NCBI GenBank assembly: GCA_019116285.1
Contig: DXBX01000055.1
Location: forward strand, 1 to 51,612
Direction of reading: 5' to 3'
DNA: 51,612 nt
DNA from: Candidatus Bacteroides merdigallinarum
Lineage (GTDB): Bacteria; Bacteroidota; Bacteroidia; Bacteroidales; Bacteroidaceae
Position 1 is the stretch's first letter; each line of letters opens with the position of its first letter. Under the pieces are notes generated by a model. It did not search any database and was not told where the DNA came from. It saw only the letters and a program-made list of their open reading frames with translations. The position numbers were made by a program, and so were the translations under genes. Shown here one piece after another: positions 1 to 51,612 of the stretch.

Positions 1-224
1 TTATTTGATAGTAAAACACCGCAAAACGCTGAAAATCGCACGGTTTCCTAGTCGTTACCATTACTTTTCAGATACTCCGTTAAATGTTTATTCATCAAAC
101 GGTTAGACGAAACCGTTCAGAATTTAAAATAGCATTCAAATCCCAGTATTAGCTTTATACATGGCGGGAACTTTGTGGTATCAAATCCCCTAAAAGAATA
201 TCTATCGTTTGATATCGCCTCCTC
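1..224. other. Intergenic left edge
   Basis: No gene is visible here. A 7-bp hairpin (AACGGTT at 98-104 with AACCGTT at 111-117) is present. Bases 40-59 match 30894-30913 with one mismatch, a site lying just upstream of the integrase gene. The stretch lies downstream of the minus-strand gene that ends at 225, but no convincing T-tract terminator was found. Confidence 0.5.
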
Positions 225-1688
225 TCACCTGACAACCGTACGCACCCGCTCATCGCTCTCTATGGCCTTGGCAGCCGCCCTGGAATCCAAAACCACCGGA
301 CGCGAGGTGAAGTCCGGCGTATTATAGGAATAGACGGAGTTCATATAATACTCCTGGGGATTCTTCTGGGGCAGCAGGAAAGGCTTGGTAGCTCTACCCT
401 CCTCATCCACACAAGAGAGATACAAGAGGGAATACAACCCGTTTTCTCGCCGACTGGTGAAGACGAACCAATGGGAGCCTGCACTCCAATTGTGGAAGCT
501 GTCCGCATCCTGACTGTTCGCGCCCTCCAGAGGGAACAGACGGCCGGACTCCACCTCAAGCAGCCAAAGGTCACTCTCCTTATGCCAAATGGAGAAATAG
601 CCATAATCGGCCAAGGTCAGCATCACATACCTGCCATCGTAGGAAGGACGCGGCCAGCTTACACTCTTGCCTTCCTTGGCGGCACTGAACAAGGTATCCA
701 CCTGCGTGCCAAAACAACCCTTCTCCGCATCAAACCCGATGCGGCACAAGCTATACTTCTGATCGCGGAAACCGGTGGGATAATGCTGTTGCAAGGCCGT
801 GGTATAATAAATGGTGCGGCCATCCGACGAAAATACCGGTGAATTTTCCGAATAATGCCGGGTCATCAGCAGCGTATCCAACAAGAGTTCATGCTTCTCC
901 GCATCATATACAAAGACATCGGATGCCAGGTCGAACACCTCAATCCGCTCATCCTTCACCACGTGGAAGCCTTGGCGCGTCTGATTGGTGGAGAAAGCAC
1001 AATAACGCCCCGAAGGATGCCAATACGGATAGACCATCGAACCTTTCAAGCTATCGTTGATTGCCTGCAAGATTTCCGTTACCCCTTCGCGATGCACCCA
1101 TGTCCCCCCATGAGCACCCCGCACATGAAAGACATATTGCGCCGGATTTGTCCGGTTGGGCGTATGGCAATTGACACACATGCCCGGCACCTGTGTATTC
1201 TCGATGAGGGCCCGTTCTTCGAACGAAGCCAATTCGCGCTCGTAAAGGCCCATCTTGCTATAAACCTCGTATCCGGGGGCGATTTTCCGGTAGGTCAATC
1301 CATAGTCCTCCAAAGGATAATCACTGACATAGATAGCGAAATCGCGGTAGCGCGTCCAGCCCTCTTCGGTCTTGATGCACACAGAGCAGGTCAGCTTGCC
1401 TCCCCGGTTGGCCTCCAACAGGCGATGCCATTCGTCCACATCAAAATCGGCATACGCTCCCTGCACGTGCATCTCCTCTCCGGCATCACCTTTCAGCACC
1501 ACATCCAGGCGCTTGGATTCACCGGCAGCGGAGAAGTTGAGCGGCGCGATGCCCACCGGCACCGTCACCTCCGTATAATCGGGAAATATCGGCGGAAGGC
1601 TATCGGAAACCTTTGCATTCTTCACTTCTTCCCGGCAGGCCGCCAGCAAAAGAGTTGTTACGATGATCAGTATCCAGCGATTGTTCAT
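225..1688 (-). CDS. TolB/PD40-like beta-propeller lipoprotein with one c-type heme motif
   Basis: A 487-residue protein of unknown role, probably anchored in the periplasm or outer membrane. The N-terminus is a lipoprotein signal with lipobox LLAAC (Cys18). A single CxxCH heme-c motif (CVNCH, Cys171/Cys174/His175) precedes a C-terminal half rich in repeats typical of PD40/WD-like propellers (YPYWHPSGRYCAF, SPVFSSDGRTIYY, SWPRPSYDGRYV). The ATG at 1688 was chosen over one at 1715 because it gives a clean signal peptide and overlaps the upstream stop as ATGA, indicating translational coupling with the membrane protein encoded before it. Heme attachment and a redox or sensor role are inferred from the motif. 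Substrate and partner are unknown. Confidence 0.8.
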   Translation of the reverse strand: MNNRWILIIVTTLLLAACREEVKNAKVSDSLPPIFPDYTEVTVPVGIAPLNFSAAGESKRLDVVLKGDAGEEMHVQGAYADFDVDEWHRLLEANRGGKLTCSVCIKTEEGWTRYRDFAIYVSDYPLEDYGLTYRKIAPGYEVYSKMGLYERELASFEERALIENTQVPGMCVNCHTPNRTNPAQYVFHVRGAHGGTWVHREGVTEILQAINDSLKGSMVYPYWHPSGRYCAFSTNQTRQGFHVVKDERIEVFDLASDVFVYDAEKHELLLDTLLMTRHYSENSPVFSSDGRTIYYTTALQQHYPTGFRDQKYSLCRIGFDAEKGCFGTQVDTLFSAAKEGKSVSWPRPSYDGRYVMLTLADYGYFSIWHKESDLWLLEVESGRLFPLEGANSQDADSFHNWSAGSHWFVFTSRRENGLYSLLYLSCVDEEGRATKPFLLPQKNPQEYYMNSVYSYNTPDFTSRPVVLDSRAAAKAIESDERVRTVVR

Positions 1689-3448
1689 TGCAGTCCTTTT
1701 ATTAAGTAATACCATACTGTGTTTCTAAAAGCCTCCAATTGGGGCGAATTCTTTCCACCCTGCGAATAAGCCTGTCCGAAGTGGCTAAATCTATTCATGA
1801 CCGGCGCACTTACAGCTCCGGGGGGAATACCCCGCTTCTGCATCATGCAGGCAAAGGCTATCCCCTCCTGACATACCGTCGGATTATAAGAGGAAATGGA
1901 ATTCACATAAGCCGCATAATTCATAAACTTGTTCAAGTCCCGCTCCAGCAAGGGGTAGAGCACCAGATACTGCATGGCCAGGCGATTCTCCCGGTTATGC
2001 ATCAGGAGCTGCCCGCAGATTTTGTCCAACTCCACCTCGCTGAACAGGAAATCGTCCGTCAGGCGCAACTTTCTCATCCGCCCATACACCGGATGACGGT
2101 CTATCAGCGCAGTATCTGCCAACATCTCCCGACGGCTTTGTGCCCATCGCCTGTAAAACAAGGTTTTCTCCAACATCCGCAGGTATTTCTCCGCCACCTT
2201 ATACTGTCCGTTGATGAGGTTCGTCTCCACCAGCCGCTTCACTACCCGTCCGCTTTTCTGATAATCGGGGATGGCCTCCATGGCCTCGAAAGCATAGCGT
2301 TGCGCCGTGTTCACCAATCCCAACTGGAAATAAGCCTCACCCGTCAGCTGGGTGGAATTGAAATCACGCACGAACTTGGGGAGCAATCCTTCCGCCCCAT
2401 GCTGGTAGAATTGGAAAGCCCGTTCGCCCAATTGACCGGTCATGCCCAAGGCCAGATTGACGGCACATACGCTCATGGGCAGGGAAGGTTGTTTCTCTTC
2501 GGCCTTCCGGATAATTTTATCCCACTGTTGGGTTCTGACCAGGAAGTCATACTCCACCAACTCATATTTCTGCTTGTCATACCCCCGGGGAATCAGCAAG
2601 AGGGCCGCAACCGGCAAGATGATCCAGGCCCCTGTCGTCTGCCAACGGGGATTTTTCGCCCGAGACGTCCACCGGGCAAGCGGCCCCGTCAACCCGATGA
2701 GCAACAAGCAACCCGCCGGCAACAACAATACCGAGAGCGGCAGCACTTCAGGAAAGCGATAATAGAAGACCCCGCCCAGCAAACCGCGCAAGGGATAAGG
2801 CGCAAACCATGTGCTCAGCCATACACAGACAAAGCCATACATAAGCATCGCCACGCCCAAACAAAGCCCGGCCCTCCGCAAAACAGAGTCACGCAGCCCG
2901 CATAGCAACATATACACCGCCAGCATCCATACCAACGGGCCTGCCAGCCAATAGACTACAGGTATCGCACACAATCCGTACCAAAGCCTCCCTTTGACGC
3001 CGGACGGACAAGCCAACAGGACAGCAAAAACTCCCAACAAAGAGACCGTATAAGCCGGCATCAGGCTCTCATCCCCCAAGACAAACCAAAGCGCCAGGGG
3101 AGGCAGGAAGCTCAGCACCTGCATGAGGCCGGACAGAGGTTTTCCCCCGTTCTCCCGCCGCATCAGCCGCAAGGTGACCCCCTGCAAGAGTACATGCAGG
3201 ATGGCCAGCACCGCAGCCCCCATCAGCGGGTGATTGTAGAACTGGGTCAAGAACTGCGCCACATAGGCGGCCATCCCTCCGGGCACGGCCAGCCGATCCG
3301 TCAGGTAATCCACATCGAACAAGAACAACTGGAATTGCTCCTGCCAGGCCAAGGCCGGCGCATAAGCCCAGCCCCAAAAGACGAACACCGCCACAGCCAG
3401 GACTATGCGCAAGATGTTGACGCCTGTCATATATTTCTTCATAAGCAT
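1685..3448 (-). CDS. DUF6057-like polytopic membrane protein with TPR-like C-terminal half
   Basis: A 587-residue protein. The first ~300 residues contain about eight to ten hydrophobic segments; the rest is soluble and alpha-helical with TPR-like spacing (EKQPSLPMSVCAVNLAL, LTGEAYFQLGLVNTAQRYAFEAM). It matches my recollection of the Bacteroides DUF6057 family, which has no established function. An ATG at 3442 is an alternative start. A TACCTTTG promoter element lies about 40 bp upstream. Its stop overlaps the start of the heme-motif lipoprotein, so the two probably act as a membrane and periplasm pair. Confidence 0.8.
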   Translation of the reverse strand: MLMKKYMTGVNILRIVLAVAVFVFWGWAYAPALAWQEQFQLFLFDVDYLTDRLAVPGGMAAYVAQFLTQFYNHPLMGAAVLAILHVLLQGVTLRLMRRENGGKPLSGLMQVLSFLPPLALWFVLGDESLMPAYTVSLLGVFAVLLACPSGVKGRLWYGLCAIPVVYWLAGPLVWMLAVYMLLCGLRDSVLRRAGLCLGVAMLMYGFVCVWLSTWFAPYPLRGLLGGVFYYRFPEVLPLSVLLLPAGCLLLIGLTGPLARWTSRAKNPRWQTTGAWIILPVAALLLIPRGYDKQKYELVEYDFLVRTQQWDKIIRKAEEKQPSLPMSVCAVNLALGMTGQLGERAFQFYQHGAEGLLPKFVRDFNSTQLTGEAYFQLGLVNTAQRYAFEAMEAIPDYQKSGRVVKRLVETNLINGQYKVAEKYLRMLEKTLFYRRWAQSRREMLADTALIDRHPVYGRMRKLRLTDDFLFSEVELDKICGQLLMHNRENRLAMQYLVLYPLLERDLNKFMNYAAYVNSISSYNPTVCQEGIAFACMMQKRGIPPGAVSAPVMNRFSHFGQAYSQGGKNSPQLEAFRNTVWYYLIKGLQ

Positions 3449-3486
3449 AAACTATCGTTGTACTTAGATTTTCTGTCTATTGCCGA

Positions 3487-3494
3487 CAAAGGTA
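3487..3494 (-). promoter_or_regulatory. Bacteroides -7 promoter element (TACCTTTG)
   Basis: On the minus strand this reads TACCTTTG, matching TAnnTTTG. It sits about 40 bp before the ATG of the DUF6057-like gene and would drive that gene plus the heme-motif lipoprotein. Confidence 0.55.
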
Positions 3495-3599
3495 ACTCAA
3501 AAAAGCGAGATATGAAATAATGCATAAAAAATCGCACAAGGAAAATGCACGTTTCATGCGGACATGCCCCGCATTTGCTTCCTCTTTCATTCGCCACTC

Positions 3600-3665
3600 C
3601 TCCCTACCTCCTCCCTACCTTCTCCTTGTCTATACACAGGGACTTGGTAGGGAGGAGGTAGGGAG
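3600..3665. repeat. Long-hairpin interspersed repeat, copy 1
   Basis: A perfect 20-bp inverted repeat, CTCCCTACCTCCTCCCTACC (3600-3619) and its complement (3646-3665), surrounds a 26-bp loop that can itself partly pair (TCCTTGT with ACAGGGA). The element recurs identically at 50705-50770. It lies between divergent transcription units (DUF6057 and sppA). A REP-like or miniature mobile element, or an RNA hairpin, are possible identities. Confidence 0.85.
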
Positions 3666-3788
3666 CAGTCACGAATAAGAGTCGTCTGAAACCCGGCTTA
3701 GGGTGTGTTAAAACATAAAAAATCCTTTTCCGCATGTGATTAACCGAAAAACCCGGCAACAAATAGGGCATAATTCAACCAAATCATT

Positions 3789-3796
3789 TATCTTTG
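3789..3796 (+). promoter_or_regulatory. -7 promoter element for sppA operon (TATCTTTG)
   Basis: TATCTTTG matches TAnnTTTG and lies 40 bp before the sppA ATG. It probably drives sppA-lpxK-punA-thiL, whose spacing leaves no room for other promoters. Confidence 0.6.
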
Positions 3797-3836
3797 TTAG
3801 CTCAAAAGGTTAGCATTAAAAAACAACGTAGAAACA

Positions 3837-5600
3837 ATGAAAGATTTTCTGAAATTCACGCTGGCTACCATTACCGGTATCATCGTATCGAGCGTATTGC
3901 TGTTCGTCATCAGCATCCTGGTGATGTTCAGCATGTTGTATTCATCGGACGCGGAAGTGACCGTGCCGGAAAATGCTATTTTCAAACTGGAGTTGAACGG
4001 GACACTGAGTGAACGCAGCCAGGAGAACCCGCTGAGCCTCCTGATGGACGACGACCTACAGGCGTACGGACTGGACGACCTGCTCTCCGCCATCCAGAAA
4101 GCAAAGGTGAACGAGAATATCCAAGGCATATACATCGAGACCAAGAGCCTTGCCGCCGACGGATATGCCTCGCTGAAGGCCGTACGCGATGCGTTGGCCG
4201 ACTTCAAGGCATCGGGCAAGTTCATCGTGGCCTATGGAGATACTTATACCCAAGGGCTTTACTACCTGGCAAGCGTGGCCGACCGGGTGATACTGAATCC
4301 GCAAGGCATGCTGGAGTGGACAGGACTGGCCTCCTCTCCGATGTTCTACAAGGACTTGATGGACAAGGTAGGCATCCGCTGGCAGATATTCAAGGTAGGC
4401 ACGTACAAGAGTGCCGTGGAGCCCCGCACCGCCATGAAGATGAGCGATGCCAACCGCGAGCAGGTAACCGACTACCTGGGCTCCCTGTGGGGGCAGATTA
4501 CGGCAGACGTGTCCGCTTCGAGAGGCATCTCCGTGGATAGCCTGAACGAAGCGGCCGACCGCATGCTGTTGCTGCAACCGGCCGAAGAATGCCTGGCATA
4601 CGGCTTGGCCGATACGCTGATGTATAAGAACGACGTGCGCGACTATCTGAAGCAACGGGTGGGCATCGATCCGGATGACAACCTGCACATGCTGGGCCTG
4701 AAAGACATGCTGAACGTGAAGAAGAATGTGCCCAAGGACAAGAGCGGCAACATCGTAGCCGTCTATTATGCCTGCGGACAGATAGGAAGCGGACTGACGG
4801 GCGAGGAAGGCATCGAAGCAGAGAAAGTCTGCCGGGACTTGCGCGAGCTGAAGGAAGATGAAGATGTGAAGGCCGTCGTGCTGCGCATCAATTCGCCCGG
4901 AGGCAGCGCCTATGAATCGGAGCAGATCTGGTATGCCGTCAGCGAGCTGAAGAAGGAAAAGCCTGTCATTGTCTCCATGGGCGACTATGCGGCATCGGGA
5001 GGCTACTACATCGCCTGCAACGCGGATACGCTGGTGGCCGAACCTACGACGCTGACCGGCTCCATCGGCATCTTCGGCATGGTGCCGGATGCAGAGGGGC
5101 TGGCGCAAAAAATCGGTGTAGGCTTTGACGTGGTGAAAACCAATGCCTACGGCGACTTCGGGATGCCCACACGACCTATGACGGAAAGCGAAAAGGCGCT
5201 GATGCAGGCCTATGTGGAGCGGGGGTATGACCTCTTCCTGAGCCGCGTGGCCGAGGGTCGCGGGATGAGCAAGGAAGCGGTAGACCGGGTAGGACAAGGC
5301 CGCGTATGGACGGGCCTCCGCGCCAAAGAGCTGGGCTTGGTGGACGAACTGGGCGGACTGGATCGTGCCATTGAGATTGCCGTGGCCAAGGCCGGAGTGG
5401 ATGCCTACACACGGATGGATTATCCGGGCAAGAAGAGCGCTTGGGAGCAGCTGAAAGATTTCAGTCCCTCCGGTTATGTCCGTGCACGCCTCTTGCAGGG
5501 CGAGGCCGGACACCTCTTCCGACAGGTGGAGACATTGAACGCCTTCGACCTGCAAGACGCCCTGCAGGCACGGATGGAATTCGAGCCAACTCTTTACTAA
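3837..5600 (+). CDS. sppA: Signal peptide peptidase SppA, 67K type (S49)
   Basis: A membrane-bound serine protease that degrades signal peptides released after secretion. The 587 residues match the double-domain (67K) form. An N-terminal membrane segment spans roughly residues 10-36. The catalytic dyad is visible as Lys191 (FKVGTYKSAVEP) in the first half and Ser387 (MGDYAASGGYY) in the second, the arrangement known for E. coli SppA. The motif LRINSPGGSAYES precedes the serine. Start ATG at 3837 follows a TATCTTTG promoter element. It is the first gene of a four-gene plus-strand unit, with lpxK 10 bp downstream. Confidence 0.95.
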   Translation: MKDFLKFTLATITGIIVSSVLLFVISILVMFSMLYSSDAEVTVPENAIFKLELNGTLSERSQENPLSLLMDDDLQAYGLDDLLSAIQKAKVNENIQGIYIETKSLAADGYASLKAVRDALADFKASGKFIVAYGDTYTQGLYYLASVADRVILNPQGMLEWTGLASSPMFYKDLMDKVGIRWQIFKVGTYKSAVEPRTAMKMSDANREQVTDYLGSLWGQITADVSASRGISVDSLNEAADRMLLLQPAEECLAYGLADTLMYKNDVRDYLKQRVGIDPDDNLHMLGLKDMLNVKKNVPKDKSGNIVAVYYACGQIGSGLTGEEGIEAEKVCRDLRELKEDEDVKAVVLRINSPGGSAYESEQIWYAVSELKKEKPVIVSMGDYAASGGYYIACNADTLVAEPTTLTGSIGIFGMVPDAEGLAQKIGVGFDVVKTNAYGDFGMPTRPMTESEKALMQAYVERGYDLFLSRVAEGRGMSKEAVDRVGQGRVWTGLRAKELGLVDELGGLDRAIEIAVAKAGVDAYTRMDYPGKKSAWEQLKDFSPSGYVRARLLQGEAGHLFRQVETLNAFDLQDALQARMEFEPTLY

Positions 5601-5610
5601 AAGAAGCCGG

Positions 5611-6741
5611 ATGGACGGACAGGACTTCAAGACTACCCGCTGGCTGCGCCCGGTGTCATGGCTCTATGGCACGGGCGTATGGATACGCAACAAGCTCTTC
5701 GACTGGGGATGGATCCGGTCGGAGAGTTTTGACCTGCCCGTCATCTGCATCGGCAACCTGGCCGTGGGGGGCACCGGCAAAACCCCGCATACGGAGTATC
5801 TGGTCCGCCTGCTGCGCAACCAACGGCTGAACGTGGCAACCTTGAGCCGCGGATACCGGCGGAAGACCAAAGGCTACCTACTGGCCGACGACCAGAGTGA
5901 CGCCCAAGCCATCGGAGACGAACCCAGACAGATGAAAACAAAATTTCCGGACCTGCGCGTGGCCGTGGATGAAGACCGTCGGCATGGCATCCGCGAACTG
6001 ATGAAACTGACTCGCCCGCAAGTGGACGTGGTGCTACTGGACGATGCCTTCCAGCATCGGCGGGTGAGAGCCGGACTGAACATCTTGCTGACGGATTGCC
6101 ACCGCTTGCTGACGGACGACGCGCTCTTGCCCGAAGGACGCCTGCGCGAACCCGCCGAAGGCAAAGGAAGGGCACAGGTGGTAGTGGTAACCAAATGTCC
6201 GGATGATATCAAGCCTATTGACTTCAACATCATCACCAAGAAGTTGGGCCTGCAACCTTGGCAACGGCTGTTCTTTACCGGACTGCGCTACGGACAGCCA
6301 CGGGCCGTGTTTCCGCAAAGTGCAGGAATAACGGAACGGCCGGAGGCATGGGGGGCAGAGAAGCAGGTACTGCTCATCACCGGCATCGCACAACCGGCTC
6401 CGTTGCTGGAAGAAGTCAGGACAAAGGCAGGCCACGTGGATCACCTGGCTTTCGGCGACCATCATGACTTCTGCCGCAAGGATTTCCGGCTGATAGAAGA
6501 ACGGTTTGACCGACTGGAAGGCACCCGGCGTCTGCTGCTCACCACTGAAAAGGATGCTGCGCGCCTGAAGAATCATCCCCTGATGCCTGAACGCCTGAAA
6601 CCCTACCTCTACGCACTGCCCGTAGAAATCAAAGTCCTGCAAAACCAACAATTGACGTTCAACCAAACAATCATAGATTATGTTAGAAAGAATCCAAGAA
6701 ACCGCATCGTTCCTCCAAGAGAAGATGCACACCCGTCCTGA
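5611..6741 (+). CDS. lpxK: Tetraacyldisaccharide 4'-kinase LpxK
   Basis: Catalyses ATP-dependent phosphorylation of the lipid A disaccharide at the 4' position, at the inner face of the cytoplasmic membrane. The 376 residues are slightly longer than typical. The P-loop GGTGKT is at 53-58, followed by family motifs SRGYRRKTKGY, GDEP, LDDAFQHR and LLTTEKDAARL. It starts 10 bp after sppA. Its 3' end overlaps punA by 62 bp, an unusually long overlap whose frames both look genuine. The LpxK tail in the overlap (VRKNPRNRIVPPREDAHPS) is basic and may be an extension beyond the conserved core. Confidence 0.95.
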   Translation: MDGQDFKTTRWLRPVSWLYGTGVWIRNKLFDWGWIRSESFDLPVICIGNLAVGGTGKTPHTEYLVRLLRNQRLNVATLSRGYRRKTKGYLLADDQSDAQAIGDEPRQMKTKFPDLRVAVDEDRRHGIRELMKLTRPQVDVVLLDDAFQHRRVRAGLNILLTDCHRLLTDDALLPEGRLREPAEGKGRAQVVVVTKCPDDIKPIDFNIITKKLGLQPWQRLFFTGLRYGQPRAVFPQSAGITERPEAWGAEKQVLLITGIAQPAPLLEEVRTKAGHVDHLAFGDHHDFCRKDFRLIEERFDRLEGTRRLLLTTEKDAARLKNHPLMPERLKPYLYALPVEIKVLQNQQLTFNQTIIDYVRKNPRNRIVPPREDAHPS

Positions 6742-7492
6742 GACGGCCATCATATTGGGCACGGGCCTGGGAAGCCTTGCCAACGAAATCACGGAAAAAT
6801 ATGAAATCCCCTACGAAGAAATCCCTTACTTCCCCGTCTCCACCGTGGAGGGGCACAAGGGCAAGCTGATCTTCGGCAAGCTGGGTCAGAAGGATATCAT
6901 GGCCATGCAGGGACGCTTCCACTACTACGAGGGCTACACCATGCAGCAGGTGACCTTCCCCGTCCGCGTCATGCGCGAACTGGGCATCAAGACGCTCTTT
7001 GTTTCCAACGCGGCGGGAGGCATGAGCCCGGACTTTGAAATCGGAGACCTGATGATTATCACCGACCACATCAATTTCTTCCCCGAGCATCCGCTGCATG
7101 GACGGAACATCGACTATGGTCCCCGCTTCCCGGACATGAGCGAGGCGTATGACCGTGAGCTCATCCGGCGGGCCGATGCCATTGCCGCCGAGAAGGGCAT
7201 CAAGGTACAACACGGCGTGTATGTAGGCGTACAGGGACCCACGTTCGAGACACCGGCGGAATATCGCATGTACCGCATCCTGGGCGGAGACGCCGTGGGT
7301 ATGTCCACGGTGCCCGAAGTCATCGTGGCCAACCACTGCGGCATCCGTGTCTTCGGCGTGTCGGTCATCACCGACCTGGGTGTGGAAGGCAAGATAGTGG
7401 AAGTCTCCCACGAGGAAGTGCAGAAGGCCGCCGATGCCGCACAACCCCGGATGACGGAAATCATGCGCGAACTGATACAGGCGGAGGACTGA
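6680..7492 (+). CDS. punA: Purine nucleoside phosphorylase, type I (trimeric)
   Basis: Cleaves purine nucleosides, chiefly inosine and guanosine, with phosphate to give base and ribose-1-phosphate for salvage. The 270 residues match the trimeric PNP family. Motifs in order are the phosphate-binding ILGTGLGSLANEI, QGRFHYYEGY, SNAAGGMSPDF and the signature GVQGPTFETPAEYRM, then STVPEVIVANHCG. The ATG at 6680 (MLERIQETASFL) lies 62 bp inside lpxK. Later starts would remove the N-terminal helix, so the overlap is probably real. thiL begins 3 bp after the stop. Confidence 0.94.
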   Translation: MLERIQETASFLQEKMHTRPETAIILGTGLGSLANEITEKYEIPYEEIPYFPVSTVEGHKGKLIFGKLGQKDIMAMQGRFHYYEGYTMQQVTFPVRVMRELGIKTLFVSNAAGGMSPDFEIGDLMIITDHINFFPEHPLHGRNIDYGPRFPDMSEAYDRELIRRADAIAAEKGIKVQHGVYVGVQGPTFETPAEYRMYRILGGDAVGMSTVPEVIVANHCGIRVFGVSVITDLGVEGKIVEVSHEEVQKAADAAQPRMTEIMRELIQAED

Positions 7493-7495
7493 TCC

Positions 7496-8527
7496 ATGCG
7501 CACGGAAATAGCCACCCTCGGTGAGTTCGGCCTCATCCGCCACCTCACCGAGGGCATCGAACTGAAAAACGAATCGAGCCGCTATGGCGTCGGAGATGAT
7601 GCTGCTGTGCTCTCCTTTCCTGCCGACCGCGAGGTGCTGATGACTACCGACCTCCTGCTGGAGGGCGTTCATTTCGACCTGACCTACGTGCCGCTGAAGC
7701 ACCTGGGATACAAGTCGGCCGTGGTGAACTTCTCGGACATCTACGCCATGAACGGCACGCCCCGGCAAATCACCGTATCGCTGGGCCTCTCCAAGCGGTT
7801 CAGCGTGGAAGACATGGAGGCACTTTATGCAGGTATCCGCCTGGCGTGTGAAGAATACGATGTGGATATCGTGGGCGGGGACACCACTTCGTCCCTCACG
7901 GGGCTGACCATCAGCATCACCTGCATCGGCGACGTGGAGCGGGGACAGGCCGTCTATCGCAATGGGGCGCATGAAACCGACCTCGTCTGCGTCAGCGGCG
8001 ACTTGGGAGCTGCCTACATGGGGCTGCAACTGCTGGAGCGCGAAAAACTGGCCTTGAAGGATACTCAAGGAGACGTTCAGCCGGACTTTGCGGGCCGTGA
8101 ATACCTTTTGGAGCGCCAACTAAAACCGGAGGCGCGGCGAGACATCATCCAGAAGCTGCGCGAGGCGGGCATACGGCCCACGGCCATGATGGACATTTCG
8201 GACGGCCTCTCGTCGGAGATGCTGCACATCTGTACGCAGAGCCATGTGGGCTGCCGCATCTACGAAGAGCACATCCCCCTGGATTACCAGACTGCCGTGA
8301 TGGCGGAGGAACTGAACATGAACGTGACCACTTGTGCCCTGAACGGCGGCGAAGACTACGAACTGCTCTTCACCGTGCCCATCGCCGACCACGAAAAGGT
8401 GTCGCAGATGGAGGGCGTGAAACTCATCGGACACATCACCAAGCCGGAGTTGGGCTGCGCCCTCATCACCCGCGATGGACAAGAGTTTGAACTGAAAGCG
8501 CAGGGATGGAATCACTTGGGAGAATAA
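7496..8527 (+). CDS. thiL: Thiamine-monophosphate kinase ThiL
   Basis: Phosphorylates thiamine monophosphate to thiamine diphosphate, the last step of cofactor biosynthesis. The 343 residues match the family. Visible motifs are the N-terminal GVGDDAAVL (31-39), the Mg-binding VNFSDIYAMNGTP, GGDTTSS, MDISDGLSSE and NGGEDYELLF. It is the last gene of the sppA-lpxK-punA-thiL unit, which is followed at once by a strong bidirectional hairpin. The linkage to lipid A and purine genes looks positional rather than functional. Confidence 0.95.
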   Translation: MRTEIATLGEFGLIRHLTEGIELKNESSRYGVGDDAAVLSFPADREVLMTTDLLLEGVHFDLTYVPLKHLGYKSAVVNFSDIYAMNGTPRQITVSLGLSKRFSVEDMEALYAGIRLACEEYDVDIVGGDTTSSLTGLTISITCIGDVERGQAVYRNGAHETDLVCVSGDLGAAYMGLQLLEREKLALKDTQGDVQPDFAGREYLLERQLKPEARRDIIQKLREAGIRPTAMMDISDGLSSEMLHICTQSHVGCRIYEEHIPLDYQTAVMAEELNMNVTTCALNGGEDYELLFTVPIADHEKVSQMEGVKLIGHITKPELGCALITRDGQEFELKAQGWNHLGE

Positions 8528-8529
8528 AG

Positions 8530-8591
8530 AATGAAGGATGAAGAATTGCCGTTGGAAGCGGAGGCTGCTCCACAATTCTTCATCCTTCATT
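8530..8591. terminator. Bidirectional hairpin between thiL and the acyl-AMP ligase
   Basis: A perfect 19-bp inverted repeat (8530-8548 and 8573-8591) with a 24-bp loop separates two convergent units. The ligase stop codon (8580-8582) lies inside the right arm. A short run of T follows on the plus side (CATTTATC). Confidence 0.75.
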
Positions 8592-9908
8592 TATCTTGTA
8601 CGCTTTCCTATCAATCTTCCCGTTATACGTCCGCCGCACGACCTCCACTTGTTCATAGAGGAGCGGTACCTTGTAAGCCTCCAGATGTGCATGAAGCTGA
8701 CGGGCAAGGCTTTGCTTATCCAAGGGTAGATCTTTATCCAACACAACCAGCAACTTCAGTTGATGACCCATCACGGGATGGGGTACACCCACACAGACGC
8801 AATCGCAGACCCCGGACAAAGAAAGTGCCACCTCTTCCACCTCGGCAGGCGAAACCTTGAAACCACCCACGTTGATAACATCATCCCTGCGCCCGGACAA
8901 GTGCAGGCGTCCGTCTGCATCCAATGTCCCCTGATCGTTCGTATAGAGCGTCCCGTTGCGTAGGATAGAGGCCGTTTGTTCGGGACTGTCCACATAACCC
9001 GTCATCAGTGTCTCTCCCTGACAGGCCACCGTACCTTCGGGCGTTATGAACACCCGCGAGTGCTTCATCGGACGTCCCAGGCATCCGGCTTGGCAAAGGC
9101 CGTCGTTGTAGTTGTGCGTACAAAGGATGCCCGTCTCGGTAGAAGCGTATGTATTGTACAGACGGCTATGGGGCAACAGACGGCAAAGGTGCTCCATATC
9201 GGCCTGTGCCATAGGGGCCGCCCCCGTCTCAATGAATACGATCCGGTCGGCACAACCCGCCAAGCGGTCGGCACCCAGCGTCATCAACATACGCAGGGCG
9301 GCTGGCACCAAAAACGTGGCATACCGCCCCGGGGCCTCCAACAGAGAAAAGAAAGCGTTCAGGTCTTTCAGCCCATCCAAGATATGCAGGGTACCTCCCG
9401 TCAGGAGGACAGGCCACACCTTGGAGAGGCTTCCTATGTGATTCAACGGACCGCTGATGAGGAAGGTCAACTCCGATGAGAAGCCTTGTGCCTCCGCCAG
9501 ATTCTCCGCATCGGCCAGAAGAGCCTTGTGGGACAGCATCACGCCTTTGCTCTGTCCCGTAGTGCCCGTAGTGAAGAGAATGTCCGCCACCCCGTCGGGG
9601 ATATCCGCCCTGTCCGACAGGCGTTCTATTTCCCGATAACGCCCGTCTGGAATATCCCGCTCCAAAGGTACGGCCACTCCTCCCGCCAGATGTGTGGCAA
9701 GATAATCCACCAGGAAAGCAGCATCCTGCGTGGCACGTATCAGCCGCGCATGACCCGAGCACAGGCCTTCGGCCACCAACCGACCGGCACATTCCCGGAC
9801 TTCCTGCCACAAGCGGGCATAGGTCAAACTCGCATCGGACGCGATGACGGCAAGTTTGTCCGGATGTTGTCCGGCATGGAGACGGAGATAATCTTCGAGT
9901 TGCATCAT
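8580..9908 (-). CDS. Acyl/aryl-AMP ligase (ANL superfamily)
   Basis: A 442-residue adenylating enzyme that probably activates a carboxylic acid, perhaps an aryl starter such as 4-hydroxybenzoate, and passes it to the ACP encoded just upstream. Motifs in order are the ATP loop LFTTGTTGQSKGVMLSHK, YASTETGIL, GRRDDVINVGGFKVSP and the C-terminal lysine region YNGKIDRKAYK. It is short for the superfamily, as in stand-alone ACP ligases of aryl polyene clusters. The start at 9908 (MMQLEDYL) is 10 bp after the ACP stop; 9905 is equally possible. An upstream in-frame start would overlap the ACP heavily. Substrate is inferred, not read from the sequence. Confidence 0.88.
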   Translation of the reverse strand: MMQLEDYLRLHAGQHPDKLAVIASDASLTYARLWQEVRECAGRLVAEGLCSGHARLIRATQDAAFLVDYLATHLAGGVAVPLERDIPDGRYREIERLSDRADIPDGVADILFTTGTTGQSKGVMLSHKALLADAENLAEAQGFSSELTFLISGPLNHIGSLSKVWPVLLTGGTLHILDGLKDLNAFFSLLEAPGRYATFLVPAALRMLMTLGADRLAGCADRIVFIETGAAPMAQADMEHLCRLLPHSRLYNTYASTETGILCTHNYNDGLCQAGCLGRPMKHSRVFITPEGTVACQGETLMTGYVDSPEQTASILRNGTLYTNDQGTLDADGRLHLSGRRDDVINVGGFKVSPAEVEEVALSLSGVCDCVCVGVPHPVMGHQLKLLVVLDKDLPLDKQSLARQLHAHLEAYKVPLLYEQVEVVRRTYNGKIDRKAYKINEG

Positions 9909-9918
9909 ACGTAAAAAA

Positions 9919-10152
9919 TCATTTATCGGGGCACTCCGCCAATTTCCTTTCCACCATCGCCACAATATGATCCAAGTTCTTCAGGTTCTTGGGTGTGGCG
10001 TCAGTATGGTCCAACTTGATGCCGTAGCGGTCGGAGAGCACCATCAAAATGGTGGCTATGCCCAACGAGTCGAGCTCGGCAAACAGAAAATTGGAGTCAA
10101 AGTCTACCAGCGGCAGGGCTTCCTCCAGCAAAGTTTTAATTTCTTCTTTCAT
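9919..10152 (-). CDS. Acyl carrier protein (ACP 1)
   Basis: A 77-residue carrier protein. The phosphopantetheine site is the serine in ELDSLGIATILM, followed by the helix III region YGIKLDHTDATPKNLKNLDHI. It lies between a PlsC-type acyltransferase (ATGA overlap at 10149-10152) and the acyl-AMP ligase, so it is the likely acceptor for the ligase product. It is one of three ACPs in the cluster. Confidence 0.9.
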   Translation of the reverse strand: MKEEIKTLLEEALPLVDFDSNFLFAELDSLGIATILMVLSDRYGIKLDHTDATPKNLKNLDHIVAMVERKLAECPDK

Positions 10153-11147
10153 ACGAATGTGATATTTTGAGGTAAATGAGTGTATTTATCGTAAATCTTC
10201 CGCAAGGGAGACGAGGCGGGTAACGTGTAGGCGCATTCGGGATGCACCAGTGCATCGACCAGGGTATGGACATCCCAGGCATCGGGTCTGGCATCGTCCA
10301 ACACCTCCCGGGCTTTGCACCTCAACCCGACAGAAGCATATAAGCCGATGACCAACGAACGGAAATAAGCGGGTGTTTCCACCCGGCGGCAGATTTCCTC
10401 GTAATGTGTCACATAATAGCGATGCACTTCCCGGCAACGCTCCACATAGCCCGTGCCAAAGTCCGGGTTATCGGGCGATATGCGCCGGTCTATCTCGATA
10501 TGGAAGCCTCCCCGATTGGCGAAAGCTGTACCGACAGGCATCACATGGGCCGCCCCGTGGATAAATACCGGCAAGAGATCGGCTCTGAGCCGCTCTGCCA
10601 GGTAAAAGGCGCCTTTATGAAAACGCTGGATATTGCCATCGGGCGAGCGATGTCCTTCCGGAAAAATAGCAATGGAATAACCTTTGTCCAGGAAGGAACG
10701 ACAATACTCCAGGCGATCGTCCCACCCGGTATCGGACACGGAGAAGCAATCGGCATAGCGCAGGACGGCCGCCACCAGCGGATTGTTCCATACACGGTCG
10801 TGCGTCACCAGCAGGATGCGCGGCGAAAGAATAAAGAGGCACAAGGTGTCCAGCAGGGATTGGTGGTTGCAGATGAGGATGGCCCCCCGACGGAAATCCT
10901 CCCCATACGGGTTATGAACCTGTGCATACAGCCAAGGATGACGCCGCAGATCGAAGCGGAAGAAACGCCACATCGCCCGGTGGTAGCGCTCACGCTTCGC
11001 ATCGGTCTTGCGTCCCAAGGTAAACCAACAGAAACCCAATACACTGCCATACACCAATTGCGATACGTAGACCACGACCGACAAGGCCATGGCCATCACG
11101 CGCCCGATGGTCAACGGCAGGTCAATGTATGGATTGGGACGCTTCAT
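10149..11147 (-). CDS. PlsC-family acyltransferase
   Basis: A 332-residue membrane-associated acyltransferase. An N-terminal hydrophobic segment (about 15-43) is followed by the catalytic NHQSLLD motif (H95-x4-D100) and FPEGHR (162-167), both hallmarks of the glycerolipid acyltransferase family. The core is strikingly similar to the C-terminal domain of the exporter at 15298-18546 (both share RGYSI/KGYSI, IxRFHKGAF and LPV motifs), suggesting duplication. It likely attaches an acyl or polyene chain to a lipid head group. It overlaps both neighbours by 4 bp (ATGA). Confidence 0.87.
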   Translation of the reverse strand: MKRPNPYIDLPLTIGRVMAMALSVVVYVSQLVYGSVLGFCWFTLGRKTDAKRERYHRAMWRFFRFDLRRHPWLYAQVHNPYGEDFRRGAILICNHQSLLDTLCLFILSPRILLVTHDRVWNNPLVAAVLRYADCFSVSDTGWDDRLEYCRSFLDKGYSIAIFPEGHRSPDGNIQRFHKGAFYLAERLRADLLPVFIHGAAHVMPVGTAFANRGGFHIEIDRRISPDNPDFGTGYVERCREVHRYYVTHYEEICRRVETPAYFRSLVIGLYASVGLRCKAREVLDDARPDAWDVHTLVDALVHPECAYTLPASSPLRKIYDKYTHLPQNITFV

Positions 11148-12283
11148 CGTTCAGGACGGAATATAGGATTGGCATAAATACCCAATAGAAAATCGGCTAG
11201 CAGATCTAGGTCACAATTCTCCTCGTAGGGACGCAAAGCCGCCAAGTGGCAAAGAAAAACTTCCTTCTGCTCGGACGTGTAGCAATGGATATATTCGCTC
11301 CGTCCGTAGCGCAGGTCGTGGGCTATATAATTATTGGGCATCAGGCGGTAAGCGTGGTGGATGCGCCGATCGATAAGGTGGGCAACGGCCCGGTGGAAAT
11401 CCCCCTGGGTGCAGCCGTCGTACAGAGCCAGTTCTTCCCGGTGCAAGGGCTCGCAGAAGTGCAGGTGCACCCGCCCTTTGGGTTGCGTGATGCCGGTCAG
11501 AATGCTGTTGACATCCTCGCCGGGCTTCTTGACATAGCGGCCCATCAGCTTTTTCTCGTACAGTTCGAGCGCTTTCAGAATGTCACAAGGCTCCCACTCG
11601 TAACTGATGGCCACCGGGACGATATGCAATTCGTCCAATGCCTCTACCTTGTTGTCCGAACGGCTCAGGCCCAACATCTTGATGACACCCTGGTCCGTCA
11701 GATCCAGACCGTCCTTGGTACGGCCGTTGCGCTGGGCTATCCAGACCGACTGGTGCTTTTCCCGCAAGGTATGCCGGATATACTCGCTCAGATGGGCCGA
11801 GGCACAATAGAACTCGCGAAGATTGTTGCCGGGGCGCTCCACGCGGAACATCTTATTGGCTTTGCCTATGTCTACGATAAGCGGACTTTGCATCAGGTTG
11901 GCACCGAAGGTAATCTCACTGGTCTCGTGCCCGTTGTTATAAAGTACAAACTCCATCAGGCTGGAGTCCAGCACAATGTCGCGGTGATTGCCGATGAAGA
12001 GGTATCTCCGTTCGGGAGACAGGTACTCCAGTCCGCCCCACGTGAATTCGGTCATTGTACGCCGGATGATCTCCGCATTCATATAGAACATGACCTGCGA
12101 CTGGAACTCGTCAATGGTACGCAGGGACAGGAGCATCCTGCGCACCTCGCCCAGGTCGCGGTCAGGGAAGACATAAGAGGCCAGCAACGGGAAAGTGGTA
12201 CTCTCCGCAATGCGTTGCATGGCCATAGGTATCTCATCATCCCGGTAGGGACGAATGTCATCAAAGGTTCTTGGCTCTTTCAT
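11144..12283 (-). CDS. Large glycerol-acyltransferase-like protein
   Basis: A 379-residue acyltransferase-like protein. The catalytic histidine lies in FIGNHRDIVLDSSLM (His100, with HRDIVLD giving an H-x5-D spacing slightly different from classic PlsC). Further recognisable motifs are ERPGNNLREFY and WIAQRNGRTKDGLD, as in a broad family of membrane-lipid acyltransferases. Start is uncertain: ATG at 12283 (MKEPRTFDD), ATG at 12295 or TTG at 12310. All overlap the upstream FAD-oxidoreductase gene (ends 12261). It and the neighbouring PlsC protein give the cluster several acyl-transfer steps. Confidence 0.83.
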   Translation of the reverse strand: MKEPRTFDDIRPYRDDEIPMAMQRIAESTTFPLLASYVFPDRDLGEVRRMLLSLRTIDEFQSQVMFYMNAEIIRRTMTEFTWGGLEYLSPERRYLFIGNHRDIVLDSSLMEFVLYNNGHETSEITFGANLMQSPLIVDIGKANKMFRVERPGNNLREFYCASAHLSEYIRHTLREKHQSVWIAQRNGRTKDGLDLTDQGVIKMLGLSRSDNKVEALDELHIVPVAISYEWEPCDILKALELYEKKLMGRYVKKPGEDVNSILTGITQPKGRVHLHFCEPLHREELALYDGCTQGDFHRAVAHLIDRRIHHAYRLMPNNYIAHDLRYGRSEYIHCYTSEQKEVFLCHLAALRPYEENCDLDLLADFLLGIYANPIFRPER

Positions 12284-13790
12284 TGTATGCTTCATTAATT
12301 TTCTGTACAATCATACCCCGCCCCACCAGTGCCTCGGCGGTTTCGATGGCCGTCAATGGCACGCCACAGATGCCGTGCAGGTTGATGTTTTGCCCCGTCA
12401 GCAAGAGGTTGCGTACCTTCGTGGCGACAGGCAGTTGAGACAAGGCCATATTCTTACAATCCCGGTTGTAGCCGTAGAGAGCACCTTCCTTCGTACCATA
12501 ATAGTCGCGTATGGTGAGGGGCGTGGATGCCAGGCAGAAGTCGATCTCGGTCCGGATGCCGGGGCAGGCGCATTCCAGCTTATCCAATACTTTTTGCAGA
12601 GTGCGCTCTTTCCAAGCCTTATAGTCGGGCGGACGATGTCCCGTCACGCTGTCCGCCCACTGACTGACAGCACTGAAGGGCATCGGACAGTTCACCGTCA
12701 TGCGCTCCGCCCAAGGTCCTTGCTGATGGGAGGGAGGCGTCAGATACATGAATCCGCGGGGGAAAGTTGCCTCGTCATAGTCGCATAGCTGCCAGACGTG
12801 GCCGTGTTCCTCCTGCCAGTAACAGGGATGGTTCACAAAGGGACGGCGGGCTCCTGCCTTGAACTTGATATAAAGCGAGAAAGCCGAATAAGAATTGGGA
12901 ATCTCACGCAGACGGTCACGGTAGGACTTCAGGAAGGCCTTCTCGGGCAGGAGGTCCAACAAAGTGCAGGGATGCAGGTCCGATATGTACCAGTCGCCGG
13001 AGTATTCCTTGCTATTCCGGGTGATGACACGCTGCACCCGGTGGTCTTCCACATCTATCTTTATCACGGGGTCTCCCGCATGGATGCTCCCGTTTGCCGC
13101 ACGGATGACATCGGCCAAGGCATCGGCCATCTGCTGGCTGCCATCCACGAACATGGCCGAACCATTGATGTAGAGCACATTGATGAGCGCGTGTACAAAG
13201 GCCGGTGTATGGCTCGCCACTCCGCCATACATCGGGTTCATGTAGGCCAGCAACTCTGCCAGGCGTGTGTCCGTGATATACTTTGCGATAAACTCGTCGG
13301 CCGGCAGAAGAAAATCCTCAGAATGAGGACGCAACATGCTTCCTTCGTCCGGACGGAGATAAAACAAGTCCACTTCCTCGCTCAAGGCCCACAAGTCATC
13401 CATGTAGCGGCGTAAGCCGTCAGCCTGGTCCGGGAACAGTCGGGTCAGGTAGTCCGTAAAAGCTTCCTTGCCTCGGGGCATGTGGTAGGTCTCCGTGCCG
13501 AAGGTGACGGCATCCATGCAATCGGTGTCCGTGGCACGGATATCCAGTTTGTCCAAGATACCCAGATAGGTGCAGATGCGGTGCAGATTGTGTCCGGGTT
13601 CGAAGCCACCCAGGACGTGCATCCCCGTCTCGAAGAGGACACCCCGGCGGTGGAAGCATTGCAGTCCCCCGCCGATGATGGGGTTCTTCTCCAACACCGT
13701 CACCCGGTATCCTTCCTTAGCCAGCAGAGCACCGGTGGTCAGTCCGCCCAGGCCACCGCCTATCATAATAATATCTTTTCCTTCGCTCAT
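12261..13790 (-). CDS. CrtI/phytoene-desaturase-like FAD oxidoreductase A
   Basis: A 509-residue flavoprotein of the phytoene desaturase superfamily. The N-terminal Rossmann motif is MIGGGLGGLTTGALLAKEGY, followed by FAD contact RRGVLFETGMHVLGG. The C-terminal signature LLLTGQNINLHGICGVPLTAIETA is typical of the family. Start ATG at 13790 overlaps the stop of the sister gene (ATGA). Its position in a polyene-type cluster suggests desaturation, isomerisation or oxidation of a lipid-linked chain, but carotenoid genes are absent, so its substrate is not a carotenoid on current evidence. Confidence 0.85.
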   Translation of the reverse strand: MSEGKDIIMIGGGLGGLTTGALLAKEGYRVTVLEKNPIIGGGLQCFHRRGVLFETGMHVLGGFEPGHNLHRICTYLGILDKLDIRATDTDCMDAVTFGTETYHMPRGKEAFTDYLTRLFPDQADGLRRYMDDLWALSEEVDLFYLRPDEGSMLRPHSEDFLLPADEFIAKYITDTRLAELLAYMNPMYGGVASHTPAFVHALINVLYINGSAMFVDGSQQMADALADVIRAANGSIHAGDPVIKIDVEDHRVQRVITRNSKEYSGDWYISDLHPCTLLDLLPEKAFLKSYRDRLREIPNSYSAFSLYIKFKAGARRPFVNHPCYWQEEHGHVWQLCDYDEATFPRGFMYLTPPSHQQGPWAERMTVNCPMPFSAVSQWADSVTGHRPPDYKAWKERTLQKVLDKLECACPGIRTEIDFCLASTPLTIRDYYGTKEGALYGYNRDCKNMALSQLPVATKVRNLLLTGQNINLHGICGVPLTAIETAEALVGRGMIVQKINEAYNERAKNL

Positions 13791-15289
13791 TTGTTTGCCT
13801 CCAAGATTTGTTCGTAGATATATTTCGGTGTCAAAAACTCTCCACAAGTCATCATGGTGCCCACGATGACACCCAGCATACCATGCGAGTTGACGTTCTG
13901 CCCCGTCATGAAAACATTAGGGATACGTGTCTTGTGGGGTACCCGCCCGGCACTACCCAAGTTGATGTCCCGCGCTATGCCATAAAGGGAACCACCCTGC
14001 GTACCGGTATAGTCGCGGTAGGTCAAAGGCGTAGAGACATAATAATGCTCAATGCAATCCTTAATGCCGGGAAACTGACGGTCCAACGAGCGGATAAGCC
14101 TCCGGGCCCGTCCGAACACAAAATCCTCATAGTCTGCCCCGCGATGCCCCACTATCGTATCATTCCACGCAGCCAACTCTTCCATGCGCATATAAGTAAG
14201 GATGACACCGGAGCGGGCGAAAGACTGTCCCTCCCGGTCGCAGACATGCATATAGAGGTATCCTTTAGGCCAGGTCTCGTTGTCGTACTGCTCGCATCCC
14301 CACGGAGTATCGGTTTCATATCCGAAGAAGTTGTAGTTCATATAGGGCACCCTGTTTCCCTTGAAATGCAGATAGACAGAGAATCCGCCCACAGTCTGCG
14401 GAATGGCGTTGATTCTTTTCCGGAAAGCGGGACGGATAAGATGCGTGTCGCCCAGCATCTCCATCGTCCGCATGGGATGGGTAGCCGAAATGACATAATC
14501 CGCCAGCAGGTATTCCCCACCATCCACCTCCACCCCAGTGGCATGCGTAGTATCACACACGATACGTGTAACCTTACTGCGTGTACGCACTTCGCCGCCA
14601 TGGCGGGACAGTACCTCCATCAAAGCCCGGACCAAGGCATCACTCCCGCCGACGAAACGGAAAGCACTCTGCCCATAGAAATCCCGAATAAAGGCGTGGA
14701 CGGAGAAGGGGGTCTTGTCTCTTACGGCGGCATAAAGTGGCAAGTCGCCTACCAATACTTTCTGTAACAAGGGATCCGTAATCAATCCTTCCACCACCTC
14801 GTTGACGGAACGCAACTGGTATTCCGCCGTGACTGCGTCATCTGTCTGCCCATACTTCAGCGTATGCAACGACGAAGCGGCAGAGATGCTCTCCACCAGC
14901 CGACAGTAGCGGGCCAGATTATCCTTCTGATCGGGAAAGTCGGCTGCCAGCCTTTCAATGAAAGCCTCACGGCCGTTGGCAAAGTCGAAACGCTGCCCCT
15001 GCAAACAGACCACATTGTAGCGTTCCGGATTCAGGCGCGACAGTTCCATACGGTCGGCAATCTCCAGGTAACGCATCATCCGGTTCAGTATCTGTCCCTC
15101 GTCCGCACTGCCGATGAAGTGCATCCCTGTCTCAAATTTCACGCCGTGACGACTGAAACATTGCAGACAGCCGCCCGGCCATACATTCTGCTCCAGCACA
15201 GTGACCCGGTAGCCGTTCTTGGCCAAGACTACGCCCGACGACAGGCCACCCAGACCACTACCTATAATGATTACTTTCTTTCTATCCAT
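13787..15289 (-). CDS. CrtI/phytoene-desaturase-like FAD oxidoreductase B
   Basis: A 500-residue paralogue of the protein encoded next to it. It begins with the FAD motif IIIGSGLGGLSSGVVLAKNGY, then RHGVKFETGMHFIGSADEG, and ends with FMTGQNVNSHGMLGVIVGT. The two share order and motifs throughout, consistent with tandem duplication, and could form a heterodimer or act in sequence. It starts 8 bp after the exporter-acyltransferase gene and is coupled to the next gene by ATGA. Confidence 0.85.
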   Translation of the reverse strand: MDRKKVIIIGSGLGGLSSGVVLAKNGYRVTVLEQNVWPGGCLQCFSRHGVKFETGMHFIGSADEGQILNRMMRYLEIADRMELSRLNPERYNVVCLQGQRFDFANGREAFIERLAADFPDQKDNLARYCRLVESISAASSLHTLKYGQTDDAVTAEYQLRSVNEVVEGLITDPLLQKVLVGDLPLYAAVRDKTPFSVHAFIRDFYGQSAFRFVGGSDALVRALMEVLSRHGGEVRTRSKVTRIVCDTTHATGVEVDGGEYLLADYVISATHPMRTMEMLGDTHLIRPAFRKRINAIPQTVGGFSVYLHFKGNRVPYMNYNFFGYETDTPWGCEQYDNETWPKGYLYMHVCDREGQSFARSGVILTYMRMEELAAWNDTIVGHRGADYEDFVFGRARRLIRSLDRQFPGIKDCIEHYYVSTPLTYRDYTGTQGGSLYGIARDINLGSAGRVPHKTRIPNVFMTGQNVNSHGMLGVIVGTMMTCGEFLTPKYIYEQILEANK

Positions 15290-15297
15290 TTACTTAC

Positions 15298-18200
15298 TCA
15301 CACTTTCACTTTATATTTTCTCTTGTACGCCTCATATGGCCTGCGCCATTCCTCCGTCTCCAACTCCCTGCGCATCCCTGCATAATGCTCCAGGTAGCAG
15401 CGGTGCATCCGTTGCGTCAGTTCGCGGTCGGTGACGGCACGTACTTCCTCCACCGGTATGCGAGGCAGGACATCCATCGTCACACTGCCACGCCGCAACA
15501 TGAAGTCATGCTTGGGCAGGACATCGTACAGACCGTGCAGACACACGGGCAGTATATCCACATCCAAGGCCTTGGCCAAGGTGAACGCCCCCTTGTGGAA
15601 GCGGCCTATGGAGCCATCCAAAGTGCGGGTGCCTTCAGGGAAGACAACGATACTGTACCCCCGGCGCACCAAGTCCTGCAGGTGGGGGAAGTTGCGGTCA
15701 TAGCCGTTAGACACGGGACGGAACTCCGCCGTATGGATGACCACACCATAGTAAGGGTTCTGCCACACCCAGTCGTTGGTCAACACGATAATGCGGGGCG
15801 ACAGTTGCATGAGGGCCATCAGGTCCAGATGAGACTGATGGTTGCAGACGATGACGGCCGGACGGTCGAATGTCTCCCCCTCCCCGCCCCTTTCGCGGAA
15901 GCGGACTCCGGGCACACGGCGGATGACAAAATGAGAGATGCGCTGTAACAACCTATGGTAGAAGCCCTCGCCATTCCACCACCGTTGCAGCGGACGATAT
16001 ATCAGCAGCGTATAAGGTATCAGCAGGAAGAACATGCCACCCAAGAAGAACGTCATCGAGAATGCCGATGCTGCCAGCCGTTCCAAGGTAACGGGATATT
16101 CGCGCCGACGTCCATGCTTTTCTGTCAGCCACCGGAACACCAGCGGAGGAAGATAACAGGCCATGACTACCACTACTGCCATACCTACGATGGCTACTTC
16201 AGCCAACGAACGCAGAGCCGGATGTCGGCTAACGATCAGCGTACCTATACCAATGAACATAATGACAGCGGACAGGGCCACACTGTTCTTATAGGCCTCC
16301 AGACGACGACGCCCCGTAGTGTACTCATACATCAGTCCCTCGGTGATAAAGATGGTGTAGTCATCCCCCTGGCCGAAGATAAAGGTGGCCAAAATGATAT
16401 TGACGATGTTGAACTGCATTCCCAGCAGCTGCATGATGCCCAGGATCCACACCCAACCAACCGCCAGCGGAAGGAAGGCCATCAGACTCATCTCTATACT
16501 GCCTAACGATAGCCATAAAAAGGCAAAGACCACGAAGCCGCAGACAAAACCGATATAGTTGAACGAACCGGACAAGGTCTCGGCCAAATGGTTGCTGACA
16601 TCCTCCTGCGAGAAAACAAAGCAGCCGGCCGGCAGGGCAGCAGCGATACTCTCCTTGATGTAATCACCGGCTCTCCGATTCACTTGGACGAAGTTCACCA
16701 CCCGGCATCCACCGTCCGCCGTAGACATCATGAACCGCTTGCCCACCTGTTCATAAAGAGGTGTCTCTATCGGTGATTCAAAGTCGGGAACCGTCACCCC
16801 CTGTATCTTGTCGACAAAGGGACGGAATGCCTCGGACGAAAATCCGGCCTCCGCGGCGGCGCGATCCAAGGCTTCGGCCATTCCGTCATGCTGCTTCCAA
16901 AAATCATTCCAACAGGTCATGTGTTTCCTCCGCAAACTGTCGGACAACAAGAGACCGGCAACTCCGGTCACTTTATCCACGCCGGGCATACCCTCCAGAC
17001 GAGCCACCAACACCTCGTTGCGCCGCAAGGCTTCGTCCGGTGTATGTCCTTCGGCCACGGCATATAACATCAGTAAACTATCGCCCCGGCTTTGCAGACT
17101 GGACGAAAGGAACTTCAAGTCTGCCCGCTGCATAGGCGTCATATAATTAATATGCTGCATGTTACTGTCAAACGAGGTGCCCCGGCTAAGCCAGGCAAAC
17201 AGCAGCGTCAGCACGGTTACACCTGCCAACACCCATCGCCCTACCCGCTTGCCGCGCGGCAGGCTCCACCGCCCGAACGGCAGGCTACCGCCTGCACTCC
17301 GTATCGTCCGGCGCCGTCGTAAGAACACCGGCAGGCAAACCAGTACAAAGAGGATGGTTCCCACCAACGTCAGCGAGCCGAACCAGCCCAGGTCGCGCAT
17401 GGCCTGTGCATCCAGCAATACCAGACAAAGGAAAGCACTGACCGTCGTGATATTCCCCGTCAGCAGAGGCGGCACCATCTCGCGGAGCGCTTCGCGCATA
17501 GAATGCTCGTGCTTCAGATGTTCCAGAAAGTGCAAAGGGTAATTGACCGCGATGCCGATGATGACCGAGCCTATGCCGACGACTATCAACGACAGCCCGT
17601 CCCTCAGCACGGCCATCGCCCCCAAGGCAAAAAGCCAGCCGACCAGTACGGACACGCCTATCCACATCAAGTCGCCCATCCGACGGAAGGCATAGAGCAA
17701 CACGGACAGGATGAGCACCACAGCCAAACCTACAGCCAGCAGACTGTCCCTCTTGATTTGCGTAGCGTTGGTGACGGCTATCAAGGGCGCGCCGATAGCG
17801 GACACCTGCACCTCCGGGCAGACAGCCTGTACATCGGCCCGGCACGAATCCAGCAACGCCTGCAGACGGGCGTTGTCCCGCGACTCACTGATGCCGAACG
17901 GCGATTCCAACAGGGCTATACCTACGCTGTCCCGGAAGAGGTAACCGTCCACCAGCTGGTAAGCGTCACCGACGTTCAGCCCTCGGAGGCGGGCCAGCAA
18001 GGCCGGACTCAACTGTAGGGGGTCATCGGGTAATCCCTGTGCCAAAAGGCTTCCCATAGGCAGCATCAGCATTTGCTTGTTCCGCTCCATCTGCGCGGAC
18101 AGGTAGGCATCGTCATCCGCCAGCAACGAATCCAAACGCTGATAGTCGGCTGCAGTCAACAGAGCCGGATAGTCCCGCCACAACTGCCGCATCACATCCA

Positions 18201-18546
18201 ATAGGGCCGACTCATCCGCCCGGATCTGCAGATTGCGCACCCAGCGGGCCGTATCACGCCGTGCCACAGCTTCACCGAAACGGTCCATGGCGTTCTCCAC
18301 GCCGGCCCGATCGTCCGCCCGCCCTTTGAAAACGACGGCTATCTGATTCTGCCCGCCCAGACTGCTGAACACCTCCGAATACTTCCGGGTATCCTCATCC
18401 AGGGGCATAAAGGCTGCAATGTCTTCATCATAGTCCATGCGGACAGCCAGCACGCCACACAACAAAGCCAGCGCGCAGACGACTCCTGCCACCCACGGAC
18501 GATGACGGGACAACACATCATATATCTTCAGGAACAACTGCGTCAT
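15298..18546 (-). CDS. MMPL/RND exporter fused to C-terminal PlsC acyltransferase
   Basis: A 1082-residue fusion. The first ~840 residues are an RND/MMPL permease: one N-terminal membrane helix, a periplasmic loop, a bundle of helices (IVVGIGSVIIGIAVNYPLHF), then a second half of the same form (NIILATFIFGQGDDYTIFITEG). The last ~200 residues are a PlsC acyltransferase with NHQSHLD (H903-x4-D908) and FPEGTR (969-974). MMPL exporters are normal in aryl polyene clusters; a covalently attached acyltransferase implies that lipid acylation and export are linked at the membrane. Its start overlaps the GT2 stop as ATGA. The frame is continuous, with no sign of a fusion caused by sequence error. Confidence 0.92.
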   Translation of the reverse strand: MTQLFLKIYDVLSRHRPWVAGVVCALALLCGVLAVRMDYDEDIAAFMPLDEDTRKYSEVFSSLGGQNQIAVVFKGRADDRAGVENAMDRFGEAVARRDTARWVRNLQIRADESALLDVMRQLWRDYPALLTAADYQRLDSLLADDDAYLSAQMERNKQMLMLPMGSLLAQGLPDDPLQLSPALLARLRGLNVGDAYQLVDGYLFRDSVGIALLESPFGISESRDNARLQALLDSCRADVQAVCPEVQVSAIGAPLIAVTNATQIKRDSLLAVGLAVVLILSVLLYAFRRMGDLMWIGVSVLVGWLFALGAMAVLRDGLSLIVVGIGSVIIGIAVNYPLHFLEHLKHEHSMREALREMVPPLLTGNITTVSAFLCLVLLDAQAMRDLGWFGSLTLVGTILFVLVCLPVFLRRRRTIRSAGGSLPFGRWSLPRGKRVGRWVLAGVTVLTLLFAWLSRGTSFDSNMQHINYMTPMQRADLKFLSSSLQSRGDSLLMLYAVAEGHTPDEALRRNEVLVARLEGMPGVDKVTGVAGLLLSDSLRRKHMTCWNDFWKQHDGMAEALDRAAAEAGFSSEAFRPFVDKIQGVTVPDFESPIETPLYEQVGKRFMMSTADGGCRVVNFVQVNRRAGDYIKESIAAALPAGCFVFSQEDVSNHLAETLSGSFNYIGFVCGFVVFAFLWLSLGSIEMSLMAFLPLAVGWVWILGIMQLLGMQFNIVNIILATFIFGQGDDYTIFITEGLMYEYTTGRRRLEAYKNSVALSAVIMFIGIGTLIVSRHPALRSLAEVAIVGMAVVVVMACYLPPLVFRWLTEKHGRRREYPVTLERLAASAFSMTFFLGGMFFLLIPYTLLIYRPLQRWWNGEGFYHRLLQRISHFVIRRVPGVRFRERGGEGETFDRPAVIVCNHQSHLDLMALMQLSPRIIVLTNDWVWQNPYYGVVIHTAEFRPVSNGYDRNFPHLQDLVRRGYSIVVFPEGTRTLDGSIGRFHKGAFTLAKALDVDILPVCLHGLYDVLPKHDFMLRRGSVTMDVLPRIPVEEVRAVTDRELTQRMHRCYLEHYAGMRRELETEEWRRPYEAYKRKYKVKV

Positions 18547-19268
18547 ATCTTCCTCCTAAACAAAATTCTTAGCAAACGGACCGGCCAACCGTACACCACG
18601 GCCAACACGCACAGCACCGTATTCAGCAGACTGATGCGGGCAAAGTCCCACCCGGGGCGGAAATGTGACACACGCTCCCCCTCCGGCGGATACCACACCC
18701 GCACAGGAACGGACACCAGCGGGATACCCCTCCATGCCGCCCACACCAGCATCTCCAGCTCGGCCTCATAGCGGGCAGTCAGCCACCACAGGCTCCCCAT
18801 ACGGCGGAGAGGATAGAGGCGGAAACCGGTCTGTGTGTCCGGCAACCGGATACCCGTCTGGAGGCGAAACCAGAAGTTGGAGAAGCGGTTGGCAAAGGTA
18901 TTGCGTGCAGGCATCCCCTCAGCGGTCAGGTTACGACTGCCCACCACCAGACTGCCGGGGCACTGTCCGGCAGCTTGCAGCAAGGCGGGAATATCATCGG
19001 CAAAGTGTTGCCCGTCGGCATCGAGCGTAACAGCCTCATCGAAGCCCAAGAAGCGGGCGTGACGGAGACCGGTCCGCAAGGCACGACCCTTGCCGCGGTT
19101 GCGGTCGTGGCGCAGCAGGATGAGATCCAGTCCCTCCAGGCGGTCGGCGGTATCGTCCGTACTGCCATCGTCCACCACGATGACGTGGCGGGTCTGGCGG
19201 CAGACCTCCTCCACCACGCGGCGGATGGTGCCGGCGTTATTGTAAGTCGGTATGACGACGCACCACAT
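18543..19268 (-). CDS. Family 2 glycosyltransferase, DPM1-like
   Basis: A 241-residue GT-A fold enzyme. It opens with VVIPTYNNAGTIRRVVEEV, then VVDDGSTDDT (with Asp33-Asp34), RGKGRALRTGL and the DxD motif LDADGQHF (83-88), typical of dolichyl- or polyprenyl-phosphate sugar transferases. The C-terminus is hydrophobic (about 195-235), suggesting membrane association. In this cluster it may glycosylate the polyene lipid or its carrier. It overlaps the hotdog gene upstream by 32 bp and the exporter by 4 bp. Confidence 0.88.
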   Translation of the reverse strand: MWCVVIPTYNNAGTIRRVVEEVCRQTRHVIVVDDGSTDDTADRLEGLDLILLRHDRNRGKGRALRTGLRHARFLGFDEAVTLDADGQHFADDIPALLQAAGQCPGSLVVGSRNLTAEGMPARNTFANRFSNFWFRLQTGIRLPDTQTGFRLYPLRRMGSLWWLTARYEAELEMLVWAAWRGIPLVSVPVRVWYPPEGERVSHFRPGWDFARISLLNTVLCVLAVVYGWPVRLLRILFRRKI

Positions 19269-19617
19269 GACAGGTCAGGGACATTTTGGAAAATACTCGA
19301 TCGCCGTCTTCCAGCACGACACTCGCCCGACACGTGTCCTCCTCGCAGGCCAGCTTCGCGAAGCGGACGGTCAGTTCGGGGGTCTCTTCCGGCCGGACCA
19401 CGGACAGGTACTTCACGTTTTTACAGTCCGTCAGCGTGGCTTCGGCGTCCAGCAACTGTGAAAGCAACTCTGTCACCAGTTGTATCTGGCAGACACCCGG
19501 CGTAATAGGTTGCCCGGGGAAATGAGCCCGGTATATCTCGTGGGCAGGATTCAGGCGAATACGAAACGCCTGCGAAGCCTGTTCCGTTATCTGATAGAAG
19601 TCATTCAACAGCATCAT
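19237..19617 (-). CDS. Hotdog-fold FabZ-like protein lacking the catalytic acid
   Basis: A 126-residue protein aligned with 3-hydroxyacyl-ACP dehydratases by the AHFPGQPITPGV motif, whose His32 matches the FabZ catalytic histidine. The position 14 residues later, Glu in FabZ and Asp in FabA, is Gln46 here (GVCQIQLV). It may therefore be a structural partner, an ACP-binding protein or an enzyme using another mechanism, while the second hotdog protein (25476-25904) keeps both residues. It overlaps the neighbours by 17 and 32 bp. Confidence 0.78.
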   Translation of the reverse strand: MMLLNDFYQITEQASQAFRIRLNPAHEIYRAHFPGQPITPGVCQIQLVTELLSQLLDAEATLTDCKNVKYLSVVRPEETPELTVRFAKLACEEDTCRASVVLEDGDRVFSKMSLTCHVVRRHTDLQ

Positions 19618-20056
19618 CTTTCAAGGGTTTTAAGCGATAGGTAATCTTAAAGCGACGGTTTGTCAGCACCAGCGTGCCGTCCTCGCGGCGTTCGAGCGTG
19701 CGACGTCGGGGCAGTCGCCGGTGGGGACGGAACAGCACCGACAGGTCTTTGGCCAGCACACGACGGATATACCACTTATCCAACGGAGCCATGACATAAG
19801 GCAGTTTCACGCGCCCCTTCGCCCCCGGGCATACGGCATCGAAGGCCTTGACACCAAACTCATTGACCACACTCATTACGCCCCGGTCTCCCTCCATGCG
19901 GACAAGGCAGATACCGGAAACATGACCGCCCTTTGGCAAGTCAATGGAAAGCGTATAGCGGCGCAGATCCTGGGCCGATGCGGACAGTCCCATTCCCCAC
20001 AGGAAGAAAACCAGGAGCAAGCCCGGCCACGCCTTATTGAACCTTGAAAAGCGCAT
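19601..20056 (-). CDS. Secreted protein of unknown function
   Basis: A 151-residue protein with an N-terminal signal peptide (KAWPGLLLVFFLWGMGLSASAQ), so periplasmic or outer-membrane facing. The mature part contains beta-strand-rich segments (GICLVRMEGDRGVMSVVNEFG) and an arginine-rich stretch (FRPHRRLPRRRTLERR). It is not assigned to a family with certainty; small secreted proteins between LolA and the exporter are usual in aryl polyene clusters, and an outer-membrane assembly role is inferred from that context. It overlaps lolA by 23 bp. Confidence 0.75.
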   Translation of the reverse strand: MRFSRFNKAWPGLLLVFFLWGMGLSASAQDLRRYTLSIDLPKGGHVSGICLVRMEGDRGVMSVVNEFGVKAFDAVCPGAKGRVKLPYVMAPLDKWYIRRVLAKDLSVLFRPHRRLPRRRTLERREDGTLVLTNRRFKITYRLKPLKDDAVE

Positions 20057-20678
20057 CGTCTATCGCCCCGTTTTTCCGTACGTTCCTCATCTCGATGCGG
20101 GTGGTGTCGCCGCCCCGCTCCCTCAATTCCACCACAGTGACCATCCTAAGCTTCGGGTCAATGTGCAGACGCACCTCGCTGAACAGCGCAGCCAGTTCCT
20201 TCTGCTGCGGCACCAGGCGGGCTTCCCATTCCGTTCCACTCTTGTACATCGTCACCTCGAAATCGCCGCCATCGGCCAAGCTGCGCCCCGTGACACTATT
20301 CAGCATGATGCGGGCTATCTGCTGGAACATCTTGCTGGAACGGACGGACACGACGTCCGTCTTTTCCGAAGACTTCAGCATCACCCGGTCGCCGTTCAAG
20401 ACAAACGTATAGGTATAGGGAGACATGTACTCCCAACGCAGACGGTCACCGCCCCGGTAATACATCCGCCCCTTCGACGTCAGAGCCGTCTGCAACAGCG
20501 AGAGCTGCTTGACCTGCACGAAGTCACATTGCAGGGAGGTCATCTCGGCAGCGGCCGCACAAACCTCTGCCACCATTTTCCGGCTTTCGGCCGCATCCGC
20601 GGGTTGTTGGGCAAAAGCGCCCAACGCAACACACGCCAACAGGCAGGCCATCAGCCCGTATCTCATTATTCTCTTCAT
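20034..20678 (-). CDS. lolA: LolA-like outer-membrane lipoprotein carrier
   Basis: A 214-residue periplasmic protein with signal peptide MACLLACVALGAFAQ. The mature region matches the LolA fold: TSLQCDFVQVKQLSLLQ, a RMYYRGGDRLRWEY segment and LNGDRVMLKSSEK. In a lipid-pigment cluster it probably carries the hydrophobic product through the periplasm; it may be a dedicated paralogue of the general LolA. The ATG at 20678 (MKRIMRYG) gives a clean signal peptide and lies 25 bp after a TAACTTTG promoter element. It is the first gene of the second cluster unit, which continues to the acyl-AMP ligase. Confidence 0.87.
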   Translation of the reverse strand: MKRIMRYGLMACLLACVALGAFAQQPADAAESRKMVAEVCAAAAEMTSLQCDFVQVKQLSLLQTALTSKGRMYYRGGDRLRWEYMSPYTYTFVLNGDRVMLKSSEKTDVVSVRSSKMFQQIARIMLNSVTGRSLADGGDFEVTMYKSGTEWEARLVPQQKELAALFSEVRLHIDPKLRMVTVVELRERGGDTTRIEMRNVRKNGAIDDALFKVQ

Positions 20679-20702
20679 TTCATAACAGCTAAATGCACGT
20701 GG

Positions 20703-20710
20703 CAAAGTTA
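20703..20710 (-). promoter_or_regulatory. -7 promoter element for lolA unit (TAACTTTG)
   Basis: The minus strand reads TAACTTTG, matching TAnnTTTG, 25 bp before the lolA ATG. The genes downstream are nearly all overlapping, so this is probably the promoter for 8580-20678. Confidence 0.6.
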
Positions 20711-20773
20711 AAACATTAAACGCGGATTACCCAGCTTTCCGGGGAATATTTGCAAGCTGCGCTGCGGGGAGCC

Positions 20774-20839
20774 GACAAACGCGCTCGCCGGTACCGACGA
20801 GCATGCTCGGGGATACCAACGAACACGCCCGGCAGTACC
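20774..20839. repeat. Three degenerate 22-bp tandem repeats
   Basis: Three adjacent 22-bp units (20774-20795, 20796-20817, 20818-20839) share the form RACRARCRYGCYCGSSRRTACC. The first two are GC-rich, and the middle GAGCATGCTC is palindromic. They lie in the gap between the two cluster units, upstream of the lolA promoter and downstream of the small transporter gene. A regulator-binding array or part of a terminator are possible. Confidence 0.7.
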
Positions 20840-20860
20840 GCAAAACGGAGTCAGAGGTAA

Positions 20861-21214
20861 TCACCTCACAATCAGCACACAACCGGCCATAATCAGCAAG
20901 CACCCTAACCAACGGTGGAGAGGTATCGTCTCATGAAAAAACAGGACAGCGGAAAACATGGCGATGACATAGCTCAGGCTGAGCAACGGATAGGCCATAC
21001 TGAGCGGGAAGTTTTTCAGGATATACATCCACAGCAACGACCCGGCCCCGAAACACAGCCCGCAGGCGGCAAACTGCCAGTTGCCGAAGAGCGACCACCA
21101 GAAAGCACGGTTCCAGCCGAAAGGCAACATCTTCTGCAAGGCGAATTTCAGCCAGACCTGACCGGCGGCCAGCAGGATGCATTGGAGCAACGAGAGAGGC
21201 AATAGTTTCCACAT
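20861..21214 (-). CDS. Small four-helix DMT/SMR-type membrane protein
   Basis: A 117-residue protein with four membrane segments (about 4-22, 40-60, 67-87, 96-115). The form matches the small multidrug resistance / ArnE-like branch of the drug-metabolite superfamily (AGQVWLKFAL, FPLSMAYPLLSLSYVIAMF). It likely works as a dimer and may flip a lipid-linked or hydrophobic intermediate across the cytoplasmic membrane. It follows the KS fusion gene by 6 bp and is the last gene of the first cluster unit. Confidence 0.85.
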   Translation of the reverse strand: MWKLLPLSLLQCILLAAGQVWLKFALQKMLPFGWNRAFWWSLFGNWQFAACGLCFGAGSLLWMYILKNFPLSMAYPLLSLSYVIAMFSAVLFFHETIPLHRWLGCLLIMAGCVLIVR

Positions 21215-21220
21215 GGTGCA

Positions 21221-23032
21221 TTATCTTTTCTCCAGGAACATAGCTGTCGATGTCACCCCTACCGGCAGGTCCTCGCCCCGCAGACGCAGCACCATGTCGT
21301 GCAGAGCCGGCGTCACTTCGTTGTAATAACCAATCAAGGCGTTGCGGATCCGGCCCAGCCGCATCAGCCGTTCGGCATCGCGCCGGCAAAGGTCGAGGGT
21401 CTCCTCCTCACCCAGTTGGGTATAAGTGATATTGTATCCGTGGCAATGCGTGCGGATGGCCAGCGTTCCGGCAATGGTGTTGTGCGTGCTCTGCATGAAG
21501 AGCGTGGGACTCAATCCGTGCTCGCCCTCCCGACAGAGTTCCAGGAGGAATTTCTCGCTGTTCTCCAACATGCCGTAGGAAGTGCCCACGATGATGGCGT
21601 CGGGTGTCTCCACTCCTGCCTGGCGCAAGGCCGTGAGCGAGGTCATCAGGGCCGACTTCAGCAACTTGCAGAGGCGGCGGGACTCTATCGGGGTCATGAA
21701 CTCACGCAAATTGTCCAAAGGAGCGTCCGGCGTAGAACGGACACAAGAGACGGTGGCCACCTCGAAAGAGGCCGTCAAGGAGCGGACTTCTCCACAAGCC
21801 TCCCCGTCAAATCCTTCCGCGTCCAGCCGGGAAAATATCAACGAGGAATCGTTGCCGCCGAAGCCGAAACTGTTGCACATCACGTGGCGAAGCACCCCGC
21901 CCTGTTCGCCCGCACTGGGCACGATGCCGCCGGGCATGGGATGCGCCCAACCCAGATTGGCCGGGATGAAACCATCCTGCAAGGCCAACAGGCTTATCAC
22001 GGCTTCGATGCCGCCGGCTGCCGATGTGGCGTGTCCGGTAAAGGGTTTGGTGCTGGACACCGGCGGGACACTCTTGTCAAAAATCCGCTGCAGGGCGGCA
22101 CTCTCACTGGCATCGTTATTGGGGGTGCCCGTGCCGTGGGCGTTCACATAGCCAATGGCCTGCGGTGTCAGTCCGGCCATGTCCAAGGCTTCCTGCATCG
22201 CGAGGGCAGCCCCCTCGCCATTGTCCGAAGAGGCCGTCTGATGGAAAGCGTCGCAACGATTGCCATAGCCGGACAGAATGGCCAGAGGCTTCGCTCCCCG
22301 TCGGCGCACGGACGCGGCACTTTCCAGCACCACGAAACCGGCTCCCTCGCCCAGATTCAGACCGCGGCGGGTTTCGTCGAAGGGACGGCAACGCTCCGTG
22401 TCGAGAATCATCAGCGTGTGAAAGCCGTTGAGGTGAAACAGGCTCAGTGCCTCGCTGCCACCGGCTATCACGGCCTCGGCCTCGCCCGTCTTGATCATGT
22501 TGGCTCCCACTATCAGTGCGTTGGCCGCCGATGAGCAGGCCGTGGAGACGGTAAGCGTACGCCGGGCAGGAATGCCGAAGTAGTCGGCCATCAGCCCGGT
22601 GGTGGAGCCGGAGTCGTGTGTCGCCAGTAAAGACAACCAGTCGTCCCCCTCCAGCATTTCGAGGAAGTGCTGCTCCGTGCTGTCCATGCCGCCTACCGTC
22701 GTGCCGGACAACAGCCAAGCCTCATCCAAGGGCAGGCCGGACTGTTCCAATGCCTGCCGGATGGCCTCGATACCCAGCAAGGCAGTACGGTTGCAGGGCT
22801 TGTCGGCAGGAATATGCAGCCGGCCGCGCAATTCCTCATTGGAGAGCTTCACCTCGCCGCAAGGCAAATCCTGATGGACGGACGGCAACAGGCGCAACTG
22901 CTCCACCCCGGAACGTCCTTCCAGCAAGGCGCGCTCCGTCTCTGCCCGGCCGTTGCCGATGGCCGAGAGGATGCCCATGCCGGTGATGTAAACCAAGCTG
23001 TTCACGGCCGTTGTATCTTCCGTCCGACTCAT
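21221..23032 (-). CDS. Beta-ketoacyl synthase with C-terminal chain-length-factor-like half domain (KS-A)
   Basis: A 603-residue protein. Residues ~1-400 are a complete KAS II-type ketosynthase with Cys166 (VSTACSSAAN), His299 (NAHGTGTP) and His334 (TGHATSAAG), so it should be condensing. Residues ~430-600 resemble the Ketoacyl-synt_2 / chain-length-factor N-terminal-like domain (MTPIESRRLCKLLKSAL, LFMQSTHNTIAGTLAIRTH) and lack an active-site cysteine. In aryl polyene clusters KS and CLF are separate subunits; here a full KS carries a half domain. Start overlaps ACP 2 as ATGA. Confidence 0.88.
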   Translation of the reverse strand: MSRTEDTTAVNSLVYITGMGILSAIGNGRAETERALLEGRSGVEQLRLLPSVHQDLPCGEVKLSNEELRGRLHIPADKPCNRTALLGIEAIRQALEQSGLPLDEAWLLSGTTVGGMDSTEQHFLEMLEGDDWLSLLATHDSGSTTGLMADYFGIPARRTLTVSTACSSAANALIVGANMIKTGEAEAVIAGGSEALSLFHLNGFHTLMILDTERCRPFDETRRGLNLGEGAGFVVLESAASVRRRGAKPLAILSGYGNRCDAFHQTASSDNGEGAALAMQEALDMAGLTPQAIGYVNAHGTGTPNNDASESAALQRIFDKSVPPVSSTKPFTGHATSAAGGIEAVISLLALQDGFIPANLGWAHPMPGGIVPSAGEQGGVLRHVMCNSFGFGGNDSSLIFSRLDAEGFDGEACGEVRSLTASFEVATVSCVRSTPDAPLDNLREFMTPIESRRLCKLLKSALMTSLTALRQAGVETPDAIIVGTSYGMLENSEKFLLELCREGEHGLSPTLFMQSTHNTIAGTLAIRTHCHGYNITYTQLGEEETLDLCRRDAERLMRLGRIRNALIGYYNEVTPALHDMVLRLRGEDLPVGVTSTAMFLEKR

Positions 23033-23286
23033 TTCGTGCGGTGTTCGGCCACATAGCGGGCCATGGTGTTGATGGACTGGAAGATGGCCTTCCCCTGCGA
23101 GGGATCACTCAATTTGATGCCATACTGCTTCTCCAGCAATACGATGAGTTCGAGGGCGTCTATCGAATCCAAGCCCAAACCGTCACCGAAGAGGGGAGCA
23201 TCGTTGTCAATGTCCTCGCAAGAGACGTCTTCCAGGTTCAATGTCTTGATGATTTGCTGTTTCAGTTCACGAACAAGTTCTTCCAT
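23029..23286 (-). CDS. Acyl carrier protein (ACP 2)
   Basis: An 85-residue carrier protein with phosphopantetheine serine in GLGLDSIDALELIVLL and the acidic surface typical of ACPs (EDVSCEDIDNDAPLFGDG). It lies between two KS fusion genes, 16 bp after one and overlapping the other by 4 bp. It probably holds the growing chain during elongation. Confidence 0.92.
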   Translation of the reverse strand: MEELVRELKQQIIKTLNLEDVSCEDIDNDAPLFGDGLGLDSIDALELIVLLEKQYGIKLSDPSQGKAIFQSINTMARYVAEHRTK

Positions 23287-23302
23287 ATCTGTTTACTTAA
23301 AT

Positions 23303-25063
23303 CTAATTTGCTTGATTGATGATATATAAGGTAGCTTCAAAACGGTCCAGATCGGCCACGTCCAGCCAACCGCCCAACACGCTATGCGTTCCCGGCGCAC
23401 GAAGGGCTTGGGACAGCAGAGATTGGACATCGGCCGGAGTCTCCCGCAAGAGGTAGGTGGTTTCTCCGTGATAATGATTGCGCATGGCAATTTCACCCGC
23501 CACGATATTGGGCAGCGTGTAGATGAAAGCCGAGGGACTGGGGTAGAAATCATCCGCCGACCGGATGGTCTGCTGGTAGGCGCGGTCCGCACATATCGAG
23601 GCACTACGGCCCACCATCACCACGGCGCGGTCTTCACGGGATTGGAAACGAGGAAATCCTTCCACCGCCACCTCCGCCTGCAACAATAATTCGGAGGCCA
23701 AGAACCCCAACTTGCACAAAGGGTCCATCTTGTAAAACTTCGGGTAGTCGCCCACATAGGTATGATACAAGGACTTCAGCAATGCCTGCCCCTGTCCTTC
23801 CACGGGTAGGGAACGGCCGTCCAGCACGGCTTCACGCTCGGTCAAGTGAACGGTATGGGCCGCGCGCTCCGGTCCTACCTCTGAAGTCCGCACCGACGGT
23901 ACAACCGGAATAGTACCGCCCTTACAGAACAGCAGGGCAGCGTTACACCCGCCAAAGCCGGCCATCATCTTCAGGAAAGCCGACCCCGTGACCGGACGAT
24001 GCGCGACAGAGATATTGATGCGGCGGCTGACACCCGGATGCTCGAAACCCTTCGTGGCCAGCACCATGCCATCATCCAGCGCCTCCATGGAAATCAGCGT
24101 TTCCAATACGCCTGCGGCACCCAGCGTATGCCCGAAATAGCCTTTCAGCCCATTGGCAGGAAGGTCGGACAGCCCCATACGGTCGAGGGCCACGGCCTCC
24201 ATCTCGTCGTTGAACAAGGTGGCCGTGCCGTGCACATTGACAAAGGCCAAGCCGGACAAATCCTTTTCCGCAAGCACCGAACGTAAGGCGCAACAAGCTC
24301 CTTCGGCCGTCTTGGAAGGACTCGACACATGGTAGGCATCGTTGCGTACCGCGGCATCCACCACGCTCCAACAACGGGAAGCAACTTCGGACGCTTCATC
24401 CACCAGCCCATATACCACGCAGGCGGCTGCTTCGCCCAGGTTCAGTCCTATCCGGTCCTCATCGAAAGGACGACACGGCTCGGCAGACAACGCCTTGAGC
24501 GACTGGAAGCCACTGACGATGAAAGGCGACAGCACATCTGCTCCAATCACCACAGCCTGTCTGCAACGTCCGGACTCCAAGGCCCGCATGGCTTCCAGTT
24601 GGGCGTCCATGCCCGATATGCAGGCGTTGCACACGACCAGCGGCTCATTGGGATTGCGAAACCAACCGGCCACCTGACGGGCTGCTTCCGTCAGCCCAAG
24701 ATGCCCGGACGGCCAGGATGATCCTTGCCGTTCGTCCAGCAAGTCCACGTTCCCTTTGGTCGTAGCCAAGACGAACAGCACCTCCTCGCTCTCAGGCCGG
24801 ATGTCCGTATCCCGCAAGGCACACACCGCCGCCAGTATCGCCAACCGTTCGAAGCGTGTATAACGGAGGATGTCAATGCCTTCCGTCTGACAGGCAGTCG
24901 CCAGCAACGCATCATCCATCAAAGATGCCACGAACGGTTCGGGCAGTCCCCAAAGGCCCTCGTAACGACGAAGCCGGGTCTTGCCAGCCTTCACCGCCTC
25001 GTAATTGACACGGGTGCCCATGCCGAGCGGCGACACGATGTAATCTGCCAACTTTACTATCAT
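23303..25063 (-). CDS. Beta-ketoacyl synthase with C-terminal chain-length-factor-like half domain (KS-B)
   Basis: A 586-residue relative of the protein encoded at 21221-23032. The KS domain has Cys148 (VVCNACISGM), His278 (VNVHGTATLFND) and His312 (GYFGHTLGAAG), so all three catalytic residues are present although the nucleophile motif is divergent. The C-terminal part (~430-586) has the same Ketoacyl-synt_2-like form (MDPLCKLGFLASELLL, PSAFIYTLPNIVAGEIAMRN). The ATG at 25063 overlaps the thioesterase stop as ATGA; start codons at 25087 and 25075 are less likely. It may pair with the other KS fusion as a heterodimer. Confidence 0.86.
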   Translation of the reverse strand: MIVKLADYIVSPLGMGTRVNYEAVKAGKTRLRRYEGLWGLPEPFVASLMDDALLATACQTEGIDILRYTRFERLAILAAVCALRDTDIRPESEEVLFVLATTKGNVDLLDERQGSSWPSGHLGLTEAARQVAGWFRNPNEPLVVCNACISGMDAQLEAMRALESGRCRQAVVIGADVLSPFIVSGFQSLKALSAEPCRPFDEDRIGLNLGEAAACVVYGLVDEASEVASRCWSVVDAAVRNDAYHVSSPSKTAEGACCALRSVLAEKDLSGLAFVNVHGTATLFNDEMEAVALDRMGLSDLPANGLKGYFGHTLGAAGVLETLISMEALDDGMVLATKGFEHPGVSRRINISVAHRPVTGSAFLKMMAGFGGCNAALLFCKGGTIPVVPSVRTSEVGPERAAHTVHLTEREAVLDGRSLPVEGQGQALLKSLYHTYVGDYPKFYKMDPLCKLGFLASELLLQAEVAVEGFPRFQSREDRAVVMVGRSASICADRAYQQTIRSADDFYPSPSAFIYTLPNIVAGEIAMRNHYHGETTYLLRETPADVQSLLSQALRAPGTHSVLGGWLDVADLDRFEATLYIINQAN

Positions 25064-25479
25064 TCTTCCAACCATTGTTTTTTCCACTCTTCATAGAAGG
25101 GCGGGGTAAACCAGACCAGCTGATACTTGGTATCCGTAAACACCTGCACCGAATGCCCGGTAGCTACCAGACTATTGTCGGCGGTGTCGTGTATCTCGTA
25201 ATCGAATATGATTTTAGCAGCATCGGTGGGACGGTATTTGATGGTGATGGCCGGCTGCATGCCATAGACCAGCGGGCGCTTGTATTGGAGATTCAATTCC
25301 ACCAGCGGGGCAAAATATCCGTTGCGAAACATCTTCATATAGCCCAGATCGTACTTCTTGCCGAAAGCTTCGCGCGCATCCTCGAAGTATAGGGGATATG
25401 ACCCGTGCCACACGACATTCATCGAGTCCACTTCACTGAAGCGGATGTCAAAGGCGATGGTTTCTGTCAGTTCTTTCAT
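25060..25479 (-). CDS. 4-hydroxybenzoyl-CoA thioesterase-like hotdog protein
   Basis: A 139-residue acyl-CoA/ACP thioesterase-like protein. It contains IRFSEVDSMNVVWHGSYPLYFEDARE, the family's active-site region (Asp in EVDSM), and QYKRPLVYGMQPAITIKY. Start at 25479 (MKELTETIAF) is preceded by an overlap ATGA with the dehydratase stop; an in-frame extension upstream is an artefact of the other reading frame. It could release the finished chain, hydrolyse stalled ACP adducts, or supply a free acid. Homologues are usual in aryl polyene clusters. Confidence 0.87.
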   Translation of the reverse strand: MKELTETIAFDIRFSEVDSMNVVWHGSYPLYFEDAREAFGKKYDLGYMKMFRNGYFAPLVELNLQYKRPLVYGMQPAITIKYRPTDAAKIIFDYEIHDTADNSLVATGHSVQVFTDTKYQLVWFTPPFYEEWKKQWLEE

Positions 25480-25904
25480 GGGATGGCAATCTTCATTTCT
25501 GCGGTGGCTATCACTTCTTCGTCCACACGAACCTCGGCATCCACCAACGTCATGCCGAATACCTCTTCCTTCACGCGGATGGTGGTGTCCAAACATTCCC
25601 CCACCCGTGGCGTACGGCGGATATGGAGGTTGTTGACCGCCCCGATAAAGCCAATCTTCACCGGGAGTCCGCTGATAAGGTTATAGTAGCCCAGACGCGC
25701 GGCACAGGTCTGCGCCATGTTCTCAATCAGGCCGGTGGGCAGCAGGCATCCGTCCGACACGAAGAGATGGCCCGGACGGACGAGGAAGCGTGTGGAAGTC
25801 TCTGTCTCATCATAGCGCGTCAGCCCGTCAATCAAGATGAAAGGCGGACGCTGGGGCAATATGTCCAGCGGACTTACGTCCAGAAGTCGTAGAAGTTGAA
25901 CCAT
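25476..25904 (-). CDS. 3-hydroxyacyl-ACP dehydratase-like hotdog protein (ApeP type)
   Basis: A 142-residue hotdog protein with the FabZ-like N-terminus ILPQRPPFILIDG and the active-site region RPGHLFVSDGCLLPTGLIENMAQ, in which His46 and Glu61 can serve as the catalytic pair. It likely removes water from the 3-hydroxyacyl intermediate made by the ketoreductase, giving the trans double bonds of a polyene. The chosen ATG at 25904 overlaps the upstream acyltransferase by 31 bp; no later ATG precedes the conserved LPQRPPF motif. Confidence 0.83.
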   Translation of the reverse strand: MVQLLRLLDVSPLDILPQRPPFILIDGLTRYDETETSTRFLVRPGHLFVSDGCLLPTGLIENMAQTCAARLGYYNLISGLPVKIGFIGAVNNLHIRRTPRVGECLDTTIRVKEEVFGMTLVDAEVRVDEEVIATAEMKIAIP

Positions 25905-26740
25905 TGGGTAGGATATAACTTGATGATGCGTTCCAATTCCGTGGCAAAGCACTGTCCCAACGCAGCGGCATTGTCGCCATGTAGCCGACGGACATAAATC
26001 TTATAGGACTTCACGCCCTCCTTCATGACAAATACGGCCAGCATGGGAACCTCCCGCTGCACAGCCATAGCAAATGGTCCCAACGGGAAACGAGCCTTGT
26101 CCCCCAGAAAGTCACAAGCGATGCTACGTGGCGAACCAAAGATGCGGTCACCCGGCATACTGACCATATCACCTGTCCGCAGGGCCTCACTGAGAATAAA
26201 CACATGCGACATGTCCGAACGGACCGGCACCATGCGTACCTTATGTCCGGTAAAGAGCCTGCTCCGCGATGCCATCACTGTCTCCGTTTCGCCGGCAAAG
26301 ACCAAGGCGTGGAAAGTCTTATGGCGCGGTGTCAGCGAATAGCCTGCCAGCTCGTAATTACCCACATGCGAACTGAGTTGCAGGAAACCGCCCTCGCCAC
26401 TCTCCAACTCGTCGAACACCTCCTGCCCCACCACATCCAACCGGAAGCGATGTCCGGCGTAGGTGGCAAAACGGTCTACAATGATTTGCCCGAAACGGAA
26501 ATGATTGAGATAGACATAGCCGAAAGCCTTCCACGGCGACATCCCGAAGCGGCGACGATAGAACCGGTAGCTGGCCAGATAGCCTTGGTGATGGAACAAC
26601 ATGTAGAACGGCACCATCCACCCCATGCACCAGTAAGGAACATAGAGCGAGGTGTGTCGGAACCACCGTATCAGCATCCGTTGCATCCACGGCGTGCCTC
26701 CCGTCGTCCCTTTCCAGTCAGCGTGCTCCAGTTCGGCCAT
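25874..26740 (-). CDS. Lipid A-type lauroyl/myristoyl acyltransferase (LpxL/HtrB-like)
   Basis: A 288-residue membrane-associated acyltransferase. A hydrophobic segment lies at about 35-55, and the catalytic region is QLSSHVGNYELAG (His with H-x4-E), as in LpxL/HtrB family members. Conserved downstream motifs are VFILSEALRTGDMVSMPGDR, CDFLGDKARFPLGPFAMA and the C-terminal YPTQWFNFYDFW. In this setting it probably acylates a lipid or polyene scaffold rather than lipid A itself. It follows ACP 3 by 9 bp, so that ACP may be its donor. Confidence 0.88.
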   Translation of the reverse strand: MAELEHADWKGTTGGTPWMQRMLIRWFRHTSLYVPYWCMGWMVPFYMLFHHQGYLASYRFYRRRFGMSPWKAFGYVYLNHFRFGQIIVDRFATYAGHRFRLDVVGQEVFDELESGEGGFLQLSSHVGNYELAGYSLTPRHKTFHALVFAGETETVMASRSRLFTGHKVRMVPVRSDMSHVFILSEALRTGDMVSMPGDRIFGSPRSIACDFLGDKARFPLGPFAMAVQREVPMLAVFVMKEGVKSYKIYVRRLHGDNAAALGQCFATELERIIKLYPTQWFNFYDFWT

Positions 26741-26749
26741 CCGGTGTCC

Positions 26750-26995
26750 TCACTTGTTTACCTTGCTTTCGATGTAGTCACAGAACTTGCTGAAGGTATC
26801 CACCCCCTGCATCTCTTCCGGCTTGATCTTGAAGCCGAAGTTCTTGTCTACGATCACCACAATGTCCACGAAGTCCAGAGAATCAATGCCCATGTCGTCT
26901 TTCAGCTTGGCATCGGGCGTGATCTTTTCCTCGTCTATCTCCAGGTCTTCAATGAGAAAGTTGCGTACTTTCTCTTCAATTTCTGTTCTTGTCAT
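26750..26995 (-). CDS. Acyl carrier protein (ACP 3)
   Basis: An 81-residue acidic carrier protein. The phosphopantetheine serine is in KDDMGIDSLDFVDIVVIV. Its helix II region (DFVDIVVIVDKNFGFKI) resembles dedicated secondary-metabolism ACPs. It is encoded directly between the methyltransferase and the LpxL-like acyltransferase. Confidence 0.93.
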   Translation of the reverse strand: MTRTEIEEKVRNFLIEDLEIDEEKITPDAKLKDDMGIDSLDFVDIVVIVDKNFGFKIKPEEMQGVDTFSKFCDYIESKVNK

Positions 26996-27013
26996 ACGTT
27001 ATTGTTTATCTGT

Positions 27014-28114
27014 TTACTTTAGTCTACAAACCAATATGCTGTGTCCGTGTCCCAAGCCATCGTGAATATGCTCTATGACAAGTCCGGCAGCTTCGACACA
27101 CGTTTCCAAGTCTTCTGTATTATACATTTTACTATTCCCGTTGGCAATGGCGGCGAAATAGAGGGAAGTCATGGTCAGAGCCATGACGGCCGGCTCGTAT
27201 TTCTGCCGATCCCACAGGGTCTCCATGATGTAGAGGCGCGTATCGGCCGACATGGCTTCACGAGTTCTCCGCAAGATGCTGACAATCTCGTCCATGCTAA
27301 AGCAGTCCAAGAACTGGCTCATCCAGATGGCGTCCGCCGCAGGCTCCGTGGGGAAATGTTGTGTCTCGTCCAGCAGATTGATGCCATGCCCGCTGATGCG
27401 GTCGGCTCCCGGCTTGCCGGTTATCTGCCGCTCCATCAGGCCTATTTGCTGGGGCAGGTCCAGAATGGTGACCCGCACGTCCTTATCATAACCCACGCAA
27501 CGCAAGGCCCACCGCCCGGTATTGCCCCCCACGTCGAAAAGGGTGCGCGGATGGTAGGTGTCAAAGACGATGTGCAACGCCTCGTCAAAGGAATGGTCGC
27601 TGTAGAAATGGTCGAAGGCGAGCCACGATTTCTGCACTTGTCCGGGCAAACTGGACAACCCCTCGTACACCGTGGGCCAATCGCCAAAGTGGCGCAATCC
27701 CTCCGGCTTCCCATTCACCAAGGATTCCTCCAGGCAAAACCATCCTTCGTAGTTGACATCGTGATTAAAGTCCATGTCCACCCGCGTGGCAGGGTCCACC
27801 AACAAAAACCAGCCGGTCTTGGCCAATGTATAGCGCTCCGTTTCCACATCCACCAACACCGTACCTATGCTGAGCGAAGCCTCCAACAGGCACTTCATGG
27901 CATAATCGCCCAAACCTGTCTTGGCACATAGCTCGGCGCGTGTCAGACCTTCCGCGCTATCGCGCAACGCTTCCAATACACCGTGCTTCAGCATAATGCG
28001 CGTGGCTTGGAAGATGGCCGGCCCCCAGGCAATGAACTGTGCCCGGAGTTGCGCCTCGTGGGCGGAGAGGCGGTCTTCGGTGTAGGCTTTCTGCAAGGAA
28101 GGAGACAGTTTCAT
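27014..28114 (-). CDS. SAM-dependent O-methyltransferase, hydroxyindole/caffeate O-MT-like
   Basis: A 366-residue enzyme with an N-terminal winged-helix dimerisation domain (LKHGVLEALRDSAEGLTRAE) and a C-terminal Rossmann domain with SAM motif LFDVGGNTGRW (192-202). The usual acid/base area is QFLDCFSMDEIVSILRR. It probably methylates a hydroxyl on an aromatic head group, as methoxyaryl groups are common in aryl polyenes. Its ATG overlaps the upstream stop by one base (TAATG). Confidence 0.88.
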   Translation of the reverse strand: MKLSPSLQKAYTEDRLSAHEAQLRAQFIAWGPAIFQATRIMLKHGVLEALRDSAEGLTRAELCAKTGLGDYAMKCLLEASLSIGTVLVDVETERYTLAKTGWFLLVDPATRVDMDFNHDVNYEGWFCLEESLVNGKPEGLRHFGDWPTVYEGLSSLPGQVQKSWLAFDHFYSDHSFDEALHIVFDTYHPRTLFDVGGNTGRWALRCVGYDKDVRVTILDLPQQIGLMERQITGKPGADRISGHGINLLDETQHFPTEPAADAIWMSQFLDCFSMDEIVSILRRTREAMSADTRLYIMETLWDRQKYEPAVMALTMTSLYFAAIANGNSKMYNTEDLETCVEAAGLVIEHIHDGLGHGHSILVCRLK

Positions 28115-28686
28115 TACTTCTCTACAGATTTAAGCAGGCCGTCGGCCAAGTAACGGTACACACTGATGGCACGTGCCCGAAAGACGGGTGCCATCAAGCC
28201 TTTCACCTCGGCAAACTCAAACTCGCACTTCGTCTCACCCGTGGCATTGTCCACCAACTGCATCGTGCCTTCTATCTGAGCGCCACCGGCCTTACGACTC
28301 ATGCCCCATATCATACCGCCGGCATTGCCCACGTTCATCAAGGCCACCTTGACGTTCAAGGTATAGGCGGCTTGCGCGGTCGAGTCAGAAGTCACGGTCA
28401 AAAGCACCTTGCGCTTCTTCTCATTAAAGTATGTGATAAAACTCTCGTGGGCACGGTCTAAGTCATCCACGAACTTCGCATACTCGCCCTCGCCCTTGGC
28501 ACCATAATATTCGTCAGCTGTCTGGTCACGGCGATCAATCATGGTTTTGTGGTCATCTATCAACACACGCACGGTTGCCTCGGTGAAGAAAATGTCCTTT
28601 TCGCCCTTCACCAACTTAACGGGATTGCCCGCCTGCAAAGCGACAACTCCCATTAGCAATGCCATTACTAAGATAACTTTTCTCAT
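28114..28686 (-). CDS. Secreted protein of unknown function
   Basis: A 190-residue protein with signal peptide MRKVILVMALLMGVVALQAG. The mature part is a mixed alpha/beta domain with FFTEATVRVLIDDHKTMI, QLVDNATGETKCEFEFAEV and a C-terminal helix FRARAISVYRYLADGLLKS. No family was recognised with confidence; it resembles small periplasmic proteins that accompany lipid-export genes. Its spacing of 20 bp from the KS gene and overlap with the methyltransferase place it firmly in the cluster unit. Confidence 0.78.
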   Translation of the reverse strand: MRKVILVMALLMGVVALQAGNPVKLVKGEKDIFFTEATVRVLIDDHKTMIDRRDQTADEYYGAKGEGEYAKFVDDLDRAHESFITYFNEKKRKVLLTVTSDSTAQAAYTLNVKVALMNVGNAGGMIWGMSRKAGGAQIEGTMQLVDNATGETKCEFEFAEVKGLMAPVFRARAISVYRYLADGLLKSVEK

Positions 28687-28706
28687 ATCATTCTATTTTA
28701 TACGTC

Positions 28707-29939
28707 TTATACGTCAGAAAGATTTCGGATGATCAGCGCACTGTTCGTCCCCCCGAACCCGAAGCTGTTACTCAATACCGTATTCACCTCGGTATCCACG
28801 GTTGTAGCGGTCAGGTTCAGGCGGTCGGCATACTCATCGGGGTGCTCCAGGTTGATGTTGGGCGCCACGAAATGATGGCGCATCATCAGGATGGAGTAGA
28901 CTATCTCGCTCGCGCCAGCCATCCAGCATTCGTGTCCGGTCATGGATTTGGTGGAGCTGATAAGTGCGTGCTTTCCTTCGAAAAGACGAACCAAAGCCTT
29001 TGCCTCGAACATGTCTCCCTGAGGAGTAGACGTGGCGTGCGCATTGATATAATCTATATCGTCGGGCGACATCCCCGCATCCTCCATGGCGCGTGTCATG
29101 GCAATGACGCATCCCTCATCGCTGGGCTGGGAAATCCCTCCCCCATTGCTGGAGAAGCCATAACCTACCACCTCGCACAGGATATTCGCTCCCCGCGCCT
29201 TGGCGTGTTCATATTCCTCCAGCACCAGAGCTGCCGCTCCTCCACTGGGCACCAGGCCGTCGCGATCCTTGTCGAAGGGGCGGCTGGCCTTGGTCGGCTC
29301 GTCCATACGGGTGGAGAAAGCACGAAGCGCGTCAAACGATGCCATGGAGTAGTAATTGGTCTCCTGCGCACCTCCACACAATATGGTATCCTGCAAACCC
29401 TGCTTGATGAGCAGATAACCCAAACCGATGGAGTGACTTCCGCTGGCGCAGGCCGCGCTGACAGTAAAGTTGACACCCCGCAGACGGAAGATGGTGCTGA
29501 GATTCATGTTGACGGTGGAGTTCATCGACTGGAAAACCAGGCCATAGCCCAGCATCTCCGTATCATGCTTCTCATCCATGATGCGGGCCGACTCCACCAC
29601 CGGCTTGGCCGAAGAGTCATTGCCGAAGATGCAACCTACCTCATTTGCGGCCAGATAATCCGCGTCCATCCCGGCCATTTGGAAAGCCTGCCGGCCGGCC
29701 ATGAAGGCATATTCAGCCTCCTCGGACATGCCAGCGCGAATGTGCCGTTCGATATCCTTCTTGGTTATCACCGGCTTCGCCACCTTGCCCACCAGGCCGG
29801 AGCGATAGCCGTATGCGAGACGGTCCTCGTCGAGGCCTATCCCGGAAGTGCCGTTGTAGAGCGCTTCCCGGACGGTCTCCACATCCGTCCCCAGGCACGA
29901 CCAAATGCCGATGCCCGTTATCACGACTCGTCTTGACAT
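28707..29939 (-). CDS. Beta-ketoacyl-ACP synthase, FabF-like (KS-C)
   Basis: A 410-residue stand-alone KAS I/II-type enzyme with the full triad Cys164 (VSAACASGSHS), His301 (INAHATSTP) and His336 (KSMTGHECWMAG). It lacks the C-terminal half domain found on the two other synthases of the cluster. The start ITGIGIWSCLG is standard. It sits between the ketoreductase and a secreted protein, each 20 bp away. It resembles the ApeO/ApeR type synthases of aryl polyene clusters, used for chain extension. Confidence 0.92.
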   Translation of the reverse strand: MSRRVVITGIGIWSCLGTDVETVREALYNGTSGIGLDEDRLAYGYRSGLVGKVAKPVITKKDIERHIRAGMSEEAEYAFMAGRQAFQMAGMDADYLAANEVGCIFGNDSSAKPVVESARIMDEKHDTEMLGYGLVFQSMNSTVNMNLSTIFRLRGVNFTVSAACASGSHSIGLGYLLIKQGLQDTILCGGAQETNYYSMASFDALRAFSTRMDEPTKASRPFDKDRDGLVPSGGAAALVLEEYEHAKARGANILCEVVGYGFSSNGGGISQPSDEGCVIAMTRAMEDAGMSPDDIDYINAHATSTPQGDMFEAKALVRLFEGKHALISSTKSMTGHECWMAGASEIVYSILMMRHHFVAPNINLEHPDEYADRLNLTATTVDTEVNTVLSNSFGFGGTNSALIIRNLSDV

Positions 29940-29959
29940 CTGCTTGCTATATATATTAA

Positions 29960-30691
29960 TTAGGTGTACAATCCTCCGTTGATGGAGATTACCTCGCCCG
30001 TGATGTAGGCGGCTTCGTCCGACAGCAGAAAGCCGGCCAGGGCGGCCACTTCCTCCGGGCGACCGAAACGGCCCACGGGTATCATCTTCTTCAGCTCGTC
30101 CTGCGGCAAGTCCTTGGTCATATCGGTATCAATGAAACCGGGCGCAATGGCGTTGACCGTCACTCCGCGCGGAGCCACTTCCTGTGCCAATGCCTTGGTG
30201 GCGCCGATGAGGGCCGCCTTGGCCGCACTGTAGTTGGTTTGTCCGGGCAACCCCTTCAGGCCCGACAACGAAGACATATTCACGATGCGTCCCCCGTGCT
30301 TGCGCATCATCATCTTGGGAAGCAGACGCGAAGTCACATAGAAGAAGCCGTTCAGCGTGATGTCCAGCACGTCGTGCCAATCCTGCTCCGGCATCATAAA
30401 CATCATGCCGTCGCGCCGGATACCGGCGTTGTTCACCAGATAGGCGATGTAATCGTCCGGATGAGCCTCCTCCCAACGGGCAAGCGCCTCATCCACTTCC
30501 TGCTTCACGCTGACGTCGAAACGCAACAATTCGGCCGAAACGCCTTCCGCCTCGACCAGTGCCTTCACCTCAAGGGCGGCGGCCTCGTTCGACTGATAGT
30601 TTATGAGTACGGGGATTCCCATCTTGGCAATCTTCAGGCAGACAGCCCTGCCCAAGCCGCGCGAACCTCCGGTTACAAGTGCATACTTCAT
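29960..30691 (-). CDS. fabG: 3-ketoacyl-ACP reductase, FabG-like (cluster ketoreductase)
   Basis: A 243-residue short-chain dehydrogenase that reduces 3-ketoacyl-ACP with NADPH. Motifs are TGGSRGLG (7-14), NNAG (87-90) and the catalytic Ser141, Tyr154 and Lys158 (NMSSLSG, NYSAAKAA). The ATG at 30691 (MKYALVTGG) was chosen because the extra 35 residues upstream show no conserved character. It is the first gene of the first cluster unit, about 62 bp downstream of a TACTTTTG promoter element. It is probably specific for the cluster rather than the general FabG. Confidence 0.92.
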   Translation of the reverse strand: MKYALVTGGSRGLGRAVCLKIAKMGIPVLINYQSNEAAALEVKALVEAEGVSAELLRFDVSVKQEVDEALARWEEAHPDDYIAYLVNNAGIRRDGMMFMMPEQDWHDVLDITLNGFFYVTSRLLPKMMMRKHGGRIVNMSSLSGLKGLPGQTNYSAAKAALIGATKALAQEVAPRGVTVNAIAPGFIDTDMTKDLPQDELKKMIPVGRFGRPEEVAALAGFLLSDEAAYITGEVISINGGLYT

Positions 30692-30752
30692 AACTATAAA
30701 TGTATTGACTATGAATCCCGACGCCCTAGACAGACGCCCCGGGAAGTGGTTG

Positions 30753-30760
30753 CAAAAGTA
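30753..30760 (-). promoter_or_regulatory. -7 promoter element for ketoreductase unit (TACTTTTG)
   Basis: The minus strand reads TACTTTTG, matching TAnnTTTG, and leaves an untranslated leader of roughly 55-60 bases. It is the best candidate promoter for 20861-30691. Confidence 0.6.
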
Positions 30761-30999
30761 CGAAATATCGCTGGAATAATCGAAGAAAACCTGCAAATTA
30801 ACGCAATAGGAATTGAGATTTAAGCAGTTAGGGGAAAATCGCGGAAGTTGGGCAGGGGGCTGAAAAGCGTTCCAAAGCGGATTGGAGAAAGAGAACGGTT
30901 TCCTATTCGTTACCCGTCAGAAATGCAGATTTAACAGTCTCCGTTTTATTTGCGCCGCTCTGCGTAGGTTTGCTTGTCAAGGTTTAACTCGTTGATTTA
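30761..30999. other. Gap between cluster and integrase gene
   Basis: No gene is visible between the ketoreductase promoter and the integrase promoter. Bases 30894-30913 repeat the left-edge site at 40-59 with one mismatch. The left end of the inserted element probably lies in this gap, but no att core could be fixed by eye. Confidence 0.5.
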
Positions 31000-31007
31000 T
31001 AGTTTTG
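31000..31007 (+). promoter_or_regulatory. -7 promoter element for the integrase gene (TAGTTTTG)
   Basis: TAGTTTTG matches TAnnTTTG and ends 19 bp before the integrase ATG, leaving a very short leader. Confidence 0.55.
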
Positions 31008-31026
31008 CAACCAAAAAAGAACGAGT

Positions 31027-32214
31027 ATGACAAGGAGTACATTTCGCGTGCTGTTCTATGTGAACGGCAGCAAGGAGAAGGACGGAATTGTCCCCATCAT
31101 GGGACGGGTTACAATCAACGGGACGGTGGCGCAGTTCAGTTGCAAGCGGAGCATCGCAAAGGAGCTTTGGGATGCAAAGGGCAACCGTGTCAAGGGCAAG
31201 AGCCGTGAAGCGAGGGAGACGAACCTTGCGCTTGACAACATCAAGGCACAAATCATCAAGCACTACCAGCGCATATCCGACCGTGAGTCGTATGTCACGG
31301 CGGAAATGGTACGCAACGCCTATCAGGGCATCGGCTGCGAGTATGAAACGATACTCGGTGCATTCGACAAGGAGAATGCCAAGTTCCTGAAACGTGTCGG
31401 CAAAGACCGCTGCATGGGGTCTTACCGTGTGATGGTACGCTCACGGAACTATGTGGCGGCGTTCATCAAGTCGTTCTACAAACGCAACGACATGTCCATG
31501 CTGGAACTTACTCCCGACTTCATCAAGGAGTTCTCCGTATTTCTCACAACGGAGCAAGGGTTGAAGAACGCTTCCGTGTGGCTGGCTTGCATGTGGGTCA
31601 AGACGGTCGTTTCACGGGCGCATTACAATGGCTTGATACCAAGGAACCCGTTTGCGCAGTTCCGTATCACACCCAACGTGAAGGAAAGGGAATATCTTAC
31701 GGAGGGAGAAATCCGGCAGCTTATAGAGCATGAGTTTTCCGATGCCACGCTTGCTTTTACCCGAGACCTGTTCGTCTTTGTCTGTTTCACCGCCCTCAGC
31801 TTCGCAGACATCAGGGAACTGACCACGGACGGGATTATGGACGTGAACGGCGAGAAGTGGATTATTTCCAAGCGGCACAAGACGGGCGTACCGTTCCAAG
31901 TGAAGCTGCTGGACATCCCGTTACAGATAATCGGGAAGTACAGACCATTCCAAAAGAACAATTCGGTTTTCGGCGAAATCAACTATTGGAACGTCTGCAA
32001 GAAGCTGAAAAAAGTCATCAGCGAGTGTGGCATAAACAAGCAAATCAGCTTTCATTGCAGCCGCCACACGTTCGGCACATTAGCCCTCAGCAAAGGCATG
32101 CCGATTGAGAGCGTGAGCCGTGTTTTGGGGCACACAAACATCAAGACCACACAGATTTACGCAAAGATAACCACGCAGAAGTTGGGTAACGATTTGACGG
32201 CATTCGGTAACTAA
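31027..32214 (+). CDS. Tyrosine recombinase / integrase, Bacteroides transposon type
   Basis: A 395-residue site-specific recombinase. An N-terminal arm-binding segment (RSTFRVLFYVNGSKEKDG) precedes a SAM-like core-binding domain (~110-220) and the catalytic domain. The C-terminal triad part is clear: His343-x-x-Arg346 (SFHCSRHTF), His369 (LGHTNIKTT) and Tyr378. The first catalytic Arg position reads CFTALSFADIREL, without the usual arginine, as known for IntDOT-type integrases of Bacteroides. It likely inserts and excises the element that starts here. Confidence 0.92.
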   Translation: MTRSTFRVLFYVNGSKEKDGIVPIMGRVTINGTVAQFSCKRSIAKELWDAKGNRVKGKSREARETNLALDNIKAQIIKHYQRISDRESYVTAEMVRNAYQGIGCEYETILGAFDKENAKFLKRVGKDRCMGSYRVMVRSRNYVAAFIKSFYKRNDMSMLELTPDFIKEFSVFLTTEQGLKNASVWLACMWVKTVVSRAHYNGLIPRNPFAQFRITPNVKEREYLTEGEIRQLIEHEFSDATLAFTRDLFVFVCFTALSFADIRELTTDGIMDVNGEKWIISKRHKTGVPFQVKLLDIPLQIIGKYRPFQKNNSVFGEINYWNVCKKLKKVISECGINKQISFHCSRHTFGTLALSKGMPIESVSRVLGHTNIKTTQIYAKITTQKLGNDLTAFGN

Positions 32215-32252
32215 CTGAACCAGACTTTCGGTAACATCAAAGTGGCAGGGAT

Positions 32253-32384
32253 ATGAAACGGACAACAATCACGATGGACGGGTGCGGCAGGATTGCCGTG
32301 CCGTCCGATGCCGCCAACGTGTGGATGAGCGAAATGGATACTCCAAACCTGTTGGCGAGGGTGAAGGAAACAATGGGAAAATAA
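32253..32384 (+). pseudogene. Truncated small gene of a Bacteroides element (43 aa)
   Basis: A 43-residue frame beginning MKRTTITMDGCGRIAVPSD and continuing VWMSEMD. From memory, the N-terminus matches a Bacteroides family of small element proteins of roughly 120 residues that begin the same way and continue VWMSEMELVELFG. Here the match ends after SEMD and is replaced by a short unrelated tail, so this looks like a gene cut off by deletion or by insertion of the nucleotidyltransferase gene that follows. A functional short peptide cannot be excluded. Confidence 0.5.
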
Positions 32385-32410
32385 TCCTTGCCCCGCTCCC
32401 CGATTTTCCT

Positions 32411-32418
32411 TATCTTCG
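32411..32418 (+). promoter_or_regulatory. Near-consensus -7 element (TATCTTCG)
   Basis: TATCTTCG differs from TAnnTTTG by one base and lies 27 bp before the nucleotidyltransferase ATG, so that gene may have its own promoter. Confidence 0.4.
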
Positions 32419-32444
32419 CAAACATCTACAAAAAACATTGCAAT

Positions 32445-33266
32445 ATGATAGAACATATTTTTAATCAAATAACTGATGAACTATCCGTTTGTCCTTTTAT
32501 AAACGGCATAGTGCTGGGTGGTTCAAGAGCAACAGGAATGGCAACAGATAAATCGGACATAGATATCGGTATCTATTATGACAAGGGACAGGTTGATTTC
32601 AAGGCATTGAACGAAATAGCCAGCCGGCTGGACGATATGCATCGCGATAATTTGATTTGTGAGGAAGGCGGTTGGGGAAAATGGGTGAACTGCGGAGGAT
32701 GGCTCACCATAGGAGGATTTCAGGTGGATTTGATATTGAGGGACATCAATCGGGTGGCAGACTGTATCCGCCAGACAGACGAAGGAAATATCTCGGCTCA
32801 TTATCAGACCGGACATCCGCACGCTTTCTTGAATGTGATGTATCGTGGCGAACTGGCTTCTTGCCAAACGCTTTATGCCAAAGATGCCCGATTCCTCGAA
32901 TTGAAGGCACAGGCTGAAACTTATCCAGACCGATTGGCGGATGCCCTTGTTTCATTCTTTCTTTTTGAAGCCAATTTTTCCTGTATGCTGGCGCAGCAAT
33001 ATGGAACAGGAATGGATGTGTACTATAAAGCGGGGCATCTGTTCCGTTCGGTTTCAGCTCTGAATCAAGTCTTGTTTGCTTTGAATCGTACTTATTGCCT
33101 CAACGAGAAAAAAGCGACCTTGCGTATCAATCAGTTGCGTATCGCTCCCCAATGTTATCACGAAAGAGTAAACAAAATATTCTCTTTATGTGGGGAAGAC
33201 ACTTCCGGTGCAGTCGAAATCCTGCGGCAGTTGATAGATGAGGTGGAAACAGAAATCCACAAATAA
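32445..33266 (+). CDS. Nucleotidyltransferase-fold protein, DUF4037-like
   Basis: A 273-residue cytosolic protein. The N-terminus has the nucleotidyltransferase signature GGSRATGMATDKSDIDI: Gly26-Ser27 followed by Asp38 and Asp40. The C-terminal helical half (AGHLFRSVSALNQVLFALNR) fits DUF4037, found with such domains. Related enzymes modify small molecules, including aminoglycosides and lincosamides, or act as toxins; nothing in the sequence fixes the substrate. The ATG at 32445 was preferred to an in-frame start at 32388 that lies upstream of the promoter-like element. It is likely cargo of the element. Confidence 0.85.
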   Translation: MIEHIFNQITDELSVCPFINGIVLGGSRATGMATDKSDIDIGIYYDKGQVDFKALNEIASRLDDMHRDNLICEEGGWGKWVNCGGWLTIGGFQVDLILRDINRVADCIRQTDEGNISAHYQTGHPHAFLNVMYRGELASCQTLYAKDARFLELKAQAETYPDRLADALVSFFLFEANFSCMLAQQYGTGMDVYYKAGHLFRSVSALNQVLFALNRTYCLNEKKATLRINQLRIAPQCYHERVNKIFSLCGEDTSGAVEILRQLIDEVETEIHK

Positions 33267-33346
33267 ATTTGTTATGCTTGCCCACGTCAAAAAATCTTCC
33301 TATCTTGCGATAACGTTAAACCCGTCCCAAGCACCCCTCGGAGATT

Positions 33347-33413
33347 AGCCTGCCAAAGGTCTGACCTTAGGTAGCCAAAGGTCTGACCTTAGCCTATCAA
33401 AGGTCTGACCCTT
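33347..33413. repeat. Three 22-23-bp iterons with internal dyad symmetry
   Basis: Units at 33347-33368, 33369-33390 and 33391-33413 share CAAAGGTCTGACC; the first two contain the 13-bp palindrome AAGGTC-T-GACCTT, and the third has one changed base. Spacing is two helical turns. They lie about 45 bp upstream of the HU-like gene and may bind its regulator, an origin protein or a mobilisation accessory protein. Confidence 0.8.
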
Positions 33414-33458
33414 GCTTGGAAGCCGTCCGGGGCGCGGAGGACATAAATCTTTATGAAA

Positions 33459-33923
33459 ATGGCGTATTTCAAGAAAGTACAGCGCAAGGTGAACGGCAAA
33501 TGGTATCCGCAGGGCGTTACCATCGGCAAGCCCGTTCAGACAAAGGAAGTCGCAAACCGCTTGGCGGATTTGTCCGCCCTCAGCCCTGGCGATTGTTATT
33601 CGATGTTGGGAAATCTCGGCAAAGTGCTGGGAGAGTTTATGAACTCAGGACGCACGGTCAAGCTCGATGGGGTCGGCACGTTCTACTACACGCCGAACAC
33701 GCAAGGTCAAGGCGTGGACACGGCGGAAGAGGTCAGCGCAAAGCAGATTGTCGGCACGCGCGTCCGCTTCATCCCCAAAACGACCCGCAGCGTCAATAAT
33801 CAGGTCACGACCCGCTCACTCGTCAGTGAAAACACGTTCTGGGAGGAACTGAAACTGGATTCGTCCGCTTCGTCATCCACGGGCGGAGAGCCGGAAAGCG
33901 GGGAAGAAGGCTCGTTCGGCTAA
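33459..33923 (+). CDS. HU/IHF-family DNA-binding protein, Bacteroidetes type
   Basis: A 154-residue relative of HU with an N-terminal core (MAYFKKVQRKVNGKWYPQ) and the characteristic VKLDGVGTFYYTPN and VRFIPKTTRSVN segments. The C-terminus (WEELKLDSSASSSTGGEPES) is acidic and probably disordered. The ATG at 33459 was chosen over 33453 because the conserved family start is MAYFKK. It probably bends DNA near the structured region downstream and may help mobilisation. It is also common as an orphan gene in Bacteroides. Confidence 0.88.
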   Translation: MAYFKKVQRKVNGKWYPQGVTIGKPVQTKEVANRLADLSALSPGDCYSMLGNLGKVLGEFMNSGRTVKLDGVGTFYYTPNTQGQGVDTAEEVSAKQIVGTRVRFIPKTTRSVNNQVTTRSLVSENTFWEELKLDSSASSSTGGEPESGEEGSFG

Positions 33924-33925
33924 GG

Positions 33926-34078
33926 ACAAGTCCAATCCTGCGCGATAAGCACTGTCCGTCCGGGGGACAGAGGCAATCGGCTCGGATTTCACCCATCCGA
34001 GGCTCGGACAGCACGAATCCTGCAGGATTTCGGTTGTCCGAGCCTTTTTTAGTGCTTCTCCGGCAGGATTGGGCTTGT
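33926..34078. repeat. Nested inverted repeats upstream of the relaxase, candidate oriT region
   Basis: A 28-bp imperfect inverted repeat (33926-33953 with 34051-34078) encloses an 11-bp stem (AGGCTCGGACA at 34000-34010 with its complement at 34035-34045), itself containing the palindrome AATCCTGCAGGATT (34016-34029). More short hairpins follow up to 34151, including a second AATCCTGC-GGATT copy. Such structure immediately before a MobV gene is expected for an origin of transfer, though no nick site was recognised. Confidence 0.7.
34000..34050 (+). terminator. Intrinsic terminator inside the structured region
   Basis: The 11-bp stem AGGCTCGGACA / TGTCCGAGCCT is followed directly by a run of T (34045-34050). 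It would end transcription coming from the HU-like gene. Confidence 0.7.
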
Positions 34079-34164
34079 CCGAGGCTCCGACGGCACCAAT
34101 CGGGACGGATTGGCTCTGTCCGAGGCATTTTCGGGGCAAATCCTGCGGGATTACCGGGTGATAG

Positions 34165-34287
34165 GAGAGCACCATCCAAATCAACAAGGCGAAAGGGTCG
34201 GCAGACACGGGCGCTTCCGACCACATAGAACGCAAGACCACGCCCAAGAACGCAGACCCCACACGCACCCACCTCAACCGTGAGCTG
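34165..34287 (+). other. Coding-like extension 5' of the relaxase frame without a start codon
   Basis: The frame of the relaxase stays open from 34165 up to a TGA-TAG pair at 34159-34164. It encodes IQINKAKGSADTGASDHIER and later NADPTRTHLNREL, matching the conserved MobV N-terminus as I recall it. No ATG, GTG or TTG occurs until the GTG at 34288. A GGAG ribosome-binding-like site (34164-34167) sits 6 bp before an ATC at 34174. Confidence 0.65.
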
Positions 34288-35529
34288 GTGCAGTTCCCCG
34301 ACAGCGTGGCAGACCGTACCGAAGCCATAAGCCACCGCATCCGCACGGCTGGCATCAGGCGGAAGATAACGCCCGACCAAGTGAGGGCAATCCGTATCGT
34401 GCTTTCGGGTACGCACGATGACATGGCGAGAATACAGAACGAGGGCAGACTATCCGAATGGTGCGATGACAACCTGCAATGGCTGCACCGTACATTCGGC
34501 AGGGAGAACACCGTTTCGGCAGTGCTGCATAGGGACGAACACACGCCACACATCCACGCCACGGTCGTGCCGATAGTGACGGGAGAGCGCAGGAAAGCCA
34601 AGAAGAAACAGACGGAGGGTAAACGCACCTACCGAAAGAAAGCCGACGCCGTGCGCCTGTGCGCCGATGACCTCATGAGCCGTGAAAGGCTTGTCGCCTA
34701 CCACGACAGCTACGCCAAAGCGATGGCGAAGTACGGCTTGCAGCGTGGCATACGGGGTTCGGAGGCACGGCACACCACTACCGCCCAATACTACCGTGAA
34801 CTGAAACGGCGGACGGGAGAGCTTGAAGCCAACGTAAGGCAGTTGCAGACCGAGCAGCGGCAGGCGGAACAACAGCTTGACGAAATGCGGAAAGAAATCA
34901 AGTCAGAGAAGCTGGAAGCCGCCAAGACCGAGGCGAAAACGGCACTCATGGCAAAGGTCGGTTCTCTTTTGGGCAGCGGAAAACTAAAAGAATTGGAAGC
35001 TGACAACCGCACCCTGCAAAGCGAGATTACCGTCCGTGACGAGAGCATCGAGTTGTTGCGACAGCAGATGCAGCGGCAGCAGGAGGAACACAGCCGCCAG
35101 CTTATGGAACTGCAAGCCAAACACCGCAGGGAAATGGCGGACAAGGAAACGGCACACCAAAGGGAAGTGTCATTCCTGAAATCCATTATCCAAAAAGCCA
35201 AGAAATGGTTTCCGCTGTTCCAAGAACTGGTGTATATGGAGAAGTTCTGCCTTAATGTCGGCTTCAGCGAGAGGCAGACCGCCACGCTCATTAGCGGCAA
35301 ACCGCTGTTCTACGAGGGCAAACTCTACTCGGAGGAACACAAACGGAAATTCAGAACCGAGGAAGCGGGCTTCCAAGTGGTGAAAGACCCCAAAGACAAG
35401 TCTAAACTTGCACTTGCTATCAATGGGCAAGTGATTGGGGAGTGGTTCAAGGAGCAGTTCGACAGGCTGTTCTCGTCCATTCGGAGGACGGTTACACCGC
35501 CACGTAAAGGCAAAGGAATAGGGTTGTAA
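34288..35529 (+). CDS. MobV/Pre-family relaxase (mobilisation protein)
   Basis: At least 413 residues. The relaxase core contains the histidine-rich metal-binding motif LHRDEHTPHIHATVVP, preceded by MLTGS-like VLSGTHDDM and LQWLHRTFGRENT. The remainder is a long coiled coil (~160-290, many QxEQRQAEQQL and KETAHQREVSF segments) and a short C-terminal domain ending in TVTPPRKGKG. It would nick DNA at an adjacent oriT for mobilisation by a helper element. GTG at 34288 is the first canonical start, but the true protein likely begins near 34170. It sits directly after the hairpin region. Confidence 0.9.
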   Translation: MQFPDSVADRTEAISHRIRTAGIRRKITPDQVRAIRIVLSGTHDDMARIQNEGRLSEWCDDNLQWLHRTFGRENTVSAVLHRDEHTPHIHATVVPIVTGERRKAKKKQTEGKRTYRKKADAVRLCADDLMSRERLVAYHDSYAKAMAKYGLQRGIRGSEARHTTTAQYYRELKRRTGELEANVRQLQTEQRQAEQQLDEMRKEIKSEKLEAAKTEAKTALMAKVGSLLGSGKLKELEADNRTLQSEITVRDESIELLRQQMQRQQEEHSRQLMELQAKHRREMADKETAHQREVSFLKSIIQKAKKWFPLFQELVYMEKFCLNVGFSERQTATLISGKPLFYEGKLYSEEHKRKFRTEEAGFQVVKDPKDKSKLALAINGQVIGEWFKEQFDRLFSSIRRTVTPPRKGKGIGL

Positions 35530-35556
35530 ATTTGACTAACTAACGGAAGGGTAGCA

Positions 35557-35581
35557 AGTTTGTATTTTACAAGTACAAACT
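35557..35581. terminator. Short hairpin between relaxase and CGGC genes
   Basis: AGTTTGTA (35557-35564) pairs with TACAAACT (35574-35581). It lies between two converging genes, is weak, and has no clear T tract on either strand. Confidence 0.35.
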
Positions 35582-35586
35582 GCAAT

Positions 35587-35919
35587 TTAATGCGTATAGT
35601 CTAACAAAATTACCTTGTCACCTAAATCGTCCTCCACGATACTTTTCATTTTCTTGGCAAACGGACAGGAATACCCTATCGGTGTCCCTTTCTGGATGCA
35701 CGAGGCGAAAGCGATGGTGTCGGCTCCCCGTTTTACCAGTTCCCTTGCGCGGAGCACGGCTCTCTTTCCCGGACATCCGCCGCAATTGGCAAGCCCTACA
35801 AGCTCAATCTCCTCCTTTACATCGGCAAAAACACCCGTCTTGTTCCGGATAGCCTTGAAGTCTCCCGTCCCCGGACAGAAGTCTTCGGTCTGCATACATC
35901 TGATGATTCCCAGTTTCAT
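35587..35919 (-). CDS. CGGC-domain protein
   Basis: A 110-residue cytosolic protein named for the motif NCGGCPGKRAV (about 47-57). Three other cysteines are spaced as CMQTEDFC near the N-terminus and in the segment ASCIQKGTPIGYSCPFA. The cysteine pattern suggests metal or iron-sulfur binding, but the function of this family is not established. It has its own TACCTTTG promoter element 29 bp upstream and is part of the element's cargo. Confidence 0.83.
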   Translation of the reverse strand: MKLGIIRCMQTEDFCPGTGDFKAIRNKTGVFADVKEEIELVGLANCGGCPGKRAVLRARELVKRGADTIAFASCIQKGTPIGYSCPFAKKMKSIVEDDLGDKVILLDYTH

Positions 35920-35947
35920 ATCGCTCTATATTAATAGTGGTGAGATG

Positions 35948-35955
35948 CAAAGGTA
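35948..35955 (-). promoter_or_regulatory. -7 promoter element (TACCTTTG) for CGGC gene
   Basis: The minus strand reads TACCTTTG, matching TAnnTTTG, ending 29 bp before the start codon at 35919. Confidence 0.55.
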
Positions 35956-36071
35956 CTCTGTTTTTCTTTATCAAAAAGGCATATCTTCTCCGTTTTATAT
36001 ACGGAAGAAAACAAAGCCAGCCCGTAGAAAACACATTGGAATGTTTGGCTACGGACTGGTTTACGCAAGAT

Positions 36072-36377
36072 TTAGCCAACCATGCTGTAAATTCTTACAT
36101 CCGGTTCGCTTTGGAAATAGGGCTTCAATTCCACTACCACATCTTGAGTGAACAAATCAGATTTCAGGTAGTTCTCGGCATCTGCTACGGATACAAAGCC
36201 ATGCAGGACTTGCACGTCGTTGTCTCGGACAAGCAAATGCTTGCAATGAGCACCTTGGATGTCATCCAAAAACGGCTGACGATACTTGTTGTAAACTGTC
36301 GCAGCCGCAGCACGGTCGCTTTCTTTGATGTTCATGGTGATTTGTAAAAAAGCACCTACTTTGTTTTCTTTTGCCAT
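36072..36377 (-). CDS. Antibiotic biosynthesis monooxygenase-like protein
   Basis: A 101-residue protein of the dimeric alpha/beta-barrel type. Segments fitting that fold are FLQITMNIKESDR, NKYRQPFLDDIQGAHCKHLLVRDNDVQVLHGF and NYLKSDLFTQDVVVELKPYF. Members are used as quinol or polyketide monooxygenases or as sensors; no catalytic residues were identified here. It is divergent from the exporter gene at 36588 across a gap that holds an inverted repeat, so the two may share control. Confidence 0.7.
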   Translation of the reverse strand: MAKENKVGAFLQITMNIKESDRAAAATVYNKYRQPFLDDIQGAHCKHLLVRDNDVQVLHGFVSVADAENYLKSDLFTQDVVVELKPYFQSEPDVRIYSMVG

Positions 36378-36404
36378 ATCTGTAAATGTTTAAATTTAAC
36401 GATG

Positions 36405-36412
36405 CAAAGGTA
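36405..36412 (-). promoter_or_regulatory. -7 promoter element (TACCTTTG)
   Basis: The minus strand reads TACCTTTG, 28 bp before the start of the monooxygenase-like gene. Confidence 0.55.
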
Positions 36413-36454
36413 AGCCGCATTAGTCGTCCAAACTGCGCCTATTCAGGAAAATGA

Positions 36455-36511
36455 ATGGTAAATTTGAGTATGTCAAACATCCGTTATCACCGATATTCCC
36501 AAATTTACCAT
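36455..36511. promoter_or_regulatory. Inverted repeat, candidate operator of the cargo regulator
   Basis: ATGGTAAATTTG (36455-36466) and its exact complement CAAATTTACCAT (36500-36511) are separated by 33 bp between two divergent promoters. The right arm ends 42 bp upstream of the -7 element of the exporter-regulator unit. The AraC-family regulator encoded at 37508 is the natural candidate to bind here. Confidence 0.55.
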
Positions 36512-36552
36512 ATTTATTCACGTCATTACTCTATGGCAAACAAGCAATGCGT

Positions 36553-36560
36553 TATCTTTG
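36553..36560 (+). promoter_or_regulatory. -7 promoter element (TATCTTTG) for the exporter unit
   Basis: TATCTTTG lies 27 bp before the ATG at 36588. The TTG inside it is the first in-frame start of the reading frame but is promoter sequence, not a start codon. Confidence 0.65.
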
Positions 36561-36587
36561 CACACTAAATTGATAATACAAAACAGA

Positions 36588-37511
36588 ATGACTATAAACA
36601 GGTTGGCACTATCGAACATATCCAAACAAAGCAACATGGCCTTTCATATATTGGTGTTGCTGGTTGTTATCGTATGGGGAACAACTTTTGTATCCTCTAA
36701 GTCTCTTTTGCTCGCAGGGCTTGGACCTTCGGACATTTTATTGTGCCGGTTCATATTGGCGTATGGCTGCATTTGCCTTTGCAGCCGCCCAATCAGACTG
36801 TTTGCCGATACGCTTAAAGATGAAGCCTTGTGCCTGTCGGGAGGGCTTATGGGTGGAACTTTATATTTTGTCACGGAGAATACGGCTTTGGAATATACGC
36901 TTGTGTCCAATGTCGCATTGATATGCAGTACAACTCCGCTCTTGACCATGCTGATTCAATATTTGGTTTTAAAGAAGTCCAAATTATCCCGTTCCGTTTT
37001 TGCAGGTTCCATTACTGCCTTTTCGGGTGTCGGAATCGTCATTTTCAATGGCAGGTTTGTTTTTGACCTTAATCCAACAGGTGACTTGCTCTGCCTTGCA
37101 TCAGCCTTGTCGTGGACTTTGTACACGCTTATTTCAAAGGAACTGAGCAATAGGTATTCTCCGCTTTTCATCATTCGAAAGACATTCTTCTATGGCATTG
37201 TTACACTGGTGCCGATATGGTTGTATCAAGATGCACAGGCTTTTGACATTTCCATTTTGAGACTGCCCAACATTTGGATGCAACTGCTTTTCTTGGGTAT
37301 TATTGCTTCTTTTGCTTGTTTTATGCTTTGGAATATATGTTTGCGCAAACTCAACACCATTGTGCTTTCCAATTATATTTATTTGGTTCCGGTCGTATCC
37401 ATATTGACCTCCGAATTGTTTTTGGGTGAGGAAGCAAATCTTATCACCTTAGCCGGAACGGTATTAGTGATAGCCGGAATGTATCTTGCAAACAAACGGA
37501 CAGACAAATGA
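36588..37511 (+). CDS. EamA-family (DMT) exporter
   Basis: A 307-residue integral membrane protein with ten predicted helices forming two EamA repeats (about 18-150 and 165-300). Recognisable segments are VIVWGTTFVSSKSLLLAG and LASALSWTLYTLISKELSN, with the two-fold repeat of the family. It probably exports a small metabolite or amino acid. Start at 36588 follows a TATCTTTG element. It overlaps the AraC regulator by 4 bp, so the two are co-transcribed. Confidence 0.88.
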   Translation: MTINRLALSNISKQSNMAFHILVLLVVIVWGTTFVSSKSLLLAGLGPSDILLCRFILAYGCICLCSRPIRLFADTLKDEALCLSGGLMGGTLYFVTENTALEYTLVSNVALICSTTPLLTMLIQYLVLKKSKLSRSVFAGSITAFSGVGIVIFNGRFVFDLNPTGDLLCLASALSWTLYTLISKELSNRYSPLFIIRKTFFYGIVTLVPIWLYQDAQAFDISILRLPNIWMQLLFLGIIASFACFMLWNICLRKLNTIVLSNYIYLVPVVSILTSELFLGEEANLITLAGTVLVIAGMYLANKRTDK

Positions 37512-38377
37512 AAAAGACAGTGTTTACTCAATATGATTTGAATTCCACCCCTCAAATTCAGTTTGAGATAACGGAACTTTCACGGCTCTTTGCTGAAAGC
37601 GGCTTTCATCCTTATGAAGCACACATACACAGCTTTTACCAGATTATTTGGTTTAGGAAAGGCACAGGCAGACACTATGTGGACTTTAAGGAATATCCGG
37701 TAACAGACAATACGATGTTTTTCATTTCGCCGGGACAAATCCATTACTTTGAGGACAACCGTCAAGTAGAAGGCATCGTGATACATTTTAACGAAGGTTT
37801 CCTTTCGGATGAAGACAGCAGCGAGAATGTGTTCCTAAAATACAATGTGTTCAACGCATTCGATGCCTCACCTTATTACCACATACATCAGCAAGATGTG
37901 GACAAGCTGGCTTTCTTGGTGCAGGAGATGGAAGAGGAAACCTGCAATGATAGACTGTTTGCACATAAAGACTTATTGAAGTATCTTATTAGAATGATGC
38001 TGATTTATGTCCAGCGGACTGGCGAAAGAGGACACGGACTTCCGCTCTGCATTAATAATGCGGCAAACCGCACTTTTGTCCGTTTCCGCCAAATGCTGGA
38101 GCATCATTACCACTCCATGCATACGGTGAAAGAATATGCCAACCACCTGAACGTGTCCACAAAGACGCTGACCAATTGCGTGTATGAAAGCTCCCACAGC
38201 ACTCCGCTTGCTCTCATCAACGAGCGGATAGTGTTGGAAGCCAAACGCCAATTGCTTCATTCCAGCCTGAAAGTAAAGGAAATCGCTTTCCTATTAGGTT
38301 TTGAAGACCCGTCTTATTTCGTCAAATTCTTCAAACGACATACGGGCTGCTTGCCAGCCGACTTCCGAGAACAATAA
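37508..38377 (+). CDS. AraC-family transcriptional regulator
   Basis: A 289-residue regulator. The N-terminal half is a cupin-like ligand domain (YEAHIHSFYQIIWFRKGTGRH, FISPGQIHYFEDN). The C-terminal ~100 residues carry two HTH motifs, the second with LKVKEIAFLLGFEDPSYFVKFFKRHTG, the canonical AraC signature. Overlap with the exporter gene (ATGA) suggests it controls that exporter, and possibly the divergent monooxygenase-like gene, through the inverted repeat at 36455-36511. Confidence 0.92.
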   Translation: MKKTVFTQYDLNSTPQIQFEITELSRLFAESGFHPYEAHIHSFYQIIWFRKGTGRHYVDFKEYPVTDNTMFFISPGQIHYFEDNRQVEGIVIHFNEGFLSDEDSSENVFLKYNVFNAFDASPYYHIHQQDVDKLAFLVQEMEEETCNDRLFAHKDLLKYLIRMMLIYVQRTGERGHGLPLCINNAANRTFVRFRQMLEHHYHSMHTVKEYANHLNVSTKTLTNCVYESSHSTPLALINERIVLEAKRQLLHSSLKVKEIAFLLGFEDPSYFVKFFKRHTGCLPADFREQ

Positions 38378-38389
38378 ATTTGTACCATT

Positions 38390-38791
38390 ATGAAAATTGA
38401 ATACAAAGAGACAAAAGACTTTACAGAGAAAGAAGTGGAACAATTGTTCCTATCGGTCAATTGGTTGTCAGGGCGATACCCCGACCGTCTGATAAAAGCA
38501 TTGAAAGGTTCTTCCCTTGTCATCACCGCTTGGGACGGGAGCAAGCTTGTGGGGTTGCTACGCGGCATTGATGACGGAGAGATGGTTGCTTTTCTCCACT
38601 ATCTGCTGGTGCATCCAGATTATCAGGGCATGGGCATTGCCACACATCTGCTGGATATGGCAAAAGAAAAATACAAATCATACTTTTACCTAAACGTGAT
38701 GCCGGATGAAAAGGAGAATATACCTTTTTATGAAAGACACGGATTCAATCTGTTGGCGGATGGAGCAGCTATGCAGATACGTCACTTATGA
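38390..38791 (+). CDS. GNAT-family N-acetyltransferase
   Basis: A 133-residue GCN5-related acetyltransferase. The acetyl-CoA-binding region is HYLLVHPDYQGMGIATHLLDMA (motif QGMGIA), followed by LNVMPDEKENIPFYERHGF. Substrate is unknown. It follows the AraC gene by 12 bp and is probably the last cargo gene of the insertion. Confidence 0.9.
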   Translation: MKIEYKETKDFTEKEVEQLFLSVNWLSGRYPDRLIKALKGSSLVITAWDGSKLVGLLRGIDDGEMVAFLHYLLVHPDYQGMGIATHLLDMAKEKYKSYFYLNVMPDEKENIPFYERHGFNLLADGAAMQIRHL

Positions 38792-38832
38792 CATGGCATC
38801 TTAAACTTGTTCATTCTCGTTATAGATAAGAT

Positions 38833-38862
38833 TGTTGATTGGATACAAAATACTAATCAACA
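38833..38862 (+). terminator. Weak hairpin with T-rich tail
   Basis: TGTTGATT (38833-38840) pairs with AATCAACA (38855-38862), followed by CTTGCCTTTTT. It separates the inserted cargo from rnhB. Confidence 0.5.
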
Positions 38863-38887
38863 TCTTGCCTTTTTAATCCTTTTTGCG

Positions 38888-38895
38888 TATCTTTG
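38888..38895 (+). promoter_or_regulatory. -7 promoter element for rnhB (TATCTTTG), almost touching the start codon
   Basis: TATCTTTG ends at 38895 and the ATG starts at 38901. With the usual few bases between this element and the transcription start, the rnhB mRNA would have almost no leader. Confidence 0.6.
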
Positions 38896-38900
38896 TCCCC

Positions 38901-39509
38901 ATGTTATTGCCCTATTGTCATAAAGATATCGTAGAAGCCGGCTGTGATGAGGCCGGCCGTGGTTGTTTGGCAGGAGCGGTCTATGCCGCTGCGGTCATCC
39001 TGCCCCCTGATTTCCGTAATGAGCTGTTGAATGATTCCAAGCAGCTGACCGACCGCCAGCGGCGTGCCTTGCGCACGGTCATCGAGCGGGAGGCTGTGGC
39101 GTGGGCCATAGGTGTCGTTTCGCCTGAAGAGATTGACCGTTTCAATATCCTCAATGCCTCTATCCTGGCCATGCATCGGGCGGTCGATGCCTTGCGTGTG
39201 CGTCCGCAGCATCTGCTGATAGACGGCAATCGTTTTCGCTCCTATCCCGATATTCCCCATACCACCGTGGTCAAGGGAGACGGCAAGTATCTCTCTATTG
39301 CTGCGGCCTCCATCTTGGCCAAGACCTGCCGGGATGACTACATGCTACATTTGCACGCCGACTATCCTGCTTATGGTTGGGATCGCAACAGGGGTTATCC
39401 TACGCCGGCACACCGGGCTGCCATTCGTGCCTGCGGCGAAACACCGTATCATCGTCGTTCGTTCAATCTGTTGGGCGATACTCAATTGGAACTGAACTTT
39501 GGGGAATAA
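38901..39509 (+). CDS. rnhB: Ribonuclease HII
   Basis: A 202-residue enzyme that cuts RNA in RNA-DNA hybrids and at single ribonucleotides. The catalytic motif is [12 protein letters not shown] (Asp16-Glu17), followed by [17 protein letters not shown] and [14 protein letters not shown]. The ATG at 38901 ([14 protein letters not shown]) was chosen; the earlier TTG at 38883 lies inside the promoter element. It is the first backbone gene after the insertion. Confidence 0.95.
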
Positions 39510-39514
39510 CAACT

Positions 39515-40441
39515 TTAGAACCACTTGATTTTGCGAAACCATACGAACGCTCCAGCAGCCAGCAGCACGGACACTGTCACAATGAGTGCGAAGGCATAAG
39601 GGATGTGTTCGATATGCACATCCACATTCATGCCGTAGAAACTGGCAATGAGTGTAGGAATCATCAGCATGATGCTGAGGCTGGTCATACGTTTCATGAT
39701 AGCGTTGACATTGTTCGAGATGATGGAAGCAAAGGCATCCATGGTGCCGGTCAGGATGTCGCTGTAGATGTTGACAGTGTTGACGGCCTGTTTCAACTCG
39801 ATGAGTACATCGTCCAGCAAGCCCATATCCAGATAGTCCGTATCTTGGAAGATGTTCTTCAGACGGCCGATCATCACCTCGTTGCCGCGGATGCTGGTGT
39901 CGAAATAAACCAATGATTTCTGCAGTTTCATCAGCCGCAACAGATCCTCGTTGCGGATACTTTTCTCCAATTCTTTTTCTGCTTCGGTTACGACGTTGTT
40001 GATTTGTTTCAGGTATTTCAGGAACCACACGGCCGATGAATAGATGATGCGCAGGATGAGATCCAGTTTATTGTTCACGGCGATGCCCTTGCGCTGGGTG
40101 TGCGCCACGAAGTCCGCCATCATCTCCGTACGGTGGTAACAGACGGAGATAATAATCTCGTTGTTAGTGATGATGCCGATGGGGACGGTGACAAAGGGGA
40201 TATCCGGTTTATCATTCTGCATGGGGATGCGGAGGATAGTCAGTAGCCAGTTTCCTTCAGTGTCCGTACGTGGACGTTCGTCCACGTCGGCGATGTCCGT
40301 TAGGAAGGCTTCGGGCACTTGGAGATGCTGTGTCAGAAAGTCGAAGTCGTTGTTGTCCGGGCACTCTACGTTCACCCAACAGTTGGGTGCCCATTCGGGT
40401 TTCTCAATGAAGCCGTTTTCGCTGAACAGGTATTTTCTCAT
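39515..40441 (-). CDS. corA: CorA-family magnesium/divalent-cation channel
   Basis: A 308-residue protein. The cytoplasmic N-terminal domain is followed by two C-terminal membrane helices. The selectivity motif GMN is in SFYGMNVDVHIEH near the end of the first helix, with a second helix LIVTVSVLLAAGAFVWF. The basic tail RKIKWF is standard for the family. It transports Mg2+ and possibly Co2+ or Ni2+. It is last in the minus-strand run antiporter-tcdA-ABC ATPase-corA, 44 bp after the ABC gene. Confidence 0.95.
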   Translation of the reverse strand: MRKYLFSENGFIEKPEWAPNCWVNVECPDNNDFDFLTQHLQVPEAFLTDIADVDERPRTDTEGNWLLTILRIPMQNDKPDIPFVTVPIGIITNNEIIISVCYHRTEMMADFVAHTQRKGIAVNNKLDLILRIIYSSAVWFLKYLKQINNVVTEAEKELEKSIRNEDLLRLMKLQKSLVYFDTSIRGNEVMIGRLKNIFQDTDYLDMGLLDDVLIELKQAVNTVNIYSDILTGTMDAFASIISNNVNAIMKRMTSLSIMLMIPTLIASFYGMNVDVHIEHIPYAFALIVTVSVLLAAGAFVWFRKIKWF

Positions 40442-40485
40442 CAGTCAGATCTGCTTAAATAGATAGGTGTAATATTCATATCCTT

Positions 40486-41145
40486 TCAGGCAATGCCCTC
40501 AATGACCCCGTCAACCAGTCGGATCGTGCGGTCTGTCAATCGTGCCAGTCCCTCGTCGTGGGTGACGATGACGAATGTCTGCCCTAACCGGTCGCGCAGG
40601 TCGAAGAAGAGACGGTGCAGTTCCTCTTTATGATGAGTATCCAGACTGCCGGACGGCTCGTCGGCCAGCACTACGGAAGGATGGTTTATCAAGGCGCGTG
40701 CCACGGCGACACGTTGCTTTTCGCCGCCGGACAATTCGTTGGGTTTATGGGCCGCACGTCCGGACAGTCCCAGTAAGGAAAGCATTTCTGTGGCGGCAGC
40801 CTTGGCATCTTGTGTCCCGCGTCCGGCTATCAGTGCGGGAATCATCACATTTTCCAGAGCCGTGAATTCCGGCAATAGCTGGTGAAATTGAAATACGAAA
40901 CCGATGTGGCGGTTGCGGAAAGCTGCCAATTCGCGTTCCTTCATTTGTTGCACGGGCGTTCCGTCAATGAGCACCGTACCGGTGTCCGGGCGGTCCAGGG
41001 TACCCATGATTTGCAGCAGGGTGGTCTTGCCTGCGCCGCTGGGCCCCACGATGCTCACCACTTCTCCCTTTGCCACTTCCAAGCTGATACCCCGCAACAC
41101 TTGCAGGGAGCCGAAACTTTTTGTTATATCTTGAAGCTGTATCAT
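40486..41145 (-). CDS. LolD/MacB-type ABC transporter ATPase
   Basis: A 219-residue ATP-binding subunit with Walker [13 protein letters not shown], signature [15 protein letters not shown], Walker [13 protein letters not shown] and the histidine switch IVTHDEG. Its form ([26 protein letters not shown]) is that of LolD, the ATPase of lipoprotein release. No permease is encoded beside it, so its partner must lie elsewhere and the LolD assignment rests on family resemblance. It follows tcdA by 5 bp. Confidence 0.9.
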
Positions 41146-41150
41146 CTTTT

Positions 41151-41864
41151 TCAGATCCTTTTGATTACATATTCCGCCAGGTAGCAGCCAAACACGGCCG
41201 GCATATAGCTCACCGTGCCACAGGTAGACTTCTTGTTCCGTTCATCGTCTGTCAGTATCACTGCCTTGGGGTCGGCTTGTTCGGTACTGAATACCACGGG
41301 TATCTTATGACGTATGCCCATCTTTTGCAACCGTTTGCGCACCGCCTTGCTCAGGCCGCAGTGGTAGGTCTCCCATAGGTCGGCAAAGCGGATTTGTGTG
41401 ATGTCACTTTTGGCTCCCGCCCCCATGCTGCATACAATCTTGAGGCGGCGGCGCAAGCATTCAGCTATCAGGTGGCATTTGGGTGCCAGTGTGTCGATGG
41501 CATCCACCACGAAGTCATACGCTGATGCATCCAGCAGGGCCGGAATATCCTCGTCTTTCAGGAATACCGGGCGCACGTCCAGTTGTACCTCCGGATTGAT
41601 GTCCCGGAAGCGGGCGGCCAGTACTTCTGCTTTGGGTTGCCCCAACGTGGAATGCAGGGCAGGCAATTGGCGGTTGAGATTGGTGGGCTGTACCGTGTCC
41701 GCATCTACCAAGGTCAAACGCCCCACGCCGGCGCGACACAGCATCTCGGCGGCATAGGCGCCCACACCGCCCAGACCCACTACCAATACATGTGCCCGGT
41801 GCAGGCGTTCAGTCTTTTCCTCGCCCAGCAAGAGGCGGGTACGTTGTTGCCAATCTTCTGTCAT
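41151..41864 (-). CDS. tcdA: tRNA threonylcarbamoyladenosine dehydratase TcdA
   Basis: A 237-residue ThiF/E1-like enzyme that cyclises t6A at position 37 of tRNAs using ATP. Motifs are [35 protein letters not shown] and [22 protein letters not shown]-terminal extension includes [19 protein letters not shown]. The start at 41864 (MTEDWQQRT) was preferred over 41891, which would overlap the antiporter gene. It lies directly downstream of the antiporter. Confidence 0.92.
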
Positions 41865-41869
41865 CTCGT

Positions 41870-44011
41870 TTAATAGTCTTTCTTGAACCATTTATAGAAC
41901 CAGCGGCCCACTTTCTCATAGTGCTGGCTTTCGTTGTTGCCTTGCGGGTTGGCAAAGGAGATAGCCTCTTGGGGCTCGCCAATCTGATCGGGGTAAAGCA
42001 CAATGAGGCTATTATTGCTAAAGTATTTGCCCAGCTGTCCCGGCAGGCGCTCGAACGAACTGTCGTAGGAGATGGAGCCGCGGCGTGCACTGATGACCAC
42101 CAGCAAGTGGTCGTAGTTGACTTGGCCTGTCAGCAAGAGCAGGTCGTCCCAATCGTCCAGACGCGAGAATTCAGCCATCGTGTCGCTATGCTTTTTGCGC
42201 ACCAAGGCCTGCAAGAGATGAGTGGTCTGTTCGTTGGCAAAGAAATGTACGCGGCAGTTCAGCGTGGCTCCCATGCGGCAGAAGTGCTCCACCCATTTCT
42301 GGAAACCTGCCTCATATTCCGCTTTGGGCGGTACGGCAATAATGATGCGGCGCAACGTGTTGAGCGGCATCAGGAAGCGGGCCACCATCACCTCGCGGTG
42401 CAAGCCTTTCAGCAGGCTCTCGGTCAGCTTGCCGAAGTAGGAGTCCATCAGGTTCACCTTGTAGTGCAGGCCGATGACCACATCCGTTGCATCGTATTCG
42501 CGGGCCGTATGTATGATGCCCGCCGCGATGTTCAGATCATAACGGCTGATGCACTGCAGCTGCAGCCCGGCCGAAGCCGCAATCTTCGCCGCCCGCTCCA
42601 GGTAGCGTTTGCCCTGTTGCTCCAGGCGGTCGGATTCGGTATGGTCGTTGATGACGTTCAGCGCCACCAGGTTGTCCTTCTGTTTTGGGTCGCGGATGAG
42701 CAGGGAGAGACTCATCAGGTATTCCAGCGTGGCGGGATTGGCCACAGGAATCAGAATCTTTTCCGGCATACGCGAGCGATCGCCTTCCTCCGGATGTGCC
42801 TCGTCCATGGCAATGCGCCGTGCCGCCCGTTCGGTGGTAAAGGAGCTGACTACGCAAGTCACCAGGATGAGCAGAACCGTACCGTTCAGCACGTCTTCGT
42901 TCAACAGACGTTCGCCATTGGGCTGTATCAAATTATAGCCAATCAGTACGGCTGCCAGTGTGGCCGCCGCCTGCGCATTGCTCAAGCCGAACATCAGTTC
43001 ACGCTCCAGGGCGGACATACCATATATCTTCTGCGTCAGCCACGAGGCAATCCATTTGCCCGCCAAGGCCACGACAATCATCACGCCGGCCACCTTCAGC
43101 GCATCTCCTCCGCCGAAGATGACGTGGATATCTATTAACATGCCCACGCCAATCAAAAAGTAAGGAATGAACAATGCATTGCCTACGAATTCCAGGTGGC
43201 TCATCAACGGAGATACGTGCGGGATGAGGCGGTTCAGCACCAGGCCCACCAGGAAAGCGCCCAAGATGCCCTCCATGCCGATGAACTCCATCAGCCCCGC
43301 GCCGAGGAACACCATGGCCAGCACGAAGATGAACTGCATCACATTATCGTCATACCGGCGGAAGAACCACCGCCCGATGCGGGGGAAAAGCTGCATGATG
43401 AGCGCGCCCAGCACCACCACCTTCACCACCAGCCACAGCCAGAACAGACCGCCACCTTCCCCCTTGAACAAGCCGCTGATGACGGCCAGCACCAGCAAGG
43501 TCAGCGTGTCTGTCACCGCGGTACCTCCCACGGCGATGCTGACACTGCGATGGCGTGAAATACCATATCGGATGACGATGGGATAGGCCACCAGCGTATG
43601 CGAGGCATACATACTGGCCAACAGGATGGATGTCAGCAGGCTGTACTCCAGCAGCCACATATTGGTCACCATGCCGATGCCGATGGGGATGATGAACGCC
43701 AGCAATCCCAGCATGACCGCCTTGCCCCGGTTCTTCTTGAAGTCGGACATGTTCATCTCCAGGCCTGCCAGGAACATGATATAGTACACGCCCACCTTGC
43801 CGAACAGCTCGAAGCTGCTATCTCTTGCCAGGATGTTGAACCCATGCTCGCCGATGACCAATCCGGCCAGGATCATGCCGATGATGTGCGGGATGCGCAG
43901 TTTGTTCAGCAGGATGGGAGCAAACAATATGATGAGCAGTACCAGGAGAAATATCCAGGTAGGGTCGGTAATGGGGAGCTGCAGACTGAAGTGGAACAAG
44001 TCCATGGGCAC
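41870..44011 (-). CDS. Cation/proton antiporter (CPA2-like) with C-terminal UspA-like domain
   Basis: A 713-residue protein. Residues ~15-400 form about 12-13 membrane helices of a sodium/hydrogen exchanger, with LAGLVIGEHGFNIL, MFLAGLEMNMSDFKKNRG and GILGAFLVGLVLNRLIP. The remainder is a soluble domain in two halves, of universal-stress-like character (KILIPVANPATLEYLMSLS, RRIIIAVPPKAEYEAGFQKW). Such tails regulate CPA2 exchangers. It probably exchanges Na+ or K+ for protons. ATG at 44005 is an alternative start. Confidence 0.88.
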   Translation of the reverse strand: MPMDLFHFSLQLPITDPTWIFLLVLLIILFAPILLNKLRIPHIIGMILAGLVIGEHGFNILARDSSFELFGKVGVYYIMFLAGLEMNMSDFKKNRGKAVMLGLLAFIIPIGIGMVTNMWLLEYSLLTSILLASMYASHTLVAYPIVIRYGISRHRSVSIAVGGTAVTDTLTLLVLAVISGLFKGEGGGLFWLWLVVKVVVLGALIMQLFPRIGRWFFRRYDDNVMQFIFVLAMVFLGAGLMEFIGMEGILGAFLVGLVLNRLIPHVSPLMSHLEFVGNALFIPYFLIGVGMLIDIHVIFGGGDALKVAGVMIVVALAGKWIASWLTQKIYGMSALERELMFGLSNAQAAATLAAVLIGYNLIQPNGERLLNEDVLNGTVLLILVTCVVSSFTTERAARRIAMDEAHPEEGDRSRMPEKILIPVANPATLEYLMSLSLLIRDPKQKDNLVALNVINDHTESDRLEQQGKRYLERAAKIAASAGLQLQCISRYDLNIAAGIIHTAREYDATDVVIGLHYKVNLMDSYFGKLTESLLKGLHREVMVARFLMPLNTLRRIIIAVPPKAEYEAGFQKWVEHFCRMGATLNCRVHFFANEQTTHLLQALVRKKHSDTMAEFSRLDDWDDLLLLTGQVNYDHLLVVISARRGSISYDSSFERLPGQLGKYFSNNSLIVLYPDQIGEPQEAISFANPQGNNESQHYEKVGRWFYKWFKKDY

Positions 44012-44085
44012 GGGATATTAGGTTTCAGTGTGCAAAATAACGAAAAACTTTTCACTTTTAGAAGCCATGCTTGCGTATTTTATTG

Positions 44086-44093
44086 TAAATTTG
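44086..44093 (+). promoter_or_regulatory. -7 promoter element for asd (TAAATTTG)
   Basis: TAAATTTG matches TAnnTTTG and precedes the asd ATG by 66 bp. Confidence 0.55.
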
Positions 44094-44159
44094 CGCCCGA
44101 AAAGAGACAAATATATACAATTGTATCCGTATTATCAACCATCTAAAAGCAAAAAGACA

Positions 44160-45167
44160 ATGAAAGTAGCGATTGTGGGAGCAAGCGGAGCCGTGGGACA
44201 AGAGTTCCTGCGCGTGCTCGATGAAAGGAATTTTCCGTTGGACGAACTGGTGTTGTTCGGTTCCAAACGCAGTGCCGGGACGAAATACACGTTCCGTGGC
44301 AAGGAAATCGAAGTGAAACTCCTGCAACACAACGATGACTTCAAGGGTGTGGGCATCGTCTTTACCTCCGCCGGCGCAGGCACTTCCAAAGAGTTTGCCG
44401 AGACCATCACGAAGTATGGTGCCGTGATGATAGACAACTCCAGTGCCTTCCGCATGGATGCTGACGTACCCTTGGTAGTGCCCGAGGTAAATGCCGCCGA
44501 TGCGAAAGATCGTCCGCGCGGCATCATCGCCAACCCCAACTGTACGACCATCCAGATGGTAGTGGCGCTGAAAGCCATCGAGCAGCTGAGTCACATCAAG
44601 GTGGTGCACGTCTCCACCTACCAGGCCGCCAGCGGTGCCGGTGCCGCCGCCATGCAGGAACTTTACGAGCAATACCGCCAAGTATTGGCCGGTGAGCCTG
44701 TCACCGTGGAGAAATTCGCCTACCAGCTGGCCTTCAACCTCATCCCGCAGATTGATGTCTTCACTGACAACGGTTATACCAAGGAAGAGATGAAGATGTT
44801 CAACGAGACACGCAAGATTATGCACAGTGATGTCCGCGTCAGCGCCACCTGCGTTCGCGTACCTGCCCTGCGCTCTCACTCAGAAAGCATCTGGGTGGAG
44901 ACCGAGCGCCCCATCTCCGTGGAAGAAGCTCGCGAAGCCTTTGCCAAGGGTGAAGGTCTGGTGCTGATGGACAATCCCGCCGAGAAGGAATACCCCATGC
45001 CCCTCTTCCTGGCCGGCAAGGATCCTGTCTATGTAGGCCGTATCCGCAAGGACCTGGCCAACGACAACGGCCTGACCTTCTGGATTGTAGGTGACCAAAT
45101 CAAGAAGGGTGCCGCCTTGAATGCCGTGCAGATTGCCGAGTATCTCATCAAGGAAAAAGATATCTAA
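44160..45167 (+). CDS. asd: Aspartate-semialdehyde dehydrogenase
   Basis: A 335-residue NADPH enzyme that makes aspartate semialdehyde for lysine, threonine, methionine and diaminopimelate synthesis. The dinucleotide motif is [14 protein letters not shown] (7-20), the catalytic Cys128 is in NPNCTT and a further substrate region is [12 protein letters not shown]. The ATG at 44160 ([10 protein letters not shown]) was chosen; the longer frame from 44028 has no conserved extension. A strong terminator follows. Confidence 0.96.
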
Positions 45168-45194
45168 CATTTTGTATTCTGATTGTTGTGGTAT

Positions 45195-45242
45195 GGAATT
45201 GCGCACAACCCCTGTGAGGGTCTCGCGCAATTCCATTTTTTT
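45195..45242 (+). terminator. Intrinsic terminator of asd
   Basis: GGAATTGCGC (45195-45204) pairs with GCGCAATTCC (45225-45234), followed by seven T (45236-45242). Confidence 0.88.
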
Positions 45243-45780
45243 GTCTATGTGCGGAATCCCTTTATCAATGACAAATGATTAGGCTATGCAGGCGGGTGAA
45301 TCCGTACTTGTATGATGCTCTGATGTAAATATATCTCTTCCCCATAAAACGCTTTTCATTAACTTATGCAAGTCTTTTGCGTGCCTCTTGTTCCTCCCTT
45401 TCCGGAAGAGTCTAAAAACGGACTTGAAGCGGAGGTGTAACGGACTTGAAACGGACCTGTGGCGGAGGTGAAGCGATTGATGTAGGTATTTCTTTACAGG
45501 CGTTTTATTATAGAATTGATTCATTGCTGTTTATAGGGATATGCTTTTGAATATTCTTGCCAAGATTTGTTTGTGTATTCTTGGAGCTCTTTCAAAAGCG
45601 GTGGATTTGTTATGTTAATTTAGTGGTTTTATTTGAGTGATGTGGTGTAATGATAGTTGATTGCAATGCTCATATAGAGGAGTGAAATAAACAATTTTTT
45701 GGGGCGATTGGGAGATCAATGTGTCAGATGTGATGGAATGTTCTATAAATACACAATTGCAGTGTATGGTAAAAAAACAT
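45243..45780. other. Gene-poor AT-rich gap
   Basis: No convincing gene is present. A short duplicated segment of about 20 bp (CGGACTTGAAGCGGAGGTGT and CGGACTTGAAACGGACCTGT) lies at 45419-45460, followed by another GCGGAGGTG near 45462-45470. Beyond 45480 the sequence becomes AT-rich, the start of the low-GC island. Confidence 0.5.
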
Positions 45781-46926
45781 CTATTTTTCTGTTTCTTTTA
45801 TGTTGAAATATTCCTTGTATTTATTGTTGATCTTTGTCCTTTCTTTCTCCTTGATAGGGGTATGTTTAACTAATGAGTTGAATGTGTTATGGTTAATTTT
45901 CTTGTTTCCATCTTTGTCACAGATGTAAAATTGCTCTTTTATTTCATTTGAACAGCAATCAAGGATTTCTTCTCTAATTTGTTTGAGATTAGATTTTCCT
46001 GTTTGTTTTTTCTCTAATTCATATAAAAATCGAGTCAATATTTCAATCTGGCGGCTAATTCTTTTCCCTTTAAAATCTTGTACGCAATATCTTATGAAAT
46101 TGTTTCTTTTGTCCTTGTCTTCGTTTTTTGTTTTCTTATATAATGGTGAACTGGGTTTGGCCAAAATGTAAAATGCTCTTGCTTCGCTTTTTTCTTCAAG
46201 GTAAATATATTTATTCCCTAATATGCCTTTGATTATTTTGAATATTTGGGGCTCTTGTAGAACAACGATGACGTCAGGACTCCCTGATGGAAATTCTTTC
46301 ATACATTTGTCAAATGCTTTCTGATTTTTCTCGGGTTCATATTTTAATTCTTTAGGGTTTAACTCGCCATAATTCCAATACTCTGTGTAATGCTGAATAA
46401 AGTTTGTAAATACAATCCGATTCCAATAGTTTCTTTTTTGTATTGGAGTTAAAGCACTCACGTTTGTTTCTTTTCTTTTTATATTGAATGGGAGTGCGGT
46501 AAGTGCCTCTTCAAATAAATTCTTCAGTACATCGAAGACGAGAGCAAATACCCTTGCCCGTTTTCTTTTTTCTTTATCTTCTATATGGTCATGTACTGAA
46601 ATCTTGGTTTCGCATTGAAGTAGACGAAGCCCCTTATTCAAGCAGTCGGATTTATCTTTGGATTCACATTTTTCATATAGCGGGCATAGCTCTACTCTAT
46701 TATTATAGTTGGCCCATTCGTGGCATCTTCCATTGTCTTGGTATGCTTTTGTATTCCAAACTGTGCATTTGTTGTTTCGGTTTTCCAGGCACTCGTGTGG
46801 ATTTGCTTCCTCGCAATTCCAAAACTTAGGATCACACCAATGTTGTACCCCTACGACGAGGATTGTATTTCCATCTATTCCTTCTTTATAGTCTTTGCCT
46901 ATCCAGGGATCAAATAGCTTTGCCAT
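45781..46926 (-). CDS. Cys-rich protein of unknown function (381 aa)
   Basis: No family was recognised with confidence. The N-terminal 110 residues contain ten cysteines (HWCDPKFWNCEE, PHECLENRNNKCTVW, CPLYEKCES, DCLNKGLRLLQCE), suggesting a metal or Fe-S site. The start IDGNTILVVGVQHWC, a later DVIVVLQEPQIFK and LAKPSSPLYKK vaguely recall the uracil-DNA-glycosylase fold, but this is only a guess. A basic, Lys-rich C-terminus follows. AT-rich sequence and codon use contrast with the neighbours, implying transfer. It has its own TATTTTTG promoter element. Confidence 0.8.
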   Translation of the reverse strand: MAKLFDPWIGKDYKEGIDGNTILVVGVQHWCDPKFWNCEEANPHECLENRNNKCTVWNTKAYQDNGRCHEWANYNNRVELCPLYEKCESKDKSDCLNKGLRLLQCETKISVHDHIEDKEKRKRARVFALVFDVLKNLFEEALTALPFNIKRKETNVSALTPIQKRNYWNRIVFTNFIQHYTEYWNYGELNPKELKYEPEKNQKAFDKCMKEFPSGSPDVIVVLQEPQIFKIIKGILGNKYIYLEEKSEARAFYILAKPSSPLYKKTKNEDKDKRNNFIRYCVQDFKGKRISRQIEILTRFLYELEKKQTGKSNLKQIREEILDCCSNEIKEQFYICDKDGNKKINHNTFNSLVKHTPIKEKERTKINNKYKEYFNIKETEK

Positions 46927-46951
46927 ATTATTGTGAATTGATTTATACCTG

Positions 46952-46959
46952 CAAAAATA
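46952..46959 (-). promoter_or_regulatory. -7 promoter element (TATTTTTG)
   Basis: The minus strand reads TATTTTTG, 26 bp before the start of the Cys-rich gene. It faces away from the unit starting near 47055. Confidence 0.55.
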
Positions 46960-47054
46960 GAGATTTATATCTAAAGTTCCACTTATTTTTCCACTTTATA
47001 GATGTTTTTGAAGGGGCAGAATAAATGCCTATTTTTTTTTGTTTGTGGAGCCTC

Positions 47055-47062
47055 TACCTTTG
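47055..47062 (+). promoter_or_regulatory. -7 promoter element (TACCTTTG) for small-gene unit
   Basis: TACCTTTG matches TAnnTTTG and lies 55 bp before the 50-residue reading frame. Confidence 0.5.
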
Positions 47063-47117
47063 CCTTCAGAATTTACGAAGGTAAATTAAGTACTATAAAA
47101 TTAAAGGAGATAAAACT

Positions 47118-47270
47118 ATGAATGAAGAACCAACCGATTTGGAAGATTTGTCAGAAGGAGAACAGACAAAACTTCAAAACGAGAACCCGGAGCTTTTTCT
47201 AAAGCTTCACGAAGAGTGGAGAAAATTCAATCTCTATTTTATGGGGATTGATGATGCTGAAGATGAATGA
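47118..47270 (+). CDS. Small acidic protein (50 aa)
   Basis: The frame MNEEPTDLEDLSEGEQ... has 50 residues, is highly acidic and is likely a single amphipathic helical segment (NPELFLKLHEEWRKFN). A good ribosome-binding site AAAGGAGA (47103-47110) lies 7 bp before the ATG, which supports translation despite its size. Its role is unknown; its position just before two small membrane proteins suggests an immunity or regulator function, as an inference only. Confidence 0.65.
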   Translation: MNEEPTDLEDLSEGEQTKLQNENPELFLKLHEEWRKFNLYFMGIDDAEDE

Positions 47271-47304
47271 AAATTAAATTATTAACTTCTAAAATGTAAA
47301 ATTT

Positions 47305-47430
47305 ATGCTTCCACTTATTATTATGGGAGGTCCGGTAGTCATCAGTACTACTACGAGAGAATTGTTAATCCTTGCAGCTACTTTTGTTGCAAGTAAAGTA
47401 ATTAAATCAAATAAAAAGAAGAAAAAATGA
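47305..47430 (+). CDS. Small single-span membrane protein (41 aa)
   Basis: MLPLIIMGGPVVISTTTREL starts a 41-residue protein with hydrophobic stretches at both ends of a short loop and a basic tail NKKKKK. It overlaps the following gene by 4 bp (ATGA), so the two are translationally coupled and probably act together at the membrane. No homologue was recognised. Confidence 0.65.
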   Translation: MLPLIIMGGPVVISTTTRELLILAATFVASKVIKSNKKKKK

Positions 47431-47750
47431 AGAAGAAAGACATTTTGGGGTCTGCGGCTACCGTAGGCACAGGTACAGCTATTGGGGTAGGCGGTCCGTC
47501 GGCTGCTATGGGAATTGCGACAACTTTTGGTACGGCATCTACCGGTACGGCCATATCGAGCTTGTCCGGAGCCGCAGCTACAAATGCAGCCACTGCTTGG
47601 CTGGGCGGTGGCGCTTTAGCTGCTGGTGGCGGAGGAATGGCTGCCGGATCGCTGTTGTTGAGCGCATTGCCGGTCGTAGGAGTTGGAATAGCTCTTTCTG
47701 GTGCGGGATATTGCTTATATAAATATCGTAAGAGTAAGAAAAAACGTTAA
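47427..47750 (+). CDS. Gly/Ala-rich glycine-zipper-like membrane protein (107 aa)
   Basis: A 107-residue protein almost entirely of Gly, Ala, Ser and Thr: GAAATNAATAWLGGGALAAG and GGGGMAAGSLLLSALPV, then a hydrophobic segment (VGVGIALSGAGYCLY) and a basic tail KYRKSKKKR. Spacing of Gly and Ala fits glycine-zipper helices found in membrane-inserting or pore-forming proteins. I recall similar GGGALAAGGGGMA motifs in assorted bacterial proteins but cannot name a family. It is encoded immediately after the 41-residue membrane protein and before a terminator. Confidence 0.75.
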   Translation: MKKKDILGSAATVGTGTAIGVGGPSAAMGIATTFGTASTGTAISSLSGAAATNAATAWLGGGALAAGGGGMAAGSLLLSALPVVGVGIALSGAGYCLYKYRKSKKKR

Positions 47751-47757
47751 AATTATG

Positions 47758-47806
47758 CATCAGTCAGTTGTCTGTATATGTCTGATGGATGGCTGGCTGA
47801 TGTTTT
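47758..47806 (+). terminator. Terminator after the small-protein unit
   Basis: CATCAGTCAG (47758-47767) pairs with CTGGCTGATG (47793-47802) with one wobble, followed by TTTT. It would separate the small genes from the AlbA_2 gene. Confidence 0.6.
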
Positions 47807-47848
47807 CAATAGATTATTTAATGGAACAATAAAATTGATGATATTACT

Positions 47849-48814
47849 ATGATTATTAATGAAAAAATGGATTTTAAAGGAATAGTGACAGGCCATAACG
47901 AAAAGTTCTATCAGTTCCGTAGCAAGCAGATACCGGAGAATCTATTTACGGTGCCTGTGCCTGTTATTCACTATTGCGAGTTTTCTGATGAGATAAAAGA
48001 TAAGGACGGTTTCCTGAAAAATGGAACCGAACTTCATTTGCGTGAAGTTCCATTACCTAATGGGGCGATTCATTTTTATCCCCGGCATGAATTCTATCCC
48101 CCCAAGAAAGAGAACATTATTAATAACAAGAGAGCGTCTATCAGCAATCTGAAAGATAATATCGTTCCGTTAAAGGTGAATACTCCGGAAGTGTTGGGGG
48201 CTTTACGTGACGAGTTTTGCGAGCATAGTGACCGATTCGACGTGCAGGTGCGTAAGGAAACGATGAGAATCCTGTCGGAAGGGAATCTGGATGAGTCTTG
48301 CAATCATCTGCGCCGCCTTTTGAACAAGCCGATTTTCCCACAAGAAAATGGCCAGATTGAGTATAAGTCCAGTTTTCTGAATCCCCGGGAAACAGACAAG
48401 AATTATCAGTTGCGTGAACTGGTGAAGATTTTGGTCGGTTTTGCCAATAGCGATACGCACCGAGGAACACTGATTGTAGGGGTAACGGACAATCAGGCAG
48501 TGTGTGGCGTGGAGAATGATTTCGCCCAATTCGGGGAACAATTTAACCGGGAGAAGTTTACGGCTATGTTCATGAATCTGTATAAACAATTGACTTCTGG
48601 CCAACTGATGATGGATACTCACTTGGAATGGAATGAGATTGAGAATCATTTGATTTGCCGGATCAGCGTGGATTATCATGGCGATGTCGTATTGATGAAC
48701 GGAACCAACCTTTATGTCCGCAAGGAGAGTGGCAATCACCTGCTGAAAGGGGACGATGTGTTGGCCTTCATCCGCCAAAGAGTGTCCTCAATGAACCTTG
48801 GCGGATTTAATTGA
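47849..48814 (+). CDS. AlbA_2 (Schlafen-type) ATP-binding domain protein
   Basis: A 321-residue protein. The C-terminal part (about 165-290) has the AlbA_2 signature IEYKSSFL, LVKILVGFANSDTHRGTLIVGVTDN and LYVRKESG, found in putative transcriptional regulators and in defence-associated proteins. The N-terminal 150 residues have no clear match. Starts at 47849 and 47867 are both possible. It lies in the AT-rich island and is followed by a terminator. Confidence 0.84.
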   Translation: MIINEKMDFKGIVTGHNEKFYQFRSKQIPENLFTVPVPVIHYCEFSDEIKDKDGFLKNGTELHLREVPLPNGAIHFYPRHEFYPPKKENIINNKRASISNLKDNIVPLKVNTPEVLGALRDEFCEHSDRFDVQVRKETMRILSEGNLDESCNHLRRLLNKPIFPQENGQIEYKSSFLNPRETDKNYQLRELVKILVGFANSDTHRGTLIVGVTDNQAVCGVENDFAQFGEQFNREKFTAMFMNLYKQLTSGQLMMDTHLEWNEIENHLICRISVDYHGDVVLMNGTNLYVRKESGNHLLKGDDVLAFIRQRVSSMNLGGFN

Positions 48815-48825
48815 TTCTTTTTTAT

Positions 48826-48869
48826 GCGATTGTCTGGGTGGATACGTTCCATGCAGACAATCGCTTTCC
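48826..48869 (+). terminator. Terminator after AlbA_2 gene
   Basis: GCGATTGTCTG (48826-48836) pairs exactly with CAGACAATCGC (48854-48864), followed by a T-containing tail. Confidence 0.7.
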
Positions 48870-48891
48870 TCTAATTTAAAATGATGATTGT

Positions 48892-49182
48892 ATGAAAACG
48901 ATTCCAATGATTAAAGACCGTACTAGAAATCTATTGATCCTGTTGTTGGTAGCTGTATACTTGGCCAGTCCTGTGGATGTGATTCCGGATGTAGTCCCCG
49001 TGGCGGGATGGTTGGACGATGTACTCCTTCTTCTATGGGCTGTGCTCAAGATAATGGAAAGTGGTGACAAGGGTATCCGTTCTTTTTTGGGAGCTGTACA
49101 AGGATTACTGGTGGTTGGCGTCTTGCTGGTGATTCTGTTCTTGACGCTTTGTGTTTTATTGATTATGTCATTGATAAAATAA
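48892..49182 (+). CDS. YkvA/DUF1232-family small membrane protein
   Basis: A 96-residue protein with a helix at about 13-25 leading into the DUF1232 signature YLASPVDVIPDVVPVAGWLDDVLLL, a second hydrophobic stretch (~65-95). The family has no firm function. It lies 7 bp before the S41 peptidase gene and is probably co-transcribed. Confidence 0.87.
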   Translation: MKTIPMIKDRTRNLLILLLVAVYLASPVDVIPDVVPVAGWLDDVLLLLWAVLKIMESGDKGIRSFLGAVQGLLVVGVLLVILFLTLCVLLIMSLIK

Positions 49183-49188
49183 CCATAT

Positions 49189-50631
49189 ATGACCCTCTAT
49201 ACCCTTCAGAACCTAGCCTATCTCCTTCTCTCTCTGGCTTCCCTCGGAGCCGTCGGTCTCTTCCTGTTTTTATACCTGAGACGACGGAACAAACTGCGCC
49301 GCTGGCATTGTCTGTTTCCCATTCTTGCAATAGTTGTACTTGCGTGGAGCATTCGGATGCTGTATGTGAATTATGTCATCTATGACTTGTACAACAAGGT
49401 CGTACGGCCGCCTCGGTCGTGTTACATGGAGGATTTGCGGCTTACTCCCCGGGAATGTGCCGAGGATTTCCGGGAGATAACCGGCATTGTCAGCCGTTAT
49501 TACGAGCCGCTGGCACACCATAAAGGCATTGACCTGGAGCAGCTCCATGCGACGTATCGGGACAAGGTGGCCCATGTGCGCGATGCGCGGGAGTATGCGC
49601 TCCTGCTGGTCGACTATTTCGCCTCGCTGGAGAATGGGCATACGCATCCGTTTTTCTCTGACTATAGGCCGGAAATCAAGGTCAAGATGCGCAATGATAG
49701 TCTGTATGTCATTGCCAATATGGACAAAAGGATGTCGCTGAAGCCGCGGGATGTCATTGTTGCCGTCCGTGGCATTCCTGCCGCGCAATGTATTGAACAA
49801 CAAATGAGTCGGGTATCTGCTTCGACAGATGCAGCCCGGCGACAGGAAGCCGCCATGCAGGTGCTGCGTTCGTACACGGATTCTTGCCTGGAGGTGACCG
49901 TGCTGCGGGAAGATTCATTTTTCAATACAACGCTTCCTCTCTATGACAAAGTGGAACGGCTGGACAGACTGAAGCGTTTGATGGAAGGAAAGGACAGTTT
50001 CCAGCTTGCTACCCGCAGGGAAATAGCCTTGACAGATCTTCCCCAGTCGTTGGCAGCTGTGCTTCGGGAGGACAGCATCGGCTTCATCAAAATCGATCAT
50101 TTCCGGGGCAGGAGTGCCGAACGTTTCCGGCAGGATTACCAGGCTTGCCGCCACTTGCCCTATCTGATTCTGAACCTAGAGGACAATGGCGGCGGCCTGC
50201 AAGAAAATGTGAATGCCATTGCCGCCTGTCTGGTCGATCGCGATGTCCGGTTAGAGGATATACCTATCCGTTGCGATTCCACGTTACGTTATACAGGGAA
50301 AATTTTCGTGTTGATGAACACGTTCACCGCCAGTGCGGCAGAGTGTCTGGTGGCCTGTCTGAAAGGGCAGTCCAATGTGACCGTCATCGGACAGCGGAGT
50401 GCGGGAGATTGCGGTTCGTGGGCCTACAATTTCCGCACTCGCCACGGCTTGGAGTTCAAACTGGCCACACGTCCGCCTTTCCTCTTGCCGGACGGAAAGA
50501 CGTTGAGCGAAGGCGTGGGTATTGCTCCGGACATAGAGACGAGGGAAAGCCTGCCGTGGGAAATGGAGGAAAGCCTTGCAAGAGCTCTGTTCCTCATTCA
50601 TAAAGACAAGCGCGAGCGAGGGAAGGAATAG
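49189..50631 (+). CDS. S41-family membrane-anchored serine peptidase
   Basis: A 480-residue protein with two N-terminal membrane helices (about 8-30 and 42-62), a PDZ-like region (~165-240) and a C-terminal tail-specific protease domain. The core includes LNLEDNGGGL (328-337), and the catalytic serine is probably Ser382 in TFTASAAECL, then GQRSAGDCGSW and SEGVGIAPDI. It likely trims or degrades exported proteins at the cytoplasmic membrane. It is preceded by the DUF1232 gene and followed by the second copy of the 65-bp hairpin repeat. Confidence 0.86.
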   Translation: MTLYTLQNLAYLLLSLASLGAVGLFLFLYLRRRNKLRRWHCLFPILAIVVLAWSIRMLYVNYVIYDLYNKVVRPPRSCYMEDLRLTPRECAEDFREITGIVSRYYEPLAHHKGIDLEQLHATYRDKVAHVRDAREYALLLVDYFASLENGHTHPFFSDYRPEIKVKMRNDSLYVIANMDKRMSLKPRDVIVAVRGIPAAQCIEQQMSRVSASTDAARRQEAAMQVLRSYTDSCLEVTVLREDSFFNTTLPLYDKVERLDRLKRLMEGKDSFQLATRREIALTDLPQSLAAVLREDSIGFIKIDHFRGRSAERFRQDYQACRHLPYLILNLEDNGGGLQENVNAIAACLVDRDVRLEDIPIRCDSTLRYTGKIFVLMNTFTASAAECLVACLKGQSNVTVIGQRSAGDCGSWAYNFRTRHGLEFKLATRPPFLLPDGKTLSEGVGIAPDIETRESLPWEMEESLARALFLIHKDKRERGKE

Positions 50632-50704
50632 CGCTAGAGAAAATAGTGCGGACATTGCAGCAGGCCGACAAACATGTTCATCAGCCGTACCAAAGTCGTT
50701 ACTT

Positions 50705-50770
50705 CTCCCTACCTCCTCCCTACCTTCTCCTTGTCTATACACAGGGACTTGGTAGGGAGGAGGTAGGGAG
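50705..50770. repeat. Long-hairpin interspersed repeat, copy 2
   Basis: The same perfect 20-bp inverted repeat (50705-50724 and 50751-50770) around a 26-bp loop as at 3600-3665. The 65-bp sequences starting at 3601 and 50706 are identical. It lies between the S41 peptidase and GNAT genes, both plus strand. Confidence 0.88.
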
Positions 50771-50852
50771 GAGGGGTGACTTTGGGGGATAAATGATAGG
50801 GGGAGAGGAGTGTAATTTTCACCTCAATTCAGTGTTTTGAAGGATAAATCCC

Positions 50853-50860
50853 TATCTTTG
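50853..50860 (+). promoter_or_regulatory. -7 promoter element (TATCTTTG)
   Basis: TATCTTTG lies 26 bp before the ATG of the acetyltransferase gene. Confidence 0.6.
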
Positions 50861-50885
50861 CACCCGGATAATAACCGCAACGATT

Positions 50886-51308
50886 ATGATCAGAAAGATT
50901 GAAGTTACAGACTATCCGCGTTTGGTGGAGATTTGGGAAAGTGCCGTATCGGCCACACATGATTTCCTGAAAGAGGAAGATTTCCGGTATTACAAGCAGC
51001 AGCTACCCACTTATTTCCAGTATGTCAACCTGTACGGATGGGAAAAAGACGGGCGTTTGGTCGGGTTCATGGGGATTGCAGAGGGTAATCTTGAAATGTT
51101 GTTTGTCGACAATGATTATCGGGGTATCGGCGTAGGAAAGGAATTAATCACTTATGCCATAGATAACTTGGAGGTCACCAAGGTCGATGTGAACGAACAG
51201 AATGTTCAAGCCCTCGGCTTCTACAAGCATATCGGTTTTCAGGTGTATGAAAGGTCGGAGCTGGACGGTGAAGGCAAGGAATATCCTATTCTGCATATGC
51301 GGCTGTAG
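50886..51308 (+). CDS. GNAT-family N-acetyltransferase
   Basis: A 140-residue acetyltransferase with acetyl-CoA site LEMLFVDNDYRGIGVGKELI and the C-terminal NEQNVQALGFYKHIGFQVYER. It is similar in size to YjaB/PhnO-type enzymes; substrate unknown. A TATCTTTG promoter element precedes it. It is unrelated in position to the other GNAT gene at 38390. Confidence 0.92.
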   Translation: MIRKIEVTDYPRLVEIWESAVSATHDFLKEEDFRYYKQQLPTYFQYVNLYGWEKDGRLVGFMGIAEGNLEMLFVDNDYRGIGVGKELITYAIDNLEVTKVDVNEQNVQALGFYKHIGFQVYERSELDGEGKEYPILHMRL

Positions 51309-51486
51309 TGGTTTTGTAAAGTCGGGCAGTCCGAGTAAGACTTCATGGCCTGGTTGGGTCAATGAAGAATGTGAAATCTTGAGGTGCAAAAATTGCGCTT
51401 CAAGTTGAGGTGGTTGCAGATATGACTCTTATAAGGATAGAGTAATCCGTTGTTCTTGTCTACCCTTTGTCTACCCGATAATAGAA

Positions 51487-51520
51487 GAACGGCTGATAAT
51501 CATATGATTATCAGCCGTTC
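51487..51520 (-). terminator. Perfect 34-bp palindrome downstream of tRNA-Leu
   Basis: GAACGGCTGATAATCAT (51487-51503) is followed without a loop gap by its exact complement to 51520. It lies just after the tRNA 3' end and probably serves as its terminator; it could also act on transcription from the left. Confidence 0.65.
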
Positions 51521-51524
51521 TTTG

Positions 51525-51608
51525 TACCCAGACCCGGGGTCGAACCGGGATGGAAGTGAATCCACTGGTGTTTGAGACCAGCGCGTCTACCGATTCCGCC
51601 ATCTGGGC
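51525..51608 (-). tRNA. tRNA-Leu(CAA)
   Basis: On the minus strand the 84-base sequence folds as a class II tRNA: acceptor GCCCAGA with TCTGGGT (one G-U pair), anticodon stem CTGGT/ACCAG with loop CTCAAAC and anticodon CAA, long variable arm, and a T arm with loop TTCGACC. No CCA is encoded. It is complete within the window, with four more bases to the right edge. Confidence 0.93.
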
Positions 51609-51612
51609 AACT

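What the first reader, a model, noticed from the sequence alone, without database searches (positions are those of the whole stretch)
8580..30691. Two-unit aryl-polyene-like lipid cluster with unusually heavy acyl-transfer and flavoprotein content
Seen: three KS genes, three ACPs, KR, two hotdog proteins, thioesterase, acyl-AMP ligase, methyltransferase, GT2, LolA, MMPL exporter, four acyltransferase domains and two CrtI-like flavoproteins, with many ATGA overlaps. Known: aryl polyene clusters have the KS, CLF, ACP, DH, KR, ligase, LolA and MMPL core. Inference: the product may be a polyene attached to a complex lipid. The absence of DarA/DarB-type genes argues against a dialkylresorcinol or flexirubin product in this window.
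Basis: partly seen in the sequence, partly recalled or inferred. Interest (0 to 1): 0.7.

Follow-up and report, generated by a model that had tools for sequence, protein, structure and literature searches.

The report
Pigment-lipid cluster with swapped starter module
A genome close to gut Bacteroides carries a 23-gene cluster predicted to make a polyene pigment attached to an outer-membrane lipid; the two enzymes that normally start such pigments from tyrosine were not found in it, and a carrier-protein and ligase pair, which among 93 related genomes occurs exactly in those without the usual ligase, likely takes over that job.

Summary
In detail: 23 same-strand genes at 8580-30691 with all the named functions. 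The family is common: related loci abound in Bacteroidales, and a rumen survey counted 2,800 "aryl polyene" clusters. FlxJ and LolA2 are flexirubin-cluster orthologues; 15 of 23 proteins match the E. coli aryl polyene cluster. The flavoproteins and acyltransferases are shared with relatives, so neither is unusual.

What is unusual is initiation. Tyrosine ammonia-lyase (FlxA), 4-coumarate ligase (FlxY) and DarA were not found in this genome (80.6% complete). Instead the cluster ends with a third carrier protein (ACP3) beside an AMP ligase with no detectable similarity to FlxY. In 93 genomes carrying FlxJ, 76 have FlxY, 17 have ACP3, none both, none neither; the last 65 were tested after the idea was formed. 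ACP3 and ligase are neighbours in all 17, and none of these has FlxA. On a FlxJ tree the ACP3 state needs three changes.

Best reading: ACP3 plus ligase replaces the tyrosine/coumaroyl-CoA starter module with a carrier-bound starter acid. The replacement is inferred from distribution; substrate and product are untested. New variant of a known kind.

The parts
29960..30691 (-). KR, 3-ketoacyl-ACP reductase (ApeQ-like)
   Evidence: Pfam adh_short 3.5e-55; 44% to E. coli ApeQ; GxxxGxG and YxxxK
28707..29939 (-). KS1, stand-alone ketosynthase (ApeR-like)
   Evidence: Pfam KS; 37% to ApeR; Cys-His-His intact
28114..28686 (-). protein of unknown family (190 aa), likely secreted
   Evidence: no Pfam or NCBIfam hit; N-terminal signal-like stretch read by eye
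27014..28114 (-). FlxJ-family methyltransferase
   Evidence: NCBIfam NF053543, 568.3 bits against cut-off 560; 44% to ApeB
26750..26995 (-). ACP1 (ApeF-like carrier protein)
   Evidence: Pfam PP-binding 1.8e-12; 39% to ApeF
25874..26740 (-). LpxL-like acyltransferase (like one half of ApeJ)
   Evidence: Pfam Lip_A_acyltrans 6.5e-14; 27% to ApeJ
25476..25907 (-). dehydratase, hotdog fold (FabZ/ApeP-like)
   Evidence: NCBIfam FabZ 1.5e-9, below cut-off; weak blastp hit to ApeP, E 0.001
25060..25479 (-). thioesterase, 4HBT (ApeK-like)
   Evidence: Pfam 4HBT_2 2.6e-13; 30% to ApeK
23303..25075 (-). second ketosynthase with a C-terminal extension (called CLF in my scripts)
   Evidence: Pfam KS N and C; Cys-His-His intact; two separate genes in some relatives
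23029..23286 (-). ACP2 (ApeE-like carrier protein)
   Evidence: Pfam 1e-10; 52% to ApeE
21221..23032 (-). KS2, ApeO-type ketosynthase fused to an ApeC-like domain
   Evidence: Pfam KS and Ketoacyl-synt_2; C-terminal part to ApeC 2.4e-9
20861..21214 (-). small EamA/ArnE-ArnF-like putative flippase
   Evidence: Pfam EamA 9.4e-11; NCBIfam ArnF 9e-14, below cut-off
20034..20678 (-). LolA2-type periplasmic carrier
   Evidence: NCBIfam LolA2_flexi 205 bits against cut-off 125
19601..20056 (-). LolB2-like protein
   Evidence: NCBIfam LolB2_flexi E 3e-4, 20.6 bits, below cut-off 60
19237..19617 (-). dehydratase, hotdog fold (ApeI-like)
   Evidence: Pfam ApeI-like 1.7e-5, below its cut-off; 29% to ApeI
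18543..19268 (-). GT2 glycosyltransferase (like one half of ApeJ; PpgS-like)
   Evidence: Pfam 1e-24; NCBIfam PpgS 3.3e-22, below cut-off; 35% to ApeJ
15298..18546 (-). MMPL exporter fused to a PlsC-type acyltransferase (ApeM plus ApeD-like)
   Evidence: Pfam MMPL and Acyltransferase; ApeM and ApeD hits
13787..15289 (-). FAD1, CrtI-like flavoprotein
12261..13790 (-). FAD2, CrtI-like flavoprotein
   Evidence: Pfam; 33% to FAD1
11144..12310 (-). AT2, long acyltransferase with an atypical His-X5-Asp motif (start uncertain)
   Evidence: Pfam Acyltransferase 4.8e-6; motif read from the sequence
10149..11147 (-). AT1, PlsC-type acyltransferase (ApeD-like)
   Evidence: Pfam 6.2e-18; 31% to ApeD
9919..10152 (-). 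ACP3, third carrier protein, the mark of the swapped starter module
   Evidence: Pfam PP-binding 2.4e-5; in 17 of 93 FlxJ genomes, exactly those without FlxY
8580..9908 (-). stand-alone AMP ligase beside ACP3
   Evidence: Pfam AMP-binding 8.3e-41; invariant ligase motifs in 9 orthologues; next to ACP3 in all 17 ACP3 genomes; no significant blastp match to FlxY

Best explanation
This 23-gene cluster is predicted to make an aryl-polyene-type lipid of the outer membrane, and its dedicated pair of carrier protein ACP3 and AMP ligase likely starts the polyene, in place of the tyrosine ammonia-lyase FlxA and the 4-coumarate:CoA ligase FlxY of flexirubin clusters. Proposed steps, all inferred except where said: the ligase adenylates a free carboxylic acid (most likely aromatic, not an amino acid) and loads it on ACP3. 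KS1, the KS2 fusion, KR and the two dehydratases extend it with malonyl units to a polyene on ACP1/ACP2. FlxJ methylates the head group. The flavoproteins adjust the double bonds. GT2, the LpxL-like enzyme, AT1, AT2 and the acyltransferase on the exporter build it into a glycolipid. The EamA-like protein, MMPL exporter, LolA2 and the LolB2-like protein carry it to the outer membrane. Shown here: the gene set, the failure to find FlxA, FlxY and DarA in the genome, and the strict alternation of FlxY and ACP3 among the relatives sampled.
For: Family membership of the parts; E. coli comparison. Own genome: no FlxY (best 146 bits, 29% identity, against at least 438 bits in the 19 of 28 genomes that have it); its only PF00221 gene (298 bits against the FlxA cut-off of 700) lies among histidine-degradation genes; DarA none. 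Alternation: first 28 genomes, FlxY in 19, ACP3 in the other 9. Second set of 65 (68 found at order level, less three already used): FlxY over the cut-off in 57; ACP3 then found at 110 bits or more in exactly the remaining 8. FlxA-type lyase in 62 of 76 FlxY genomes and 0 of 17 ACP3 genomes. Ligase next to ACP3 in all 17. FlxY's activity was shown in vitro (PMC3992019, abstract, first part and passages). ApeH loads 4-hydroxybenzoate directly on an ACP (PMC8253772 passage), so ACP-bound initiation has a precedent.
Against: No substrate is known. The ligase's nearest solved structures by fold are tied and of mixed substrate (proline, o-succinylbenzoate, 4-coumarate, malonate). ACP3 has no counterpart in the E. 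coli cluster and the ligase only a weak one (ApeH, 19.5 bits). Five FlxY genomes also gave weak carrier-protein matches to the ACP3 model (22 to 41 bits), which I read as ordinary ACPs without further test. Alternation shows functional equivalence only indirectly, and related genomes are not independent: the tree needs only three changes of this state. The FlxY genomes without FlxA (14 of 76) show that FlxA loss alone does not demand ACP3. The genome is 80.6% complete. Clusters without FlxJ were not sampled.
Confidence: 0.6

Rival explanations
1. ACP3 and the ligase load a different building block (the second acyl chain or a head-group acid), while the aryl starter is activated by some other enzyme of the cell.
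For: The ligase resembles acyl and NRPS-type ligases in general; the cluster has several acyltransferases needing acyl donors; two reduced clusters in which the second KS unit, TE and the LpxL-like gene were not found still keep ACP3 and ligase (L280, L281).
Against: Strict alternation with FlxY, which in vitro makes CoA esters of 4-coumarate, cinnamate and a few related acids.
Confidence: 0.2
2. An ordinary flexirubin-type cluster whose FlxA, FlxY and Dar genes lie in the missing fifth of the genome.
For: The genome is only 80.6% complete; in Chitinophaga the Dar genes are a separate cluster from flxA-flxY (PMC3992019).
Against: FlxA and FlxY are missing in all 17 ACP3 genomes, 12 of them at least 90% complete; in 13 of the 16 FlxY genomes whose regions were read FlxY lies in the cluster region, and the window shows 8.5 kb and 20.9 kb beyond the two ends of this cluster.
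Confidence: 0.08
3. The aromatic ring is built from the polyketide chain itself: a polyene is isomerised, cyclised and oxidised by the CrtI-like flavoproteins, in the way hypothesised for cinnamoyl peptides of Streptomyces.
For: No aryl-acid source was seen in the cluster; two CrtI-like oxidoreductases are present; polyene-to-benzene chemistry is hypothesised for skyllamycin-type clusters (PMC6510318 passage).
Against: CrtI-like genes also occur in clusters with FlxA: 15 of the 21 named FlxA-type loci and G238, G226, G253, G330, G202 and G297, so they do not track the loss of the tyrosine route; no isomerase was recognised.
Confidence: 0.05
4. The cluster makes a conjugated fatty-acyl glycolipid without any aromatic group.
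For: The starter is unknown and the transport and lipid genes are those of a lipid pathway.
Against: A FlxJ/ApeB-type methyltransferase is kept (568 bits); head-group methylation is reported for the E. coli aryl polyene and for flexirubin (PMC8253772 passage).
Confidence: 0.07

Closest known systems
Flexirubin cluster of Chitinophaga pinensis / Flavobacterium johnsoniae (flxA-flxY; BGC0000838/839 as named in PMC9248904)
   Same: Compared through FlxA-type relatives (G238, G226, G253, G118, G330), not through the two named strains: same KR, KS, ACP, FlxJ, DH, TE, KS units, LolA2, GT2, MMPL exporter and mostly a CrtI-like gene
   Different: FlxA, FlxY, DarA, DarB, the C45-type gene and the deacetylase of those relatives gave no match in the window; EamA-like gene, AT1/AT2, second CrtI-like gene, ACP3 and another ligase are present
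Aryl polyene (APE) cluster of E. coli CFT073 (apeA-R)
   Same: Window homologues of ApeB, C, D, E, F, H, I, J, K, L, M, O, Q, R at phmmer E below 1e-6 in this set of 18 proteins; ApeP only by blastp at E 0.001
   Different: ApeJ is split into two genes, ApeO and ApeC fused; ACP3, AT2, EamA-like, the 190-aa protein, LolB-like and both flavoproteins have no credible E. coli match; ApeA, ApeG and ApeN not matched
Rumen Prevotella 'aryl polyene' clusters counted by antiSMASH (PMC8241843, passages)
   Same: Same kind of host and, from the named loci L084-L163, same gene family
   Different: The passages give counts and expression; I saw no description there of starter genes or product

Membership tests
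Aryl polyene gene cluster family | Type II KS, ACP, KR, DH core | tested here: met
Aryl polyene gene cluster family | LolA-type chaperone and MMPL/RND exporter | tested here: met
Aryl polyene gene cluster family | AMP ligase for the aryl starter | tested here: inconclusive
   a ligase is present with a weak ApeH hit; substrate unknown
Aryl polyene gene cluster family | aryl polyene product | not testable with these tools
   needs chemistry
Flexirubin cluster | tyrosine ammonia-lyase FlxA (NF053541) | tested here: not met
   own genome 298 bits against cut-off 700, a histidase by its neighbours; genome incomplete
Flexirubin cluster | ligase FlxY (NF053551) | tested here: not met
   best hit in own genome 146 bits, 29% identity to FlxY of G238; genome incomplete
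Flexirubin cluster | dialkylresorcinol genes darA/darB | tested here: not met
   DarA: no match in own genome; DarB: none in the window, rest of the genome not searched
Flexirubin cluster | FlxJ methyltransferase and LolA2 | tested here: met
   both over NCBIfam cut-offs
Cinnamoyl-type polyene PKS | isomerase plus desaturation step beside a type II polyene PKS | tested here: inconclusive
   no isomerase recognised by Pfam/NCBIfam, but one gene has no family; CrtI-like genes could desaturate

The most novel reading that the evidence does not exclude
Gut Bacteroidales have a third way to start aryl polyenes: besides tyrosine-derived coumaroyl-CoA (FlxA/FlxY) and chorismate-derived 4-hydroxybenzoyl-ACP (ApeH), a private carrier protein (ACP3) is charged by its own ligase with an aryl acid taken from the gut (for example phenylacetate, benzoate or a plant phenylpropanoid), so the pigment lipid in their outer membrane is built on host or diet chemistry.
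Probability: 0.3. Interest if true: 0.65.

Novelty: new variant of a known kind. Interest (0 to 1): 0.5.

Why it matters
[quoted passage not shown] The FlxY/ACP3 alternation gives a simple genetic label that splits these clusters by how they begin, predicts different head groups, and names the two proteins to assay. The 14 FlxY genomes without FlxA make a second testable prediction, that some species must take up hydroxycinnamates, or get them another way, to make their pigment.

Tried and rejected
Idea that a mobile element had cut FlxA away from the cluster here: the integrase stands just upstream of KR, where FlxA stands in relatives, and the own genome's one PF00221 gene ends at a contig edge. 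Rejected: that gene lies among genes that read like the histidine-degradation operon, and 27 of 48 assessable named loci also lack FlxA next to KR. I read the ORFs upstream of KR in 7 of these 27 only; the closest, L084, shows what reads like a polyribonucleotide nucleotidyltransferase gene there.

Idea that the second flavoprotein replaces FlxA: rejected, both flavoproteins occur with FlxA in L097.

A viral-contig search with FAD1 found nothing. A protein search with FAD1 gave 3175 relatives, the best 120 listed, the few named ones from Bacteroides, Muribaculaceae, Paraprevotella and Prevotella MAGs. Fold search of the ligase gave tied ligases of mixed substrates, so no substrate was read from it. 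Literature searches (listings) showed no description of this starter type; beyond the listings I saw passages of PMC9248904, PMC8241843, PMC8253772, PMC6510318, PMC6469967, PMC12144888 and PMC11885536, and the outline, first part and passages of PMC3992019. Only PMC3992019 holds at least two of the words FlxA, FlxY, flexirubin as whole words in that library, which holds open-licence PMC papers and no preprints. The solved structure of the Xenorhabdus aryl polyene lipid (galactosamine-phosphate-glycerol) is recalled by me and was not readable here; PMC8253772 says only that it was solved. The reading of GT2 as making an amino-sugar carrier is therefore a lead, not a result.


Full report
What is there. 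The window is one whole contig (C37, 51612 bases) of an unnamed, 2.7 Mb, 80.6% complete genome in 93 contigs. The named locus closest to its cluster is from Candidatus Bacteroides pullicola (90% in the KS used as query; 84-99% across the 18 genes seen there). Twenty-three genes run on the minus strand from 30691 down to 8580, with gaps of at most 182 bases and 13 of 22 junctions overlapping, 6 of them by exactly 4 bases. All three ketosynthases keep the Cys-His-His triad, so the gene I called CLF is not an inactive chain-length factor by that test; all three carrier proteins keep the serine motif. KS2 carries an ApeC-like C-terminal domain (phmmer 2.4e-9), so an ApeO-ApeC pair is fused here.

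Which family. FlxJ scores 568.3 bits (cut-off 560) and LolA2_flexi 205 (cut-off 125); LolB2_flexi is below its cut-off. Against the E. coli CFT073 aryl polyene cluster (fetched; gene letters taken from the Table in PMC8253772, by order), 15 of the 23 window proteins hit an Ape protein by phmmer at E below 1e-6 in this set of 18 proteins: ligase-ApeH (4.6e-7, only 19.5 bits), AT1-ApeD, MMPL protein-ApeD and ApeM, GT2-ApeJ, DH_I-ApeI, LolA-ApeL, KS2-ApeO (and ApeC), ACP2-ApeE, CLF-ApeO, TE-ApeK, LpxL-like-ApeJ, ACP1-ApeF, FlxJ-ApeB, KS1-ApeR, KR-ApeQ. The second dehydratase hits ApeP only at E 0.001 by blastp; ACP3, AT2, both flavoproteins, EamA-like, the 190-aa protein and LolB-like have no credible E. 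coli match.

How common. FlxJ itself was found at E below 1e-60 in 22 of 151 family genomes and 68 of 393 order genomes. A rumen survey counted 2,800 aryl polyene clusters in 8,160 genomes (PMC8241843, passages). The cluster as such is therefore ordinary, and the flavoprotein and acyltransferase content is shared with relatives (at least one CrtI-like gene in 18 of 23 regions, two in 8 of 23, one of those a partial gene; regions cut at contig ends counted as they are).

The difference. In flexirubin clusters FlxA makes 4-coumarate from tyrosine and FlxY makes its CoA ester, both shown in vitro (PMC3992019, abstract, first part of the text and passages). FlxA stands beside or near KR in relatives such as G238, G226, G253, G118 and G330. 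It is absent there in the window. Of the 80 named loci, 21 have a FlxA-like lyase, 27 lack it with at least 2.5 kb seen upstream of KR, and 32 could not be judged. In the own genome the only lyase found is a histidase by its neighbours; FlxY was not found, nor DarA. DarA absence is not peculiar to this type: G238, G330, G297 and G118, which have FlxA, also gave no DarA match, and the ACP3 genome G415 does have one. Instead of FlxY the 3' end of the cluster has ACP3 and a second type of AMP ligase, which has no significant blastp match to FlxY (E 0.04 or worse).

The test. In the first 28 FlxJ genomes (22 from the family, 6 from the class), FlxY scored 438 bits or more in 19, and the other 9 scored at most 154; ACP3 was found in exactly those 9. 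I then drew 65 further genomes at order level. FlxY was over its cut-off in 57, lowest 611 bits, others at most 227. ACP3, searched afterwards with an alignment, was found at 110.6 bits or more in exactly the other 8. Five of the 57 also gave matches at E below 0.001, at 22 to 41 bits, which I read as ordinary carrier proteins. Together: 76 FlxY only, 17 ACP3 only, 0 both, 0 neither; Fisher p 6e-19 if genomes were independent, which they are not. The ligase stands next to ACP3 in all 17: the window and eight loci and eight; also in the named loci L113 and L156 (the L156 ligase stretch contains a stop). FlxA (or a lyase clearly of its kind) is in 62 of the 76, counting three genes broken at contig ends (G765, G727, G489), and in 0 of the 17 (Fisher p 1.5e-10 with the same caveat). 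In a FlxJ tree of the 93 (quick method, 34 of 90 inner branches starred) the ACP3 state needs 3 changes, at least 2 forced by starred branches, and FlxA presence 9. One genus code (g223) holds both states, but its FlxY member G696 lies far from its ACP3 members on that tree, so the whole cluster may have been exchanged there.

Limits. Sampling required FlxJ, so clusters without it are not counted. The E. coli names were assigned by order. The genome is incomplete. The two named flexirubin producers were not compared directly. The product, its colour and its lipid are unknown.

Noticed in passing
window 31027-38377: Directly upstream of the cluster: tyrosine integrase (31027-32214), nucleotidyltransferase (32388-33266), HU-like protein (33453-33923), Mob_Pre relaxase (34288-35529), EamA transporter (36558-37511) and a gene that reads like an AraC regulator (37508-38377): looks like a mobilisable element beside the pigment cluster.
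   Followed up: partly
L184/L185 (G415): An ACP3-type genome carries DarA-like (36%) and DarB-like (49%) genes just after FAD1, so a dialkylresorcinol ester may be combined with the ACP3 start.
   Followed up: no
G299, G318, G343, G381, G397, G407, G412, G426, G440, G443, G565, G590, G643, G696: 14 FlxY genomes gave no FlxA; they would need 4-coumarate from outside or another source.
   Followed up: partly
L280 (G498), L281 (G826): Stretches in which the second KS unit, TE, a dehydratase and the LpxL-like gene were not found still hold KS1, KS2, FlxJ, ACP1-3 and the ligase: perhaps a natural minimal set.
   Followed up: no
L140, L151: Tannerella forsythia, a mouth bacterium, holds the core of the cluster (KR, ACP1, LpxL-like, FlxJ, DH, TE, KS, ACP2) without a KS1 match in the stretch seen.
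   Followed up: no
window 11144-12310: AT2 has HRDIVLD in place of the usual His-X4-Asp acyltransferase motif (read).
   Followed up: no
window 45781-46926 and 47849-48814: A 381-aa protein without a Pfam hit near a Schlafen/AlbA_2 protein.
   Followed up: no
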